DNA from: Siphonodentalium dalli | Lineage: Eukaryota; Mollusca; Scaphopoda; Gadilida; Siphonodentaliidae | Length of the DNA: 64,000 bases | Direction of reading: 5' to 3' | NCBI GenBank assembly: GCA_032622095.1 | Contig: CP136062.1 | Span: 11,373,710-11,437,709, forward strand | Shown here: in pieces, positions 1 through 64,000 of the stretch | Layout of the letters: every line of letters starts with the position of its first letter | How positions within the stretch are numbered: the first letter of the stretch is position 1 | The notes under the pieces: generated by a model | What the model was told of the DNA's origin: nothing | Database searches by the model: none | Seen by the model: only the letters and a program-made list of their open reading frames with translations | Translations under genes and position numbers: made by a program

Positions 1-2339
1 TCGACGAATATGGAATTTTGATAGAGCTAACTTCGAGGCAATGAATCATACGTTTTCTGCTTGGGATTACCGGGATATTGTCCGCACCACTCCCGTGTCT
101 GCTCTCATAACTCACTATACTGATAAAATCCACCAAGTTTGCCAGGAATTTATACCAAGTAAGGTTGTACATATTAGAATGGCTTACTTGCGGTTTAAGA
201 CAACTAATGAGACAACGAAATAGATTGCATAAAAGTGCTAAAATCAAAAACACACCTAATACATGGAGTAAATTTCGGGCGAAACGAAACGAAGTCATTA
301 GCGCAGTCCGGAAAGCCAAATTGGATTATGATAACAAAATTGATGCAATACTTATTAATGACTCCGACAACTCAACATGGTGGAAACAATTTCAGAAATT
401 AATCTCAAATGGTAAGCGCAATTCACTACCCCCTCTCCAACTCAATGGCGAGCACATTATTTCTACTGTAGATAAAGTTAATGCTTTAAATTCATACTGT
501 TGTGATATATCCAGCATAGATGATTCTGTACATGATCTTCCCATACAATCTCTACTAATAACGGGCAACCCTACGCTGGGTGAGCTCAAAATAACGACAA
601 TTGACGTTTATGATGCTCTAAATGGTATGAAACCATCTAAGGCGTGTGGTCCAGATATGATAAATCCTAGGGTCCTAAAACAATGTGCCAAATCACTCTG
701 TGAACCTATAACACTGTTATGAAGTGCATTTAGTGAAAACTGTTATTATCCTTCTGAGTGGAAGCTGTCTAATGTATGTCCAGTTTTTAAAAGTGGAGAC
801 CCAAGTATTCTATCGAATTACCGCCCAATTTCATTGTTAAGCTGTTTATCGAAAGTTTTCGAGAAATGCATATACAAACATTTGTGGACGTTTCTTGATA
901 AAAACGGGTTACTTTCTATGTACCAGTCTGGTTTTAAAAGAGGTGATTCGACTGTGTACCAGTTGACTGAAGTTTATGATTCTATATGTAGATCACTAGA
1001 TGAAGGCAAAGAGGTTCGTTGCGTATTTTGTGATATGAGCAAGGCCTTTGACAAGGTGTGGCATAAAGGGCTTTTTCTCAAACTAAAAACAATTGGCATT
1101 ACGGAAAATGTGTATAATCTTCTCGTTTCTTACCTGGAACTTAGAAAGCAGAGGGTGTCAGCTGACAATGAACTATCTGAATGTCGTGCAATTACTGCTG
1201 ATGTCCCGCAGGGGTATATTTTAGGACCCCTGTTATTCTTAATATATATAAATGACATAACTGAAAATCTCGTGTGCAACATTCGTCTTTTTGCTGATGA
1301 CACCTCTATCTTTCTTACGGTTAAAAATCCTAATATAGCCGCTGGTATAATCAACCGAGATATTGAAACGATAGTCAGTTGGTCTGTAAAATGGCTTGTT
1401 AAATTTAATCCTCTCAAGACTGAAACACTACTAATTTCGCGCAAGAATGATCAATCGTTTCACCCCATTTTATTTATGGGAAATTCCATAATCACTGATG
1501 TGCAAGCGCATAAACATTTAGGTTTAATCTTTGACGATCGTGGCACTTGGAATACACACATTAATTCAATAACCGAGAAAGCCTGGAAAAAATTAAATAT
1601 GATCAAACGTTTTAAATATAGGCTGAGCAGAAAGTCTCTCGAAAAAAATTACTTCACTTTCATTCGACCAATTTTAGAATATGCCTCCCCCGTTTGGGAT
1701 AATTGTCCGGACTACTTACGAGATGATATTGAAGACATCCAATATGAAATGGCGAAAATAGTTACCGGTGCAACCCGGAGTGTCAGTAATGCCAAGTTGA
1801 TAGATGAGGCCGGGTGGGAATATCTTGACGATAGACGCAAGCAGCATAAATTGATCCAATTCTTCAAAATGAAAACCGGTAGGGCACCACCTTATATTAG
1901 TAATATGGTACCCCCAGAAAGTAACTCACTAGATGATCACAACACTAGAAATTCAATGAACCGCCCCCCTGATAGTAATAATGATTACTATATGCAATCC
2001 TTTCTTCCGTCGTCTGTCCGTTCGTGGAATGTACTCACAGACTCTGTTAAAGAAGCAACTTCAATAGGCGATTTCAAACGCAATCTTAAACCTGATATAT
2101 TAAAGCCTAAATACTACTTTACCAGCTATTCTAGGACAGCTCAAATTTACCACACCAGGCTGAGATTAAGATGCAGCAATCTTAACAGCGATCTAAAAGA
2201 TAACCACCTCAAAGACTTGCCTTATTGCATGTGTGGTTGCATTGAAACTGCTAGACATTTTTTTCTGGAATGCGCTCAATATACCTCCCACAGAGAAGAA
2301 CTTCTTAATGTACAGAACTCCTTGACGATATTCCGATAG
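1..2339 (+). pseudogene. Non-LTR retrotransposon ORF2 (reverse transcriptase), 5'-truncated by window edge and broken
   Basis: Reverse transcriptase of a jockey/CR1-like LINE, which copies its own RNA at a nicked target. Seen: the frame is open from base 2 (frame 2), shifts to frame 3 between about 165 and 186, meets a TGA at 720-722, then stays open to TAG at 2337-2339. Recognisable RT blocks are NYRPISLL (just before 840), QSGFKRGDST (about 924-953), motif A CDMSKAFDKVWH (1029-1064, catalytic Asp), VPQGYILGP (1203-1229, where the family usually has Ser instead of Tyr), and FADD (1290-1301, the catalytic Asp pair). A C-x-C...H-x4-C cluster lies near 2226-2270. The endonuclease would lie upstream of the window. 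The end at 2339 is short of the usual C-terminus. No A-tail or target duplication is visible. One frameshift and one stop make it a dead copy. Subfamily is uncertain. Confidence 0.9.
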
Positions 2340-3365
2340 TACTGTGTTTACTCTATATTATCTGAAAATTTGGTTTAAAAATTCCAAATAGAACGAGTTT
2401 TATCAGGCGTTTACTAAAACCGCAAAATATTGAGAGATTAGTGCAATTTTCAGAATTTTCGCATTATTTCATCGCATAAAATCAATTAAAATACGACAAG
2501 CAACTGGAAATGTTTTTGAACATTCTAGAAGGGGTACATGTCCCTGATATATGTTTAAAATTTATCGCGTAAACTATGACATATACCAAAGTTATAATTA
2601 GTTTTATAGACCCACCCTAAATCCCCCATAGTAAACGCATGCGGCCGTAAAGCACATGGCTTTGTTTGGATAGTTTCTGGCCCAGAATGCAACAGTCAAA
2701 ATGGTTATCTGTAAAATGGTCTATGTCAATGTCATTCTGACTCTGAGCACAGCATCAAATTACTACATGGTGATTTCACTTTGCTGATATTCATTCAACA
2801 ACCATTGATTGGTGTCAACATATGGACCTGCGAATATTCAAGATTCAATTCGATGTCAATATCGGGGACCTGTTTCGACGTCGACAGACGACACCAAATA
2901 TTTTCAAATCGGTGTTACTTTGGTGTAACCTTGTTTTTTTGCGTTAGATAACATATGGCAAATGACCTAAGATCACAAAAATTGAAACACAAGTTTGCCA
3001 AGTTAGCAAACGTAGGTCATTTTGAATGTATGCCGTTCAAAATAGACATGCATTATGCAAAGTAGGCACTTCGATCGCAACCTGTGGCGGTAATTAATCG
3101 CCGCATATATTTCTAATCTGTATCGACACTGTATAAATTGTCTACACAGTGCGTGATCGCTACATGCAGAAGACAATTGATTACCTTATGTTTAGATCAT
3201 GTCGTGAATAAATGCTATCGACCATATTCCACCAGTACAAAACCCGGGAACTTTTTGTAAGTTTTGACAGGGAACCTTATAAAGTAAAAAAAATAGCGCG
3301 GGAATGTACTTCTTTGTTCATACCTGTTGCTTAATGATTTATTCATCGGTACGTGAAGTTCCTAG
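2340..3365. other. Non-coding stretch, no gene seen
   Basis: AT-rich DNA downstream of the retrotransposon. No ORF with coding character, no array and no RNA gene is visible apart from the short dispersed repeat at 3110-3215. It may contain decayed 3' UTR of the LINE. Confidence 0.5.
3110..3215 (-). repeat. Short dispersed repeat, inverted partner at about 11130-11245
   Basis: The reverse complement shares long blocks with 11130-11245, including TAAACATAAGGTAATCAATT, TAGCGATCACG and AGTGTCGATACAGATT. Identity is imperfect. Nothing indicates a coding role. Confidence 0.6.
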
Positions 3366-3373
3366 CTCGAGAT

Positions 3374-4321
3374 TACGCCTGTAACGATACGCTTGGTCAC
3401 GATACGTATCGCGATACGGGGCAAACGATACGATATGTGTCACGATACGCAAATTTTTATCCCACGAGTAAATAGCTATTCAACACTCCAAATTTGCACA
3501 ACTCTCAGATTGAGTTTTAATGATAGTTTTTCTAATATTACTGTGGAGTTTCATAATTGTTTAGTTCTACCGGTATGTGAATGTAGTATGCTCGTACAAT
3601 ACCAGTAAAAATGACATATTGATACTGAAGTCGGTAAAAGAGTTGAAAAGTTTCTCACTCATCTGTTTATATATCACATAATCACAACAGCTGGCTGAGA
3701 ATGATGTCGTTTCAAATGGTGCGACATGTTGGTCGTAACACCAGTCTTGTAAGAGGTTGCCGTCGAACATCATTTGCAGATCGTTTTAGTTCTGTCTGTC
3801 TTAATGCATGGAGTTCCATCCTATTCAACTGTGTACCGGTGCGTCCCAAAACCGTAATACTGCCAGATTTTCGACCCGTAGGCCGCTGTCGGATTGACAA
3901 GTTTCAAGCTTTCTTGAGCAGACATCTTTCCACGGCCCACGTGTTGTTGTTTTGCGCAGACGATATATCCAATATACTAGTATTTGATTGGTTCATCAAA
4001 TTAAACCAATAGGAGCATGGTTTACAGTCTGAGGCTAGGTTACGGAGGTCAGTCATTTCACTTCCGCCAACGTTTGTGTCAAAGGTCAAAGTGCGAGCTC
4101 ACGGAAACAAACAAAATTTACAGATTTCCTTCCGATAACACGTAGTAAGCATTCACAGCTTACGGAAACGAACGAGGGGACCCGATTGACTTCGTATGGT
4201 AACTGCATAATATGGAAGCGGAACTGTATCATAGTGTATCGAAATTACAAATGAATCACATATAGAATCGTGAATGGCGAATCGCGATGAATCGAAATCG
4301 CGATAAATCGTTACAGGCCTA
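3374..4321. mobile_element. Non-autonomous hAT-like transposon with 8-bp target duplication
   Basis: The ends are TACGCCTGTAACGAT and ATCGTTACAGGCCTA, a 15-bp terminal inverted repeat with one mismatch. It is flanked by the identical octamer CTCGAGAT at 3366-3373 and 4322-4329. Subterminal zones are dense in degenerate CGATACG (left) and CGATGAATCG (right) words, as expected for transposase binding sites. No transposase ORF is present, so it would depend on a hAT enzyme supplied elsewhere. The hAT assignment rests on the 8-bp duplication and the end sequence. Confidence 0.8.
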
Positions 4322-4534
4322 CTCGAGATTACATTATTTACGTGACTTTTGGGACCCGATTCCATGATAAATATTTATTTTATTCCCTGTCACCAAATTC
4401 AGGACGTAAGCGACCGCACACGGAAGCAGTTCTGATTGTTCGACTTCATGACCGAAAGTATAACTGAATTAAATACAACAGGTGATTTTTTGGGCTGACT
4501 TAGGGAAAGTTGGTAGCCGAGAGGTACCGGTAGC

Positions 4535-5354
4535 TAGAGATGGGCGGTTTTGAAATTTTAAGCTCGGTATCGGTAAATTTTCGTCAATTTACCGCGGTAT
4601 CGATACGGTAATCAGAATTGCTATTAAATCACAAAACCATAGCAGAAATCCCCGGTAAATTGAAGTTTTTAACTGAACAATAAACATGGAAATACCGGTA
4701 TGCCCACGGATATACTACATTCGCGACAATAGCTAAGTGAGGCAACACACTGACCCAAACAATTATTCAATTAAGTGATATTCACACATCTCTTTGATCA
4801 TTTATACGCAGGTCGTCGCACCGCTTTTGAAAAGAATAAGAGATTGCATGGCTACGATATCGTCAATTTCGTCACATTTTCGCGAGTGAATAGAATTCAC
4901 AAATCGTAATCAATAGATGGATCTGTACTATTTTTTAGAAATTGAAAGTAGATTCTGATTCACTGTATAAATGAAATGATCAAATCGGACCTTATTTCTG
5001 TTTATGCCGCTTGCATTTTCTAACAACTGCATTGATTGTTAGGCCCGTAACTAGGTCAGCCATCTGTGAGTTTTTATTCCTTTTGCTCGCGCAAGGCCTG
5101 TCAAACTGATAAAAGGGCACGGTCTTTGTGATGGTTTGATGGATGTGTATAGTACTGCAATTAATTTTAATTAAAGTACCGAATCAAAACTGTTTACTGA
5201 GAAACTTTACTCAATACGAAGACACACAAGTTGGCAACACATGAATAATTTCAGTACCGAAAATTCGGTATTTTTAGTTCTGATTCGGTACGGTAAATCG
5301 GTATTACGCTGATACCGATACCGCACGGTAAATACCGAGTACCGCCCATCTCTA
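4535..5354. mobile_element. Non-autonomous hAT-like transposon with perfect 14-bp TIR and 8-bp target duplication
   Basis: It starts TAGAGATGGGCGGT and ends with the exact reverse complement ACCGCCCATCTCTA. The octamer CCGGTAGC flanks it at 4527-4534 and 5355-5362. Subterminal regions repeat GGTATCGGTA and CGGTACGG words on both sides. There is no ORF of transposase size. It lies about 200 bp from another hAT-like element with different ends, so two distinct hAT families have landed next to each other. Confidence 0.88.
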
Positions 5355-5784
5355 CCGGTAGCATACTGGTCTTTCATGCCAGCGGACCTGGGATCACAAC
5401 CTGGTCAGAGTATTCTGATAAAAAATCAGAAATCGGCCAGGTACCAAGTTCGGTATAGATCTGCAAATTACAGACTTCCCCCATTACAACATTTGTCCTG
5501 GTATATTGTCATGGGTGCACCTGTCCACAGATACACATGGACTTTTTTTTACAGTGACAACCGCCTCTCCCAAGCCCACCCACCCTGAGTTTATAATGTT
5601 TTACAACTTTTGTGGAGTTTGTGTCTTTGTGGTGTAACTCTTTAAACATGGTCGTTATTTCGTTAAAGTGATATTTAACAAAATGACAGGCATCTTAGAA
5701 TAATCTCTCATTTTCAAAACATACCGATAAGCATTGGGCACTGTCGTGTTGAATTCCATACTATGCCAACTACCTCGGACACAA

Positions 5785-6585
5785 TAAGTGTCCATTGGCA
5801 CTGCAGTGTATTTGCATTCGGCCGAAGTGTCAGAGTTTGTAACTGCATTTGAACACTGCTGCCGAACGGCACGTACACCACGGCCAAACGACAACTAGAC
5901 CCCGACTGAGCGGCATGTACACTGTGGTCAGATTTCTGGTTTGTATTGTTTTTTTTTCAGTTTAATGAACGACACCGCAGCAACTACACCATGGCCGAAC
6001 AGCAAGTACAGGTACACCGTGGCCCAACTGTAGTTAGCCGGTGCAGCCGCGGTGTACTCTCAGGCTCCAAATAAAAGTGCAGGCCCAATTAATAGTGCAG
6101 GGGGGGGAATTCCATTGAAAGTTAATAAAAGTGCAGACCCAAATAATAGTGCAGGGGGACTCTGAGCAAAACACCAACATGCCTGGTTAAACAAATTATT
6201 TTGTGTAGTAGGTCAAGTATAGGAATCAACATACCGGTAGTACATGTGGTATTTTATTCAATATTAATTAAATGTCCATATGTATGCCATACCGTACATG
6301 TATACTTGAATATGTACATGCATAAAGTTATAAGCTCATCGTTTTGATATCAGAATCATATAGAAATCTTGACTTTGTGCTATTTTCAATTGTAATAGCC
6401 TCAAAATTAATAAACGTGCAGACCCAAATAAGCACTGTGCATGGGGGAAATTTCCCACGAAAATAATAAACGTGCATGCATGTTTATTTGGAGCCCAAGA
6501 GTAGTTGCATTTTGGCCGCGGTGGCAATGCTAACTGCACCACGGTTACTACTAGTAGTAAGTGGACACTTGTTTTGTTCAGCAGG
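5785..6585. mobile_element. Family C MITE-like repeat, interrupted
   Basis: The left part has AAGTGTCCATTGGCACTGCA and GGCCGAA/GCCGAACGGC words. The right part ends with AGTGGACACTTGTTTTGTTC, the reverse complement of the family C end AACAAAACAAGTGTCC seen at 27645 and 11244. It is rich in CCGCGGTG words. A second element (6055-6503) sits inside it. Outer boundaries are approximate and no clear target duplication was found. Confidence 0.55.
6055..6503. mobile_element. Nested TIR element with GGCTCCAAATAAA ends
   Basis: The left end TACTCTCAGGCTCCAAATAAA (6055-6075) is matched inverted at the right end, where TTTATTTGGAGCC is followed by CAAGAGTA (to 6503), with two mismatches over 21 bp. The interior repeats AATAATAGTGCAGGG and AATAAACGTGCA. 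There is no ORF. It splits the family C repeat, so it inserted later. Superfamily unknown. Confidence 0.65.
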
Positions 6586-6807
6586 GTAGGTGACATAGTA
6601 ATATTATTAATAACAAAATTATCTAGAATCTACCGTAGATGAACAAATAGCATTGCGAATCTAAAAGCTCTAAATACGTTAATAGAAGCTACATGTCATG
6701 TACTGTGTGTGTTTAAGATTCCTAACTTCGCCAAGTCGTGCACACATCTAGAACAGGCTACATAACTCATTTTGTTTATAGTTTGATGATAGCGCGATTG
6801 AGCTTCA

Positions 6808-8350
6808 TTTTTAGCTCGACTAAAAGTTTGAGCTATTGCCATGGCTTTGTCGTCCGTCATCCATGTGTGCGTGTGTACGTGTGCATGATTTGTCAACAAT
6901 ACAGGCTACAGGTCGTAAATTTGGTCGGATCATTATGAAATTTGTCATAGCTGTTGACATCAACATTTAGACCGGAACGATTCATTTTGGGCTCATTCGG
7001 AAAAAAAAACATGGCCTCCAGCTGCCATCTTCGATTTCAAAATTCAATCCATTAGCACGGGCTACATGTCGTACTGTTCGTCTGATCATCATGAAATTTG
7101 TTGTGGATATTAATATTGACATGTACATGTAGATGGGAACGAGTAATGTTGGGATCATTCGGCCAAAAAAAACATGGCCGCTGGCAGCCATCTTGGATTT
7201 TACTCTTTGTATGACTAAATCCTTTAGCAAGGGCTACAGTTCGTACCTTTTGTCTGATCATCATACAATTTTTCATAGCTGTTGAAATTGGAATGCAGAT
7301 GGGAACGAGTAGTTTTGGGGTCATCCGGACAAAAACATGGCCGCCAGTGGCCATCTTGGATTTCAAAATTCAATCCATTAGCACGGGCTACAGGTCATTT
7401 TGTACATCTGATCATCATGAAATTTGTCGTGGGTGTTAATATTGACTTGTAGATGGGAACGAGTAATTTTGGGGTCATTCGGCAAAAAAACAAGGCCGCC
7501 AGCAGCCATCTTGTATTTTACTTTTTGTATGGCTAAATCCTTTAGCACAGGCTACAGGTCTTACCTTTAGTCTGATCATTTTAAAATTTGTCACGGCTGT
7601 TCAAATTGGAATTTAGATGGGAACGAGTCATTTTGGGGTAATTCCACAAAAAACATGGCCGCCAGTGGCCATCTTGGATTTCAAAATTCAATCCATTAGC
7701 ACGGGCTACATGTCGTTTTGTACATCTGATCATCATGAAATTTGTCGTGGGTGTTAATATTGACTTGTAGATGGGAACGAGTAATTTTGGGGTCATTCGG
7801 CCAAAAAATATGGCCGCCAGCAGCCATCTTGGATTTTACTCTTTGTATGGCTAAATCATTTAGCACGGGCTACAGGTCGTACCTTTAGTCTGATCAACAT
7901 TAAATTTGTCACGGATGTTGAAATTGGAATGTAGATGTGAACGAGTCATTTTTGGGTCATTCGGACAAAAAACATGGCCACCAGCGGCCATCTTGGATTT
8001 CAAAATTCAATCCATTAGCACGGGCTACATGTCGTACCTTTGGATTTTTCTCTTTGTACATGTATGACTAAATATTTCTTCAAAATCCATGCTAAGGGTT
8101 ATAGACCGATCTGTTTGTTTGATCTTCATGAAATTTGTCATGAATGTTGACATTGACATGTACCGGTAGATGGGAACGAGTCATTTCGGGGTCATTCGGC
8201 AAAAAAATGCCCGCCGGTGGCCATTTTAGGATTTACTCTAAAGTTGCGTCACTAAATCCTTCGGCACAGCCTACAGACCACATCCCTCCATTTACTGTCA
8301 AGCATTAAATTGTTCCCCTACCTAAGTTGAGCGACAGTTGACACTTTCAT
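6808..8350 (+). repeat. Family B array, copy 1 (about 160-bp monomers)
   Basis: It begins TTTTTAGCTCGAC...GTTTGAGCTATTGCCATGGC, continues as tandem monomers of about 155-168 bp, and ends GTTGAGCGACAGTTGACACT. Each monomer contains TTTAGCACGGGCTACAGGTC or CAATCCATTAGCACGGGCTA, then GATCATCATGAAATTTGTC, GATGGGAACGAGT, and ATGGCCGCCAGCGGCCATCT. Two monomer types (TTTCAAAATTCAATCC versus TTTACTCTTTGTATGAC) tend to alternate. It is non-coding: ORFs across it are shadows and monomer length is not a multiple of three. Confidence 0.9.
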
Positions 8351-8445
8351 TTTTTCTATTTTAACATGTCTGTATTAATTTTGGGCATACCACGGAAAAG
8401 CACATATAGAACTGATGTTTATTAGTTGTGTGCCAGTATACTGCC

Positions 8446-8700
8446 TAGGGGTGCCATGATTAATCGTGTAATCGACGAACTGCTGATAAAACAGATAATC
8501 GATTACCATTTCCGTTTTCGATTAATCTGCGTTATTTATTTCGGACGTTGGAAAATACCAGTTATTGTTGAATACTCTGATTGTACACTTTTAAAGTTTA
8601 ATCTACAACCGAGGGGGTTAACAACCTTTGATAATGTATCAGATATTTCGACAACATGAATACTAATATGACCATACAGCTAGCATTATTAACGAACCAC
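8446..8700 (+). mobile_element. Truncated hAT-like fragment (left end only)
   Basis: It begins TAGGGGTGCCATGATTAATCG and matches the first 200-250 bp of the complete element at 12614-13360, including ATAATCGATTACCATTTCC and AACAACCTTTGAT. The expected right end TGGCACCTCTA is not found downstream, so only the left part survives. Confidence 0.7.
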
Positions 8701-9242
8701 AGCTAATCCACTGGCATAAGCTATGATATACTAGTACATGTATCTGTCTGTTTTAATCTTATCAAACAATAACTTCATAGATGTGTATTCCCATCAAATA
8801 GGATTCACTTAGGCCTTATATCGTGGTATGATTATGATTCATTTCAATCCAGACATGCACAAGGGTTCATCGAAAGAGTGGGTCTTATAGCTAGCAACTC
8901 CGAGTATAAATTAGGTCAATCATACATCAGGGCATGTGAGAAATCAGAGTCTAAATGCAAACAGACTATGAGCTTAAAACTTCAAACCAAATGTTTTTGT
9001 TTTAAATGCCGTTCCTTTTGTACAAACTATTATACAATATAACTTCCCAACATCAAACTGAAACTAATCAAAAGTCATGACTGTTGGTTCTTGTCCTGAG
9101 GGGAGTATTTTACTGAAATGCACATATTGTCAATCCAATTAAGATGTGTACTATACAAAGAAGCTTGTTGAAGAACCAACGCGTTCGATTTCCCGGGAAA
9201 CAAACTGAAAGTGGGAAATTTATAGGAATTCTACCGGCGGTG

Positions 9243-9345
9243 TCTAGGGCCCTGCGAATCGGGTGTTTTCATTTTGATTCGAATCGAGCGAATCGAATCT
9301 CGATTCAAATCAGGCAAACGATTCGAAATCGAATCTCGAATCGAA
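9243..9345 (+). mobile_element. Solitary hAT-type end rich in CGAATCGAATC
   Basis: It starts TAGGGCCCTGCGAATCGG and is followed by many GAATCGA and CGATTC words, the pattern of a hAT subterminal region. No matching right end CGATTCGCAGGGCCCTA was seen in the window, so this is a deletion remnant or an unrecognised element. Confidence 0.45.
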
Positions 9346-9604
9346 TCATTGTTACGGAACCAATAGAGTTCGATCACACCGCTTTTGAGAATGTCCGAGC
9401 ACTCTTTCGCCCTGCCACTGTCGTTGGAATTGATGGGTTAATGATTAAGGATTTTCCGCACATGTGGTGTTGTTTTTAAAGAGCGTTTATATACACAAGT
9501 ATAAATACGGCTCAATCGGTGCGCTCACTCAGTTGTATTTCTGCGCACTCCGTATTCAGTTGTCAGCGGTGACATCGACGTAAAATTTATGTTATGTATG
9601 GTCA

Positions 9605-10384
9605 CAGAGGCGGGCTGGGCCAAATAACCGGCCCGGGGAATTAATATAATACCGGCCCATCTGTTCGGGGGGGGGGGGGTGTCCACAGTCCACCTTGGGA
9701 ACTTCCAACTTCACCCCCCCCCCCCCCCTGAATCAGATGCAGACAAAATACATGTTTTTACATAATTCCATTTGCACCTCTGGCCTAATATCCTATATAT
9801 TCATAAACCATGGTTCTATATATTCCCGTTATGAGACCATTCAGATATTTTTACCTGAAAAAATTGCATAAATTCTAACATCTAGCAGTCTAACTCCAGA
9901 CAAATGCACAATGGCTACGAACAAGAGACCAGGACACACCGGTCTGTTCATGGTTGTTCGGCCCTGGGTGAGAAAATTTTGAAAATTATACAAGAAAATC
10001 GCGAATAGCATCTAGACTGGCATCAACTGAAGCGTTCCTATTTTGTTGTAAATTTCAATTTGGGGAGGGGTGTGTGATAATTTTTTTGGGATTTACAGCT
10101 GGGAGTTACCGTTAAAATCTCGAGATTAACGGGGTCTTTACGTGGTGTTATATGATGCTGACAAGTTCATTTAATGACAAAATTACGATTAGCCATTTGA
10201 TTCGGCTGGTTAAACAACACATGTGGCGGCCCACGTCTGGAATTTTCCCGGTCTCCTGATCGGCCAGTCCGCCTCTGCCCCACCCCCCGAACGTCACATT
10301 ATACTCACACAGGGAACCTGCAAACTTCACAATTTAGGTAACTTCTGTCTTTCCTCGCTGGTTTTCCGCTTCTCGGGTGATATA

Positions 10385-10428
<44 letters not shown>

Positions 10429-10792
10429 CAGTGCACATTATCCGAAGTAAAACATTTTACATGTGGAATAATTTCCGAATCAATATATTCTTGTTTAGTG
10501 ACGGTTCCAAATATGGTTACAATTTCAGACGCCGTCGTAAAATGGAATTCACTTCATGAATTTATGTGAGAAGAGTGCCATCTTATTGGATACACGGCTG
10601 GTTAAACAACACATGTGGCGGCCCACGTCAGTTTCATTTGCGGCCCAAGTTGTGGTTGGTCAGCCCAACCACATATACTAGTACCCCCCCCCCCCCCCCC
10701 CCAAACCGTAAAAAAACATCGGATTCTCGCTTGATAGAAAATCACGTGGAATTAGAATTTTTCCGGTCCCCCGATCAGCCAGTCCGCATCTG
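9605..10792 (+). mobile_element. Non-autonomous hAT-like element with CAGAGGCGG-type ends and 8-bp target duplication
   Basis: It starts CAGAGGCGGGCTGGGCC and ends GATCAGCCAGTCCGCATCTG. The octamer TATGGTCA flanks it at 9597-9604 and 10793-10800. The interior has poly-G and poly-C tracts and a (TA)n run. An internal partial duplication is visible: CTGGTTAAACAACACATGTG occurs at about 10207 and again at about 10600, and a second end-like CGGCCAGTCCGCCTCTG lies at about 10260-10277. No transposase ORF. It interrupts a tandem repeat at 9575-11020. Confidence 0.82.
10380..10428. repeat. (TA)n microsatellite
   Basis: About 48 bp of nearly pure TA dinucleotide inside the hAT-like element. Confidence 0.95.
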
Positions 10793-11020
10793 TATGGTCA
10801 ACTCAGGACGGGGAATATTTTTGTCAGGTTATTTTGTCCACCCAACATGTCCTTGAAACGGGTACCCGCAAATGACCTTGGGCGATATTGCGGCATCAAC
10901 GTGAAATTTGTTATGTTTGGTCAACTCGGGACGTGGAATATTTTTGTCCGGTCAGATTGTCCACCCGACGTGACCTTGACCTTGAAACGGGTACCCGCAA
11001 ATGATATTTCGGGCATCATC
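10793..11020 (+). repeat. Tandem duplication of about 120 bp with TGACCTTGACCTTGA words
   Basis: TTGGTCAACTCGGGACGTGG...GTACCCGCAAATGA (10918-11002) repeats TATGGTCAACTCAGGACGGG...GTACCCGCAAATGA (10793-10874). The 5' part of the first unit lies before the hAT-like insertion (GACATCGACGTAAAATTTATG, about 9571-9591). The composition (CTTGACCTTGA, GTACCCG) resembles family D at 51-54 kb. Confidence 0.7.
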
Positions 11021-11129
11021 AGTATGCTGTCGGCGTGCATTTACGGGGTTACCTTGAAAAACTAAAATTAATCAATCAACCAAAGCCATAGGACCAGTGG
11101 CGGGCTAATATGCTAGTATTCATATAAAC

Positions 11130-11300
11130 TGAATTGGATATATGAAGTTCTAAACATAAGGTAATCAATTGAGTTCCGCATCTAGCGATCACGAACCATG
11201 TAAAGAATTTGCATAGTGTCGATACAGATTTCAGATACCCCGCTTGACAAAACAAGTGTCCATTGGCACCGTTGTGTATTTGCCGTTCGGCCGCCATTCA
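11130..11300 (+). repeat. Inverted partner of 3110-3215 followed by a family C fragment
   Basis: 11130-11245 is the inverted partner of 3110-3215. Directly after it, GACAAAACAAGTGTCCATTG and GCCGTTCGGCCGCC (11244-11295) are one end of family C. The other end is missing. Confidence 0.55.
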
Positions 11301-11317
11301 AAGTTTCAAAGAACTAG

Positions 11318-11879
11318 CTCAGACTGTGTAAAGTTAATAGTAAAGATACTACTGTACTGCCCTGCATGTAAGCAATCAACCAAGTACATGTAACTGGGAT
11401 TATTTAATATGCGTTTATGACTGCAGTCAAACCATAACTCCAAAATAATTATATGCAGTTTAAAAAGAACCCTGGTTATATTCATTGAGAAATGTCATGT
11501 CAATTTAAACGAAACTCGATGAACAGCGTCATCATGTAGCTTTCACTCACCCAAACAAGTACATATTGGTAATATGTCTTAAGCATGAAGTATTACCTGT
11601 ATATAACAGAACTGTATTATACAAAGCACAAAATAATGTATGGAATATTCACTATATTGATGTACATACAGCTATTCAAACAACCACCTCAGACTATGTA
11701 AAGTTAATAGTAAACATACTACTAGTACTCTACTGCCCTACCGGTAAGTAATTGACCAAGTAACTGGCGTTATTTAATGTGAATTTATGACTGCAGTCAA
11801 ACCATAACTCCATGATAATTAACTGTTCTGTGACTGCATTATATGCAGTATTAAAAGAAACCGTGGTTATATTCATTGA
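11318..11879 (+). repeat. Direct duplication, period about 370 bp
   Basis: Copies at 11318-11489 and 11688-11879 share GTAAAGTTAATAGTAAA, TTTATGACTGCAGTCAAACC, ATTATATGCAGT and GGTTATATTCATTGA. The second copy carries small insertions. The spacer between them is single-copy in this window. Confidence 0.8.
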
Positions 11880-12535
11880 CTGCTGCTGATACAGTTACAT
11901 ACATGTACATGTACAGCTTGTCGCACTTGTACTGGAAGTTACTGTTTCATACCAGTTTATGTTTACATGCGTTTTAACCATGCACTCCTCTCAGTGGTTG
12001 TCTTGCATTTGATAGCCACATTTAAAGTCCTTACCGAAAGTCTACCTGGCCAGTGGGGTGCCAATCCGGTTCAGTGAGTCATTTACTCTGACAGGGCAGT
12101 ACATTGGGGCTTTTGTAACAATACACGGTTTGGACACGGTAAGATATGAGATGCGATACACGATCAGCGATACAATATGAATTTGCGAAACATGATCAAC
12201 AATACGATACATGTCACTGTACACTAAATATCAGAACCAACATGTACTGGAGATGGAGATGGAGTTCATGTTAAACTAAAATGCAGTTGTATACATGTAC
12301 ATGTAGTTATCTACATGTACATGTTAGATGAGTCAAATGCACATACATGTACATGTAATTAAGGATGTGACCTATCCATGAATTTTCAAACAATCTCAAT
12401 TTCTAAAAGTTAAACAAAATTGTCATGTACCATACCAGTACATGTACATTGTACGTCACTATATAGTTTGAAGGGAGGTATTTGCAAAAGAACATTGCAT
12501 TATCCATCATTATCTACATGTACATGTAGCGTATT
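11880..12535. other. Non-coding, rich in ACATGTACATGT
   Basis: No gene seen. The palindromic word ACATGTACATGT or close variants occurs several times (near 11905, 12298, 12345, 12440 and 12512). Confidence 0.5.
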
Positions 12536-12613
12536 CAGAGGCAGACTGGGCCAAAAACCCGGCCCGGGAAATGCATATAATACCGGCCCATCTGCACCGC
12601 CCCCCCTCAGAAT

Positions 12614-13360
12614 TAGGGGTGCCACGATTAATCGTATAATCGATGAATCGTTGATAAAGCCGATAATCAATTACCATTTCCATAGTCGATTAATCTCTGT
12701 TATTTATTTCTGACGACTTGATGGGTATTATTGAATACCGTGTTTGTTTTTCAGTTTAACAACCTTTGATCATGCATCAGAAAGAGTCTGACAACCTGAG
12801 CATTCTACTTAGATATTACTAGTACAGTCTATCACTTATCGTGTGGTGACTGCTAAATGAAACTCACTATTACTATCAGAATTACTTAACTTGTTCTGAG
12901 TTCTGAAATTTCTGGGTGGGGGGGGGGGGCACCTTTGTGATTGTTATCCACTCTGGAAGTTTGCTGAAACTTACATGGTTTCTGTGACATTAGATTCCTT
13001 TTTTAGGAACCGCCGGCAGTCCGTCATGCATTCCTATTCTTATATTGTTTGTATGTTTGGCTATTCATAACACTGAAATTAATGGTTATGTTCGTTCTAA
13101 TGAACTCACAATTATTATAACCTTGACAATTTGACATCGCCGAGATATGTGGTGGTATTGAATACATGTACATGTACATTGTGTTCATTAGTCATTACCG
13201 TTGGTTTATGGTGGACATTATTAGCATAAAAATTGCATCAGCCAAGTATTTTAATCAACAGATTCAACACCCACCCAATAGGCCATATTACGGAATACGG
13301 TACATCCACTGTTGATATTGGGTCCGATTATCGATTATCAAAATAATCGTGGCACCTCTA
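12614..13360 (+). mobile_element. Nested hAT-like element (TAGGGGTGCCACGATTA ends)
   Basis: It starts TAGGGGTGCCACGATTAATCG and ends AAATAATCGTGGCACCTCTA. Flanks are CTCAGAAT (12606-12613) and ATCAGAAT (13361-13368), 7 of 8 identical. The left subterminal region is rich in ATCGAT/CGATTA words. The truncated relative is at 8446-8700. No ORF of transposase size. Confidence 0.82.
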
Positions 13361-13820
13361 ATCAGAATCTGTTCAGGGGATGTCCACCTTGGGGAAACTC
13401 CAACTGCACCCCCTTGAATCAGAATCTGTTCAGGGGGTGTCCACCTTGGGAAATTCCAACTGCACCACCCCCCCCCCCCCCCTTGAATCAGCATCAGACT
13501 AAATACATGTTTTTGCATAATTCCATTTGGAGCCCCTTGCACTGGCCTCAGTGCTCTGGCCTAATATCATATATATATTCATAAACCATGTTTCTATATA
13601 TTGCCTGTATGAGACCATTCAGTTATTTTTACCTGAAAAATTGCATAAATTATAACATCTAGCGGTCTAACTCCAGACAAATGCACACGGCTACAGACAA
13701 GAGACCAGGACACATCGGGCTGTCCATGGTTTTTCGGCCCGGGACCGGGGTGAGAAAATGTTGAAAACTGTAGAGGAAACCCGGGCAAAGCGGATTGCCC
13801 GGGCAAAGCCGATCACCTTT

Positions 13821-15056
13821 ATTATACCCCCTTTTAAGAAAAAAGGGGGGTATACTGTTTTGCACCTGTCCGTCCGTCTGTGTGTACCGTACATACGTCC
13901 GTCCTATGTCTGTTCATGTCATAACTTGAACAGAAGTGCTCGGATCTCAATGAAATTAGGTTGGATGTTCACTACTATGAGCACATTAAATGGAGGGTTC
14001 CATCGTTTTGTTCGGATTTTCCATTCTAGAGTTATTCATCTTTGTTTACTAGTATCTTGAAATGTTGGATTTTTGGTCCATCTGGTGTCTGTTCATGTCA
14101 TAACTTGAACAGTAGTGCTCGGATCTCACTGAAATTGTGTAAGGATGTTCACTACTATCAGGGCATTCAATAGAGTGTTCCATCGTTTCGTTCGGATTTT
14201 CCATTCTAGAGTTATTCATCTTTGTTTATCTTGAAATGTTGGATTTTTTGTCCGCCTGGTGTCTGTTCATGTCATAACTTGAACAGTAGTGCTCGGATCT
14301 CAATGAAATTGTGTATGGATGTTCACTACTATCAGGGCAATCAATAGAGTGTTCCATCGTTTTGTTCGGATTTTCCATTCTAGAGTTATTCATCTTTGTT
14401 TATCTGGAAATGTTGGCTTTTTGGTCTGTCTGGTGTCTACATGTATTCATGTCGTAATTTCAATAGTTGTGCTGGGATCTCAATGAAATTGTGTATGGAT
14501 GTTTACAACTATGAGGACATTAAAATGAGGGTTCCATCGTTTTGTTCGGATTTTCCATTCTAGAGTTATACATCTTTGTTCATCTGGAAATAATGGCTTA
14601 TTGGTCCGTCTGGTGTCTGTTCTGTCGTAACTTCAACAGTTGTGCTGGGATCTCAATGGAATTTGGTATGGATGTTCACTGCTATGAGGACATTCAACAG
14701 GGGGTTCCATTGTTCTGTTCCGCTTTTCCATTATAGAGTTATTCATCTTTGTTTATCAGGAAATGTTGGCTGTTTGGTCCATCCGATGTCTGTTCAGCTC
14801 ATAACTTGAACAGTAATGTTCGGATCTCAATGAAATTTTGTATGGATGTTCACCAATATGAGGACATATACATGTAGTGGCACATTCAAATGTTTGTTTC
14901 GGTTTTTTGTTCCATAGTTATTCATCTTTGTTTATATGAAAATGCTGATTTCTGGGTCCATATGTCTGAGTATAGCCATGATAAGTTATAGATGTGCCCA
15001 CACTAGGCGGTATGCCACGAGGGGGTATGCACCGGACGACAGTCCATCTCTTGTTA
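13821..15056 (+). repeat. Family A element, copy 1: 5' hairpin, six monomers of about 175 bp, 3' hairpin
   Basis: It begins with a palindrome TATACCCCCTTTT / AAAAGGGGGGTATA (13823-13854), then a CTGTCCGTCCGTCTGTGTGT tract, then about six tandem monomers starting near 13912, 14091, 14265, 14441, 14617 and 14789. Monomer landmarks are GTCATAACTTGAACAGTAGT, CGGATCTCAATGAAATT, GTTCCATCG and TTCTAGAGTTATTCATCTTT. It ends GCACCGGACGACAGTCCATC, containing a small hairpin GGAC-GACA-GTCC just before the terminus. Non-coding. The layout resembles HINE/pearl-type elements. Confidence 0.82.
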
Positions 15057-15212
15057 TTTCAATACTATCAAATTATTCCTTATCTATCGGTATTTTAGAA
15101 TAAGGTCGTTTCGTGTTGGGTTAGTTTTCATTTGCGGCCCAACCACATATACCCCACGGCCTCGGGCCCATCAGGCATTTTTCTGGTCTCCCGATCGGCC
15201 AGTCCGCCTCTG

Positions 15213-18200
15213 AGCTTATTATCCCAACTACCCGGTAGGGTCAGTACTGGTCTACTAAATGATAAAAAAATTTACTTTAACTTGTAGGTTGCCTTCTTAA
15301 CATGTATACGGTACTTGAGAAGTTGAGAGACCATTGTTGCATTTGCAGGTATTGCTCTTATGCACATGCCCATCTTCAGAACTTCTATTATTTCCCATAT
15401 TTCGATAAATATGATGCAATACGATACATGTATTATTTGAAATGTACATGTATAGCGGTACACTGGATTCACGATGAATCTTTACTGGCCGACAGTACAG
15501 TAGATCTGTTATTGATCAATCTGATGAATATCCTAATATGTAATTAGCCTCTTGGCACATTAATTATTTTTATAAACCCTTACTGCTACATGTACATGTG
15601 TATGTGTGCAAATATTGTATTGTTCCGAATTTAGTCAAGCGATCAGATGGCATCGTTCAAATAGTTCAGTGTGTGAGTGACTGACATTACATGAAAATAT
15701 AAAGGCAAAATGCATTTAATATATTTTATTCCAATATGTATACGGCACAGTAACATGACGACTTATGTTATTGTGACTGACAATACACAAACCTTTCGAA
15801 TATACATGGTAACTGGATTTCAAATTTAATTTATAGAAGTTAATATAAATGTATATATGCATCGCTGATTTGTCTTACATACATGTACATGTTACACTGA
15901 CTTATTACCTCTCTTGATAAAATTACTATTTCTGCACAAACATAACAAAATATTTGGTGTCACGCTTGTACTGTAACAGTCTGCTGATCTCAGTGATCTG
16001 TTTTCAAACAAAGACAATTTTTTTTTTCAATTGTATCCAATGAACCTTATTTGTTCATGTTATCAAGGGCGGATCTTGCGCTTAATATTGCTAACATACA
16101 ACATGTACATGCATATATATACATAGCGGTTTACTTAATCTGAGTCAAGTACAGTTATTTCAACTGGATGAATGCATATCCATGCAAGGGTGAAAACAAC
16201 ATCCTGCGATGTGTGCGCGCCCCACGTGGACTCTTTTCGCCATGCAGAGCACAATAATTCTGTTGACATTTTGTTTCTGGGCGTCAAGGTTTAGGCACCC
16301 AAAGTTTTTCTATTAACATAGATATAGCAATTCTAACTGTGGTGTCAAATTTGTCAGCACAAATGCATGTTTTGAAGCCATTATTGAATTTAAATATGTA
16401 TCCAATGCAAATGGTCCACCCGGTGGCCCCGGGCCCATTTATTGCACAAATTGAACTAGCTGTAAGCATGTACATGTAGCTGCATAATTATATTAGCTGA
16501 CCAATTACATGTAGTAGTATTTTGAACATGTACATGTACATTTGTACCGGTAATCCGCAGTGTTGACACTGCCATATATTTTGAGGACATACTAGTATCA
16601 CTGGTGTGAAGCCACAGGACATTTAATCTGCATGCACGACTCTCCATATAGCATACCGTATGGCCATGTTTATAGAGTACACCTGTGGGATGTACCCAGT
16701 CCTGGTGCAGCATTGGGTAGATTTTTATCGCATTCCCTACCAATTACATGTATTTTCATTGTAAATTGGAAATTGCATTGGAAATTGATATGCGAATACA
16801 TTTAAAATATAGTCTTGATTGACAGCTCTCTTGTTTCAATAGACGTCTGATAACAGCTGCGGCCATCTTGATATAAGATTAAGCTGAATAAGCTCCACCA
16901 CTCGACCCGCGGTTTGTTAGGATGACATTAACTAACACGAACACTGACATGCGTGTTGATAGCACGTTTTTCGTAAACAATGGAACTAAATTGAAAATCA
17001 AGATTAACTCTACTTGAAAACGAAACGATTCAAGGCTAAATCATAAAATTTAACCTCATTGAGTAAAAGCACAAGAAGAGAGAGTCTGCGCGCTCCGTAT
17101 ATCAAGATAAATCGACCGAATTGATAGATGCACGATATTGGGCAATAAACTGATTGATCACAAAATCTACATACATGTATACGTGTACATGTAATGCTAG
17201 GCCTATATACATGTATATATATATCTGTTGATTCGGTACGGTATTTAACTTACAAGTCATATTTATAGCTCTGTTAGTTGGGTTGTATGTGCACCATTGG
17301 AAGGTATTTAATATCCTAAATATGTTAATGTTTTTGGGGTTGATGTTATTTCACAGCGTCTGTATCGTCCAGATGATCCATTCGATTATTGTCGTCACAG
17401 TCTTGAAAAATGCATATTTCTATTGAGACGTATTTGCTCTTATTGCATACATGTAAATTATCAAATAAAAACAAATATACATTGGGTCATAAAATTAATT
17501 ATGAGCATTGAGTTGAGCAGAGCCTGGTTGAAATGCTACGGTGTGGCGATTCATACTCGTCTGCGAGCTACTGTCAGTACTGATGCCATATATGCATGGT
17601 TCTATTAATGGTTTGTATTTTGATGAGGTAAACTGCTCGTAACCTCCATTGTAGACAATTTCACACCAGGTTCTATTCATAAACAAATAAAAAAATTGGC
17701 ATAAAGAACTGTATTAAACAAATTTCTGCGCGAATGACTGGATCATTGACGACTCGGGCAGACATATACTGGGTAATCCTTTTGACAGCGTGTTCTGGGC
17801 CACAAACAATAGATATAACAAAACTTCAAAAAATGATATCTGGTCACACTGAGCGTTGATGGGTAGGTTCCTCGACTCGAATAAATTATTTGTTAAACCC
17901 GAAGCCAAAGAAATAGTAATTTATGACGGTCTGATCAGATTGAGTACCTACCTTTAATGTTACACATATCTGCTGCACACATAACCACAAATAGCAGCAT
18001 TGGGTGCGTTTTCAACGCTGAGATAACAGCTTTAAACGCCAATAACCTTACATGTATTTTTAGCACCCACTGGTGAGTGTTATTGACAATATATTGTGCA
18101 TCTTAAAGGCATACATGTAATCTGGTTTTATTGTTTAATAGCATTACTATTGGCAGTTAATAATGTGATTGTGTTTAGTAGACTTTTTGGAATTTTGTTG

Positions 18201-18385
18201 GTTGCATGGGAAGACAACTTTGGTTTTAAATTTTTTAAAAACTTGAAAGCTCTATCAGTCTATGAGAACATAATAATTGTTCATAACACTTTTAGAACTG
18301 TAGGTCTAGTTTGTTTTATTTATATATTAATGGAAAGCATTTTCGACATTGATTTCAATTGATTACAAATGTAAATATAAATATT
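15213..18385. other. Long non-coding stretch without a supported gene
   Basis: AT-rich DNA with many ACATGTACATGT words. Short ORFs here have no recognisable domain. An 89-codon frame at 18096-18362 is hydrophobic but AT-driven and lacks clear splice sites. A degraded copy of the TTAA element lies at 17735-17957. Confidence 0.5.
17735..17957 (-). mobile_element. Partial copy of the TTAA-flanked MITE (family G)
   Basis: The right edge GGTCTGATCAGATTGAGTACCTACCTTTAA is inverted relative to the left end of the complete element at 43518 and finishes at TTAA (17954-17957). The body (GAGGTTCCTCGACTCGAAT-like, CACTGAGCGTTGATGGG, GAAATAGTAATTTATG) matches the reverse of 43540-43740. The other end is missing. 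Confidence 0.6.
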
Positions 18386-18389
18386 AAAG

Positions 18390-18706
18390 GGGCACACCAG
18401 GTTTGATATATTTTTCTTGTACTCTACATGAGATAAAAAGTTTATGTGTACCGGTACCTACATGTATACCATAGTATGGTACACTTAGTGTCAATGTTTG
18501 GCCACTCGTCGTTCGTTCTTCCATCTGTACCGGGTACGTCTGTCTGTCCCTCCGTAGACACTTTAGGCATAATGCGATAACTCTAACATTTTCTATTTGA
18601 GCGAAACCAAATTTTGTACAGTATATATATAGGTTTCACATCCCAAAATACAGTTCGAGTTCGAATATGGGTTTGATCCAAGATTTTTTTTACAGAGTTA
18701 TTGCCC
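18390..18706 (+). repeat. Family H repeat, left part (interrupted by family B copy 2)
   Basis: Contains CCATAGTATGGTACACTTAG, a CGTTCGTTCTTCCATCTGTA and GTCTGTCTGTCCCTCCG tract, then GAGCGAAACCAAATTTTGTA and CAGTTCGAGTTCGAATATGG. The last block recurs on the far side of the family B array at 19989-20060. Such tracts are widespread in invertebrate repeats. Confidence 0.6.
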
Positions 18707-19923
18707 TTTTTAGCTCAACTTTACTTTGTAATGTTTGAGCTATTGCCATGGCTTGGTATCCGTCGTGCGTGTGTATGCGTGATTCGTCAACAAATTCCTT
18801 TAGCACGGGCTACAGTTCGTATCTTTGGTCCGATTATTATGAAATTTGTCATGGATGTTGACATTGACATGTAGATGGGAACGAGTCATTTTGGGGTCAT
18901 TCGGAAAAAAAACATGGCCGCCAGCGGCCATCTTGGATTTAACAATTCAATCCATTAGCACGAGCTACAGGCCGTACTGTTCGTCTTATTGTCATGAAAT
19001 TTGTTTTGGATGTTAATATTGACATGTAGATGGGAACGAGTAATTTTGGGGTCATTCGGCCAAAAAACATGGCCGCCGGCAGCCATCTTAGATTTTACTC
19101 TTTGTATGACTAAATCCTTTGACACGGGCTACAGGTCGAACCTTTGGTCGGATCATCATAAAATTTGTCATGGATGTTAACAATGACATGTAGATGGAAA
19201 CGAGTCATTTTTGGGTCATTCGGCCAAAAAACATGACCGCCAGCTACCATCTTGGAGTTTACTCCAAGTATGACTAAATCCTTTAGCACGGGCTACAGGT
19301 CGTACCTTTTGTCTGATCATCATAAAAATTGTCATGGTTGTTGAAATTGGAATGTAGATGGGAACGAGTCATTTTGGGGTCATTAGGACAAAAAACATGG
19401 CTGCCAGCGGCCATCTTGGATTTAATAATTCAATCCATTAGCACGGGCTACAGGTCGTACTGTTCATCTGATCATCATGACATTTGTCGTGGGTGTTAAT
19501 ATTGACTTGTAGATGGGAACGAGTTATTTTGGGGTCATTCGGCCAAAAAATATGGCCACCGGCAGCCATCTTAGATTTTACTCTTTGTATGACTAAATCC
19601 TTTAGCATGGGCTACAGGTCGTACCTTTAGTCTGATCATCATAAAATTCGGCAATAAAACATGGCTGCAAGCGGCCATTTTGGATTCTACTCTTTGCATG
19701 ACTAAAGCTATCAAATGTTTTTGAATTGTTGGAAAACATAGCCGCCAGCAACCATCTTAGATTTTACTTGTATATACATGTATATATATATATATTTCTC
19801 TTCATGTTGATAAACTAGTATTAGACATTCAACTTTCCCCATTCCTAATAACTCCATCGACAGTAACACATTGAATTATTCCCTTTCCAAGGTGAGCTAC
19901 ATTGTCATTGACACTTTCATTAC
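18707..19923 (+). repeat. Family B array, copy 2
   Basis: Starts TTTTTAGCTCAACTTTACTT (palindromic with TAATGTTTGAGCT), then about seven monomers with TTTAGCACGGGCTACAG, GATGGGAACGAGTCATTTTG and GCCGCCAGCGGCCATCTTGG. Ends GGTGAGCTACATTGTCATTG. The last monomers are degraded and include a TATATA run at about 19772-19792. Confidence 0.9.
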
Positions 19924-21810
19924 TTAGAATTCACGCATGCTGCCAAAACTCACACATTTTTTTTATCTGATTGACAACAAATTTGATATGTAAGATTGTC
20001 AGCCCAAAATACAGATCAAGTTCGAATATGGGTTTGATCCGATTTATTTTAAGGGAGTTATGACCCCTTTTTTTTAATTCCAAATTTTAATTTATGTTTA
20101 TGTTGAATTTCCTCGCTCAATTTAACAGGCAAAAAATATTAAAAAACTTTTATAATAATAACAAAATTATTTAATTAAAAAAAAAATGTCATTGACACTA
20201 ATTTGTTTAATTGTATATCATTAATTAGGTATGATGTCCTGTTTTGAAAATAGGCAGATTTTATTGCCATAGTTGCATGTAATATAATGATATCAATATC
20301 CAATATCCAGACTATATGAGTGTACCTTTAATAGATGTCATTCCAAGCGAAATCTGTTATTAATTGAGTGATGACATATGTTACAAAGCTCTAGGGGGTT
20401 GTTGTATGAAGGTAAAGATACACAACCTGCTGGCTGGATAATTATTTATCCTATCTCTCAAATTGATTAATGGCTAAACCATTGGATCTGACAGTGAGAG
20501 GTCCTTGTGTGAATAGGGACAGAGTTATGAGATTTAAAACGACTCACCCCCACCCCAAATACTTTAACCCCTTATTAAGACAAATTATATAATATGAGCT
20601 TTTGATTTTATGTTTAAGTACTGATATATGTATTACTGTGATCATATCTTTGACCAATTATCAGTTATAGCTAATCGCTATCGCCAAGGTATGGGTTAAA
20701 CATCTGCCGATCGTGATCGGCCTCTCGTTTTATATTTGATTCAAATAGGGGCAGAAATATGAGATTTACCCATATGTACCGTATATATGTGAACTGTTAA
20801 CCTTGTGGGTTGATTTATGAGCTGGGTTTAGAACCACATAATTGGTGGGAGGGTTTCTGGGATTGACCCCCCTAACTTTGGTATTCAGTGGAAAATATGT
20901 TGTAACTAGACCAACAAATGGCCACATTTAGAATATTTCTAACTTTATGAACTTGAAGTACCAGTTGTAAAATTATTCAATCATGTGAGATTGAAGCCAC
21001 ATGGACATCCATGTTGGTCGGTTGATAGAGGTTTATCGTCGTTTCAGCTGCTATTCCATATCACAACATCAGTTTTACTGGTTGAATGACCACACTAAAA
21101 GTTAATTGCCCCACCCCACCAAACGGGCACCCATGTTAGTCAGCTTTGGTTCGTTAATTAAGCTAGCTTATGTTCATATTAGTACTTTTTTTTCATTTTA
21201 TTATTTTTGCTTGGAATTTAAATGAACATTACATCAGTGATATATAAATCAAATTGTTTATCAAATATTTGCAGGACCCAAACATCTGGTTTTAACAAGC
21301 TACCAGTATCTGACCGAAAACATACATGTACATGTATGCGTACATGTTGAATGCCATACTCAAATCACCATGTCCACCCATATACCTGTCACCTGGGATG
21401 GTGGATTTGAAGAGAACATGCGCAAAACATTGTGACGTTTCTAGATATTTATTATTTAGGCTCATGTATTATAGTTGAATTTGACAGTGCCGAATGCACT
21501 ATTTCCCTGTCACTATGGAAACTTTGGGATTGTGCAATCCAGTGCACAGCCAAAAAAATGTCCTGTTCATAATTGACACTTCTCTTCTACGACATTACTT
21601 TAAAATTGCATGAAATTCTATATTGGCTGAAGAGTTAAAGGGTCACTCTCAACAAGTTTTATTTATAGAGTGATGAGTAAAGAACTAAAGATGTACCTGG
21701 GAATATAAACAATGTACACCCCCAACAAGGTGATGCGTAATGATGCACCAGGTATCTATATAGCGTATCTATGTGATGCACATGGGGTATTTATTATCTA
21801 CATCTACCAT
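19924..21810. other. Mostly single-copy non-coding DNA
   Basis: The resumed family H block lies at 19975-20060 (TCAAGTTCGAATATGGGTTT, AGGGAGTTATGACCCC). Beyond that no array, TIR element or coding-like frame is evident. This is one of the least repetitive intervals of the window. Confidence 0.45.
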
Positions 21811-21817
21811 TAGATAG

Positions 21818-22126
21818 TGTGTGGATTTACTCAATGTCTGCTGTGCTCGTGTGTGCGTACACCCGAGAAACAAAATTGAAAATGTGCTGAACGGTCATTA
21901 CCATGAGGAAAACACAGCGAGAGCACTCACAGATATCCTTAAAGTAATAGACCACCTGCAAAGTGGTGTCACTCTGATAAATACTGCGTTAACCACCAAC
22001 ACCGTCTTAATGTTACCACTTCAATCGAGATGTATCCAGGATTTAAAGCAATTAAAAGCAAAATTTCGAACATACATGCAAATGTCACAATTAGGCCAAA
22101 ACAAATTGAATGCGTGTTTCCCGTAA
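21818..22126 (+). CDS. Weak candidate coding exon, unknown protein
   Basis: A frame open from just after TAG (21815-21817) to the stop before 22127 encodes about 101 residues with balanced composition and helical, leucine- and glutamine-rich character (for example NTARALTDILKVIDHLQSG and QSRCIQDLKQLKAKFR). There is no upstream ATG in frame, so it could only be an internal or terminal exon. No strong polypyrimidine-AG acceptor is visible at its left edge. No family is recognised. The interval is free of repeats, which makes a real exon slightly more plausible. It could also be chance. Confidence 0.25.
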   Translation, partial: CVDLLNVCCARVCVHPRNKIENVLNGHYHEENTARALTDILKVIDHLQSGVTLINTALTTNTVLMLPLQSRCIQDLKQLKAKFRTYMQMSQLGQNKLNACFP

Positions 22127-22319
22127 CCCAACCGACCGTCTTCAAACCCACTGACCCAAGTTCATTTTATTGGTTTTAAATAAAAAAAATCAATCTATAA
22201 ACCGACCAACCGCACTGTTAACCAAACTGTGTACACGTGGTTCCATTTTAACTGATTCACCTCGAGATAAATGATATCTTTGATATATTTATATATTTTT
22301 CGCAAAGCCACATCGTCAC

Positions 22320-22657
22320 TCTTCAAACGAAAATTCAAATTACGACCGGACGCGATACCGGAAGATCACAAGTTATCGCTCCTCTTCGCTCCCACCTGAC
22401 CATAACCAGGCTGCAAGGATGGTGGTGCGTCGGGATATTGTTTCTCGGTCTCCAATAGAATTGGGATGTTATGGGGCAGCCCTTGGGGCCATTGATACCT
22501 GTGCTCATTGTGCAGGTCCCAATGGCGACGTAAAAACATCTCTGAAAAAACATTACAGGACAGTTTTCCATATTTGTATTAATTGTTTTAATGCAGGGCT
22601 GATGCCTGTTGTGGCCAAGCCACATGGCAAGGCAGTGCCTGTTTCAGGTTTATTAAG
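22320..22657 (+). CDS. Candidate coding exon with paired CxxC / HxCxxC cysteines
   Basis: The frame is open from before 22320 to the potential splice donor AAG|GTAATT at 22657/22658 (reading through would stop at 22661). ATG at 22419 is a possible internal start. The last 80 residues contain CAHC, then about 22 residues later HICINC, a spacing that could bind zinc, followed by FNAGLMPVVAKPHGK. Codon choice and composition look more coding-like than in neighbouring ORFs. No known domain is identified. It could be an exon of a host gene or a fragment of a transposon-encoded zinc finger. It is in a different frame from the candidate at 21818-22126. Confidence 0.35.
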
Positions 22658-22894
22658 GTAATTTTAGTAAACTGTCCACTGTTTAACTGTTTTATATGTT
22701 TTCCCTCAATATATCAGTTGCTCTGGGTCATTGTATGGCGTTTGATGGTGGTTAGGCATGGCCCACACGAGACCATAAAAAAATAAAATGAAAAAATAAA
22801 ATAAAATGAAAAGCCTACCGCCAGCCCCTCTTTTTGTTGGCTCCTTAATGGAAACACGCATTCAATTTATTCTGGCCTTACAACAGTAAACACA

Positions 22895-23900
22895 TTACTT
22901 ATGAAAGTGCCAATGACACTGTAGCTCAACTTGGAAAGGGAATAATATCATGTGTTACAGTCAATGGAGTGATTAGGAATGTGGAAAGTTGAAAGGCCTA
23001 GTTATGCAAAGATTAAAATCCAAGATGGCCACCGGCAGCCATGTTTTTTTTGCCAAATGACCCCAAAAAGACTCGTTCCCATTTACATGTCATTGTTAAC
23101 ATCCATCACAAATTTCATGATGATCCGACAAAAGATATGACTTGTAGCCCTTGCCAAAGGATTTAGTCATGCAAAGAGTAAAATCCAAGATAGCTGCTGG
23201 CGGCCATAATTTTTGGCCGAACGACTCCAAAATTACTCGTTCACATCTACATGTCAATATTAAAATCCATGACAAATTTAATGATGATCCGACAAAAGAT
23301 AAGACCTGTAGCCCGTGCTAATGGATTGAATTTTGAAATCCAAGATGGCCACTGGCAGCCATGTTGTTTGTCCGAATGACACCAAAATGACTCGTTCCCA
23401 TCTACCGGGTACATGTCAATGTCAACAGCCATGACAAATCTCATACTGATCTGACCAAAGGTACGACCTGTATCCTGTGTCAAAGGATTTAGTCATGCAA
23501 AGAGTAAAATCCAAGATGGCTGCTGGCGGCCATGTTTTTTGGCCGAACGACCCCAAAATGACTCGTTCCCAACTAAATGTCATTGCTAACATTCATGACA
23601 TTTGTAATGAAGATCCGACCAAAGCTATGACCTGTAGCCCACGCCAAAGGATTTAGTCATGTACATGTAAAGAGTAAAATCCAAGATGGCTGCTGGCGGC
23701 CATTTATTTTGGCCGAAAGACCCCAAAATCATTCGTTCCCATCTACATGTCAATGTCAACATTCATGACAAATTTCATAAAGATTAGACAAAGGGTACGA
23801 CCTGTAGCCCGTGCCAAAGGATATTGTTGACGTACACACGCACATACGGACGCAAACCCATGACAATAGCTCAAACTTACAAAGTAAGTTGAGCAAAAAA
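22895..23900 (-). repeat. Family B array, copy 3 (inverted)
   Basis: Reads on the minus strand. Its 3' end is at the left (GAAAGTGCCAATGACACTGT, AGCTCAACTTGG) and its 5' end at the right (CCATGACAATAGCTC, AAACTTACAAAGTAAGTTGA). About six monomers with AAATCCAAGATGGC, ACTCGTTCCCATCTACATGT and CCTGTAGCCCGTGCC. It is the only complete family B array on this strand. Confidence 0.9.
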
Positions 23901-24208
23901 CACATGGGTCTGTAACGCAACGCCTATTACAGTATGCTGTGGCAGGAGTTCGGAGAAAATTCAGATATCAGTTCTTGAGAAAAACACAATCTTAGTCGAT
24001 TGCATTTGGAATTTCGGGGTAAATTTAAATTTCATTCAGTAAAACTTTCACTGCAGACACTTCTCGAGAATTTGAAAAAAATGGGTTATTCTATATGGGA
24101 CACTCTACCATTGACGTATTTTGATGATAAAACCCCCAAATCCATATCCAGTAACTCGATTAAATACATCTTACCATACATGTACATCGATAAAGTAAAA
24201 CATTAATG
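23901..24208. other. Interval with a weak open frame
   Basis: A frame at 24000-24206 ends TAA and has a mixed hydrophilic/hydrophobic composition, but lacks an ATG start, a convincing acceptor and any recognised domain. I do not call it a gene. Confidence 0.3.
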
Positions 24209-25260
24209 GGAGCAGGAGTAAACTCCAAGGCGGGCAAAACAATTTTTCCATGCATGTACCGGTATACCAGGGAGGGTGGGTCATCCATGGGACCAACAAA
24301 CAATTGTTTCCGCAACTCCATTTTTTCCCCTGCAAGTCTTTTGGCTGTTTTTGCAATGAGTTTGGCTTAAAACACCTTAGAATAAGAGAAATGATGTAAT
24401 TCTAACTGCTAATCTGACTACAGGCAGTTATCATGTTGTATTTTGTTGCAAATTTTTTGCCGAATGAACTCAAAATGACTTGTTCATATTTATAAGTCAA
24501 TGTTAACATCCATGACAAATAGTATGCACATAAATTCATATACCGGTACCGGAACAGATGTTTACAGTTAACCCCTCCCCCCGCAAATCTGTTTTGGTTA
24601 TTAAAGGGGGAGGGGTTAAAAATGGTCAGAAAAAACTGGCAAAAACAGGGGGGGAATACATTTTTTTCCGGGCACGTGGTCCATGGGACCAACACACAAT
24701 TTTTTCCGCAACTATAATTCTAACTGCTAAACTGACTCCAGGCAGTTATCGTGTTGTATTTTGTTGCAAATTTCGAAATCCAAGATGGCCACTGGCAGCC
24801 ATGTTTTTTGGCCGAATGACCTCAAAATGACTTGTTCCTATTTATGGTACATGTCAATGTTAACATCCATGACAAATAATATGCACAGAAATTCCTATAC
24901 CACTACAGCTGAATTCCCCCCACAAATATCTGTTTTAGTGTTAAAAGGGGGGTAAGTGTCCAAAAGTGGTTGGAAAAAACTGCAGAAAGCAGGGGGGAAC
25001 CAATTTTTCCAGGCATGTATGCCGGGGTGGCTGGGTGGTCCATGGGACCAACAAACAATTTGTTCCGCCAACTCCCTGCAAGTCTTTTGACTGTTTTTGC
25101 AATGAGTTTGGCTTGAAACATCTTGGCAAAACAGAAATAATGTAATTATAACTTCTAAACTGACTGCAGGCAGTTATTGTGTTCCAAATTTTGAAATTCA
25201 AGATGGACACTGGCAGCCATGTTTTTTTGGCCGAATGACTTAAAATGACTCATGAAGGTG
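24209..25260 (-). repeat. Family I: three tandem chimeric units of about 350-400 bp
   Basis: CCATGGGACCAACA recurs at about 24287, 24682 and 25039, each near AATTTTTCC and CCGCAACT or CCGCCAACT. Between them is GGCAGTTATCGTGTTGTATT or a close variant, followed by truncated family B sequence (CCGAATGACCTCAAAATGAC, ATGTTAACATCCATGACAAA, AAGATGGCCACTGGCAGCC). Each unit therefore joins a family B fragment to unrelated sequence. The orientation matches family B copy 3 next to it. Confidence 0.7.
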
Positions 25261-25644
25261 GGTCCCAACAAGGGTTGAAAGTAAAAAATCAGCATCTATA
25301 TATGTGCCTGAATTTTTTTTCCGATGTGACAGCATGACCCCACCGCCAACGTTTATTGTATCTTTAACAAGATCCTCATGGACGTATTGTTTTCTTCAAT
25401 TTTTGTTATGACGACCCGCTAATAGACCACATTATCATAACCAAACGGTACTGTAACTCCACCACAGTGACAGTTTTGATACTGCTGTGGATACCATATA
25501 CTCAGAGTCTGTGTCATGATGCGACCACTCTGGGGGAGGACTTGTGTGATATTCGGTGAATCTAAAAAAGAACTGGGAGGTAGTGTATGTTAGCAGTCAT
25601 GTTGTAAATATAGCACTACCGGTACATGTAAAACTTAGAAGTCT

Positions 25645-25855
25645 GATGACTTCTCTGCGCAAGTCTGATGACTTCTCTGCTCGAGAGGTCTAGATCTCTA
25701 CTTGAGAGATCTAGATCTCTACTCTTGGTCACAGTCGACACTACCGGTAGTTATTAGTATTAGTAAGACACCTTGTTTGATCACCGAAGTTAAGCAGCGT
25801 CAAGCTCGGTTAGTCGGATGGGTGACGGTTTGGTATCCCAGGTGCTGCCAACTCA
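25645..25855 (+). repeat. 5S rRNA-derived repeat (SINE3-like or 5S pseudogene), copy 1
   Basis: 25778-25850 reads TGATCACCGAAGTTAAGCAG, then CTCGGTTAG, GATGGGTGACGG, ATCCCAGGTGCTGCC. This is the internal promoter half of a eukaryotic 5S rRNA gene with several changes. The 5' part of 5S is not conserved. Upstream GATGACTTCTCTGCTCGAG and GAGGTCTAGATCTCT are shared with the second copy at 47988, so the 5S-like part travels with non-5S DNA. That favours a 5S-derived SINE over a true gene. No T-run terminator follows. Confidence 0.7.
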
Positions 25856-27644
25856 AATTAAGAAGGAGGCTCATTATTAACATGATATGAACAGTATTTA
25901 ATCACAGTGTTTAACAGTGTAATATATGAGAATGGCACTGCGACACTGCCACTACATGTATGCATGTAGTTTGTAATGAGTTTGGAACTTTTGAGTCAAT
26001 GGAGTCTGATTCGAGTCATTGCAAACGAAAACTCTTCTGCGCATGTACGCTTCACCCTGTCGCGCATAACAGGCATGCGTGATATCAAAATTGCCCACCG
26101 ACTCACCGAGACTTGGGAATGGTGCATATACGTGTATATACGCAGACAGGATTACAGGAACTACCGTATAGTATCCCAATTTGGGCCTGATCAATTGAGT
26201 TGTCATAAAAGCTGAATGGTCAACAATATTTCATTTCCCGGATAACATTTAGCTGTTGAGAAGATTTTGATCGGATTTAGAAACAACATGTTGGAGCCAA
26301 AAAAAATTAATATATTTATATCGTTTCAAATTTGAAATTAAAAAAAAACATTTGATTGAGCTGAGTAACACAATATACATGCGAGAGCAACGTCACGATT
26401 GGTGGAAGCTGCCAGTTTAAGGGTCATTCATATACCCCCGATGTTTCACGTGCTCATATACCCCGATGTTTGGCACTCGTTCTCTTATACCCCGCCGTCA
26501 AGAGTGACGGGGGACATGGTGATTTAAACATGGCATTGTAGCCAATCAGATTGCTAGTTACAACCGGATGTGGGGACAAAGTGTATTAGTTACATGTATA
26601 ACGTTTTCAAGATCGATTCCGGCATAAACGGTGTAAAGTAAGTTACGGTAAGTATAACGTTTAGTGGCACCCGGAATTGACAGTGTTACTAATATAGACA
26701 CACATGGTGACCCGACTATTAATTGACAGAATGAAAGTGACAAGACAATGTCTCACTCATCGTTTGAGGTCAAAGACATCACTGCGACATCATGGCAATG
26801 ATTGACGCGGCTTTATCGTTTGTCGGAGACCGCTTTGATCTAGACACTGCATATTTCAATTGATCTCGCACCGTCGGGTTATGATGCGATGCTGCGTGAA
26901 GGTCGCTTAAGGATGAAGTTAAGTGACGTCATTGGTGCTACCGTATATAAATGATACAGGCATTAAGAACCGGTATTCTACAACGTAGCCTATACTATAG
27001 GGCGTATTTAATCAGAACATTAACATTTTATAGTGACACCGCTCGGCACCAGTTTATTGGTGTTCACGTGACTAAACGAAATCTCGAACGCTGATAATAA
27101 ATTTAAAACCTGTATAAATGATCGTGTTTTTAATCATTATCCACCACATGTCTAATTATATAATTACAGTCAGTGTGTTGGATAAATATTAAGATGTTTA
27201 CTGTATTATTTCCCAAATAAATTGGTGTCTATGACTCTATGCAGTTCTGTAGCGGACATTTATAGCAATATATTCGTGCGTGGTGTTTTACTCCATACAT
27301 TGGGAAACACAACCGCACGACCGCTTTGTGCGATACACGTGTTCATTGTACCTATATATATTATAAAAGAGCCTAACACCTGTCAAAAGCTGCAAATAAA
27401 TTGCCCGATTTGGAACGATCGAATGCGTAGATATGTGATTTTATGTTTTCAGAGAGTGGGAAAATGACACTAAATAAGTCATTTGTGATCATCGTCTGTA
27501 TATTTTTCGGCGCGGTGATTGTAATCTTTGCGTGTTGCGTTGATCCTTGACGCAAAGCATTTAACATAAACGCGGTCTGTGTTAAACTTCAACGCGGTCG
27601 TAACGTACCAACACTGCGTTATCAACGCAACACCGCGTTGTGTT
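25856..27644. other. Mostly unique non-coding DNA
   Basis: No supported gene. A small tandem CATATACCCCCGATGTTT / CATATACCCCGATGTTTGG lies at 26428-26475. Short ORFs have no recognisable features. Confidence 0.45.
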
Positions 27645-27843
27645 GAAGGTACCCCTCTGGACAAAACAAGTGTCCACTTAACCGTGGTGCGGTTTGCGTT
27701 GCCACTGTGGCCGAACTGCAACTACACCGCGGCTCCACCAGCTGACTGCAGTTCGGCCGCGGTGTACTTGCCGTTCGACCGCGGTGCTCAACCGCGGTTA
27801 CACAAAATGACACCGCGGCCGAACGGTTTTGTCCAGCGGGGTA
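27645..27843. mobile_element. Short family C MITE
   Basis: Left CCCCTCTGGACAAAACAAGT and right GTTTTGTCCAGCGGGG are inverted repeats, both bounded by GTAC. The interior is rich in CCGCGG and GGCCGAACTGCA/GCAGTTCGGCC and can fold on itself. Fragments of the same family occur at 5785-6585 and 11244-11300. Superfamily not identified. Confidence 0.65.
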
Positions 27844-28439
27844 CAACAGCGTTGTTAACTCATGAGAACCGCGTTAAAAGGGACAATTATTTTGAGAAGG
27901 TCTGTTCATGTGCTGTCAAAGTGACAGTTCTGATAGATTGGTTGAATTCAATTTCAATGATTGGGAGGAACGTACTTCAAAGATTGACAAGAAGAAGAAA
28001 GTATTTGTGAATAACTTCATTTTTATTTTTCTATTAGATCACCTTTTTTGGCACCAGGAAACACTTTTTGCCCATTGAAACTACTCGAGTTTCCAATATA
28101 GCATTCGGTTTAATGTATTTCAAATCGTGTGGAATTTTCCGGATTTCGACAAAATCATCAGATTTATTGCATTGCATTGTCGCAAATAGTTCACCAACCA
28201 ACAGATGTTCCTTCGGTTAATCCTCCATATACACTCAACGGTATAACTGTGATCCCTGACGTAATGCACATAGAAAACAAACTCATGTTTTCCAATTTAT
28301 TTGTCCAAAATTGAAAAAATGGACAGACGATAAAATATCAGACCACGTGCTTTTTACCGGAAGTAAATATAACCGGTGTTCTTAAAAATGTGACCGGTGA
28401 ACCAAAAATAAGTCCCTATCACTACCGTATTGAGGGAGG

Positions 28440-28511
28440 ATTCTATGAAATAGTCAGCTATGCATTAATCTATTCATTGCAATATTTCATGGGCAAATCT
28501 CATTGATACAT
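28440..28511 (+). repeat. 72-bp block identical to 56534-56605
   Basis: ATTCTATGAAATAGTCAGCT through CTCATTGATACAT is identical at both places by eye, while the flanks differ. The remainder of 27844-28579 shows no gene. Confidence 0.85.
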
Positions 28512-28579
28512 TTTTTTTTGAGATTGCGATAAATAGTTTTGCTGCAGCCATGAAGCGGACTTTTAGTGATGCGGGCGTT

Positions 28580-29822
28580 AATTATACCCCCTTTAAAAAT
28601 GGGTTAAACTGTTTTGCACCTATACGTCCGTACATGCGTCTGTGTGACGACCGTATGTACGACCGTCCGATGTTTGTTCATGTCATAACTTGAACAGTAG
28701 TTCTCCGATCTCAATGAAATTAGGTATGGATGTTCACTACAATGGGGACATTAAATAGAGGGTTTCATCGTTTTGTTCCGATTTTCCATTCTAGAGTTAT
28801 TCATCTTTGTTTATCTGGAAATGTTGGCTTTTGCATGGTATGCCTGGTGACAGTTCATGTTGTAACTTCAACAGTTTTGATGGGATCTCAATGAAATTTG
28901 GTGTGGATGTTCACTACGACGAGGACATTAAATAGAGGGTTCCATAGTTTTGTTCCGATTTTCCATTCTAGAGTTATTCATCTTTGTTTATCTGGAAATG
29001 TTGGCTTTTGCATGGTATGCCTGGTGTCAGTTCATGTTGTATCTTCAACAGTTTTGATGGGATCTCAATGAAATTTGGTATGGATGTTCACAGCTATGAG
29101 GACATTAAATAGAGGGTTTCATCGTTTTGTTCGGAGTTTCCATTCTAGAGTTATTCATTTTTGATTATCTGGAAATGTTGGATTTTTGGTCCGTCTGGTG
29201 TCTGTGCTTGTCATAACTTGAACAGTAGTGATCGGATCTCAATGAAATTTTTTATGGATGTTCACTACTGTGAGGGCAGATGCAATAGAGGGGTCCATCA
29301 TTTTTTTTCGGATTTTCCATTCTAGAGTTATTCATCTTTGTTTATCAGGAAATGTTGGCTTTTTGGTATGTATGCATGGTGTCTGTTCATGTCGTAACTT
29401 CAACAGTTGCACCGGGATCTCAATGAAATTTGGTATGGATGTTCACTGCTATGAAGACATTAAAAAGAATCTTCCATCGTTTTGTTCGGATTTTCAATTC
29501 TAGAGTTATACATCTTCGATTATCTGGAAATGTTGGATTTTTGATCCGTCTGGTGTCTGTTCGTGTCATAAATTGAACAATAATGCTCGGATCTCAATGA
29601 AATTTGGTATGGATGTTCACCATTATGAGGACATTTAATGGCACATTCAACTATTTGTCTTGTTTTGTTTTTTTGTTCTATAGTTTTCATCTTTGTTTAT
29701 ATGAAAATGCTGATTTTTGGGTCCATCTGTCTGGGTATAGCAGTCATATTTTATAGATATACCCACACTAGGCGGTATGTAACAAGGGAGTATGCACCGG
29801 ACGACAGTCCATCTCTTGTTTT
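28580..29822 (+). repeat. Family A element, copy 2
   Basis: Starts ATTATACCCCCTTTAAAAAT, then a GTCCGTACATGCGTCTGTG tract. Six monomers begin near 28675, 28852, 29030, 29205, 29382 and 29556. Ends GCACCGGACGACAGTCCATC. The 5' hairpin is partly decayed relative to copy 1. Monomers are 174-179 bp. Copies 1 and 2 have the same monomer number and the same degenerate last unit. Confidence 0.82.
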
Positions 29823-30589
29823 TAAAGGCCTAACTTTAAAAGATTATGCTATATATTAATTAAAAAATAATATAATATAATACTACTTGTATTGTTAATA
29901 AACAAATAAAAAATAGAAGGTCTCTTCTCACTAGGGCCCAGTGAAACTTTGAGTACATGTATTCTATATCGTAGTGAAGCTTCCGATTCTTATGGATTCA
30001 AAATTTTGAATGGTGGGGTCAAACTGACAAACAAACAAATGACCAATGGGCTCACTTCAGTAAATTACACAATCAGAAGAAGATACGTGAGGCCAAAATA
30101 AAAATAAAACATCCATGTTTCCGGTTTGTCTTGCTTCTCAATTGCATACATGGCTTTTTCATTGATTTACCTCCTTGATTTACCTTCTTGTTTATATTTT
30201 CCCCACCATGCAAGAGCCCTGCATGGTAGTACTTGTATAGTTGGTTAGGCATGGACTAGCATAATGAGAAAGAATAGGGCTTCAGTAACCACTGCTTGAG
30301 ATAAAAGTCTCTCTTAAAGTGGAGCAGAGAAATACATAAATGATCATCATTGTCTGAGTTTGTGCCTCTGTTGCGTCATGATGTGAGCTTCTGCTTAAAG
30401 TGACGTGAAACACCAATTAAGAAAACAAACCACCATTCGAGAAATTCAAATGGCTGATTCAGTGGAGCATAGACATAAATGATTGCCATTGCCTGATCGT
30501 GTAGGTCATGTTATGAGCTTCCACTTAAAGTGACGTTAACTAAATGTAGCTGACTATATAAGTACTTTCCTTGGTTGAAACCTTGGATA
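29823..30589. other. AT-rich non-coding interval
   Basis: No gene seen. A short direct repeat pairs TGAGCTTCTGCTTAAAGTGA (about 30383) with TGAGCTTCCACTTAAAGTGA (about 30513). Confidence 0.45.
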
Positions 30590-31140
30590 TGGTCAATTCA
30601 TGGCCATCACCTATGCAGCCATTGAAATAATTTCCGAGTGATGGGCATTAGTTTGCAATAATAATTTAATGAGCATTAAATGTGGTCATTTGATGGACAC
30701 TACCTGGGCAGCCATTGAAATCATGGCCATTAATATTACACAGTTGTGAGTGATGGGCATTAATTTGCAATAATAAAGTAATGGGCATTAAATTGGTTAG
30801 TTGATGGCCATTACCTATGAGGCCATCAAGATTATGGGCATTAATTTCATGACAATTGTACTTGGCATTAAAAGTATACCAAATCATTGCCATTAAATTC
30901 ATTCAATACAAATTTTAATGGGGTTTAATGGGCATTAGAAAAATAGAATGCGTGTTTAATGGCCAATTCAATGTTTATAATGGTGAACTGGCCATTAAAT
31001 CTTTAAAATTAATGGTGTTTTAATGGGTTCAGTGGAGCCCCATTAAAATTGTTGTTACAAGAATTAATGGTATAAACTAATGGTTTTGGCCAATTTAATG
31101 GTATTTTAATCGGATTTTCATGGCATTTTAATGGAATGCA
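30590..31140. repeat. Degenerate ATGGGCATTAA / TTAATGGCC-rich region
   Basis: Units of about 120 bp recur: CAGCCATTGAAAT, then GTGATGGGCATTA, then TTTGCAATAATA, near 30616, 30708 and 30825. They are followed by 250 bp saturated with TTAATGG and GGCATTAA words in changing order. Non-coding. Confidence 0.65.
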
Positions 31141-32341
31141 CGTACAGTAGTGTCAGTTATGTTAATTATTATGTACTTTGAAAGTTTGAGGTGGAACTGG
31201 ATACTGGAGTCTCTGGGTTACTAGGTCAACCGTCGTAACTAATAAGTAACGTTAATTTTGATTGGCAATTGATAAGTAACGTTAATTTTAATAGATTGCT
31301 ATATTTATAACCAATCGCTATTTATAGATTTCCCGCCAAAACATCGAATAGTATAGCGTAGATCTCATGCACACGTATATGCTTATCACTCCTTTCAACC
31401 ATACACGTTCCAAAACGGTCGCCGCTCAGAAGGGGTCAAATAGGGTACACATTATTTCTCGGCCACTTGACCGATATAGATCAAATAAAGGGTGTTGTAC
31501 AGTGGCTCGCAAAGCTAGCTAATTTTTCACACATTCAGCCCACCTCGAGCGAAAATGATAACTGATCAGAGGGGTCCATATATGGTACCAATGCAATTCC
31601 CCCCATTTTAGGTCGAATAAAGTGGCCGCCCCAGATGGGTTCAAATATGGCACCTATACAATTTCTCCGCCCCTTAACCGTTTGATGTGGTATAATGGGT
31701 ATTGTAGGGTGGCCCCCAAGATATACTGAATGTCATGGGTGCCATATGTGACCCCACCACCTGGACGGCGGCAACTTTGGATCGGTTTGGTGAAAGGGTG
31801 ATTACTTAATTTGTCTTACGGGCCACCCAACAACACCCTTTATCTCATATCGCCGTAGCTCATGCCAAGATGGTGGACAACTACAACCAAATCATCTCTA
31901 TCCCATCAATGGGACTGACGATCGTATATCACGATTAGTTATTTCGTGGCCAGTAATTAGTTATTTCGTGGCCACGAATGAGTTACTTCGATGTTTAGGT
32001 ATAGACAATGTCTGGGTCATGCACTCTTGGCGGGAACACAATGCCTCCGATTTTTGATCCGCATTTAGAAGCTTTCTGGTTTCGTGAATGAGAAACCTGC
32101 AGTAATAAGCCGTAGTTTTTTGTAATAGTTTGAAGGATTAGTTGTTTTAACGGAATTCTAATTCGAAAATAGTCCCGTAAATGGCCGGGTTTAGGGTACA
32201 GTCCCCCTTTAAATCTTCGTACAATCAACGGCTCGGCCAATTCTATACCTGTCAGCATGTATTGTTGTCGGTCTTTAGACGGAATGAATTCACCCGTTAC
32301 GCGATTGCCTGTGGTTATTATATTGATTGTGTGTCCTCGGT
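31141..32341. other. Non-coding interval with short tandem words and one dispersed repeat
   Basis: Two near-copies of ATAAGTAACGTTAATTTT (31238-31286) and two of AGTTATTTCGTGGCCA (31937-31975) are present. 32038-32160 matches 39367-39485 (TTGATCCGCATT, CAGTAATAA, GTTTTAACGGAATTCT). No gene is supported. Confidence 0.5.
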
Positions 32342-32350
32342 TATATATAG
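32342..32350 (+). promoter_or_regulatory. Possible TATA box upstream of candidate first exon
   Basis: TATATATAG lies 48 bp before the ATG at 32398, which would put a transcription start near 32372. TA-rich words are common in this window, so this is weak. Confidence 0.2.
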
Positions 32351-32397
32351 TATTGCACGCAGTATATTGTAGTAGAGTAAATCACGTATACATAGAT

Positions 32398-32512
32398 ATG
32401 CGTTTTTTTTGCCGGACCCGAAATTTGGAAAGAGCTTTCTTCTTGCTATTATTTCTGCCGCTTGGTTTAATAATTGTACTCGATTGGGGGAGGTTAAATC
32501 AAGGACTTTCAG
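32398..32512 (+). CDS. Candidate first coding exon: N-terminus of a type II membrane protein
   Basis: ATG at 32398 (G at -3) opens 38 codons plus one base, ending at the good donor CAG|GTAAGT (32512/32513). The peptide has a basic start (Arg at 2, 6, 8, 12), then a 15-residue hydrophobic stretch beginning FFLLLFLPLGLIIVL, then a polar tail. This is the layout of a signal anchor in Golgi glycosyltransferases and sulfotransferases. The same frame is open further up to an ATG at 32257; I prefer 32398 because it begins just before the anchor. The phase-1 donor joins in frame with the possible exon at 43339-43373. Function is inferred only from topology. Confidence 0.35.
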
Positions 32513-33599
32513 GTAAGTAAAGTAAAACCATTAAAAAAAATCTCTATTTCAAACTGAAGGAATAAATCTTTATCATGTATAACGTATGCTATAGTACGAC
32601 AAGAACACCTGTTCTCCCTCACTAATTATGTAAAAAATTGGTTTCAACAAAATAAAAACAACAGTTTTCAAGGCTGGTCATTGGGGAGTTTTACAGGAAA
32701 TACTTGCAATAAACACACTGCAATATCTAGCTTATGCACACAACTATAGTGTATACGCTCAGTTTACACTCATGAATGTCTGCAATGCACTGATTTATTC
32801 TCATAACACATGACAGATACGTATGGAGATTTAATAGCATAACTTATATATACAAAATCGGTATCAAGTATATACAATATGTACAAGAACATGCGAGAAC
32901 ATAAATAAAACATTTTCATTGTATATTTTAGTTTCTCGGCAGCCATTTGCAGAACTATATATTTATACATTTGTTTTTGGAGAACTGAAAATCACCATAA
33001 AACAACATAATGTCTAAAAAGATGAATCAAAGTATTAAGTGTTTATGTCAGTCAGATTATTTCAAACATGGTTGAATAATATTTATGTTGTTTTGTGTTG
33101 TTTTGGCCCTTCACAGGACAAAAAATAGTTCTGCAAATGGCCACACTCACACAAAAACTAATATATGCAAAATGAAATAGTCCGGGAGCTAATAGGCACC
33201 CCACACATTTCGTTCCTTATTATGTCCTTCAACGTTTAAGCAATGTTAACAAGAAAAAAACGTGATCGTGTAGACACCAGACAAGATGGCGTCCATCATG
33301 GCCACCGTTTTTCAGACTAGGCACTAGGTCAGTTTGGTGCAAATTATAGCGAGAAAATCTATATCTATATATTTTCGTAAAGCTAAGACATAATGCCACT
33401 CTATAGCGTAAAAGTAAAACTCCCCATCAAAGATGGCCGCCAAAATGGCCACCGGAAGTTGAAAATATGACGTTTTTTCACTAATATCTTCTAGATCAGT
33501 TTATGCTGTTTGGAACTGGTTGAGAAATGTTACTTTATTTTGTGGTTTTTATATAAACTGATCATTGGAGCAATGAGATATGCAGTTATTGGGGTTCTA
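32513..33599. other. Non-coding; possible intron
   Basis: AT-rich. 33178-33262 is an inverted match of about 54117-54238 (TCCGGGAGCTAATAGG, CCTTATTATGTCCTTCAAC, AATGTTAACAAG). 33290-33480 carries AAGATGGCGTCCATCATGGC and AAAATGGCCACCGGAA words weakly shared with 46120-46330. No exon is supported. Confidence 0.5.
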
Positions 33600-33835
33600 G
33601 CCCCTTCCGAACCCTCAAAAACTTGATTTTACAGAACGCGGTATAACATTTCACAAAAACACAAAATGGTATATATTGCCCAGCGTGTCCTGTAATCGCT
33701 TACACGTGGTGGTTGATATGTAAAATTAGCTATTCTGCCTTTTATACATTGGGTACTGATATGTCTGTTGCACCTTGGTTAATTGTTACTATTGTCACCA
33801 CTGACATTACCAGAAATATTGGGGTTTTCTCTAAT
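33600..33835 (+). repeat. Outer left arm of the large palindrome (partner 42735-43110)
   Basis: GATTTTACAGAACGCGGTAT, TGGTTAATTGTTACTATT and ACTGACATTACCAGAAAT match the reverse complement of 42735-43110 in the same order (with small differences such as ACTGACAATACCAGAAAT). The left arm is then interrupted by about 4.2 kb holding family B copy 4. Confidence 0.8.
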
Positions 33836-33883
33836 AAACTTGACATAAATATCGGCAAAAATTAACATTTCAGTTTTGGACCA

Positions 33884-36800
33884 TTTTTAGCTCAACTTTA
33901 CTTTGTAAAGTTTGAGCTATTGCCATGGCTTTGTCGTCCGTCGTCTGTGTGTGTGTGTGTGTGAGCGTATGTGTGTGTGCGTGTGTGACGCGTCAACAAT
34001 TTCCTTTAGCACGGGCTACAGGTCGTACTTTTTGTCGGATCATTATGAAATTTGTCATACCTGTTGACATTGACATGTAGATGGGAACGAATTATTTTGG
34101 GTTCATTCGGGAAAAAACATGGCCGCCAGTGGCCATCTTGGATTTCATTAATCAATCCATTAGCACGGGCTACAGGTCATACTGTTCGTCTGATCATCAT
34201 GACATTTGTCATGGATGTTAATAACGAGTAATTTTGGGATTGTTCGGTCAAAAAACATGGCCACCGGCAGCCATCTTAGATTTTACTCTTTGCATGACTA
34301 AATTCTTTGGCACGGCCTACATGTCGTACCTTTGGCCGGATCATCATAAAATGTGTCATGGATGTTAACAATGTCATGTAGATGGGAACGAGTCTTCTTG
34401 GGTTCATTAGGCAATAAAACATGGCCGCCAGCAGCCATTTTGGATTTTACTCTTTGTATGACTAAATCATTTAGCACGGGCTACAGGTCGTACCTTTAGT
34501 CTGATCGTCACGAAATTTGTCATGGCTGTTTAAATTGGAATGTAGATGGGAACGAGTAATTTTTGGGTCATTCGGCCAAAAATCATGGCCGCTGGCAGCC
34601 ATCTTGGATTTTACTCTGTGCATGACTGAATCATTTAGCACGGGCTACAGGTCGTAGCTTTTGGCTGATGATCATGAAATTTGTCATGGCTGTTTAAATT
34701 GGAATGTAGATGGAAACGATTCATTTTGGGGTAATTCGGAGAAACAACATGGCGGTCAGTGGCCATCTTGGATTTCAAAATTCAATCCATTAGCACGGGC
34801 TACAGGTCGTACCTTTAGTCTGATCATCATGAAATTTGTCAAGAATGTTAATATTGATATGTAGATGGGAACGAGTAATTTTGGGGTCATTCGGCCGAAA
34901 AAACATGGCCGTATATTTCGTCGGATTATCATAAAATGTGTCGTGGATGTTAACAATGACATGTAGATGGGAACGACTAATTTTGGGGTCATTCGGCCAG
35001 AAAACATGGCCGCCGGCAGCCATCTTAGATTTACTCTTTGCATAACTAAATTCTTTGGCACGGCCTAAAGGTCGTACCTTTTGTTGGATTATCATAAAAT
35101 GTGTCGTGGATGTTAACAATGACATGTAGATGGGAACGAGTAATTTTGGGGTGATTCGGCCAAAAAACATGGCCGCCAGCAGCCATTTTGGATTTTACTA
35201 TTTGTATGACAAAATCCTTTAGCACGGGTTACAAGGTCGTACATTTAGTCTGATCATCACGCAATTTGTCATGGCTGTTGAAATTGGAATGTAGATGGGA
35301 ACGAGTCATTTTGGTGTCATTCGGACAAACAACATGGCCACCAGCGGTCATCTTGGATTTCAAAATTCAATCCATTAGCACGGGCTACAGGTCGTACCTT
35401 TGGTCTGATCATCATGAAATTTATCAAGAATGTTAACATTGACATGTAGATGGGAACGAGTAATATTGGGGTCATTCGGCCGAAAAAACATGGCCGCCGC
35501 CAGCCATCTTAGATTTACTCTTTGCATGACTAAATTCTTTGGCACGGCCTACAGGTCGTACCTTTGGTCGGATCATCTTAAAATGTGTCATGGATGTTAA
35601 CAATGACATGTAAAAAAAACATGGCCGCCAGCAGCCATTTTGGATTTTACTCTTTGTATGACTAAATCCTTTAGCACGGGCTACAGGTCGTACATTTAGT
35701 CTGATCATCATGAAATTTGTCACGGCTGTTTACATTGGAAAGTACATGGGAACAAGTAATTTTGACGTCAATCGGACAAAAATCATGGCCGCTGGCAGCC
35801 ATCTTAGAGTTTACTCTTTGCATGACTAAATCCTTTAGCACGGGCTACAGGTTGTAGCTCTAGTCTGATCATCATGAAATTTGTCAAGGCTGTTTATATT
35901 GGAATGTAGATGGGAACGAGTCATTTTGGGGTCATTCGGCCGAAAAACATGGCTGCCGGCAGCCATCTTAAATTTACTCTTTGCATGACTAAATTATTTG
36001 GCACGGCCTACATGTCGTTCCCTTGGTCGGATCATCATAAAATGTGTCACAGCTGTTGACATTGAAATGTAGATGGGAACGAGTCATTTTGGGTTCATTC
36101 GGGACAAAAACATGGCCGCCAGTGGCCATCTTGGATTTCAATATTCAATCCATTATTACGGGCTTCAGGTCGTACTGTTCGTCTGATCATCATAAAATTG
36201 ATATTAATATTGACATGTAGATGGGAACGAGTAAATTTGGGGTTGTTCGGCCAAACAAAATGGCCTCCGGCAGCCATCTTAGATTTTACTCTTTGCATGA
36301 CTAAATTCTTTGGCACGGCCTAAAGGTCGTACCTTTGGTCGGATCATCATAAAGTGTGCCGTGGATGTAACAATGACATGTAGATGGGAACGAGTCATTT
36401 TGGGGTATTCGGCAGAACAATATGACCGCCAGCATCCATTTTGGATTTTACTCTATGTATGACTAAATATTTTAGCACTGGCTACATGTCGTACCTTTAG
36501 TCTGATCATCATGAAATTTGTCACGGCTGTTGAAATCGGAATGTAGATGGGAACGATTCATTTTGGGGTCATTCGGACAAACAACATGGCCGCCAGCGGC
36601 CATCTTGGATTTCAAACTGCAATCCATTAGCACGGGCTACAGGTCGTACCTTTAGTCTGATCATCATGAAATTTGTCATGAATATTAATATTGACATGTA
36701 GATGGGAACGAGTTATTTTGGGTTCATTCGGCCAAATAACATGGCCGCCGGCAGCCATCTTGGATTTCAATATTCAATCCATTAGCACGGGCTACAGGTC

Positions 36801-37671
36801 GTACTGTTCGTCTAATCATCATGAAATTTGTCATGGATATTAATATTGACATGTACATGGGAACGAGTCATTTTGGGGTTGTTCGGCCAAAAAACATGGC
36901 CACCGGCATCCATCTTAGATTTTACTCTTTGTATGACTAAATTATTTGGCACGGCCTACAGGTCGTACCTTTGGTCGACTCATCATAAAATGTGTCATGG
37001 ATGTTGAAATTGGAATGTAGGAATGTAGATGAGAACGAGTCGTTTTGGGGTTTTTTGGACGCACAACGTGGCCGCCAGCGGCCATCTTGGATTTTAAAAT
37101 TCAATTAATTAGCACGGGCTACAGGTCGTACCTTTGGTCTGATCATTATGAAATTTGTCATGAATGTTAACATTGACATGTAGATGAGAACGAGTAATTT
37201 TGGGGTCATTCGGCCCGAAAACATGGCCGCCGGCAGCCATCTTAGATTTACTCTTTGCATAACTAAATTCTTTGGCACGGCCTACAGGTCGTATCTTTCG
37301 TCGGATTATCATAAAATGTGTCGTGGGTGTTAACAATGACATGTAGATGGGAACGAGTAATTTTGGGGTCATTCGGCCTAAAAACATGGCCGCCAGCAGC
37401 CATTATGGAGTTTACTATTTGTATGACTAAATCTTTTAGCACGGGCTACAGGTCGTATCTTTAGTCTGATCATCGTGCAATTTGTCATGGCTGTTGAAAT
37501 TGGAATGTAGATGGGAACGAGTCATTTTGGTGTCATTCGGACAAACAACATGGCCACCAGCGGTAATCTTGGATTTCAAAATTCAATTCTAAATCTTTCC
37601 ATTCATTGCTCATCACACAAATTTAACTTCTTCCCAAAGTTGAGCTACAGTGTCATTGACACTATCATTTT
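33884..37671 (+). repeat. Family B array, copy 4: the longest (about 22 monomers)
   Basis: Begins TTTTTAGCTCAACTTTACTT / GTAAAGTTTGAGCTATTGCC (an almost perfect hairpin), then a (GT)n tract at 33945-33990, then a 3.6-kb tandem array. Ends AAGTTGAGCTACAGTGTCAT with the hairpin GTGTCATTGACAC. Some monomers are internally deleted (near 34900 and 35610). Every monomer repeats GATGGGAACGAGT and GCCATCTT. ORFs on either strand here are shadows of the repeat. Confidence 0.93.
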
Positions 37672-38094
37672 ATGTAAAATGTGAGTATCTTTGGTAAGAA
37701 AGGTGTTTTTTGTTTTTGGTTTATCTTATATGTGTCACACATTTATAGACCAATTTGCTCAAGATGGCTTTCAAAATGGCAACCAAATTTGGTAAAAAGT
37801 TGATTCTTTACATTATTCCCGAACATTAGTCTCTGCATTTTTACCGAAAATGGTAGCAAATTGTGACTCACTTGGTTATTATACGTGTTAGTTAATTAAC
37901 TACAACTAATTAAGACAACTACATGTTCTATTCTGATTGTTCCAGTTCCGTATGGGGCATGACAAATTAATTTCAAAGTTGCAGTACGGAATTTTGCCGA
38001 GAATCTCTTTTGTGATTCTGGCCATATTATTGAAAGGAAATGGGCAGCATTTTGAGACGGAACCATATGCTGTGGCTATTCTGGCCAATTATGA
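37672..38094. other. Non-coding spacer between family B copy 4 and array E
   Basis: No gene seen. It contains AAGATGGCTTTCAAAATGGC-type words. It has no counterpart in the right palindrome arm, so it entered with or beside the family B element. Confidence 0.45.
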
Positions 38095-40140
38095 TAAACA
38101 TTGATCAACTGGATACAGGGTGGATGCCAATGAGGCAGCTATGGAGTTACTGTATGATCATAGGTGATGCGAATAGGTATACAAAGAGATATTGTATTGT
38201 CATGAATGATGTGAATTGGTATACAGGCAGCGACTATATGGTTATGTGTGTGGTGTCCATGGTGAGATGCATAGCTAAACAAGAAGTGGCTATATGGTCA
38301 TGTGTGAGGGGAATCGGTATACATGGAGTGACTGTATGGTTTAAGTTTGTGTGTACCCTGCACGTGTGTACCCGGTGTGGCTGTATGGGCATTGGTGTGG
38401 TGTATGGATATAACGAGAGTAGCTACATGGTCATCTGTGTGTTGTTTATGTATATATCGAGTGACTGTAAGCTCATGGGTGGGATGTACATGCGTATCGT
38501 GTGTGCACATGCTGTATTGTGACATGTGGGCGTATATGTATACGCGTGCTGTCTGTATGATCATGTATGGTGGGTGTTGATAACTAGGGAGTGATTTTTA
38601 TGGTTACGGGTAATGTGTATAGGAGTACATTGAATGACTGTACGGTCATGGTTACATATGCATAACTGGTGTAAGCTGGATGGTCATTGGCGAGCGTGTG
38701 GGTATATAGGGAGTGCCCTTGTGATCAAGGTGTGATGATTATTAACGCCCATCGGGTGTATACCGGTGGGCAAATTTTAGATCGATGTGTGTCTGTGGAC
38801 GTTTTATAAATAGATAATCGGTTTTTCCGGTTTTGACAATTCGCAGTAGGTCCCTATTTGCGGAGTCTATTTGCGGAGGTCCCCAAATTCGCGGGGTTCC
38901 CCTAAAACTGTCGAAATATGAGGGAACGTGTGAGTATATGTCAATTGATACGTATTTTAAACAAATAATGGCACGATCATCATAATAGTGGTTTGTTCTA
39001 TCAATCATATCATCATCATCATCATCATAATACGGAACAAGTCTTGCGACTTTTCGTCTCAATAATATTATTTGCAATGCAATATATTTATCGTCATTCG
39101 ATATTTACTTGTTTAGTTTGTTTACGTTAGTAAAAAGGGAAATAGTATTCAACCATCTGATAGCCTAAAATAATTTATAACCCATTGGGAGCCCTTTGTG
39201 ACAATTCGCAGTAGGTCCATATTTGCGGAAGTCTATTTGCGGTGTTCCCTGAATTCACAGAGTTCCCCTAAAATGGTCGAAATATGTTGCTTTTAATGAG
39301 GAAACGGGTGCGTATATGTTAATTGATACGTATTTTAAACAAATAACGACACGATTTATAGCAGGGACACAATAACTCCGATTCTTGATCCGCATTCAGA
39401 GACTTCTGGTGAATTAGAAACCAGCAGTAATAAGGCGTAGTTTTTTTGCAATAATTTGACGGATTATTTGTTTTAACGGAATTCTGAGGCATTGCATTCA
39501 TGTAACCAATATATTTAACATTTTGTTTTTATAATTTATATTTATGCGTAACAATATAATCTTGAGGGCGTTACCATTTCTGAGTATGGTTTCTTGTTTA
39601 TATATGTCGTGGATGTATTATCATTGTTTGGTGTATATTGAGTAACTGTATGATCATGGATGGCGTGTGTGGGAATACAGTGAGTTGCTGAATTGTCATG
39701 TGTGAAGTATGGACGGTATGAGTGATCGTGTATACCTGGATTGACAAGTGTGGGCTCTATATGTATATATCGAGTGGTTATTTGACTATGGGTGGGGGGA
39801 ATAGGTATGTATACAGGTAGTGACTCTATGGTCAATGGTGAGGTGAGGAAGTGACTGTTTGATCCTGAATAAGGTGAATATGTATACAGTGAGACAGACT
39901 ATATGGTCATGTGTTGGAGTACATCCGGTGTTCCCGCATGGTGACTCGTGGGTGTATGGCTATTTATGGTGTTTATGAGTGTAACCAGGTAGGCTGTATG
40001 GTCATGGGTCAGGTGTACGTGTATAAAATTGGTGACTATAGTGTATATGTGTGGTGTTTATGCACATATGGAGTGACTGTGTGGCAGTGGGTGTGTTGTA
40101 CATATGTACCTTGGGTGGTTATAGCTTTTCACAATAACTC
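38095..40140 (+). repeat. Family E degenerate minisatellite, left palindrome arm
   Basis: Repeats of roughly 45-50 bp built on TATGGTCATG(T/G)GTGAGGTGTATATGTATACA(T)GGAGTGACTG-like sequence, strongly diverged from unit to unit. It begins at ATTGATCAACTGGATACAG, which pairs inverted with CTGTATCCAGTTGATCAAT-like sequence at 42713. It is interrupted at about 38735-39545 by other DNA. ORFs with many YM/VW residues are artefacts of the array. Confidence 0.8.
38735..39545 (+). repeat. Insert in array E with a 350-bp direct duplication
   Basis: GACAATTCGCAGTAGGTCC, TCTATTTGCGG, TTCCCCTAAAA, GTCGAAATATG and AATTGATACGTATTTTAAAC occur at 38836-38975 and again at 39200-39343. A (ATC)n run lies at 39009-39027. 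39367-39485 is the partner of 32038-32160. The insert has no palindrome counterpart in the right arm. Confidence 0.7.
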
Positions 40141-40229
40141 AAGGATATGTTAATCAATAGAGAGGTCATGTCAGAGAGTTATCCATCTTGATGGTGCTTA
40201 TTCGCAATTGAGGAAACGTTAAACGTGGA

Positions 40230-41342
40230 AAGCCACCCATTACCACATAGTCACTCCATATATACATAGACAAAACACAAATGACAATATAGTCACCCAC
40301 TGTATATACGGACACCTGACCCATGACCATACATCTATACTTGGTTATACCCGTACACACCACAAATGGCCATACATCCATGCGTCACAACGCAGACACA
40401 CCGGGTATACACCTAGACATGACCCATGACCATATAGTCACTCATTGTATACATACTGACCATGCATATATGTGCACCTCATACATGGCCATATGGTCAC
40501 TCGATGTATACACATACCCCACACCCACGACCATACATCCCCACTTATGTATACTCGTACACCCTACACATGACCATACCTTCACGAGTCACCATGCAGG
40601 AACACCAGGTATATTCCTACACATAACACATACATGCACATTCACCACATCCAGGATCATAGTCACACCTTGTATACATATACATGTTCACCTCACCATT
40701 GGCCATACAGTCACTACCTGTATACCTATTCACCACAGCATGGTCATATAGCCACTTGATATATACATACAGCCCATCCATGATCATAGAGTCACTCCAG
40801 GTATACATATACACCTCACCAATGGCCATTCAGCCCTTCAAGACATACCAATACCCACACACATGAACACGCATACCTTCCTTGCTCGCATATGCACCTC
40901 ACACATGGCAATTCAGCAACTCCCTGTATACTCATACACACACGCCTTACATTGTCATACTGCTACACCCTATACACCAACCATTGGTAATACATCCACG
41001 ACATATATAAATATACATCCCACCCGTTACCACAATGGCACTTCCTACGTATACCCACTCGCTCGCCAATGACCATCCAGCTTACTCCAAATATGCATAT
41101 ACACTTCAATCATGACCGTACAGTCATTCCATGTACACATATACACATTACCCATAACCACAAAATTACTCCCTAGTTATCCACACCCCCCATCTATGAT
41201 CATACAGACAGAACGCGTATATATATACACACACCTGTCACAATACAGCTACACCCGTACTGGGTACACACAACCTTACAACATACAATCACTCCATGTA
41301 ATGTATACCACATGACCATACGGCCACTCCATGTATATACCT
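40230..41342 (-). repeat. Family E minisatellite, right palindrome arm
   Basis: The same units in the opposite orientation (CCATACAGTCACTCC, TGTATACATATACACC, CACCAATGGCCAT). Unit by unit the stretch 40230-40400 mirrors 39930-40120, including AGGTGTAC/GTCCGTATATACAGTGGGTGAC-like stretches and TATGGTCATGGGTCAGGTGT. The arms are therefore true inverted copies, not just similar arrays. The spacer at the centre is about 90 bp (40141-40229). The array resumes at 42563-42700 after element K. Confidence 0.8.
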
Positions 41343-41482
41343 ATAATTATCCCCTCTGTAGAATTGTAAGCCTTCTTAGGCACCATTGTTCTTCTAGGGC
41401 CATACCACGCCGTATCCCGGTGTTCTTGTTTGATATATGTTAACTAAACAGGAAACACTTATTTCGTATTACCACGCAAAAA

Positions 41483-42066
41483 TTGTCGTCGCTATATAGA
41501 GAAGACATATTTTACACGGGTCATAACAATCTCGTATGCCCCGTGTAAAAGTGATATTACCCCGCAAAAATTGTCGTCGCTATATAGAGAAGACAGATTT
41601 TACAAGGTCATAACAATCTCGTATGCCCCGTATAAAACTTATATTACCCCGAAAAAATTGTCGTCGCTATATAGAGAAGACAGATTTTACAAGGTCATAA
41701 CAATCTCGTATGCCCCGTGTAAAACTTATATTACCCCGAAAAAAATGTCGTCGCTATATAGAGAAGACAGATTTTACAAGGTCATAACAATCTCGTATGC
41801 CCCGTGTAAAACTGATATTACCCGGCAAAAATTGTCGTCGCTATATAGAGAAGACATATTTTACAAGGTCATAACAATCTCGTATGCCCCGTGTAAAACT
41901 GATATTACCCCGCAAAAATTGTCGTCGCTATATAGAGAAGACAGATTTTACACGGGTCATAACAACCTCGTATGCCCCGTGTAAAACTTATATTACCCCG
42001 CAAAAATTGTCGTCGCTATATAGAGAAGACAGATTTTACAAGGTCATAACAATCTCGTATGCCCCT
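41483..42066 (+). repeat. Seven tandem 87-88-bp monomers of element K
   Basis: Monomers start TTGTCGTCGCTATATAGAGA at 41483, 41571, 41658, 41745 (first base A), 41832, 41919 and 42007. 87 bp equals 29 codons, so the array is fortuitously open for 137 codons. The peptide repeat (SSLYREDRFYKVITISYAPC) is most likely not translated, because two monomers are 88 bp and break the frame. Confidence 0.92.
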
Positions 42067-42420
42067 AGTAGAATTTTTATGCCCGGCAAAAGTTTGAAGG
42101 TCTAATGTACATCTTTCAAAGCCACGTTGATTCCTGGTGTGATGTTATCTTGCTACTCTTGCTTCATTTATTTAGGTTGTCTGACTCATTTACCATTACT
42201 ATTTTTGAAGTGTATTGCTCTCTTTTATATCTTCTAACATATAGATTTTATATCTTCTAACATATAAATTCACGTATTTATGGACAAATTGTGGAAACAG
42301 CTATATAAATATATTCATCGTATGAGCAGTCTAATCAAATAGAGTTACTGTTCGTGGCTCGTTTCCGCGCTTTATGTCTGTGGGAATATCTTGTTAATTT
42401 TGACCGGGGATAAATACATT

Positions 42421-42552
42421 ACACGGCTTGTTGATGGGGGATACGGTGTGGTATGCCCCGGTCGACTCTCGTATCCCCCTCGGCTATCGCCTCGGGGGAT
42501 ACGAACATCTACCGGGGCATACCACACCGTATCCCCCATCAACAAGCCGTGT
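42421..42552. repeat. Near-perfect palindrome (arms about 59 bp) at the 3' end of element K
   Basis: Left arm ACACGGCTTGTTGATGGGGG... (42421-42479) pairs with ...CCCCCATCAACAAGCCGTGT (42494-42552). The main mismatch is TCGACTC against ATGTT-type sequence at about 42462-42468. The tip TCGGCTATCGCC forms a short loop. It could extrude as a cruciform or form an RNA hairpin. Confidence 0.92.
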
Positions 42553-42734
42553 AACTTATAATATCACAATGGACACTCCACGCATAACCATATAGTCACT
42601 CCTTGTATACCTATTCACATCATTCATGAACACACACTAATTCCTTGCATACCTATTCACCTCACATATGATCATACCATAACTCCCTGGTTGCCATCTT
42701 CGCATCCACTTTGTATCCAGTTGATCAATTTCTG

Positions 42735-43110
42735 GTATTGTCAGTAGTAAAAATAGTAACAATTAACCATGGTGCGTCAGACATGTTAGACATGTTAAAA
42801 TTCAATGTATAGAAGACAGAAAAGCCAATGTTATACATCAAACACAACTTGTAAGCGCTTGCAGGACAAGCTGGGGCAATATCTACCATTTTCCATATTT
42901 TGGCAGCCATTTTGAGTCGAAGTAACAAATTTGGTTCCAATGAGTTGGAATATTCATAGGTGATGATATGCCTTACTTACATTACAACGTTCTGTTCATT
43001 TCTTGTTGAAATATGATTAAAGTCCCAATTGTGATTTTTTTGTGAAATTTTATACCGCGTTCTGTAAAATCGAAATTTTGAGGGATTTTATGACACCTCT
43101 CCCGAATACC
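42735..43110 (-). repeat. Outer right arm of the large palindrome
   Basis: Inverted partner of 33600-33835. TACCGCGTTCTGTAAAATC (about 43053-43071) and AATAGTAACAATTAACCATG (about 42752-42771) are the clearest blocks. Similarity stops near 43110. Confidence 0.78.
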
Positions 43111-43338
43111 ATATACTTAAGTGAAAAAAATCAATGGCATAAATATTATATGATGTTATGTGTGTACAATTTTATAGCTGTTGCAACTAATCTCTCCCAA
43201 CTTGGTCGAATTTTATCTCAATTGAATGTTTCTGTTCACACTATGATGCTGTGGTCATCCATACCAAACAGAAAGGGTAGAATCAGCATCAAGTTAATGC
43301 GATTTTTAAAAATTTTCATTTTATATTTCCATCCACAG

Positions 43339-43373
43339 GTGTTATTGGCGGTGCAGAGAAGAGGGATATATAT
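43339..43373 (+). CDS. Possible 35-nt internal exon
   Basis: Bounded by TTTCCATCCACAG| (acceptor) and |GTAAGTG (strong donor). Joined to the phase-1 exon ending at 32512 it adds GVIGGAEKRDIY in frame and ends on a codon boundary. Short motifs like this occur by chance, so the call depends on transcript support. Confidence 0.22.
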
Positions 43374-43517
43374 GTAAGTGTAAGAATCACAATATTATAA
43401 ATTCAAGGTTCAAGGACAGTTGACAAACGTTAATACAGTTGGAAATTTCAAACCTGACAATACATGCCTTAGTTGGGAATTCGGAAATTTCTAATTATGG
43501 GAGGGTTGTTATGTTAA

Positions 43518-44130
43518 AGGTACTCAATCCGACCAGACGCTCCTAAATTACTATTTATTTGGCTTCGGGGGTAAAACATATTTGATTCGAGTCGAGGAAC
43601 CCTCCCATCAAAGGGTGATCAGATATCGATTATTGAAGTTTGTTATTTCTCGAGATGTGTATTCATATGTGGCCCAGAAACACGTGGTCAAACGGAGGGT
43701 CTCGGACAAAATTGCGAATGAAGATGGATAACGCTAAAATCAAGTGGTAATACGGTAAAATTTCGTGATACTTTAGTGATAATACGGCCATATTTTGTTG
43801 AACAAAATGTTGATAAATAACAATTCATAAATTATGGGATATCCTGGGATATCCAAGAGAATCATGGGAAGTTCAAAGGTCACTATAGTTTCGTCTAACA
43901 TAAGCCGGAGTAATGTATAGTCCATAGAGTAAATATTTTCGGTTTAGTAATTACACATTTTGATAACAAAATTGCCCAAGATTTGGGAAATTTTATACCA
44001 TAGTTGACAGAGGTTAGCATTATTTTGTTGCAATCAATCGATTCTGATAACTAAAGCGTATTTTGAAGAAATGTTGTTATTGTTGTATCTTGATGGTATG
44101 GGTGACCGTCTGATCGGTTTGAGTATACCT
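43518..44130. mobile_element. TTAA-flanked MITE (piggyBac/Kolobok-type), family G
   Basis: TTAA at 43514-43517 and 44131-44134 flank AGGTACTCAATCCGACCAG and its inverted partner CTGATCGGTTTGAGTATACCT, a TIR of about 22-24 bp with some mismatches. No transposase ORF. Partial copies lie at 17735-17957 (opposite strand) and 56700-57095. The superfamily is inferred from the TTAA duplication alone. Confidence 0.7.
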
Positions 44131-44134
44131 TTAA

Positions 44135-45313
44135 ATGTCCCATAAATGGAAAGTTGTATAATTCAACCCAGGTGGGCGCGGTGCAAATGTAATTTGTAAT
44201 ATTAATTCAATGGAGTGCAGACAGTGATCTCAGTTTGATTATTAATCGGGATTTGATGAAATTTCACCAAATTAATGAGCTTTGCTCCACGCTTGTTGAC
44301 ATATATGCCCAAGATTGAAACAGTCGCCAGGGAAATGAAATTTCACCAAATTTCACCGGAATTCTCTATATTTGTGTTCGTTGGAGATATAGAGCCATAA
44401 AGGCGGGCGTTCATGCTATGGTGGGCACAGTCGTAATTTCGGATGGTAGATGTGACATAAATGTTAAAGCTATAGGGTGCATTTACATTTGTAGATATGT
44501 ATACAGATTTGTGTGAAGTCACGTGTCACATATTGCTGTGATCACAACATGATTACTGATAGTGTACCTGCGCTCATCAGTACGCTGGTGATTGACAAAC
44601 CGCTATGAGTCGTGTCAGTTTAGGCCAGACAAAATTTTTTTAACTATCAGCAGACCAACGCAGTTTATTCTTACACCAGCTGATTATGCTATGCTTTTGC
44701 GGTCGCCCTGTTGTACACTGAGTGTATTAAGGTATTGTCAAACTCCAAGAAGAACACATATTAATAAGATATACTATATAGAAAACACTTGACTTTAAGT
44801 GCTTTGTCGCCACACGCACCAGCACATATGTTCTGGCTCACACAGTGTGAAGTACATGAGTTGAAATGACAAAGAAAGATTAAGCACATTCGCCAAGCCC
44901 GAGTAATGACTAATCAAATCAGATTGGCCTGTCGCAATGCCTCGGCGTTGATCGTGACTTATAACGGATACGATTTTTGCTCACACGCACGAATACCGTT
45001 TTCTTTCTGTGTGCATTTCTATATCAACCCGTTTATACTAGTTTGCATGTAAAACTATATACATATCTACAGCAATGTAAATGCACCCATAAGGGTTAAA
45101 ACAGACTAGTTTCCAAATTGTAACACATTTTCAGTTACCAACCTGTGTCCTAAATTATTGTTTTATGAAATAAAAAGATAATAAATAATTGAAAATAGGC
45201 GCAGCTCTAGTAGACCTGGATGTCACTGTCGCCATGCAGGGCCGAAATTTGGCTGCTTATCCTTCGATATAAATTTAGGTTAAACAGATAATAAATAGCT
45301 AAATAATTAATAA
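44135..45313. other. Non-coding interval beside the HtrL-like exon
   Basis: No repeat array and no convincing exon. A 66-codon frame at 44592-44792 lacks recognisable features. Confidence 0.45.
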
Positions 45314-45350
45314 TGCAAGTTAAAATTTATTTTCGATAACTTTTTCAAAG

Positions 45351-45664
45351 GGACCGAGACAATCTTATTTTCTAAAAAGACTAATATGGAAATGATGAAA
45401 GGGTACACACACATACAGAATAACGTTGTGGCTTATTTCGACGACATGACACTGTTGAGTTACTTCAGTGATGCCACGCGGTTGCAGAACATTGTAACCA
45501 ATCTGATAAATCGCACTTCATCGTGTTCCTTTGGTATGAGGGACAAAATTGATAAGATTTACAAACAACCACATTATCCCATGATCTGCTCGAGCATACA
45601 ATTCGGATGTATAGATAGAACATATTTTATGTGGGTCGACATTGGATACGTTCGGAATCTATAA
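45351..45664 (+). CDS. Candidate coding exon, HtrL/YibB-like protein
   Basis: The frame is open from 45314. A plausible acceptor TTTTTCAAAG lies at 45341-45350. The peptide starts TETILFSKKTNMEMMKGY and continues through NNVVAYFDDMTLLSYFSDA to HYPMICSSIQFGCIDRTYF and MWVDIGY before TAA at 45662-45664. The order of a beta-strand 'ETILFS', an acidic 'YFDD', a 'YP...SSIQFGCI' helix and a terminal 'WVDIGY' resembles the HtrL/YibB family (glycosyltransferase-like, poorly characterised), known as single-pass proteins in invertebrates. The family normally continues well beyond W-[IV]-D-[FI]-G, so the stop here suggests a pseudogene, or an exon ending earlier. The upstream signal-anchor exon on the same strand would suit this protein type. 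Recognition is from memory of the pattern, not from a search. Confidence 0.45.
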
Positions 45665-46429
45665 AAGTAAAAAAAAATACTTTTATGTCCACATATATAC
45701 AAAGCACAATGTTGAGGTGAACCCGGAATAAATTTATAAAAAAGCGGTTTTGGTGTCAATTCTGTAAATATACAAATCTTTGACCACAAACGTTCCCTAA
45801 CTGCTAAATATCACCAAACATCCCAAATTTCCGCTCGTTTCAGGGAAGACAACATTTTTGAGGTAAAACAAAATCAGAAAAACATTTAAGAAAATGAAAA
45901 TTGAAATGTTAATCCGGGAATCAGGTCGGTCAACGTCCACACCGCCAGGATTAAAATTCATTCATTTTTTGCATTGTAAGGATGTCTGCTAAAACTATTT
46001 CGACGTTAACATGCATGTACCTGGCAATATGGCGGCCATTTCCGGGAATATACCCTACCCACTACATAAATATACAACAAAAACCCATTGTTCTTGTTTC
46101 ATAGCATATGCCTGTCATTTCATGCATAATTTGACTTAAAAAAACCAAAATGGAGGACAAAATGGCCACCGGAATTAACAAAAATAGCGTTTTACGGTAA
46201 CTTTCACCATAGGTGCCAGTTGCGCCACCATACATGATGTCTAATCCTAATCCGGTAATAGTAAATCATAACCCAAGTTTTCAAAAATGACGACGAAAAT
46301 GGCAATCGGAAGTCAACAATTGAAGAGCTTTTTCTAGCTTTTTAACTTTTTAAACTAAATATTCAAATATTAAATAAATATATAGCCAATAAGTAGTGGT
46401 ATATGTGCCAGCATACAAGTTTCCAAAGC
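45665..46429. other. Non-coding interval
   Basis: AT-rich. 46020-46330 holds ATGGCGGCCATTTCCGG and AAAATGGCCACCGGAATT words, weakly shared with 33290-33480. No gene is seen. Confidence 0.45.
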
Positions 46430-47340
46430 CACTAACTAGTTTCAGAATACATAAAATGAGTGTCCCAAACCACCTAACGAGTGTACCAAACAATATACTG
46501 AGTCACCTACCTAGTATCCAAAATTAATCTATGGGTATCCCAATCCATACGTATGGTAGCACACATTCAACTATTGTCCCGAGTAAAACATCGTAAATAA
46601 TCCACCCAACGAGTTTCCCAAACCACCAGGTAGTGCCCAAAACCATATGCAACTGGTCCCCAAGCCACACAGATGGTCCCCAAGCCATACATCTTATGTC
46701 CAAGCCCACACAATGAGTGTCACAATCCATCACAACGATTGTTCCAAACACAGTGCGTGTTAGCGCCCCAAACAATGCAACTGGCGTTCCAAACTATACA
46801 GGTTTTGTCCCAAAAAATGAGTGTCCCTAACCATCCAATGAGTGCTCCAAATCATTCACCGAGTGGGTAAATCCATCCAATGATTGCCCCAAACCACCAA
46901 ATGAGTGTCCCAAACCATCCAGCGAGTGTTCGAAAGGAAGAGAGTGTCCAATGTGCATTAACACTAGTGTCACAGGCCATCCGAGGAGAGTCCTGTGTCC
47001 TACAACAGGTGTCCGTCTCAATCCATTCCATGGCACAATCAGTGAATCAGTCGACTAATGAGTGTTTCATTCCATCACACGTGTGTCCCATATCCACATA
47101 TAGAGACCAGAACCACCCAATTGGTGTCTCAAACCATCCAACGGGTGGCACAAACAATTAAGCAGTGCCCCATTCCACATGCACCTGATTCCCGACCCGC
47201 GCATATAGTTCCCCAAACCATGCATCTGGTGTCCTAACCCACCCCATTAGTATCACAAGGCATCCAAGGTGTGTCTCAATTCGCCCGATTAATGTCGCAA
47301 CCCTGCACCGATTGCTCCAAACCACAGTTCCAAACAATGC
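46430..47340. repeat. Family F degenerate minisatellite, about 25-30 bp units
   Basis: Units of the type GTGTCCCAAACCATCCAACGA recur throughout with variable length and many substitutions (for example ATGAGTGTCCCAAACC, AACCATCCAATGAGTG, GGTGTCTCAAACCATCC). ORFs here are artefacts of the repeat. Confidence 0.75.
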
Positions 47341-47987
47341 GGTGAGTTCAATTCCCTTCTGGGCATTAAAACAATAATTGATTTTTCTTCGAAATTGTGT
47401 TTTAAATTTATTTTAATTTGATGGACACTGAAGGGCCAAATCCTAGTGATGTGTCTCATAATTATCATAATATCGATTTAGCATGGTATATTTTTTTTCT
47501 TAAAAAAAAAATGGAAAATATCTGTTAAAATGTAGCGAAATTTGCCCAATTTGACCACTTCCGGACACCATTTTGGATTTAGTAATGACAATAATAACTA
47601 GAGGTCAGATTCCATGGAATCAGATATACTTCCATGGTATCCCATCCCATCCCATGTGAGTGTTATGCGTATACATCTATGTTTGTTCCTCTTCGTGCGA
47701 ATGCATATTGGTGCTTTGTGGTCAGATGGCACCGTTCGAGTCAGGGATGCACGGAAGGAAAGAGGGGCACCAAAATTTATAAACTAAGTTTAGCGCCGAT
47801 GGACCATCTAGATGGCACCAAACGGTCTACTAGGGGTAACTTTTTACTAGAAAGATAATGGTGTGGGTTAGAATTTTCTAAAATTATGAAGCACTGTTTG
47901 ATTTTAGATTCAAAATCGTGGCTTATCCTTGGATACTTCCACTTGCAATGTAATCGCAGTTGTGTGTGTAGTTGTCGCATTGTAAAT
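47341..47987. other. Non-coding interval
   Basis: No array or recognisable gene. The short (CCCAT)n run CCCATCCCATCCCATG is at 47641-47656. A 74-codon frame from 47634 has no recognised domain. Confidence 0.4.
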
Positions 47988-48135
47988 GTAGAAGGCCGAT
48001 GACTTCTCTGCTCGAGAGGTCTAGATTTCTTGGTCACGGTCGTTAGATGTTTTGTGTGATCAACGAAGTTAAGCAACGTCGAACCCGGTTAGTACTTGGC
48101 TGTGTGACTTGGCTTGGGATTCTGGATACTGCCAA
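47988..48135 (+). repeat. 5S rRNA-derived repeat, copy 2
   Basis: 48058-48133 reads GATCAACGAAGTTAAGCAAC, GTCGAACCCGGTTAGTACTT and GGATACTGCC, close to the 3' two thirds of 5S rRNA. The upstream GATGACTTCTCTGCTCGAGA and GGTCTAGATTTCTTGGTCAC are shared with copy 1 (25645-25855). This copy retains the GGTTAGTACTTGG stretch better than copy 1. It lacks the canonical 5S 5' end and a T-run. Confidence 0.72.
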
Positions 48136-48529
48136 CTTTCGGTGCGATTCCCGCACTTCTCTCTCTTGTTCTGTTACATGTGTACATACATGTAAAAATA
48201 GTGGCTGGAAAGATCACAGGGTAGTCAATTACATGCTTACGAATAACCTATAATATCGTCATGTACGACGACCCCGCAATCTACCGGTATCTATCAATAA
48301 ACTATCCATAATTTCATCAGGTCCCGATGCCTCCACTTACGATTGTATCATTGTCGTCTGAACGTTCACTAACGACACAAAATAACTGCAAATTCAGAGA
48401 CCTGTACGGTAATCGACTACTAGTTGACTAGTCGGACCCCTTCTAAGAGCTCCCGTTTCTATGTACGGTACATACAGTATGACGTATAAAATGAGCCATG
48501 TGTCATCGCTGTTTTGAGTACCGGTATCC

Positions 48530-49003
48530 AATAAGTTTGCAAAGTTTGTGTCTTTATGGTGTAACTCATTAGACATGATCGTAGAATTATCTCTCATTTT
48601 GAAAACATAAACCGCTTATATTTCTGCGAGAATCCAAATCTATTATCGTAAATATTCTCGCAATTTACCCTTTATTCTTGTGAACAGTTTGTATGGATTC
48701 TCGCAAAATCAGATGAAATAGATCGGTACTAGTATGTCATTGGGCGCCGTCGTATCTAATCCCATACTGTGCCGACTAGCTGACAATAATAATAAAAACA
48801 AAATTATCTATGCACAAATTGCAAAGCGAATTGCGATACTAAAACTTCTAAAAGCTCTAAATAGTAAATACGTTGATCGAAGCAACTGTGTGTTCAAAAT
48901 TAAGACTCCTAACTTCGCCAAGTCGTGCACACGTCTAGAACAGGCTATGTAGCTCGTTTTGTCTTTTATAGTTGGATGATACAGTAGCCTGATTGAGCTT
49001 CAT
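48530..49003 (+). repeat. Paralogue of the 5600-6807 composite repeat
   Basis: GTTTGTGTCTTTATGGTGTA, CTAAAAGCTCTAAATA, CTAACTTCGCCAAGTCGTGC and GATTGAGCTTCATTTTTA are shared in order with 5600-6807. A family B array follows immediately in both. Confidence 0.75.
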
Positions 49004-49519
49004 TTTTAACTGAACTTTACTTTGTAAAGTTTGAGCTATTACCATGGCTTTGTCGTCCATCGTCTGTGTGTGTGAGGGTGTGTGTGTGCGTGTGTGATGC
49101 GTCAACAATTTCCTTTAGCATGGGCTACAGGTCGTACCTTTGGTCGGATCATTATGAAATTTGTCATAGCTGTTGACATGTAGATGGAAACGAGTCATTT
49201 TGGGTTCATTCGGGAAAAAAACATGACCGCCAGTGGCCATCTTGGATTTCAATCCATTAGCACGGGCTACAGGTCGTACTGTTTTTCTGATCATCATGAA
49301 ATTTGTCATGAATGTTAATATTGACATGTTTATGGGAACGACTAATTTTGGGGTTGTTCGGCCAAAAAACATGGCCACCGGCAGCCATCTTAGATTTTAC
49401 TCTTTGCATGACTAAATCCCTTGGCACACCCTACAGATCACATATCCCTCCATTTACTGTTAACCATTAAATTATTCCCCAACCTAAGTTGAGCTAAAGT
49501 GTCATTGACACTTTCATTA
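49004..49519 (+). repeat. Family B, copy 5 (short)
   Basis: TTTTTAACTGAACTTTACTT start, (GT)n tract, about two monomers, then AAGTTGAGCTAAAGTGTCAT at the end. It retains both ends but few monomers, so internal copy number is what varies in the family. Confidence 0.88.
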
Positions 49520-49828
49520 TTAGATTTTGTTGTCTTATGTCGCAGTGATATCACAGGTTAGGGGGAATGTTTTGTCCATTAAAAATACCCCCTGCAACGC
49601 GGTTGTGGAGAAAGGGGTTTATACTCCAATCAGCTTGTCTGTGGACATAAATTTGTCTGGAGTTTTTCTCAGCTGTTTTCTGATCATTTTCTGTGGAAGT
49701 TGGCACAGACATTCAACAACTGCGATTATGACATATGTCAGTCTTTATTTGGTGGCGTTACATCCCCATTTTTCGACTTATAAAATCTTTGAAAATTGTA
49801 TAATTTTGTCCGAGCTTGTATTCCTACA
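49520..49828 (+). other. Unique spacer between two family B arrays
   Basis: A frame of about 100 codons (49527-49835) with hydrophobic segments is open but has no ATG context, no splice sites I would trust and runs into the family B end. Not called as a gene. Confidence 0.35.
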
Positions 49829-51297
49829 TTTTTAGCTCAACTTTACTTTGTAAAGTTTGAGCTATTGCCATGGCTTGATATCCGTCGTCCGTGTGTGTGA
49901 GCGTGACTCGTCAACAATTTCCTTTAGCACGGGCTACAGTTCGTACCTTTGGTCAGATCATTATGAAATTTGTCATGAATGTTGAAATTGACATGTGGAT
50001 GGGAACGAGTCATTTTGGGGTCATTCAGCCAAAAAACATGGCCGCTGGCAACCATCTTGGATTTCAAAATTAAATCCATTGGCGCGGGCTACAAGTCGTA
50101 CTGTTAGTCTGATCATCATGAAATTTGTTATGGATGTTAATATTGACATGTAGATGGGAACTAGTCATCTTGGGGTCGTTCGGCCAAAAAACATGGCCGC
50201 CAGCAGCCATCTTGGATTTTACTCTTTGCATGACTAAATCCTTTGGCACGGGCTACATGTCGTACCTTTGGTCCGATCATTATGAGATTTGTAATATCTG
50301 TTGACATTGACATCTAGATAAGAGTAATTTTGGGGTCATTCGGCAAAATAACATGGCCGCCAGCGGCCATCTTGAATTTTAAATTTCAATCCATTAGCAC
50401 GGGCTACAGGTCGTACTGTTCGTCTGATCATCATAAAATGTGTCATCGATGTTAACAATGACATGTAGATGGGAACGAGTCATTTTGGGGTCGTTGGGCC
50501 CAAAAACATGGCCGGCGGCAGCCATATTGGATTTTACTCTTTGCATGAATAAATCATTTGGCGCGGGCTACAGGTCCTACCTTTGGTCGGATCATTATGA
50601 AATATGTCACAGCTGTTGACATTAATAAGTAGATGGGAACGAGTCATTTTGGGGCCATTCGGCAAAAAAACATGGCCGCCAGTGGCCATCTTGGATTTAA
50701 AAATTTAATCCATTGACACGGGTTACAGGTCATACTGTTCTTCTGATTATCATGAAATTTGTCGTGGGTGTTAATATTGACATGTAGATGGGAACGAGTC
50801 ATTTTGGGGTCTTTTGGCTAAAAAACATGTCCGCCAGCAGCCAACTTGGATTTTACTCTTTGCATGACTAAATCATTTGGCACGGGCTACAGGTCGTAGC
50901 TTTGGTCGGATCATCATGAAATTAGTAATGGATGTTAACAATGACATGTAGATCGGAACGAGTCATTTTGGGGTCATTTAGCCAAAAAACATGGCCGCCA
51001 GCAGCCATCTTGAAATTTACTCTTTACATGACTAAATTCTTTGACACAGGCTACAGGTCATATGATCTTTTGTCGGATCATCATGAAATTTGTGATGGAT
51101 GTTAATGACATGTAGATGGGAATTAGTCATTTTGTGGTCATTCAGCAAAAAAATATGGCTGCCAGCGTCCATCTTGGATTTCAATCTTTGCATAACTAGG
51201 ACTTTCAACTTTCCACATTCCTAATCACTCCATTGACATAACACATGAAATTATTCCCTTTCCAAGTTAAGCTACAGTGTCATTGTCACTTTTATTA
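49829..51297 (+). repeat. Family B array, copy 6
   Basis: TTTTTAGCTCAACTTTACTT / GTAAAGTTTGAGCTATTGCC at the start, about eight monomers, and AAGTTAAGCTACAGTGTCAT at the end. It is immediately followed by CCATACCATAGTATGATAAA, the beginning of a family H-like sequence. Confidence 0.9.
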
Positions 51298-51359
51298 TGT
51301 TTAGCCATACCATAGTATGATAAAGATAGTGACCACTCATCGTCTGTCTGTGTGTCCAT

Positions 51360-53658
51360 GGACATTCGTCCGGGCTGTTTCCCCCGTGCTTTCGGCGATT
51401 TGCGCGATTTAACCTTGAATTGTCCATTTTGAAGGTCAAGGTCAGGTGGGGTCAGTGGGTCACGATTTGACCCGTCCAAAACACTGCCTGGACAAAAGTA
51501 CCCGACAAAAGTACCCGTCGAAATCCATCCGGTTTTACCCGATTTGACCTCGAATTGATAATTTTGAAGGTCGATGTCAGGTGGGGTCACGATTTTACCC
51601 GTCCAAAAACACTGCCCGGACAAAACTACCCGACAAAAGTACCCGTCGAAATACATCCGGTTTTACCCGATTTGATCTTGAAATGATCATTTTGAAGGTC
51701 AAGGTCAGATTTGACCCGTCAAAAACACTCATTGGACAAAAGTAACCCTATGTAACAAATTTTGTGGAAATCCCATAAAAATTCGCGATTTGACCTTTAA
51801 TTGACCCGATTTAAAGGTCACGTCTCACTGGCAAATGAATAGGCTTATGAGACACTAATTTTCATCGAAATCACGTGATATTCGGGCGTTTGACCTTGAA
51901 CAGATCCGATTTCAAGGTCAAGGTCACATCGAACGGGTAAATTAATAGGCCTGTGCCACTTCCCGGCCGCAAGTATCCCCACATACCAAGTTTCATCGAA
52001 ATCCCGTTATATTCAGGCGTTTGATATTGAAATAACCCGATTTCAAGGTCAATGTCACGTCGCACGGGTAAAGTAATACGCCTATGACACTCCCCGGCCG
52101 AAGGCACCCCCACATACCAAGTTTCATCGAAATCCCGTGATATTCAGGCGTTTGACCTTAAAATTACCCGATTTCAAGGTCGAGGTCACGTCGAACGGAA
52201 AAATTAATAGGCGTATGTCACTTCCCGGCCGAAAATATCCCCACATACCAAGTTTCATCGAAATCGGCTAGGCCGTTTTCGAGTTCATTGATTACACACA
52301 GACAGATCTTTCAAAATATATAATAGACTAGAAGGTGACCCGACTTCGTCCGGGCTTTGACCTTGAATTGTCAATTTTAAAGGTCAAGGTCAAGTGGGGT
52401 CACGATTTGACCAGTCCAAAACACTGCCCGGACAAAAGTACCCGACAAAAGTACCCGTCGAAATCCATTCGGTTTTACCCGATTTTATCTTGAAATGATC
52501 ATTTTGAAGGTCAATGTCAGGTCGGGGTTACGATTTGACCCGTCCAAAACACTCATTGGACAACAGTAACCCTATGTATCAAATTTTTTGGAAATCCCAT
52601 CAAAATTCACGATTTGACCTTTAATTGACCCGATTTAAAGGTCACGTCGCACTGGCAAATGAATAGGCTTATGAGATTCCCCATACGAAAGTATCCCTAG
52701 ACAGTAATTTTCATCGTAATCACGTGATATTCTGGCGTTTGACATTGAAAAGACCCGATTTCAAGGTCAAGGTCACATCGCACGGGTAAATTAATAGGCC
52801 TGTGCCACTTCCCGTCCGAAAGTACTCCCACATACCAAGTTTCCTCGAAATCCCGTTATATTCAGGAGTTTGACCTTGAAATGACCCGATTTCAAGGTCA
52901 ATGTCACGTCGCACGGGCAAATTAATAGGCCTATGCCACTTCCCGGCAGAAAATACCCCCACATACTAAGTTTCATCGAAATCGGCTCGGCCGTTTTCGA
53001 GTCCATCGCCAACAGACACACACACACACACAGATCTTCCAAAAATATATAATAGACTAGAAGGTGACCCGACTTCGTCCGGCCTTTGACCTTGAATTGT
53101 CCATTTTGAAGGTCAAGTGGGGTCACGATTTGACCAGTTCAAAACACTGCCCGGACAAAAGTACCCGACAAACGTGCCCGTAGAAATCCATCCGGTTTGA
53201 CCTTGAATTGATAATTTTGAAGGTCAAGGTCAGGTCGGTGTCACGATTTGACCCGTCCAAAACACTCAGTGGACAAAAGTAACCCTATGTATAAAATGTC
53301 GTCGAAATCCCATCAAAATTGGCGATTTGACCTTGAATTGACCCGATTTCAAGGTCATGGTCACGTCACACGGGTAAATGGATATGCCTATGAGACTCCC
53401 CATACGAAAGTACCCCCACATACCAACTTTCATCGAAATCCCGTGATATTCGGGCGTTTGACATTGAAATGACTCGATTTCAAGGTCAAGGTCGCGTCGA
53501 ACGGGGAAATTAATAGGCCCATGTCACTCCCCGGCCGAAAATACCCGCACTTACCAAGTTTCATCGAATTCGTCTCGGCCGTTTTCGAGTCCATCGATTA
53601 CAGACAGACACACAGACACACAGACACACATATATTCCAAAAATATATAATAGACTAG
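51360..53658 (+). repeat. Family D tandem repeats, three large units
   Basis: Units begin AAGGTGACCCGACTTCGTCC (52332, 53061; the first unit is truncated on the left) and end ATATATAATAGACTAG (52331, 53060, 53658), preceded by ACAGACAGACACACAG-type tracts. Inside are subrepeats of about 130-140 bp with TTGACCTTGAA, CGATTTCAAGGTCAAGGTCA, AATTAATAGGCCTATG and CATACCAAGTTTCATCGAAA. No ORF is meaningful. The superfamily is not known to me. Confidence 0.85.
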
Positions 53659-53990
53659 CCGATGAGCCCGACGTTGTCCGGGCTATTCAAAAACCAAATT
53701 TCAAGTCGATGGCTCAACCCGTTTCCGATATCTGATCTGCGCACGGGCTCGGCGACTCGGGCTCGGCGACCCGGAAAGATACATTCACATAGCAAATTTC
53801 AAGTCGATAGCTCCACCCGTTTCCGAGATCTCGTCTGCGCATGCGCGAAGCGGGCGCCACACGGGCTCGCCAATACGACATCGTCGACCGCCTGGTCAAA
53901 CTACACACACGTACCAAGTTTCGTCCCGATCGGTCGAGAATCGTAGATTTGGCCCGTATATCTCTCTGCAGATGCTAATAACTTTGAATG
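53659..53990 (+). repeat. Diverged family D-like unit
   Basis: CCGATGAGCCCGACGTTGTC resembles the family D start. It has CAAATTTCAAGTCGATGGCT twice (about 53695 and 53796, second copy with AGCT) and GTACCAAGTTTCGTCCCGAT. It appears to be a related subfamily appended to the tandem block. Confidence 0.6.
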
Positions 53991-54319
53991 GTAAATAAAC
54001 GCTCTTTATAGCGATGCGTCAAAAACAAACGCTCATTAAATTATCACTTGATTAACCACCGCAGTGCCGTTTTTTGTGACTGAGAGTGGAGAATGGGTGC
54101 TCTGGGCCACTTTATTTTCTTGTTAACATTGCTTAAAAGTTGAAGGACATAATAAGGAACAAAATGAGTTGGGTGAAGTTAAGTCCCAGGGGGGTGCAAG
54201 GGTACCCCTATTAGCTCCCGGACTAACTTGTTAGTTTTTTGGCCCGACCGTTACCGACCTACGACCAGGACAATAAATCACCTATTTACAGCGTAAAATC
54301 CAAACGGGCTAATTAATCA

Positions 54320-54840
54320 GCAAGATTAATGCAGTAGCAGATACGGCGGTATCCTGTAGGTAAGATTCTAAAGTTTGACCACTCTACTATACAAGCAACC
54401 TGCCCAAACGCGACCCCGCTTCAGGTGGATTCAAACTGTTGGTAAATTCCAACGAAAATCAAAGGGGGGGAATTTGTAAAAAAATCAGACATCAAGATAA
54501 AACAAAAAATGATAAGTGGATGTGATAGCTAGTGTCCAGGCGCAACGTTGTCATGTCTGTTTAAATCGCCCTCAAGCCGAAGGTTTACTCGTGGCGAGGC
54601 TTTATAATGTAAATGAGAATAGTTAAGTGCTGTATCACTAACCTATTTTTCCCGCCAAATCGAAAAGGGCAAATGAAAGGGCGAGCTAATGCAGTAGCAG
54701 GTATTTTTATATACGGTAGATAATTTCCCAAACTTTGAGCGTTCTACTGTATAAGCAACCTGCCCAACGGAGAGCTCGCATTCGGGTGGGTCCAAATATG
54801 TAAATTCCAGCGAAAACGAAAGGTGAAAACATACTCCAAA
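54320..54840 (+). repeat. Direct duplication, period about 362 bp
   Basis: AATGCAGTAGCAG, TCTACTATACAAGCAACCTG and AATTCCAACGAAAATCAAAG at 54329-54468 recur with changes (AATGCAGTAGCAG, TCTACTGTATAAGCAACCTG, AATTCCAGCGAAAACGAAAG) at 54690-54830. Confidence 0.7.
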
Positions 54841-54979
54841 AATCAAACATGGGGATTATTCCATGAGCCAGGCTCCCCAAAAATGGAAAGTGGTACCAAT
54901 TTGGTGGGCAAATTCTACCAAAAGTTTTCTAAAATCTCATAGTCTGAAGTTTATGTCAGTGCTGGGGCACACTGGGGCA

Positions 54980-56370
54980 GTGTAGCTTAGTGTGGAAAAT
55001 GTTTGTTTCCATGGCAACGGAGTGTGTTTTTTCCCGTATAAAACATATGCCTATAATGGTCAATACCAAGAAAGTTTAATGCAGTAACTCTATCTTGGCA
55101 TTGATATGTTGTGCTATCCTTGGTGGGCTTTAATTTAACACTGGAGATTTCACCAATATATGACAAGGTCAAATTCAAAGGCCAAGGTCATTGACCAAAA
55201 TATTAGCTTTTGTCATATCGGGTCATACGTTTTCTATCCAATAAGTTTATATATCAGTTCTGAATACGTTATCTTTAGTCGGAAATAATCTAGAGCATAC
55301 ATGCTACACGGATTACTGTGTTATAGTTGCAACTGAAAAGCCAGTCATTAGATAACGATCTCTAAACTTTGTGGCCATTTTCAAAATAGGTCGAAATCAG
55401 TTGTTTCCCAAGATATCGTGCTTTTGTGTATATTATAGAGTTATTTACTTATCTGGGGTCCGTTAGGGGTTGAATTGTGAATTTATTGACTAAAGCCCGA
55501 AACTTATACAAATATATACTTAGTTATAGTGAAAACGTTTTGGAGGGCGTGCCCAGGTGGGGTGGTGTCAAATGGCATTATAAACCCAGGTTTCCGTTAC
55601 AACGACACCATATATTTGAAGAAAAATACAAAATATGCCGCTTTTGAGAACCAACGAACCTTGTTTTTTTGTATGGCACATTTAGGCACATTTTAATCGG
55701 CATTTTAAGTACTACCTTGTTGTGGTAATTGTGACAGTACATAAGCGACGATGCATTACCATCAAGACCAAAATAACTGCAATTTTGTAACTTTAGTAAC
55801 TAAATCATGAAACTTCACTTATGTGTTACGTAGTTATAATGGACAGCTTTTGGGGGATGCCCAGTGAGATTTTTGACAAACTGTCGAGATAAAATCTAAT
55901 TTCCATGGCAACGGCATCAAATATTATTATTGAAAATCCAACTGCTGGAAACCTGAGCCTAATTTTGTGTGAAGAAATGATGTGACCTCATATTGCCATT
56001 AAGGATCCATCAATGGACTGGGCTATATGCCCTATAGGATCAAGGTCAATTGCTACAGTCAATGTCATTGGAAAAGGGTAATATTTGGTCTAGTTTTTAT
56101 AATTGGGCTCACTATCTCTAGTGGGTTAGTCATGAAAGCAATCCCCATCATCATGCATAACTTTGTGGTAATACATGACTTATGATACATTACCCTTGAG
56201 ATACAATCAGAACAAAATAAACACGATTTGTGACATCAACTAAAGCACGATACTGCACTTATCTGTTTCTTGGTTATAGTGGAAACCTTTTAGAGGGAAT
56301 CGTGCCTAGCTGAGTGGTCAAAAATACAGATACAATATAGTTCCCATGTCAATGACATTAGCGAGTTTGC
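54980..56370 (+). repeat. Strongly diverged tandem units of about 310-435 bp
   Basis: Three blocks share a plan: a TTATAGTGGAAACGTTTTGGAGGG-type start (near 55524, 55835 and 56275), a GTGCCCAG(G/C)T(G)-like word, a TTCCATGGCAACG-type block, and about 200 bp later CTTATCTG or CACTTATG. The TTTCCATGGCAACGG at 55005 suggests a fourth. No coding potential is seen. Confidence 0.5.
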
Positions 56371-56379
56371 GATATCGTC

Positions 56380-58300
56380 CGACGGGTACGGATACCGGTG
56401 AATCGGTGAAATTCGTCACGCTCTCTTGAGTACTTTCAATGCAGCGCATAGAGCGGTAGGGATTTGGAACGGGTAGATGTATCCCACTGACCGGTAATCT
56501 TTCACTAAAGTTTTCTCACTCAAAAGTGCATTAATTCTATGAAATAGTCAGCTATGCATTAATCTATTCATTGCAATATTTCATGGGCAAATCTCATTGA
56601 TACATCTGTCATGTTTTATGTTCAAAGTATCGAGGCGGCTTCTTGCACTTAGATAACTACGGGACGTCAATTTGTTCACTAACAGCTATCTCCACTCCAG
56701 TAAAGACATATCATGATTAAAATTACTCGAACCTTTAATTCAATGGTCCCCATGTCATAAGATTCCAACACAAATAAAGCTAACCACAGTCAACTATAGT
56801 ATACATTTGCCCAAAACCTGTTATTTATCAAAATGTTGTTAAATGAAAAAATACACTTGATTTTAGAGGTATACATCTTCATCCGCAATTTAGTCCTAGA
56901 CCGTCTTCTCGTCGACTGTTTACTGGGCCTCTAAAAATTATCGGTGGTGAAAAATAATATATTTCAAAAATCGATATCTGATCACTCTTAGCTTTGATGT
57001 GTGGGTTCCTCTATTCGAATCAAATATTTGTTACCCCCCCCCCCCAAAGCCGAGAAAATAGTAATTTGCGAGCGTTTATTCGGATTATGCATGAGAGTGA
57101 GTTGATGGTGCTATACGCAGTCTCGGCCCATGGATTATAGAGGGTCTCCGCGGTGAGAGCGGGTGTCCAGCTTCAAATTCCCAAGTATACACCCCATTGA
57201 GCCTTGCGTAATTCCAATTGTGCAACCCCGTTGGGTTTGATTTTCCCCAACTGTTCCTCCACGTGCCTGAACTGTAGTATGTTCTAAATGGATCAGTATT
57301 CTTGTTACCAGAAGTCCTGCTGTGGGAGGGTTCCACTGTGCCGACTAATGTAAGAGCATTTGTAGATATGAACATGGAAATTACACAAGCATAACATATA
57401 GTGCTCTAATGCCAGGCAAATCACGCCCTGGTTTGTTTTTCTTAAATTAATCATCAGTTTTGACGGGCCACTGCATGGGGAGAGACCAGGATACATCGGG
57501 TCGACCATGGTTCGGTCCGGTGTGAGAACGTTTTGAAATCTGAATATGAAAATTGATAATCCTAGCATCTATAGACTGTCCCCTTTTCATTTGTTGGATA
57601 TTTCAAACCTAAGGTTGGAAAATTTCCAACGGTTGGCCATTACAGTCCGAATTTGTTTGACAAAAAGGAGGAAAATATGCAAATGTTGGTCTGAAAAAAT
57701 AAAAATTCCCAACTAATATTTTTTGGTGAAAATCAAATTGCCAGAATAATTTCAACCTTGTTTTGGTGTGAAATTTTCAACTGACGTGCTAGGTATATGA
57801 ATATTCCAACTGTTGAACAATTTTACAACAGTTGAAGTGAAACACCCCACCCCTCTCGTCACGTCTCTGTATCGAACCTTTGTTCATGAGCATAAACATA
57901 TCGTGAATGTATTACACTACTAAATACAACCGCTTAGTTATTTTATCGTATGTGGGTGGTAACTGATTTCTCATTTTAATATAGATTAGATATTTACCAT
58001 TTGAACGGACATGGTACATTTGAACATCAAGACTGTTCTATATTGCAGTGGTGGAGATATGTAGGTCGACAATGACACGAAATACCGATGTACACACCTT
58101 ATACTCTACACAACCTTACCCTCATCAGAGCGACTTTCATCTGTTTTGGTTTTTGTTTCACATAGAAGTGAAGCAAACGCTCTTTATTTATATTTTACTG
58201 TATTTAAATATATTAACATAACATTGTAGGCCTGTGATTGAAGGATACAATATAATGACACATTTGGTTTTTATATAGTATCTGTACTTGTTCGAATATG
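56380..58300 (+). repeat. Segmental direct repeat, left copy (right copy 60545-61745)
   Basis: Shared blocks in order: GAGTACTTTCAATGCA, AACGGGTAGATGT, CAGTCAGCTATGC-like, GAGGCGGCTTCT, GACCAGGA(T)ACA(T/C)CGG, GGTGTGAGAA, TTTGAAATCTGAA, CTTTCCATTTGTTGGA-like, and TTTATCGTATGTGGGTGG. Offset is about 4.1 kb. Copies differ by many substitutions, and the left one contains the family G fragment at 56700-57095. The blocks around 57480 resemble the interior of the CAGAGGC hAT-like elements. Confidence 0.7.
56700..57095 (+). mobile_element. Partial family G (TTAA MITE) copy
   Basis: TAACCACAGTCAACTATAGT, TTTATCAAAATG, CACTTGATTTTAGAGG, ATATCTGATCACTC and AAAATAGTAATTTG match the reverse complement of 43540-44010. 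Neither TTAA end is preserved. A poly-C run is at about 57035-57045. Confidence 0.6.
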
Positions 58301-58365
58301 TGCCTGTCTGCATGTCCACTATTTTTTAGAAAATAACGAGGCCATCTATAGCTATAGGACTAATA

Positions 58366-58944
58366 CACGGGGGGAACTGCGACGTGAGGATCCGTGGCAT
58401 TCCGATAAAGAGACGGTGGCAATCCGAAAAACGAGACGGTTCGCTTTCGGCGACAAACGATATTTTCTTCGTGTTTGGGCATTCAAACGGAATTTCCGTG
58501 ACAAATCAGGTTTCATATCATCATATCGTTATTTTAGTTACTAATATCCATAAAAATCTAGACGCTACAGTGAGTACAACCAATAAAATCGCTATTTAAA
58601 GTCAAGCGACAGTTCGTTTTCCGATAAAAAACGAACGGTCGCGTGTCTTTTATCGGAAAATGAACCGTCGCGTGACTTTTAAATGGCAATTCTCTTGGTT
58701 TTAGTCACTGTATCGTCTAGCTTTTGGTGGATATTAGTAACTTAAATAACGATATGATGATATGAAACCTGATTTGTCACGGCAATTCCGTTTGAATGCC
58801 CACACACGAAGAAAATCTCGTTTGTTGCCGAAAGCGAACCGTCTCGTTTATCGGATTTCCACCGTCTCTTTATCTGAATTCCACCGTCTCTTTATCGGAA
58901 TGCCACCGATCCTCACGTCGCAGTTCTCCCCCCCCCCCCCCGTG
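58366..58944. mobile_element. Foldback element with long inverted arms and 5-bp TAATA flanks
   Basis: Left arm from CACGGGGGGAACTGCGACGT pairs with the right arm ending ACGTCGCAGTTCTCCCC...CCGTG (poly-C expanded to about 14). The arms are roughly 260-290 bp, imperfect, and nearly meet around CGAACGGTCGCG (about 58633). TAATA occurs at 58361-58365 and 58945-58949. Inner subrepeats AAAGAGACGGTGGCAATCCG and TCTTTATCGGAATGCCACCG are conspicuous. ORFs inside are palindrome artefacts. Superfamily unknown. Confidence 0.82.
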
Positions 58945-59153
58945 TAATAGAGATAATATTTACCAGAAATGTAACGGTGTGGTTTATAGAGATAGCAAAG
59001 GTGTCTCTATCTTGATGGCGCGGATGGGGTTCGGGGCTCTTTACACAAAATAATGAAAGAAGTAGTTGACGTCGGTTACCACAAAACATGTAAATACACG
59101 TCGTGACACAGTGAAAGAATGCAAGTGTATCAGGCATTTACAAGACATAATAT

Positions 59154-60446
59154 AAGTTACACGGCTTGTTGATGGGGGATACGGTGTGGTATGCCCCGGT
59201 AGATGTTCGTATCCCCCGAGGCGATAGCCGAGGGGGATACGAGAGTCGACCGGGGCATACCACACCGTATCCCCCATCAACAAGCCGTGTAATGTATTTA
59301 TCCCCGGTCAAAATTAACAAGATATTCCCACAGACATAAAGCGCGGAAACGAGCCACGAACAGTAACTCTATTTGATTAGACTGCTCATACGATGAATAT
59401 ATTTATATAGCTGTTTCCACAATTTGTCCATAAATACTTGCTGGCCTCGCTTACTTTCGGAATCTATATGTTAGAAGATATAAAAGAGAGTAATACACTT
59501 CAAAAATAGTAATAGTAAATGAGTCAGACAACCTAAATAAATGAAGCAAGAGTAGCAAGATAACATCACACCAGGAATCAACGTGGCTTTGAAAGATGTA
59601 CATTAGACCTTCAACCTTTTGCCGGGGCATAAAAATTCTACTAGGGGCATACGAGATTGTTATGACCTTGTGAAATCTGTCTTCTATATATAGCGACGAC
59701 AATTTTTGCGGGGTAATATAAGTTTTACACGGGCCATACGAGATTGTTATGACCCGTGTAAAATCTGTCTTCTCTATATAGCGACGACAATTTTTGCGGG
59801 GTAATATAAGTTTTACACGGGGCATACGAGGTTGTTATGACCCGTGTAAAATCTGTCTTGTCTATATAGCGACGACAATTTTTGCGGGGTAATATCAGTT
59901 TTACACGGGGCATACGAGATTGTTATGACCTTGTAAAATATGTCTTCTCTATATAGCGACGACAATTTTTGCCGGGTAATATCAGTTTTACACGGGGCAT
60001 ACGAGATTGTTATGACCTTGTAAAATCTGTCTTCTCTATATAGCGACGACAATTTTTTCGGGGTAATATAAGTTTTACACGGGGCATACGAGATTGTTAT
60101 GACCTTGTAAAATCTGTCTTCTCTATATAGCGACGACAATTTTTTCGGGGTAATATAAGTTTTACACGGGGCATACGAGATTGTTATGACCTTGTAAAAT
60201 CTGTCTTCTCTATATAGCGACGACAATTTTTGCGGGGTAATATCACTTTTACACGGGGCATACGAGATTGTTATGACCCGTGTAAAATATGTCTTCTCTA
60301 TATAGCGACGACAATTTTTGCGTGGTGATACGAAATAAGTGTTTCCTGTTTAGTTAACATATATCAAACAAGAACACCGGGATACGGCGTGGTATGGCCC
60401 TAGAAGAACAATGGTGCCTAAGAAGGCTTACAATTCTACAGAGGGG
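59154..60446 (-). mobile_element. Element K, copy 2 (inverted twin of 41349-42556)
   Basis: A minus-strand copy almost identical to copy 1, starting AAGTTACACGGCTTGTTGAT and ending AATTCTACAGAGGGG, with ATAATAT directly repeated at 59147-59153 and 60447-60453. The palindrome lies at about 59158-59290. The tandem array (about 59640-60330) has eight monomers, one more than copy 1. The extra unit corresponds to a near-duplicate of unit 6. One monomer boundary has a 2-bp TA insertion near 60301. No transposase ORF. Confidence 0.85.
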
Positions 60447-60544
60447 ATAATATGTTTTACATTCACACTATAGTTGGATCTATAATTGGTCTCATTCATG
60501 GTCCACTTATCAATACCTGCTATTGTGCCCATGTAGTTGCATTG

Positions 60545-61745
60545 AATTCAATACACGGGAATGGGTACGGGTAAATCGATGAACATCGCCATGGTTACTT
60601 GGGTACTTTCAATGCACCTCATAAAGCAATAGCGATTTAAAACGGGTAGATGTGTCCCATTGACAGGTGACCTTTCACTACGATTTCTCACTCAAAGGTT
60701 CATGAATTACATGTAATTCCAGTCAGCTATGCGTTAACCTATCTATTGCAAGATTTCATGGGCACACATCATGCATTGATAAAGTTGTCATTTTAAACCA
60801 GGTTCTATGTTAAAATTCTCGAGGCGGCTTCTAGCACTTTTTTCACTAACAACGTTGTTCACTACATTAATGAGAGGTTGTGTTGACAGAGTGAGTAGAT
60901 GGCGTTATAACGCAGTCTCGACCCATTGCAGGAACGTTTCTATATATTGTATCCTCGTTACGAGGAGCGTCCACATTCTAACTACAACCCATTTTCACCC
61001 CTCCCCATCCCGTTGGACTTTGATTTCCCAACTGGTCCCCCGCATCCACCTGAATGATAGCATATTCTAAATGAATCTTTTTGTCACTAGCCGGGGGTGG
61101 GTATAATCCATTAGGCCGACCAGTACAAAAAAATGTGTAGATCTATAGTGGTCTAACGCCATGGAAATTCAGCCCGATTTGTTTTTTTCTTAAATTAATT
61201 ATCGGTTTCTGACTGGCCAATGGGGAGGGACCGGGACACACCGGATCGAACATGGTTTGTCCCGGTGTGAGAAATATTTGAAATCTGAACATGAAATTTA
61301 CTAAATCCTAGCATCCAGACTGGCATCAAACTTTCCATTTGTTGGACATTTTGAGACCTGACACCCCTCAAAAGTTGGAAAATTTTCAACAGTTTCTGAT
61401 GGCAATTTCAGTCCAAATGTTTTACCAAAAATAGGTTTGGGGGGGGGCTGGGACACCCCTGTTGTCACGTCCCTGTCTCAACCCTCTGTACAAGGGCATC
61501 AATATATCGTGGATTTATCGATGTATTGCACATTTTAATACGACCGTTTAGTTATATTATCGTATGTAGGTAGGTGTATATTGTAGTGGGGATAATATAG
61601 GTCGCTGAAGACACGAAATACCTATACATACTCAACAAAATCTAAGCATAATCAGAGCGAGTTTCAGCTGTTTTCTGTGTTTCGCACAGATGTGAAGTGA
61701 ACGCTATTTATTCAATCCGTATAACAAACAGACTACATTTTAACA
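60545..61745 (+). repeat. Segmental direct repeat, right copy
   Basis: Partner of 56380-58300 (see there). This copy lacks the family G fragment and is shorter. It keeps CTCGAGGCGGCTTCTAGCAC, GGGACCGGGACACACCGG and TTAGTTATATTATCGTATGT. Confidence 0.7.
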
Positions 61746-62248
61746 CATTGTATCGTTACCAAGTTTAACTTTTCAACCTACCTCCGGGTTTAGATCCCGA
61801 AAAATCCCTATTCTTGGGATAAATGATTCCCTTGCTCCGACCCTTCGATCTGTTAAAAAAGTCCGAACCATTGTTTACTTAATATGACTAAATATTTCCT
61901 AACCAAAATACGGGACAAATTCGGTCTTACACACATAACCATAGATTCGGACCACACACATAACCATAAATTCACTCCATTTATACATATACACCCCATC
62001 AATGGCCATAAAGTCCTTCTTTTTATACCAATACCCCGCACAATCGGCAATTCATACACACCGGGATTGAAAATACACCTCACCCTTGACAATCACATAG
62101 CAAATTCATTACCATACAGTCACTCCTTGTATACATATTCACACCACCTTTTGCCAAAGGTCACCCCTGTATACCTATTCGCCACACACATGGCCATATA
62201 GCCTCTCAATATATACATATACATCACACCCATAGCCATAGAGTCACT

Positions 62249-62250
<2 letters not shown>

Positions 62251-62321
<71 letters not shown>
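62251..62321. repeat. (TA)n microsatellite, 71 bp
   Basis: Pure AT dinucleotide at the end of the first higher-order unit of array E. Confidence 0.97.
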
Positions 62322-62324
<3 letters not shown>

Positions 62325-62615
62325 GCCACACACATGTCCATATAGCCACTCAATATATACATATAAACCACACCCATAACAATAGTCATTCCAAGTATAT
62401 AGATATACACCCCACCAACGGCCATACAGCCCTTCTATATACACATCACTTGACAATCACACACACCAAATATATTACCATACAGTCACCCCTTGTATAC
62501 ATATGCACACCACCTTTTGCCAAAGGTCACCCATGTATACCTATTCGCCACACACATGGCCATATAGCATCTCAATATATACATATACATCACACCCATA
62601 GCCATAGAGTCATTC

Positions 62616-62618
<3 letters not shown>

Positions 62619-62659
<41 letters not shown>
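62619..62659. repeat. (TA)n microsatellite, 41 bp
   Basis: Pure AT dinucleotide at the same position within the second higher-order unit of array E. Confidence 0.97.
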
Positions 62660-62662
<3 letters not shown>

Positions 62663-63160
62663 GCCACACACATGGCCATATAGCCACTCAATATATACAT
62701 ATACACCACACCCATAACCATAGTCATTCCAAATATATAGATATACACCCCACCAATGGCCATACAGCCCTTATATATACCAATACACCCGCAAACTCGG
62801 CCATTCATACACTCCAGGCTTGAATATATACATCACCCGTGAAAATCATATACCAAATGTTTTACCATACAGTCACTCCGTGTATACCTATTCATTCCAC
62901 CATTTGGCCATACGGCCACTCCCTGTATACATGTACCCATGGCGAGACAGCCTTTCAATATATACTTATACTCTGTACACAGGGCCATTCATGCACTCCA
63001 GACTTGCATTTTCACCTCATACTGTATACTCATACGCTACATTTGTGACCACACGGTCACACCTTGTATACATATTCCCTCCACCGTTGGCCATATGGTC
63101 ACTCCCCAGCCATGACAATTACTTCCTGTATACATATGCAGCCATCAGTGACGATATATC

Positions 63161-64000
63161 AGCAACAGAAAACGAGAGACCGATCACGATTGGCAGATGT
63201 TTAACCCATCCCTTGGGCGATAGTAAATTACTATGATCGGAATCATAAATTAGAGTGTTGATGTTGAATTATAGTGTATAGTGTTATGTACTACTATATA
63301 CAGATGTACTTAACACAACTTAATGGATTTTATGGGTCACTCGCAAATATAAGAGAATTCACTGGCACTGGATAGGTAATACTGCACCAGCGCAGCTTTG
63401 GATTAAACGTGAAAGGTGACCCAGACATGTAATACTTGGGTTAATAGAGCCAATTTAAGTTTACAGTGATAATGTATCAAATTATACCAACAACAACCAT
63501 CACGATAAGACACCTCACTGCTGACCTATTAATATCAATTATATAGCAGAGCTGTCAACTAATCACTGGCTTTGTTTATGCTGAACCTTGGCATCTATAT
63601 TAAACATATAACCTTTATAATGACCTCAGACCATCTGTAGAGCGATATATTCAGCTGTGCAAAGCAGCAAAGATGTTTTAGTCCACTGTTAATAGCATGT
63701 CGTGTGTAATGTTGAAACATTTTTTTAAATTAGATACCATAGCTTTCTTTATCAGGACCTATTTAAACCAAATTTGGTGTGGGGACTCTGGGTACCCTTG
63801 GCGGAGTTATAAATATTTAATGTCTGTGTAGCTGCATATAAACGGTTGTCATTGACATTGTTATAGGAAACAAGGTCACACGTCTTTGTAATTCATCCTA
63901 TGTCACAAATATACCTCAAATATTGAATTCAGAACAACTAAAGTTGAATGAAATACTGTAATACATTCTTATATGAGCATGTTTATACTTTTGGGCAGTT
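63161..64000. other. Non-coding right edge of the window
   Basis: No gene or array. 63750-63800 contains CCTATTTAAACCAAATTTGG followed by TGTGGGGAC, a weak match to the family H core. Confidence 0.45.

Follow-up and report, generated by a model that had tools for sequence, protein, structure and literature searches.

The window analyzed here is a 64,000-nt stretch (C2:11373710-11437709) of a 2.23-Gb animal genome with nine chromosome-size contigs. It contains arrays of families A (13.9-14.9 and 28.7-29.6 kb, units of about 177 bp), B (6.9-8.0, 18.8-19.6, 23.0-23.8 on the minus strand, 34.2-37.6, and 49.1-51.2 kb, units of about 164 bp), and D (51.4-53.6 kb, minus strand, unit of 131 bp). Also present are one 87-bp tandem unit that occurs at 41467-42065 and 59644-60330 (95% matches within arrays, opposite strands, about 18 kb apart) and related 42-bp repeats with TATACATATACACC at 40679-40833 and 62170-62789, which adjoin long AT runs.

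Helentron-type elements of families A and B

On the plus strand, the first A element (A1, 13820-15055) opens with a 5' hairpin (TATACCCCC/GGGGGGTATA, 13823-13854), in which the subTIR and the inverted repeat (IR) are 92% complementary. This is followed by a GTCY tract (13868-13904), a central array of six core-bearing monomers of about 177 bp with cores from 13944 onward, and a 3' end composed of GGGGGTATG at 15021, the palindrome GGACGACAGTCC (15034-15045), and the terminus CTCTTGTT. The same ends were found in other genomic A copies. The second A element (A2, 28580-29819, plus strand) likewise has six monomers, with a palindrome at 29799, a degenerate 5' hairpin, and a degenerate tract (28620-28670). 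Throughout the window and the other copies, A elements start with TTATACCCCC...GGGGGGTATACTGTTTTGCACC-(GTCC)n and end with GGGGGTATG...GGACGACAGTCC...CTCTTGTT, their insertion-site flanks are T-rich, and each monomer retains the end of the tract (GTCCGTCTGGTGTCTGT).

Five B elements lie on the plus strand. B1 (6808-8340) has a 5' end of the form TTTTTAGCTCGAC...GTTTGAGCTA (6808-6837), a tract at about 6852, an array at 6901-8035, and the 3' sequence CCTAAGTTGAGC at 8321. In B2 (18709-19700) the 5' subTIR and inverted repeat (18711-18742), tract (18756), and array (18789-19648) are followed by a decayed 3' end. The largest element, B3 (33886-37665), comprises a subTIR/IR pair (33888-33919), a tract (33933-33990), a first core at 34045, an array that extends to about 37587, and a 3' subTIR (37637) with the palindrome AGTGTCATTGACACT. 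B4 (49005-49520) is short, with two monomers and a tract at 49055, while B5 (49831-51295) has its tract at 49877, an array at 49923-51198, and the 3' sequence CCAAGTTAAGCTACAGTGTCATTGTCACT. A further B element on the minus strand (22910-23900) has its 5' end at 23865-23898, its array at 22999-23822, and AAGTTGAGCTACAGTGTCATTGGCACT at 22920 as its 3' end. The B order is TTTTTAGCTCAACTTTACTTTGTAAAGTTTGAGCTA, GTCC/GT tract, array, 3' AAGTTGAGCTA, and palindrome AGTGTCATTGACACT, with TAGCTCAACTT/AAGTTTGAGCTA as the 5' subTIR/IR pair.

A 3' subTIR with a palindrome was found in both A (GGGGGTATG, GGACGACAGTCC) and B (AAGTTGAGCTA, AGTGTCATTGACACT; degenerate in some B copies), and in both families a microsatellite lies between the left end and the central repeats. 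Judged by the succession of 5' subTIR, IR, GTCY tract, array, 3' subTIR, and palindrome, A and B are organized as HINEs (i.e., non-autonomous Helentrons), an organization also published for oyster HINEs and DINE-1.

Canonical Helitrons of families D, E, and F

Three D elements are arranged head to tail on the minus strand, an arrangement that is frequent for this family. D1 (53057-53654) runs from TCTATTATATATTTTTGG to CTTCTAG followed by T, with its tract at 53600-53630 and first core at 53550, and the same ends were found in genomic copies. D2 (52328-53056) has its tract at 53009-53027 and core at 52962, and D3 (51370-52327) has its tract at 52295, its core at 52244, and a degenerate 3' hairpin. 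The D order is TCTATTATATATTTTTGG, GTCTG tract, core CGATGGACTCGAAAACGGCCGAGCCGATTTCGATGAAACTTGGTATG, hairpin CCCGGACGAAGTCGGG, and CTTCTAG before T. The D monomers (51340-53660) also contain perfect inverted repeats (TTGACCTTGAAAT/ATTTCAAGGTCAA) with TCAAGGTCA words that resemble ERR/NR5A nuclear receptor half-sites.

Adjacent to D1 lies the 3' part of a fifth family, E (53655-53960, minus strand), with its first core CCGATCGGGACGAAACTTGGTACG at 53910, later cores at 53788 and 53690, and the 3' hairpin CCCGGACAACGTCGGG plus CTAG. This fragment is without a left end or tract of its own; complete E copies with the tract occur elsewhere (L083, L084). The 5' TC starts of D, E, and F (a family whose elements carry one core and no array) read TCTATTATATATTTT, TCTCATATATATTTT, and TCTATACTATATATTTT, and 3' CTAG was read for D and E, in which a hairpin (CCCGGACGAAGTCGGG, CCCGGACAACGTCGGG, GCCGCCAGTGGCGGGC) lies about 10 nt ahead of the end. 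Flanks with A before TC and T after CTAG were seen in L025, L034, and L038, and not clearly in L023. By their 5' TC, 3' hairpin, and CTAG before T, D and E are canonical non-autonomous Helitrons. Autonomous relatives with RepHel were found for D (L085 to L074/L055), E (L083 to L079 and L084 to L075), and F (L076/L077). A sequence-only reading had treated the repeat families as otherwise unrelated: A/B and D/E do represent two transposon types, but they are less unrelated than they look, as all of them are rolling-circle elements.

A tract and core in fixed order

The same reading had proposed that A, B, D, and weakly H share one core preceded by a tract, within monomers that otherwise do not align. 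A core of roughly 22-37 nt with a GTCY/GT-rich tract ahead of it is indeed common to A, B, and D, and the wording described for it is present. Tract and core share a strand, with the tract first, in A1 (13868), in B (6852, 18756, 33933, 49055, 49877), and, on the minus strand, in D (53600-53630, 53009-53027, 52295). For H the outcome was mixed: an H-type copy at 18532-18621 (plus strand) has both a tract (GTCTGTCTGTCCCTCCG) and a core (GAGCGAAACCAAATTTTGTACAG; core matrix p=0.0075), but the block at 63765-63786 (plus strand) has an H-like core with no proper tract.

The word ATGAAATTTG occurs 28 times in the window versus 0.59 expected from shuffles, a count that is not independent evidence since most occurrences are copies inside the B and A arrays. 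Because array copies are non-independent, one consensus per family was taken as the fair unit for between-family alignment, with 1000 dinucleotide shuffles as the control. The A-B alignment (37 nt, score 46; best shuffle 30) and the A-D alignment (22 nt, score 32; top shuffle 24) each exceeded every one of the shuffles (p=0.001). The D-E, D-F, and E-F core alignments beat all or nearly all shuffles. The B-D alignment alone was non-significant (p=0.14), as were several individual Helentron pairs. The best local alignments end at the core stretch, in agreement with the proposal that the remainder of the monomers cannot be aligned.

The fixed order also held across the 2.23-Gb genome. Specifically, the pattern GTCYGTCYG-N10..40-ATGAAATTTGGT had 948 matches versus 11 for the reversed order (core then tract), a ratio of 86:1, and none for a backwards-read control. 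Allowing wider spacing between tract and core added 589 matches, and a stricter pattern with GTCCGTCTGTCTG had none genome-wide. The matches include families absent from the window (e.g., ...CTCATATATCTCAACCATGGGTTATCGGATCTCAATGAAATTTGGT and ...TTTCCGGATGATAACTTTAGTAAGTCTGAACTGAATGGAATGAAATTTGGT). Among the matches listed, 56 of 95 non-overlapping cases have a spacer of exactly 34 nt; this peak is real, but it derives from a few high-copy families and does not represent 56 independent events, so no binomial p-value was used.

Within the window arrays we did not observe extra conservation of the core, which ranked 32nd of 151 (A), 34th of 141 (B), and 44th of 108 (D) among 25-nt windows. Since its conservation does not clearly exceed that of the remaining monomer sequence, recent selection acting on each copy is not apparent, a result expected if the terminal copy is the one that counts or if selection is absent altogether. 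A scan of viral and prokaryote collections returned no copies of the module sequences, insect copies included, and Rfam returned no structured-RNA family at gathering score. A conserved single-stranded DNA fold of the left end was considered and rejected, as A alone stands out, through its terminal hairpin.

Autonomous elements elsewhere in the genome

At least 150 matches to Helitron_like_N were found in the genome. The long ORFs at these loci measure about 1600 aa in canonical elements, where they contain PF14214 and PIF1, and 2500-2800 aa in the Helentron type, where the ORF contains OTU, PIF1, and, at the C terminus, a weak match to an endonuclease (E 2.9e-4, short of the Pfam cut-off). 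Among canonical elements, L076 and L077 begin directly after a neighbor's CTGCTAG and T, with TCTATACTATATATTTTGAG, a GT tract, and AAAACGCGTGTACAGATTGAGATCAAATTTCGTATGTAAG; the L083/L079 and L084/L075 leaders start with TCTCATATATATTTTGAAGACCTCTGTCTG... and carry the core CCGATCGGGACGAAACTTGGTACG; and L085/L074 is a D-type autonomous element. In L076, L077, L079, L075, and L074, no CTAGT interrupts the stretch from the left end to the region where RepHel starts. Among Helentrons, L087 has an A-like terminus, GTCCGTCCGGTCTGTC, and then ATCAATTTCCGTCAAACTTGGCACA. Both L087 and L080 combine Helentron ORFs with A-like termini, at an identity too low to name either as the partner of A or B.

A core weight matrix built solely from the A, B, and D cores of the window was scored on seven autonomous Helitron and Helentron leaders outside it (1.6-4.8 kb). 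In six of the seven, the best site of the entire leader lies 78-116 nt from the 5' terminus, a count in which L076 and L077 form one family pair (F), the two E leaders form another, and D had contributed to the matrix, which leaves F, E, and L087 as independent held-out cases, i.e., two canonical families and a single good Helentron, all autonomous. The best sites are at nt 78 and 85 in the F leaders L076 and L077, at nt 94 in both E leaders (L083+L079 and L084+L075), at nt 81 in the D-type L085+L074, and at nt 116 in the Helentron L087. The matrix failed on the Helentron L080 (p=0.2 for the best early site, at nt 88), whose weak core, near its own 5' end at about 1660, was recognized through alignment with L087. 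A tract and core further upstream of L080 (643-1176) were rejected as its left end, since the first 53 nt are not found in other copies and the stretch has its own 3' end, which identifies it as a nested HINE. No module was found in the leader stretch taken for L071, L072, L073, and L078; that stretch stops short of the true 5' end, or the end is disrupted.

Reciprocal matrices were significant across the two transposon types for every element tested: the Helentron-core matrix recognized D, E, and F (p=0.0005 each), and the canonical-core matrix recognized A, B, L087, and H (p=0.0005-0.012). The different elements in which the shared wording had been noticed belong to two types of rolling-circle transposon, and a matrix from either type also locates the core of the other type.

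A probable left-end module of rolling-circle transposons

Since the best matrix site lies near the 5' terminus of coding elements, we consider it likely that the tract and core form a left-end (i.e., 5' subterminal) module of rolling-circle transposons, later duplicated into arrays, and that the module has persisted through a function at that end. It is located 78-157 nt from the 5' terminus in canonical D, E, and F and in Helentron-type A, B, the autonomous L087, and, weakly, L080, coding copies included, with its order and strand fixed in all of them. This common position in autonomous and non-autonomous copies is compatible with both origins first suggested for the shared wording, a common functional module and deep common descent. 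The module is probably an old working part of rolling-circle transposons and not a property of satellite DNA. It may have been kept because it aids the working of the left end. In its simplest role it would act as a docking or strand-opening site for Rep/helicase, or for a host partner, where rolling-circle replication starts, and the arrays would then multiply the docking site within non-autonomous elements.

The arrays themselves point to the left end. E arrays open with the left-end core, and their first and later cores are exactly 122 nt apart. In E, the satellite-like central array is a tandem duplication starting with the core, and the same is likely for A, B, and D. Taken together with the A monomers that keep the tract end, this suggests that the arrays grew out of the left end.

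Alternatively, the module could have been exchanged between co-resident transposons, through template switching in rolling-circle replication or through recombination, and its sharing would then reflect recent mixing and not old function. Exchange between co-resident elements does occur, as is evident from chained and mosaic elements. Head-to-tail chains and nested insertions are frequent (L083, L076, L080), and in L086 (C1:214411525-214415525, 1-560), upstream of a Helentron-type ORF, an A-type terminus and tract are followed directly by B-type monomers. The A-B match (27/33) is also closer than very old descent predicts. Nevertheless, the core has diverged in each family yet is constant in position, order, and strand, the spacer beside it differs between families, and the termini are of two classes; we regard exchange as an unlikely source of the sharing.

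Somewhat less likely again is that the core serves as a promoter of the Rep gene, or as a site for a host transcription factor acting on that gene, and is inherited passively by non-autonomous copies. The core does lie upstream of the ORF in autonomous copies, but its distance to the region where the ORF starts is 1.6-4 kb, and it has been retained and multiplied in elements without genes. The core might also be a feature of satellite DNA, with a role in phasing nucleosomes or maintaining arrays, that was already present in satellites when transposons captured it. Monomers near nucleosome length fit this explanation, and the capture of "filler DNA" has been discussed for Cg_HINE elements (PMC7492417), but it is improbable given that F elements have one core and no array and that the first core of the D-type L085 and of the E leaders is part of the left end. 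Independent origin, with the GTCY tract as a hitchhiking microsatellite and AT-rich cores alike by chance, is hardly credible: DINE-1-like elements commonly have GTCY and GT tracts, and the B-D and several Helentron pairs are individually non-significant, but it is largely refuted by the order ratio, by the shuffle tests for A-B, A-D, D-E, D-F, and E-F, and by the position of the best site in the held-out leaders.

Comparison with known elements

Insect Helitrons and INE-1 probably have closely similar words after a GTCY tract, and the INE-1 core may resemble that of family E. In the Helentron-derived DINE-1 (also INE-1 or mini-me) of Drosophila, a GTCY-rich tract and a conserved core of 33-90 bp both lie in block A, and the core is thought to be functional, with a suggested role in transposition (PMC2374699, PMC4067079). 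By description, and not by the letters of the core, DINE-1 resembles the elements of the window in its 5' subTIR and IR, GTCY tract, core, species-specific central repeats, and 3' hairpin, and perhaps in its TT insertion, but no link to canonical Helitrons was reported in those papers. The Cg_HINE, pearl, DTC84, and MgE elements of bivalves combine a subTIR, an IR, a microsatellite, an array of uniformly oriented 140-180 bp monomers, and a 3' subTIR with a palindrome (PMC7492417, PMC5139131), a layout like that of A and B, again by description and not by motif letters. In the same studies, BIV160/Cg170 monomers have two conserved motifs in common despite their divergence, and Cg_HINEs could not be linked to autonomous Helentrons. 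Lepidopteran elements have (GTCY)n or (CTGT)n microsatellites (Coates et al. 2011 as cited in PMC4067079; Hel-2, PMC4344730), of which the (CTGT)n tract lies downstream of the 5' subterminal repeat, like the tract of our module, but the available text of these two sources reports no shared core.

Canonical Helitrons (RepHel; 5' TC, 3' hairpin and CTRR) are like D, E, and F in their TC start and in the Helitron_like_N and PIF1 of autonomous relatives, and like D and E in the 3' hairpin and CTAG before T. In contrast to D, E, and F, a left-end GTCY tract with a conserved core is not among their listed defining features, and usually the short termini alone are regarded as conserved, according to a secondary citation on bat Helitrons. 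On the one hand, a GTCY tract with a conserved core is already known in DINE-1, as is a tract with an array in oyster HINEs. On the other hand, we found no report in the open literature that canonical Helitrons have this core or that it occurs in autonomous elements of the two types, and the core strings were not found in the text of open papers.

A broader and more tentative possibility is that one left-end module (GTCY/GT tract plus GATYTYRATGAAAYTTGGTATG-type core, about 80-160 nt in) is common to Helitrons and Helentrons across animals, has survived since the two lineages split, and is the source of many invertebrate "satellite" arrays. Recognition of Helitron and Helentron left ends is poorly understood, and the conserved boxes of bivalve and fly satellites have long been without a reason. 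If the module is common to both transposon types, it would explain these boxes, provide a sequence signature by which rolling-circle elements that lack annotation could be found, and allow left-end recognition to be tested in a plasmid assay with mutations in about 24 nt.

Regarding the coding elements themselves, the N-terminal region of the Helitron ORF in L078 (C7:140471177-140473577) and L059 contains many in-frame copies of a 69-bp tandem repeat. Copies of the F left end (L077-type), at least 40 in number and 96-99% identical, occur on all chromosomes, a pattern that suggests Helitrons were active very recently in this genome.
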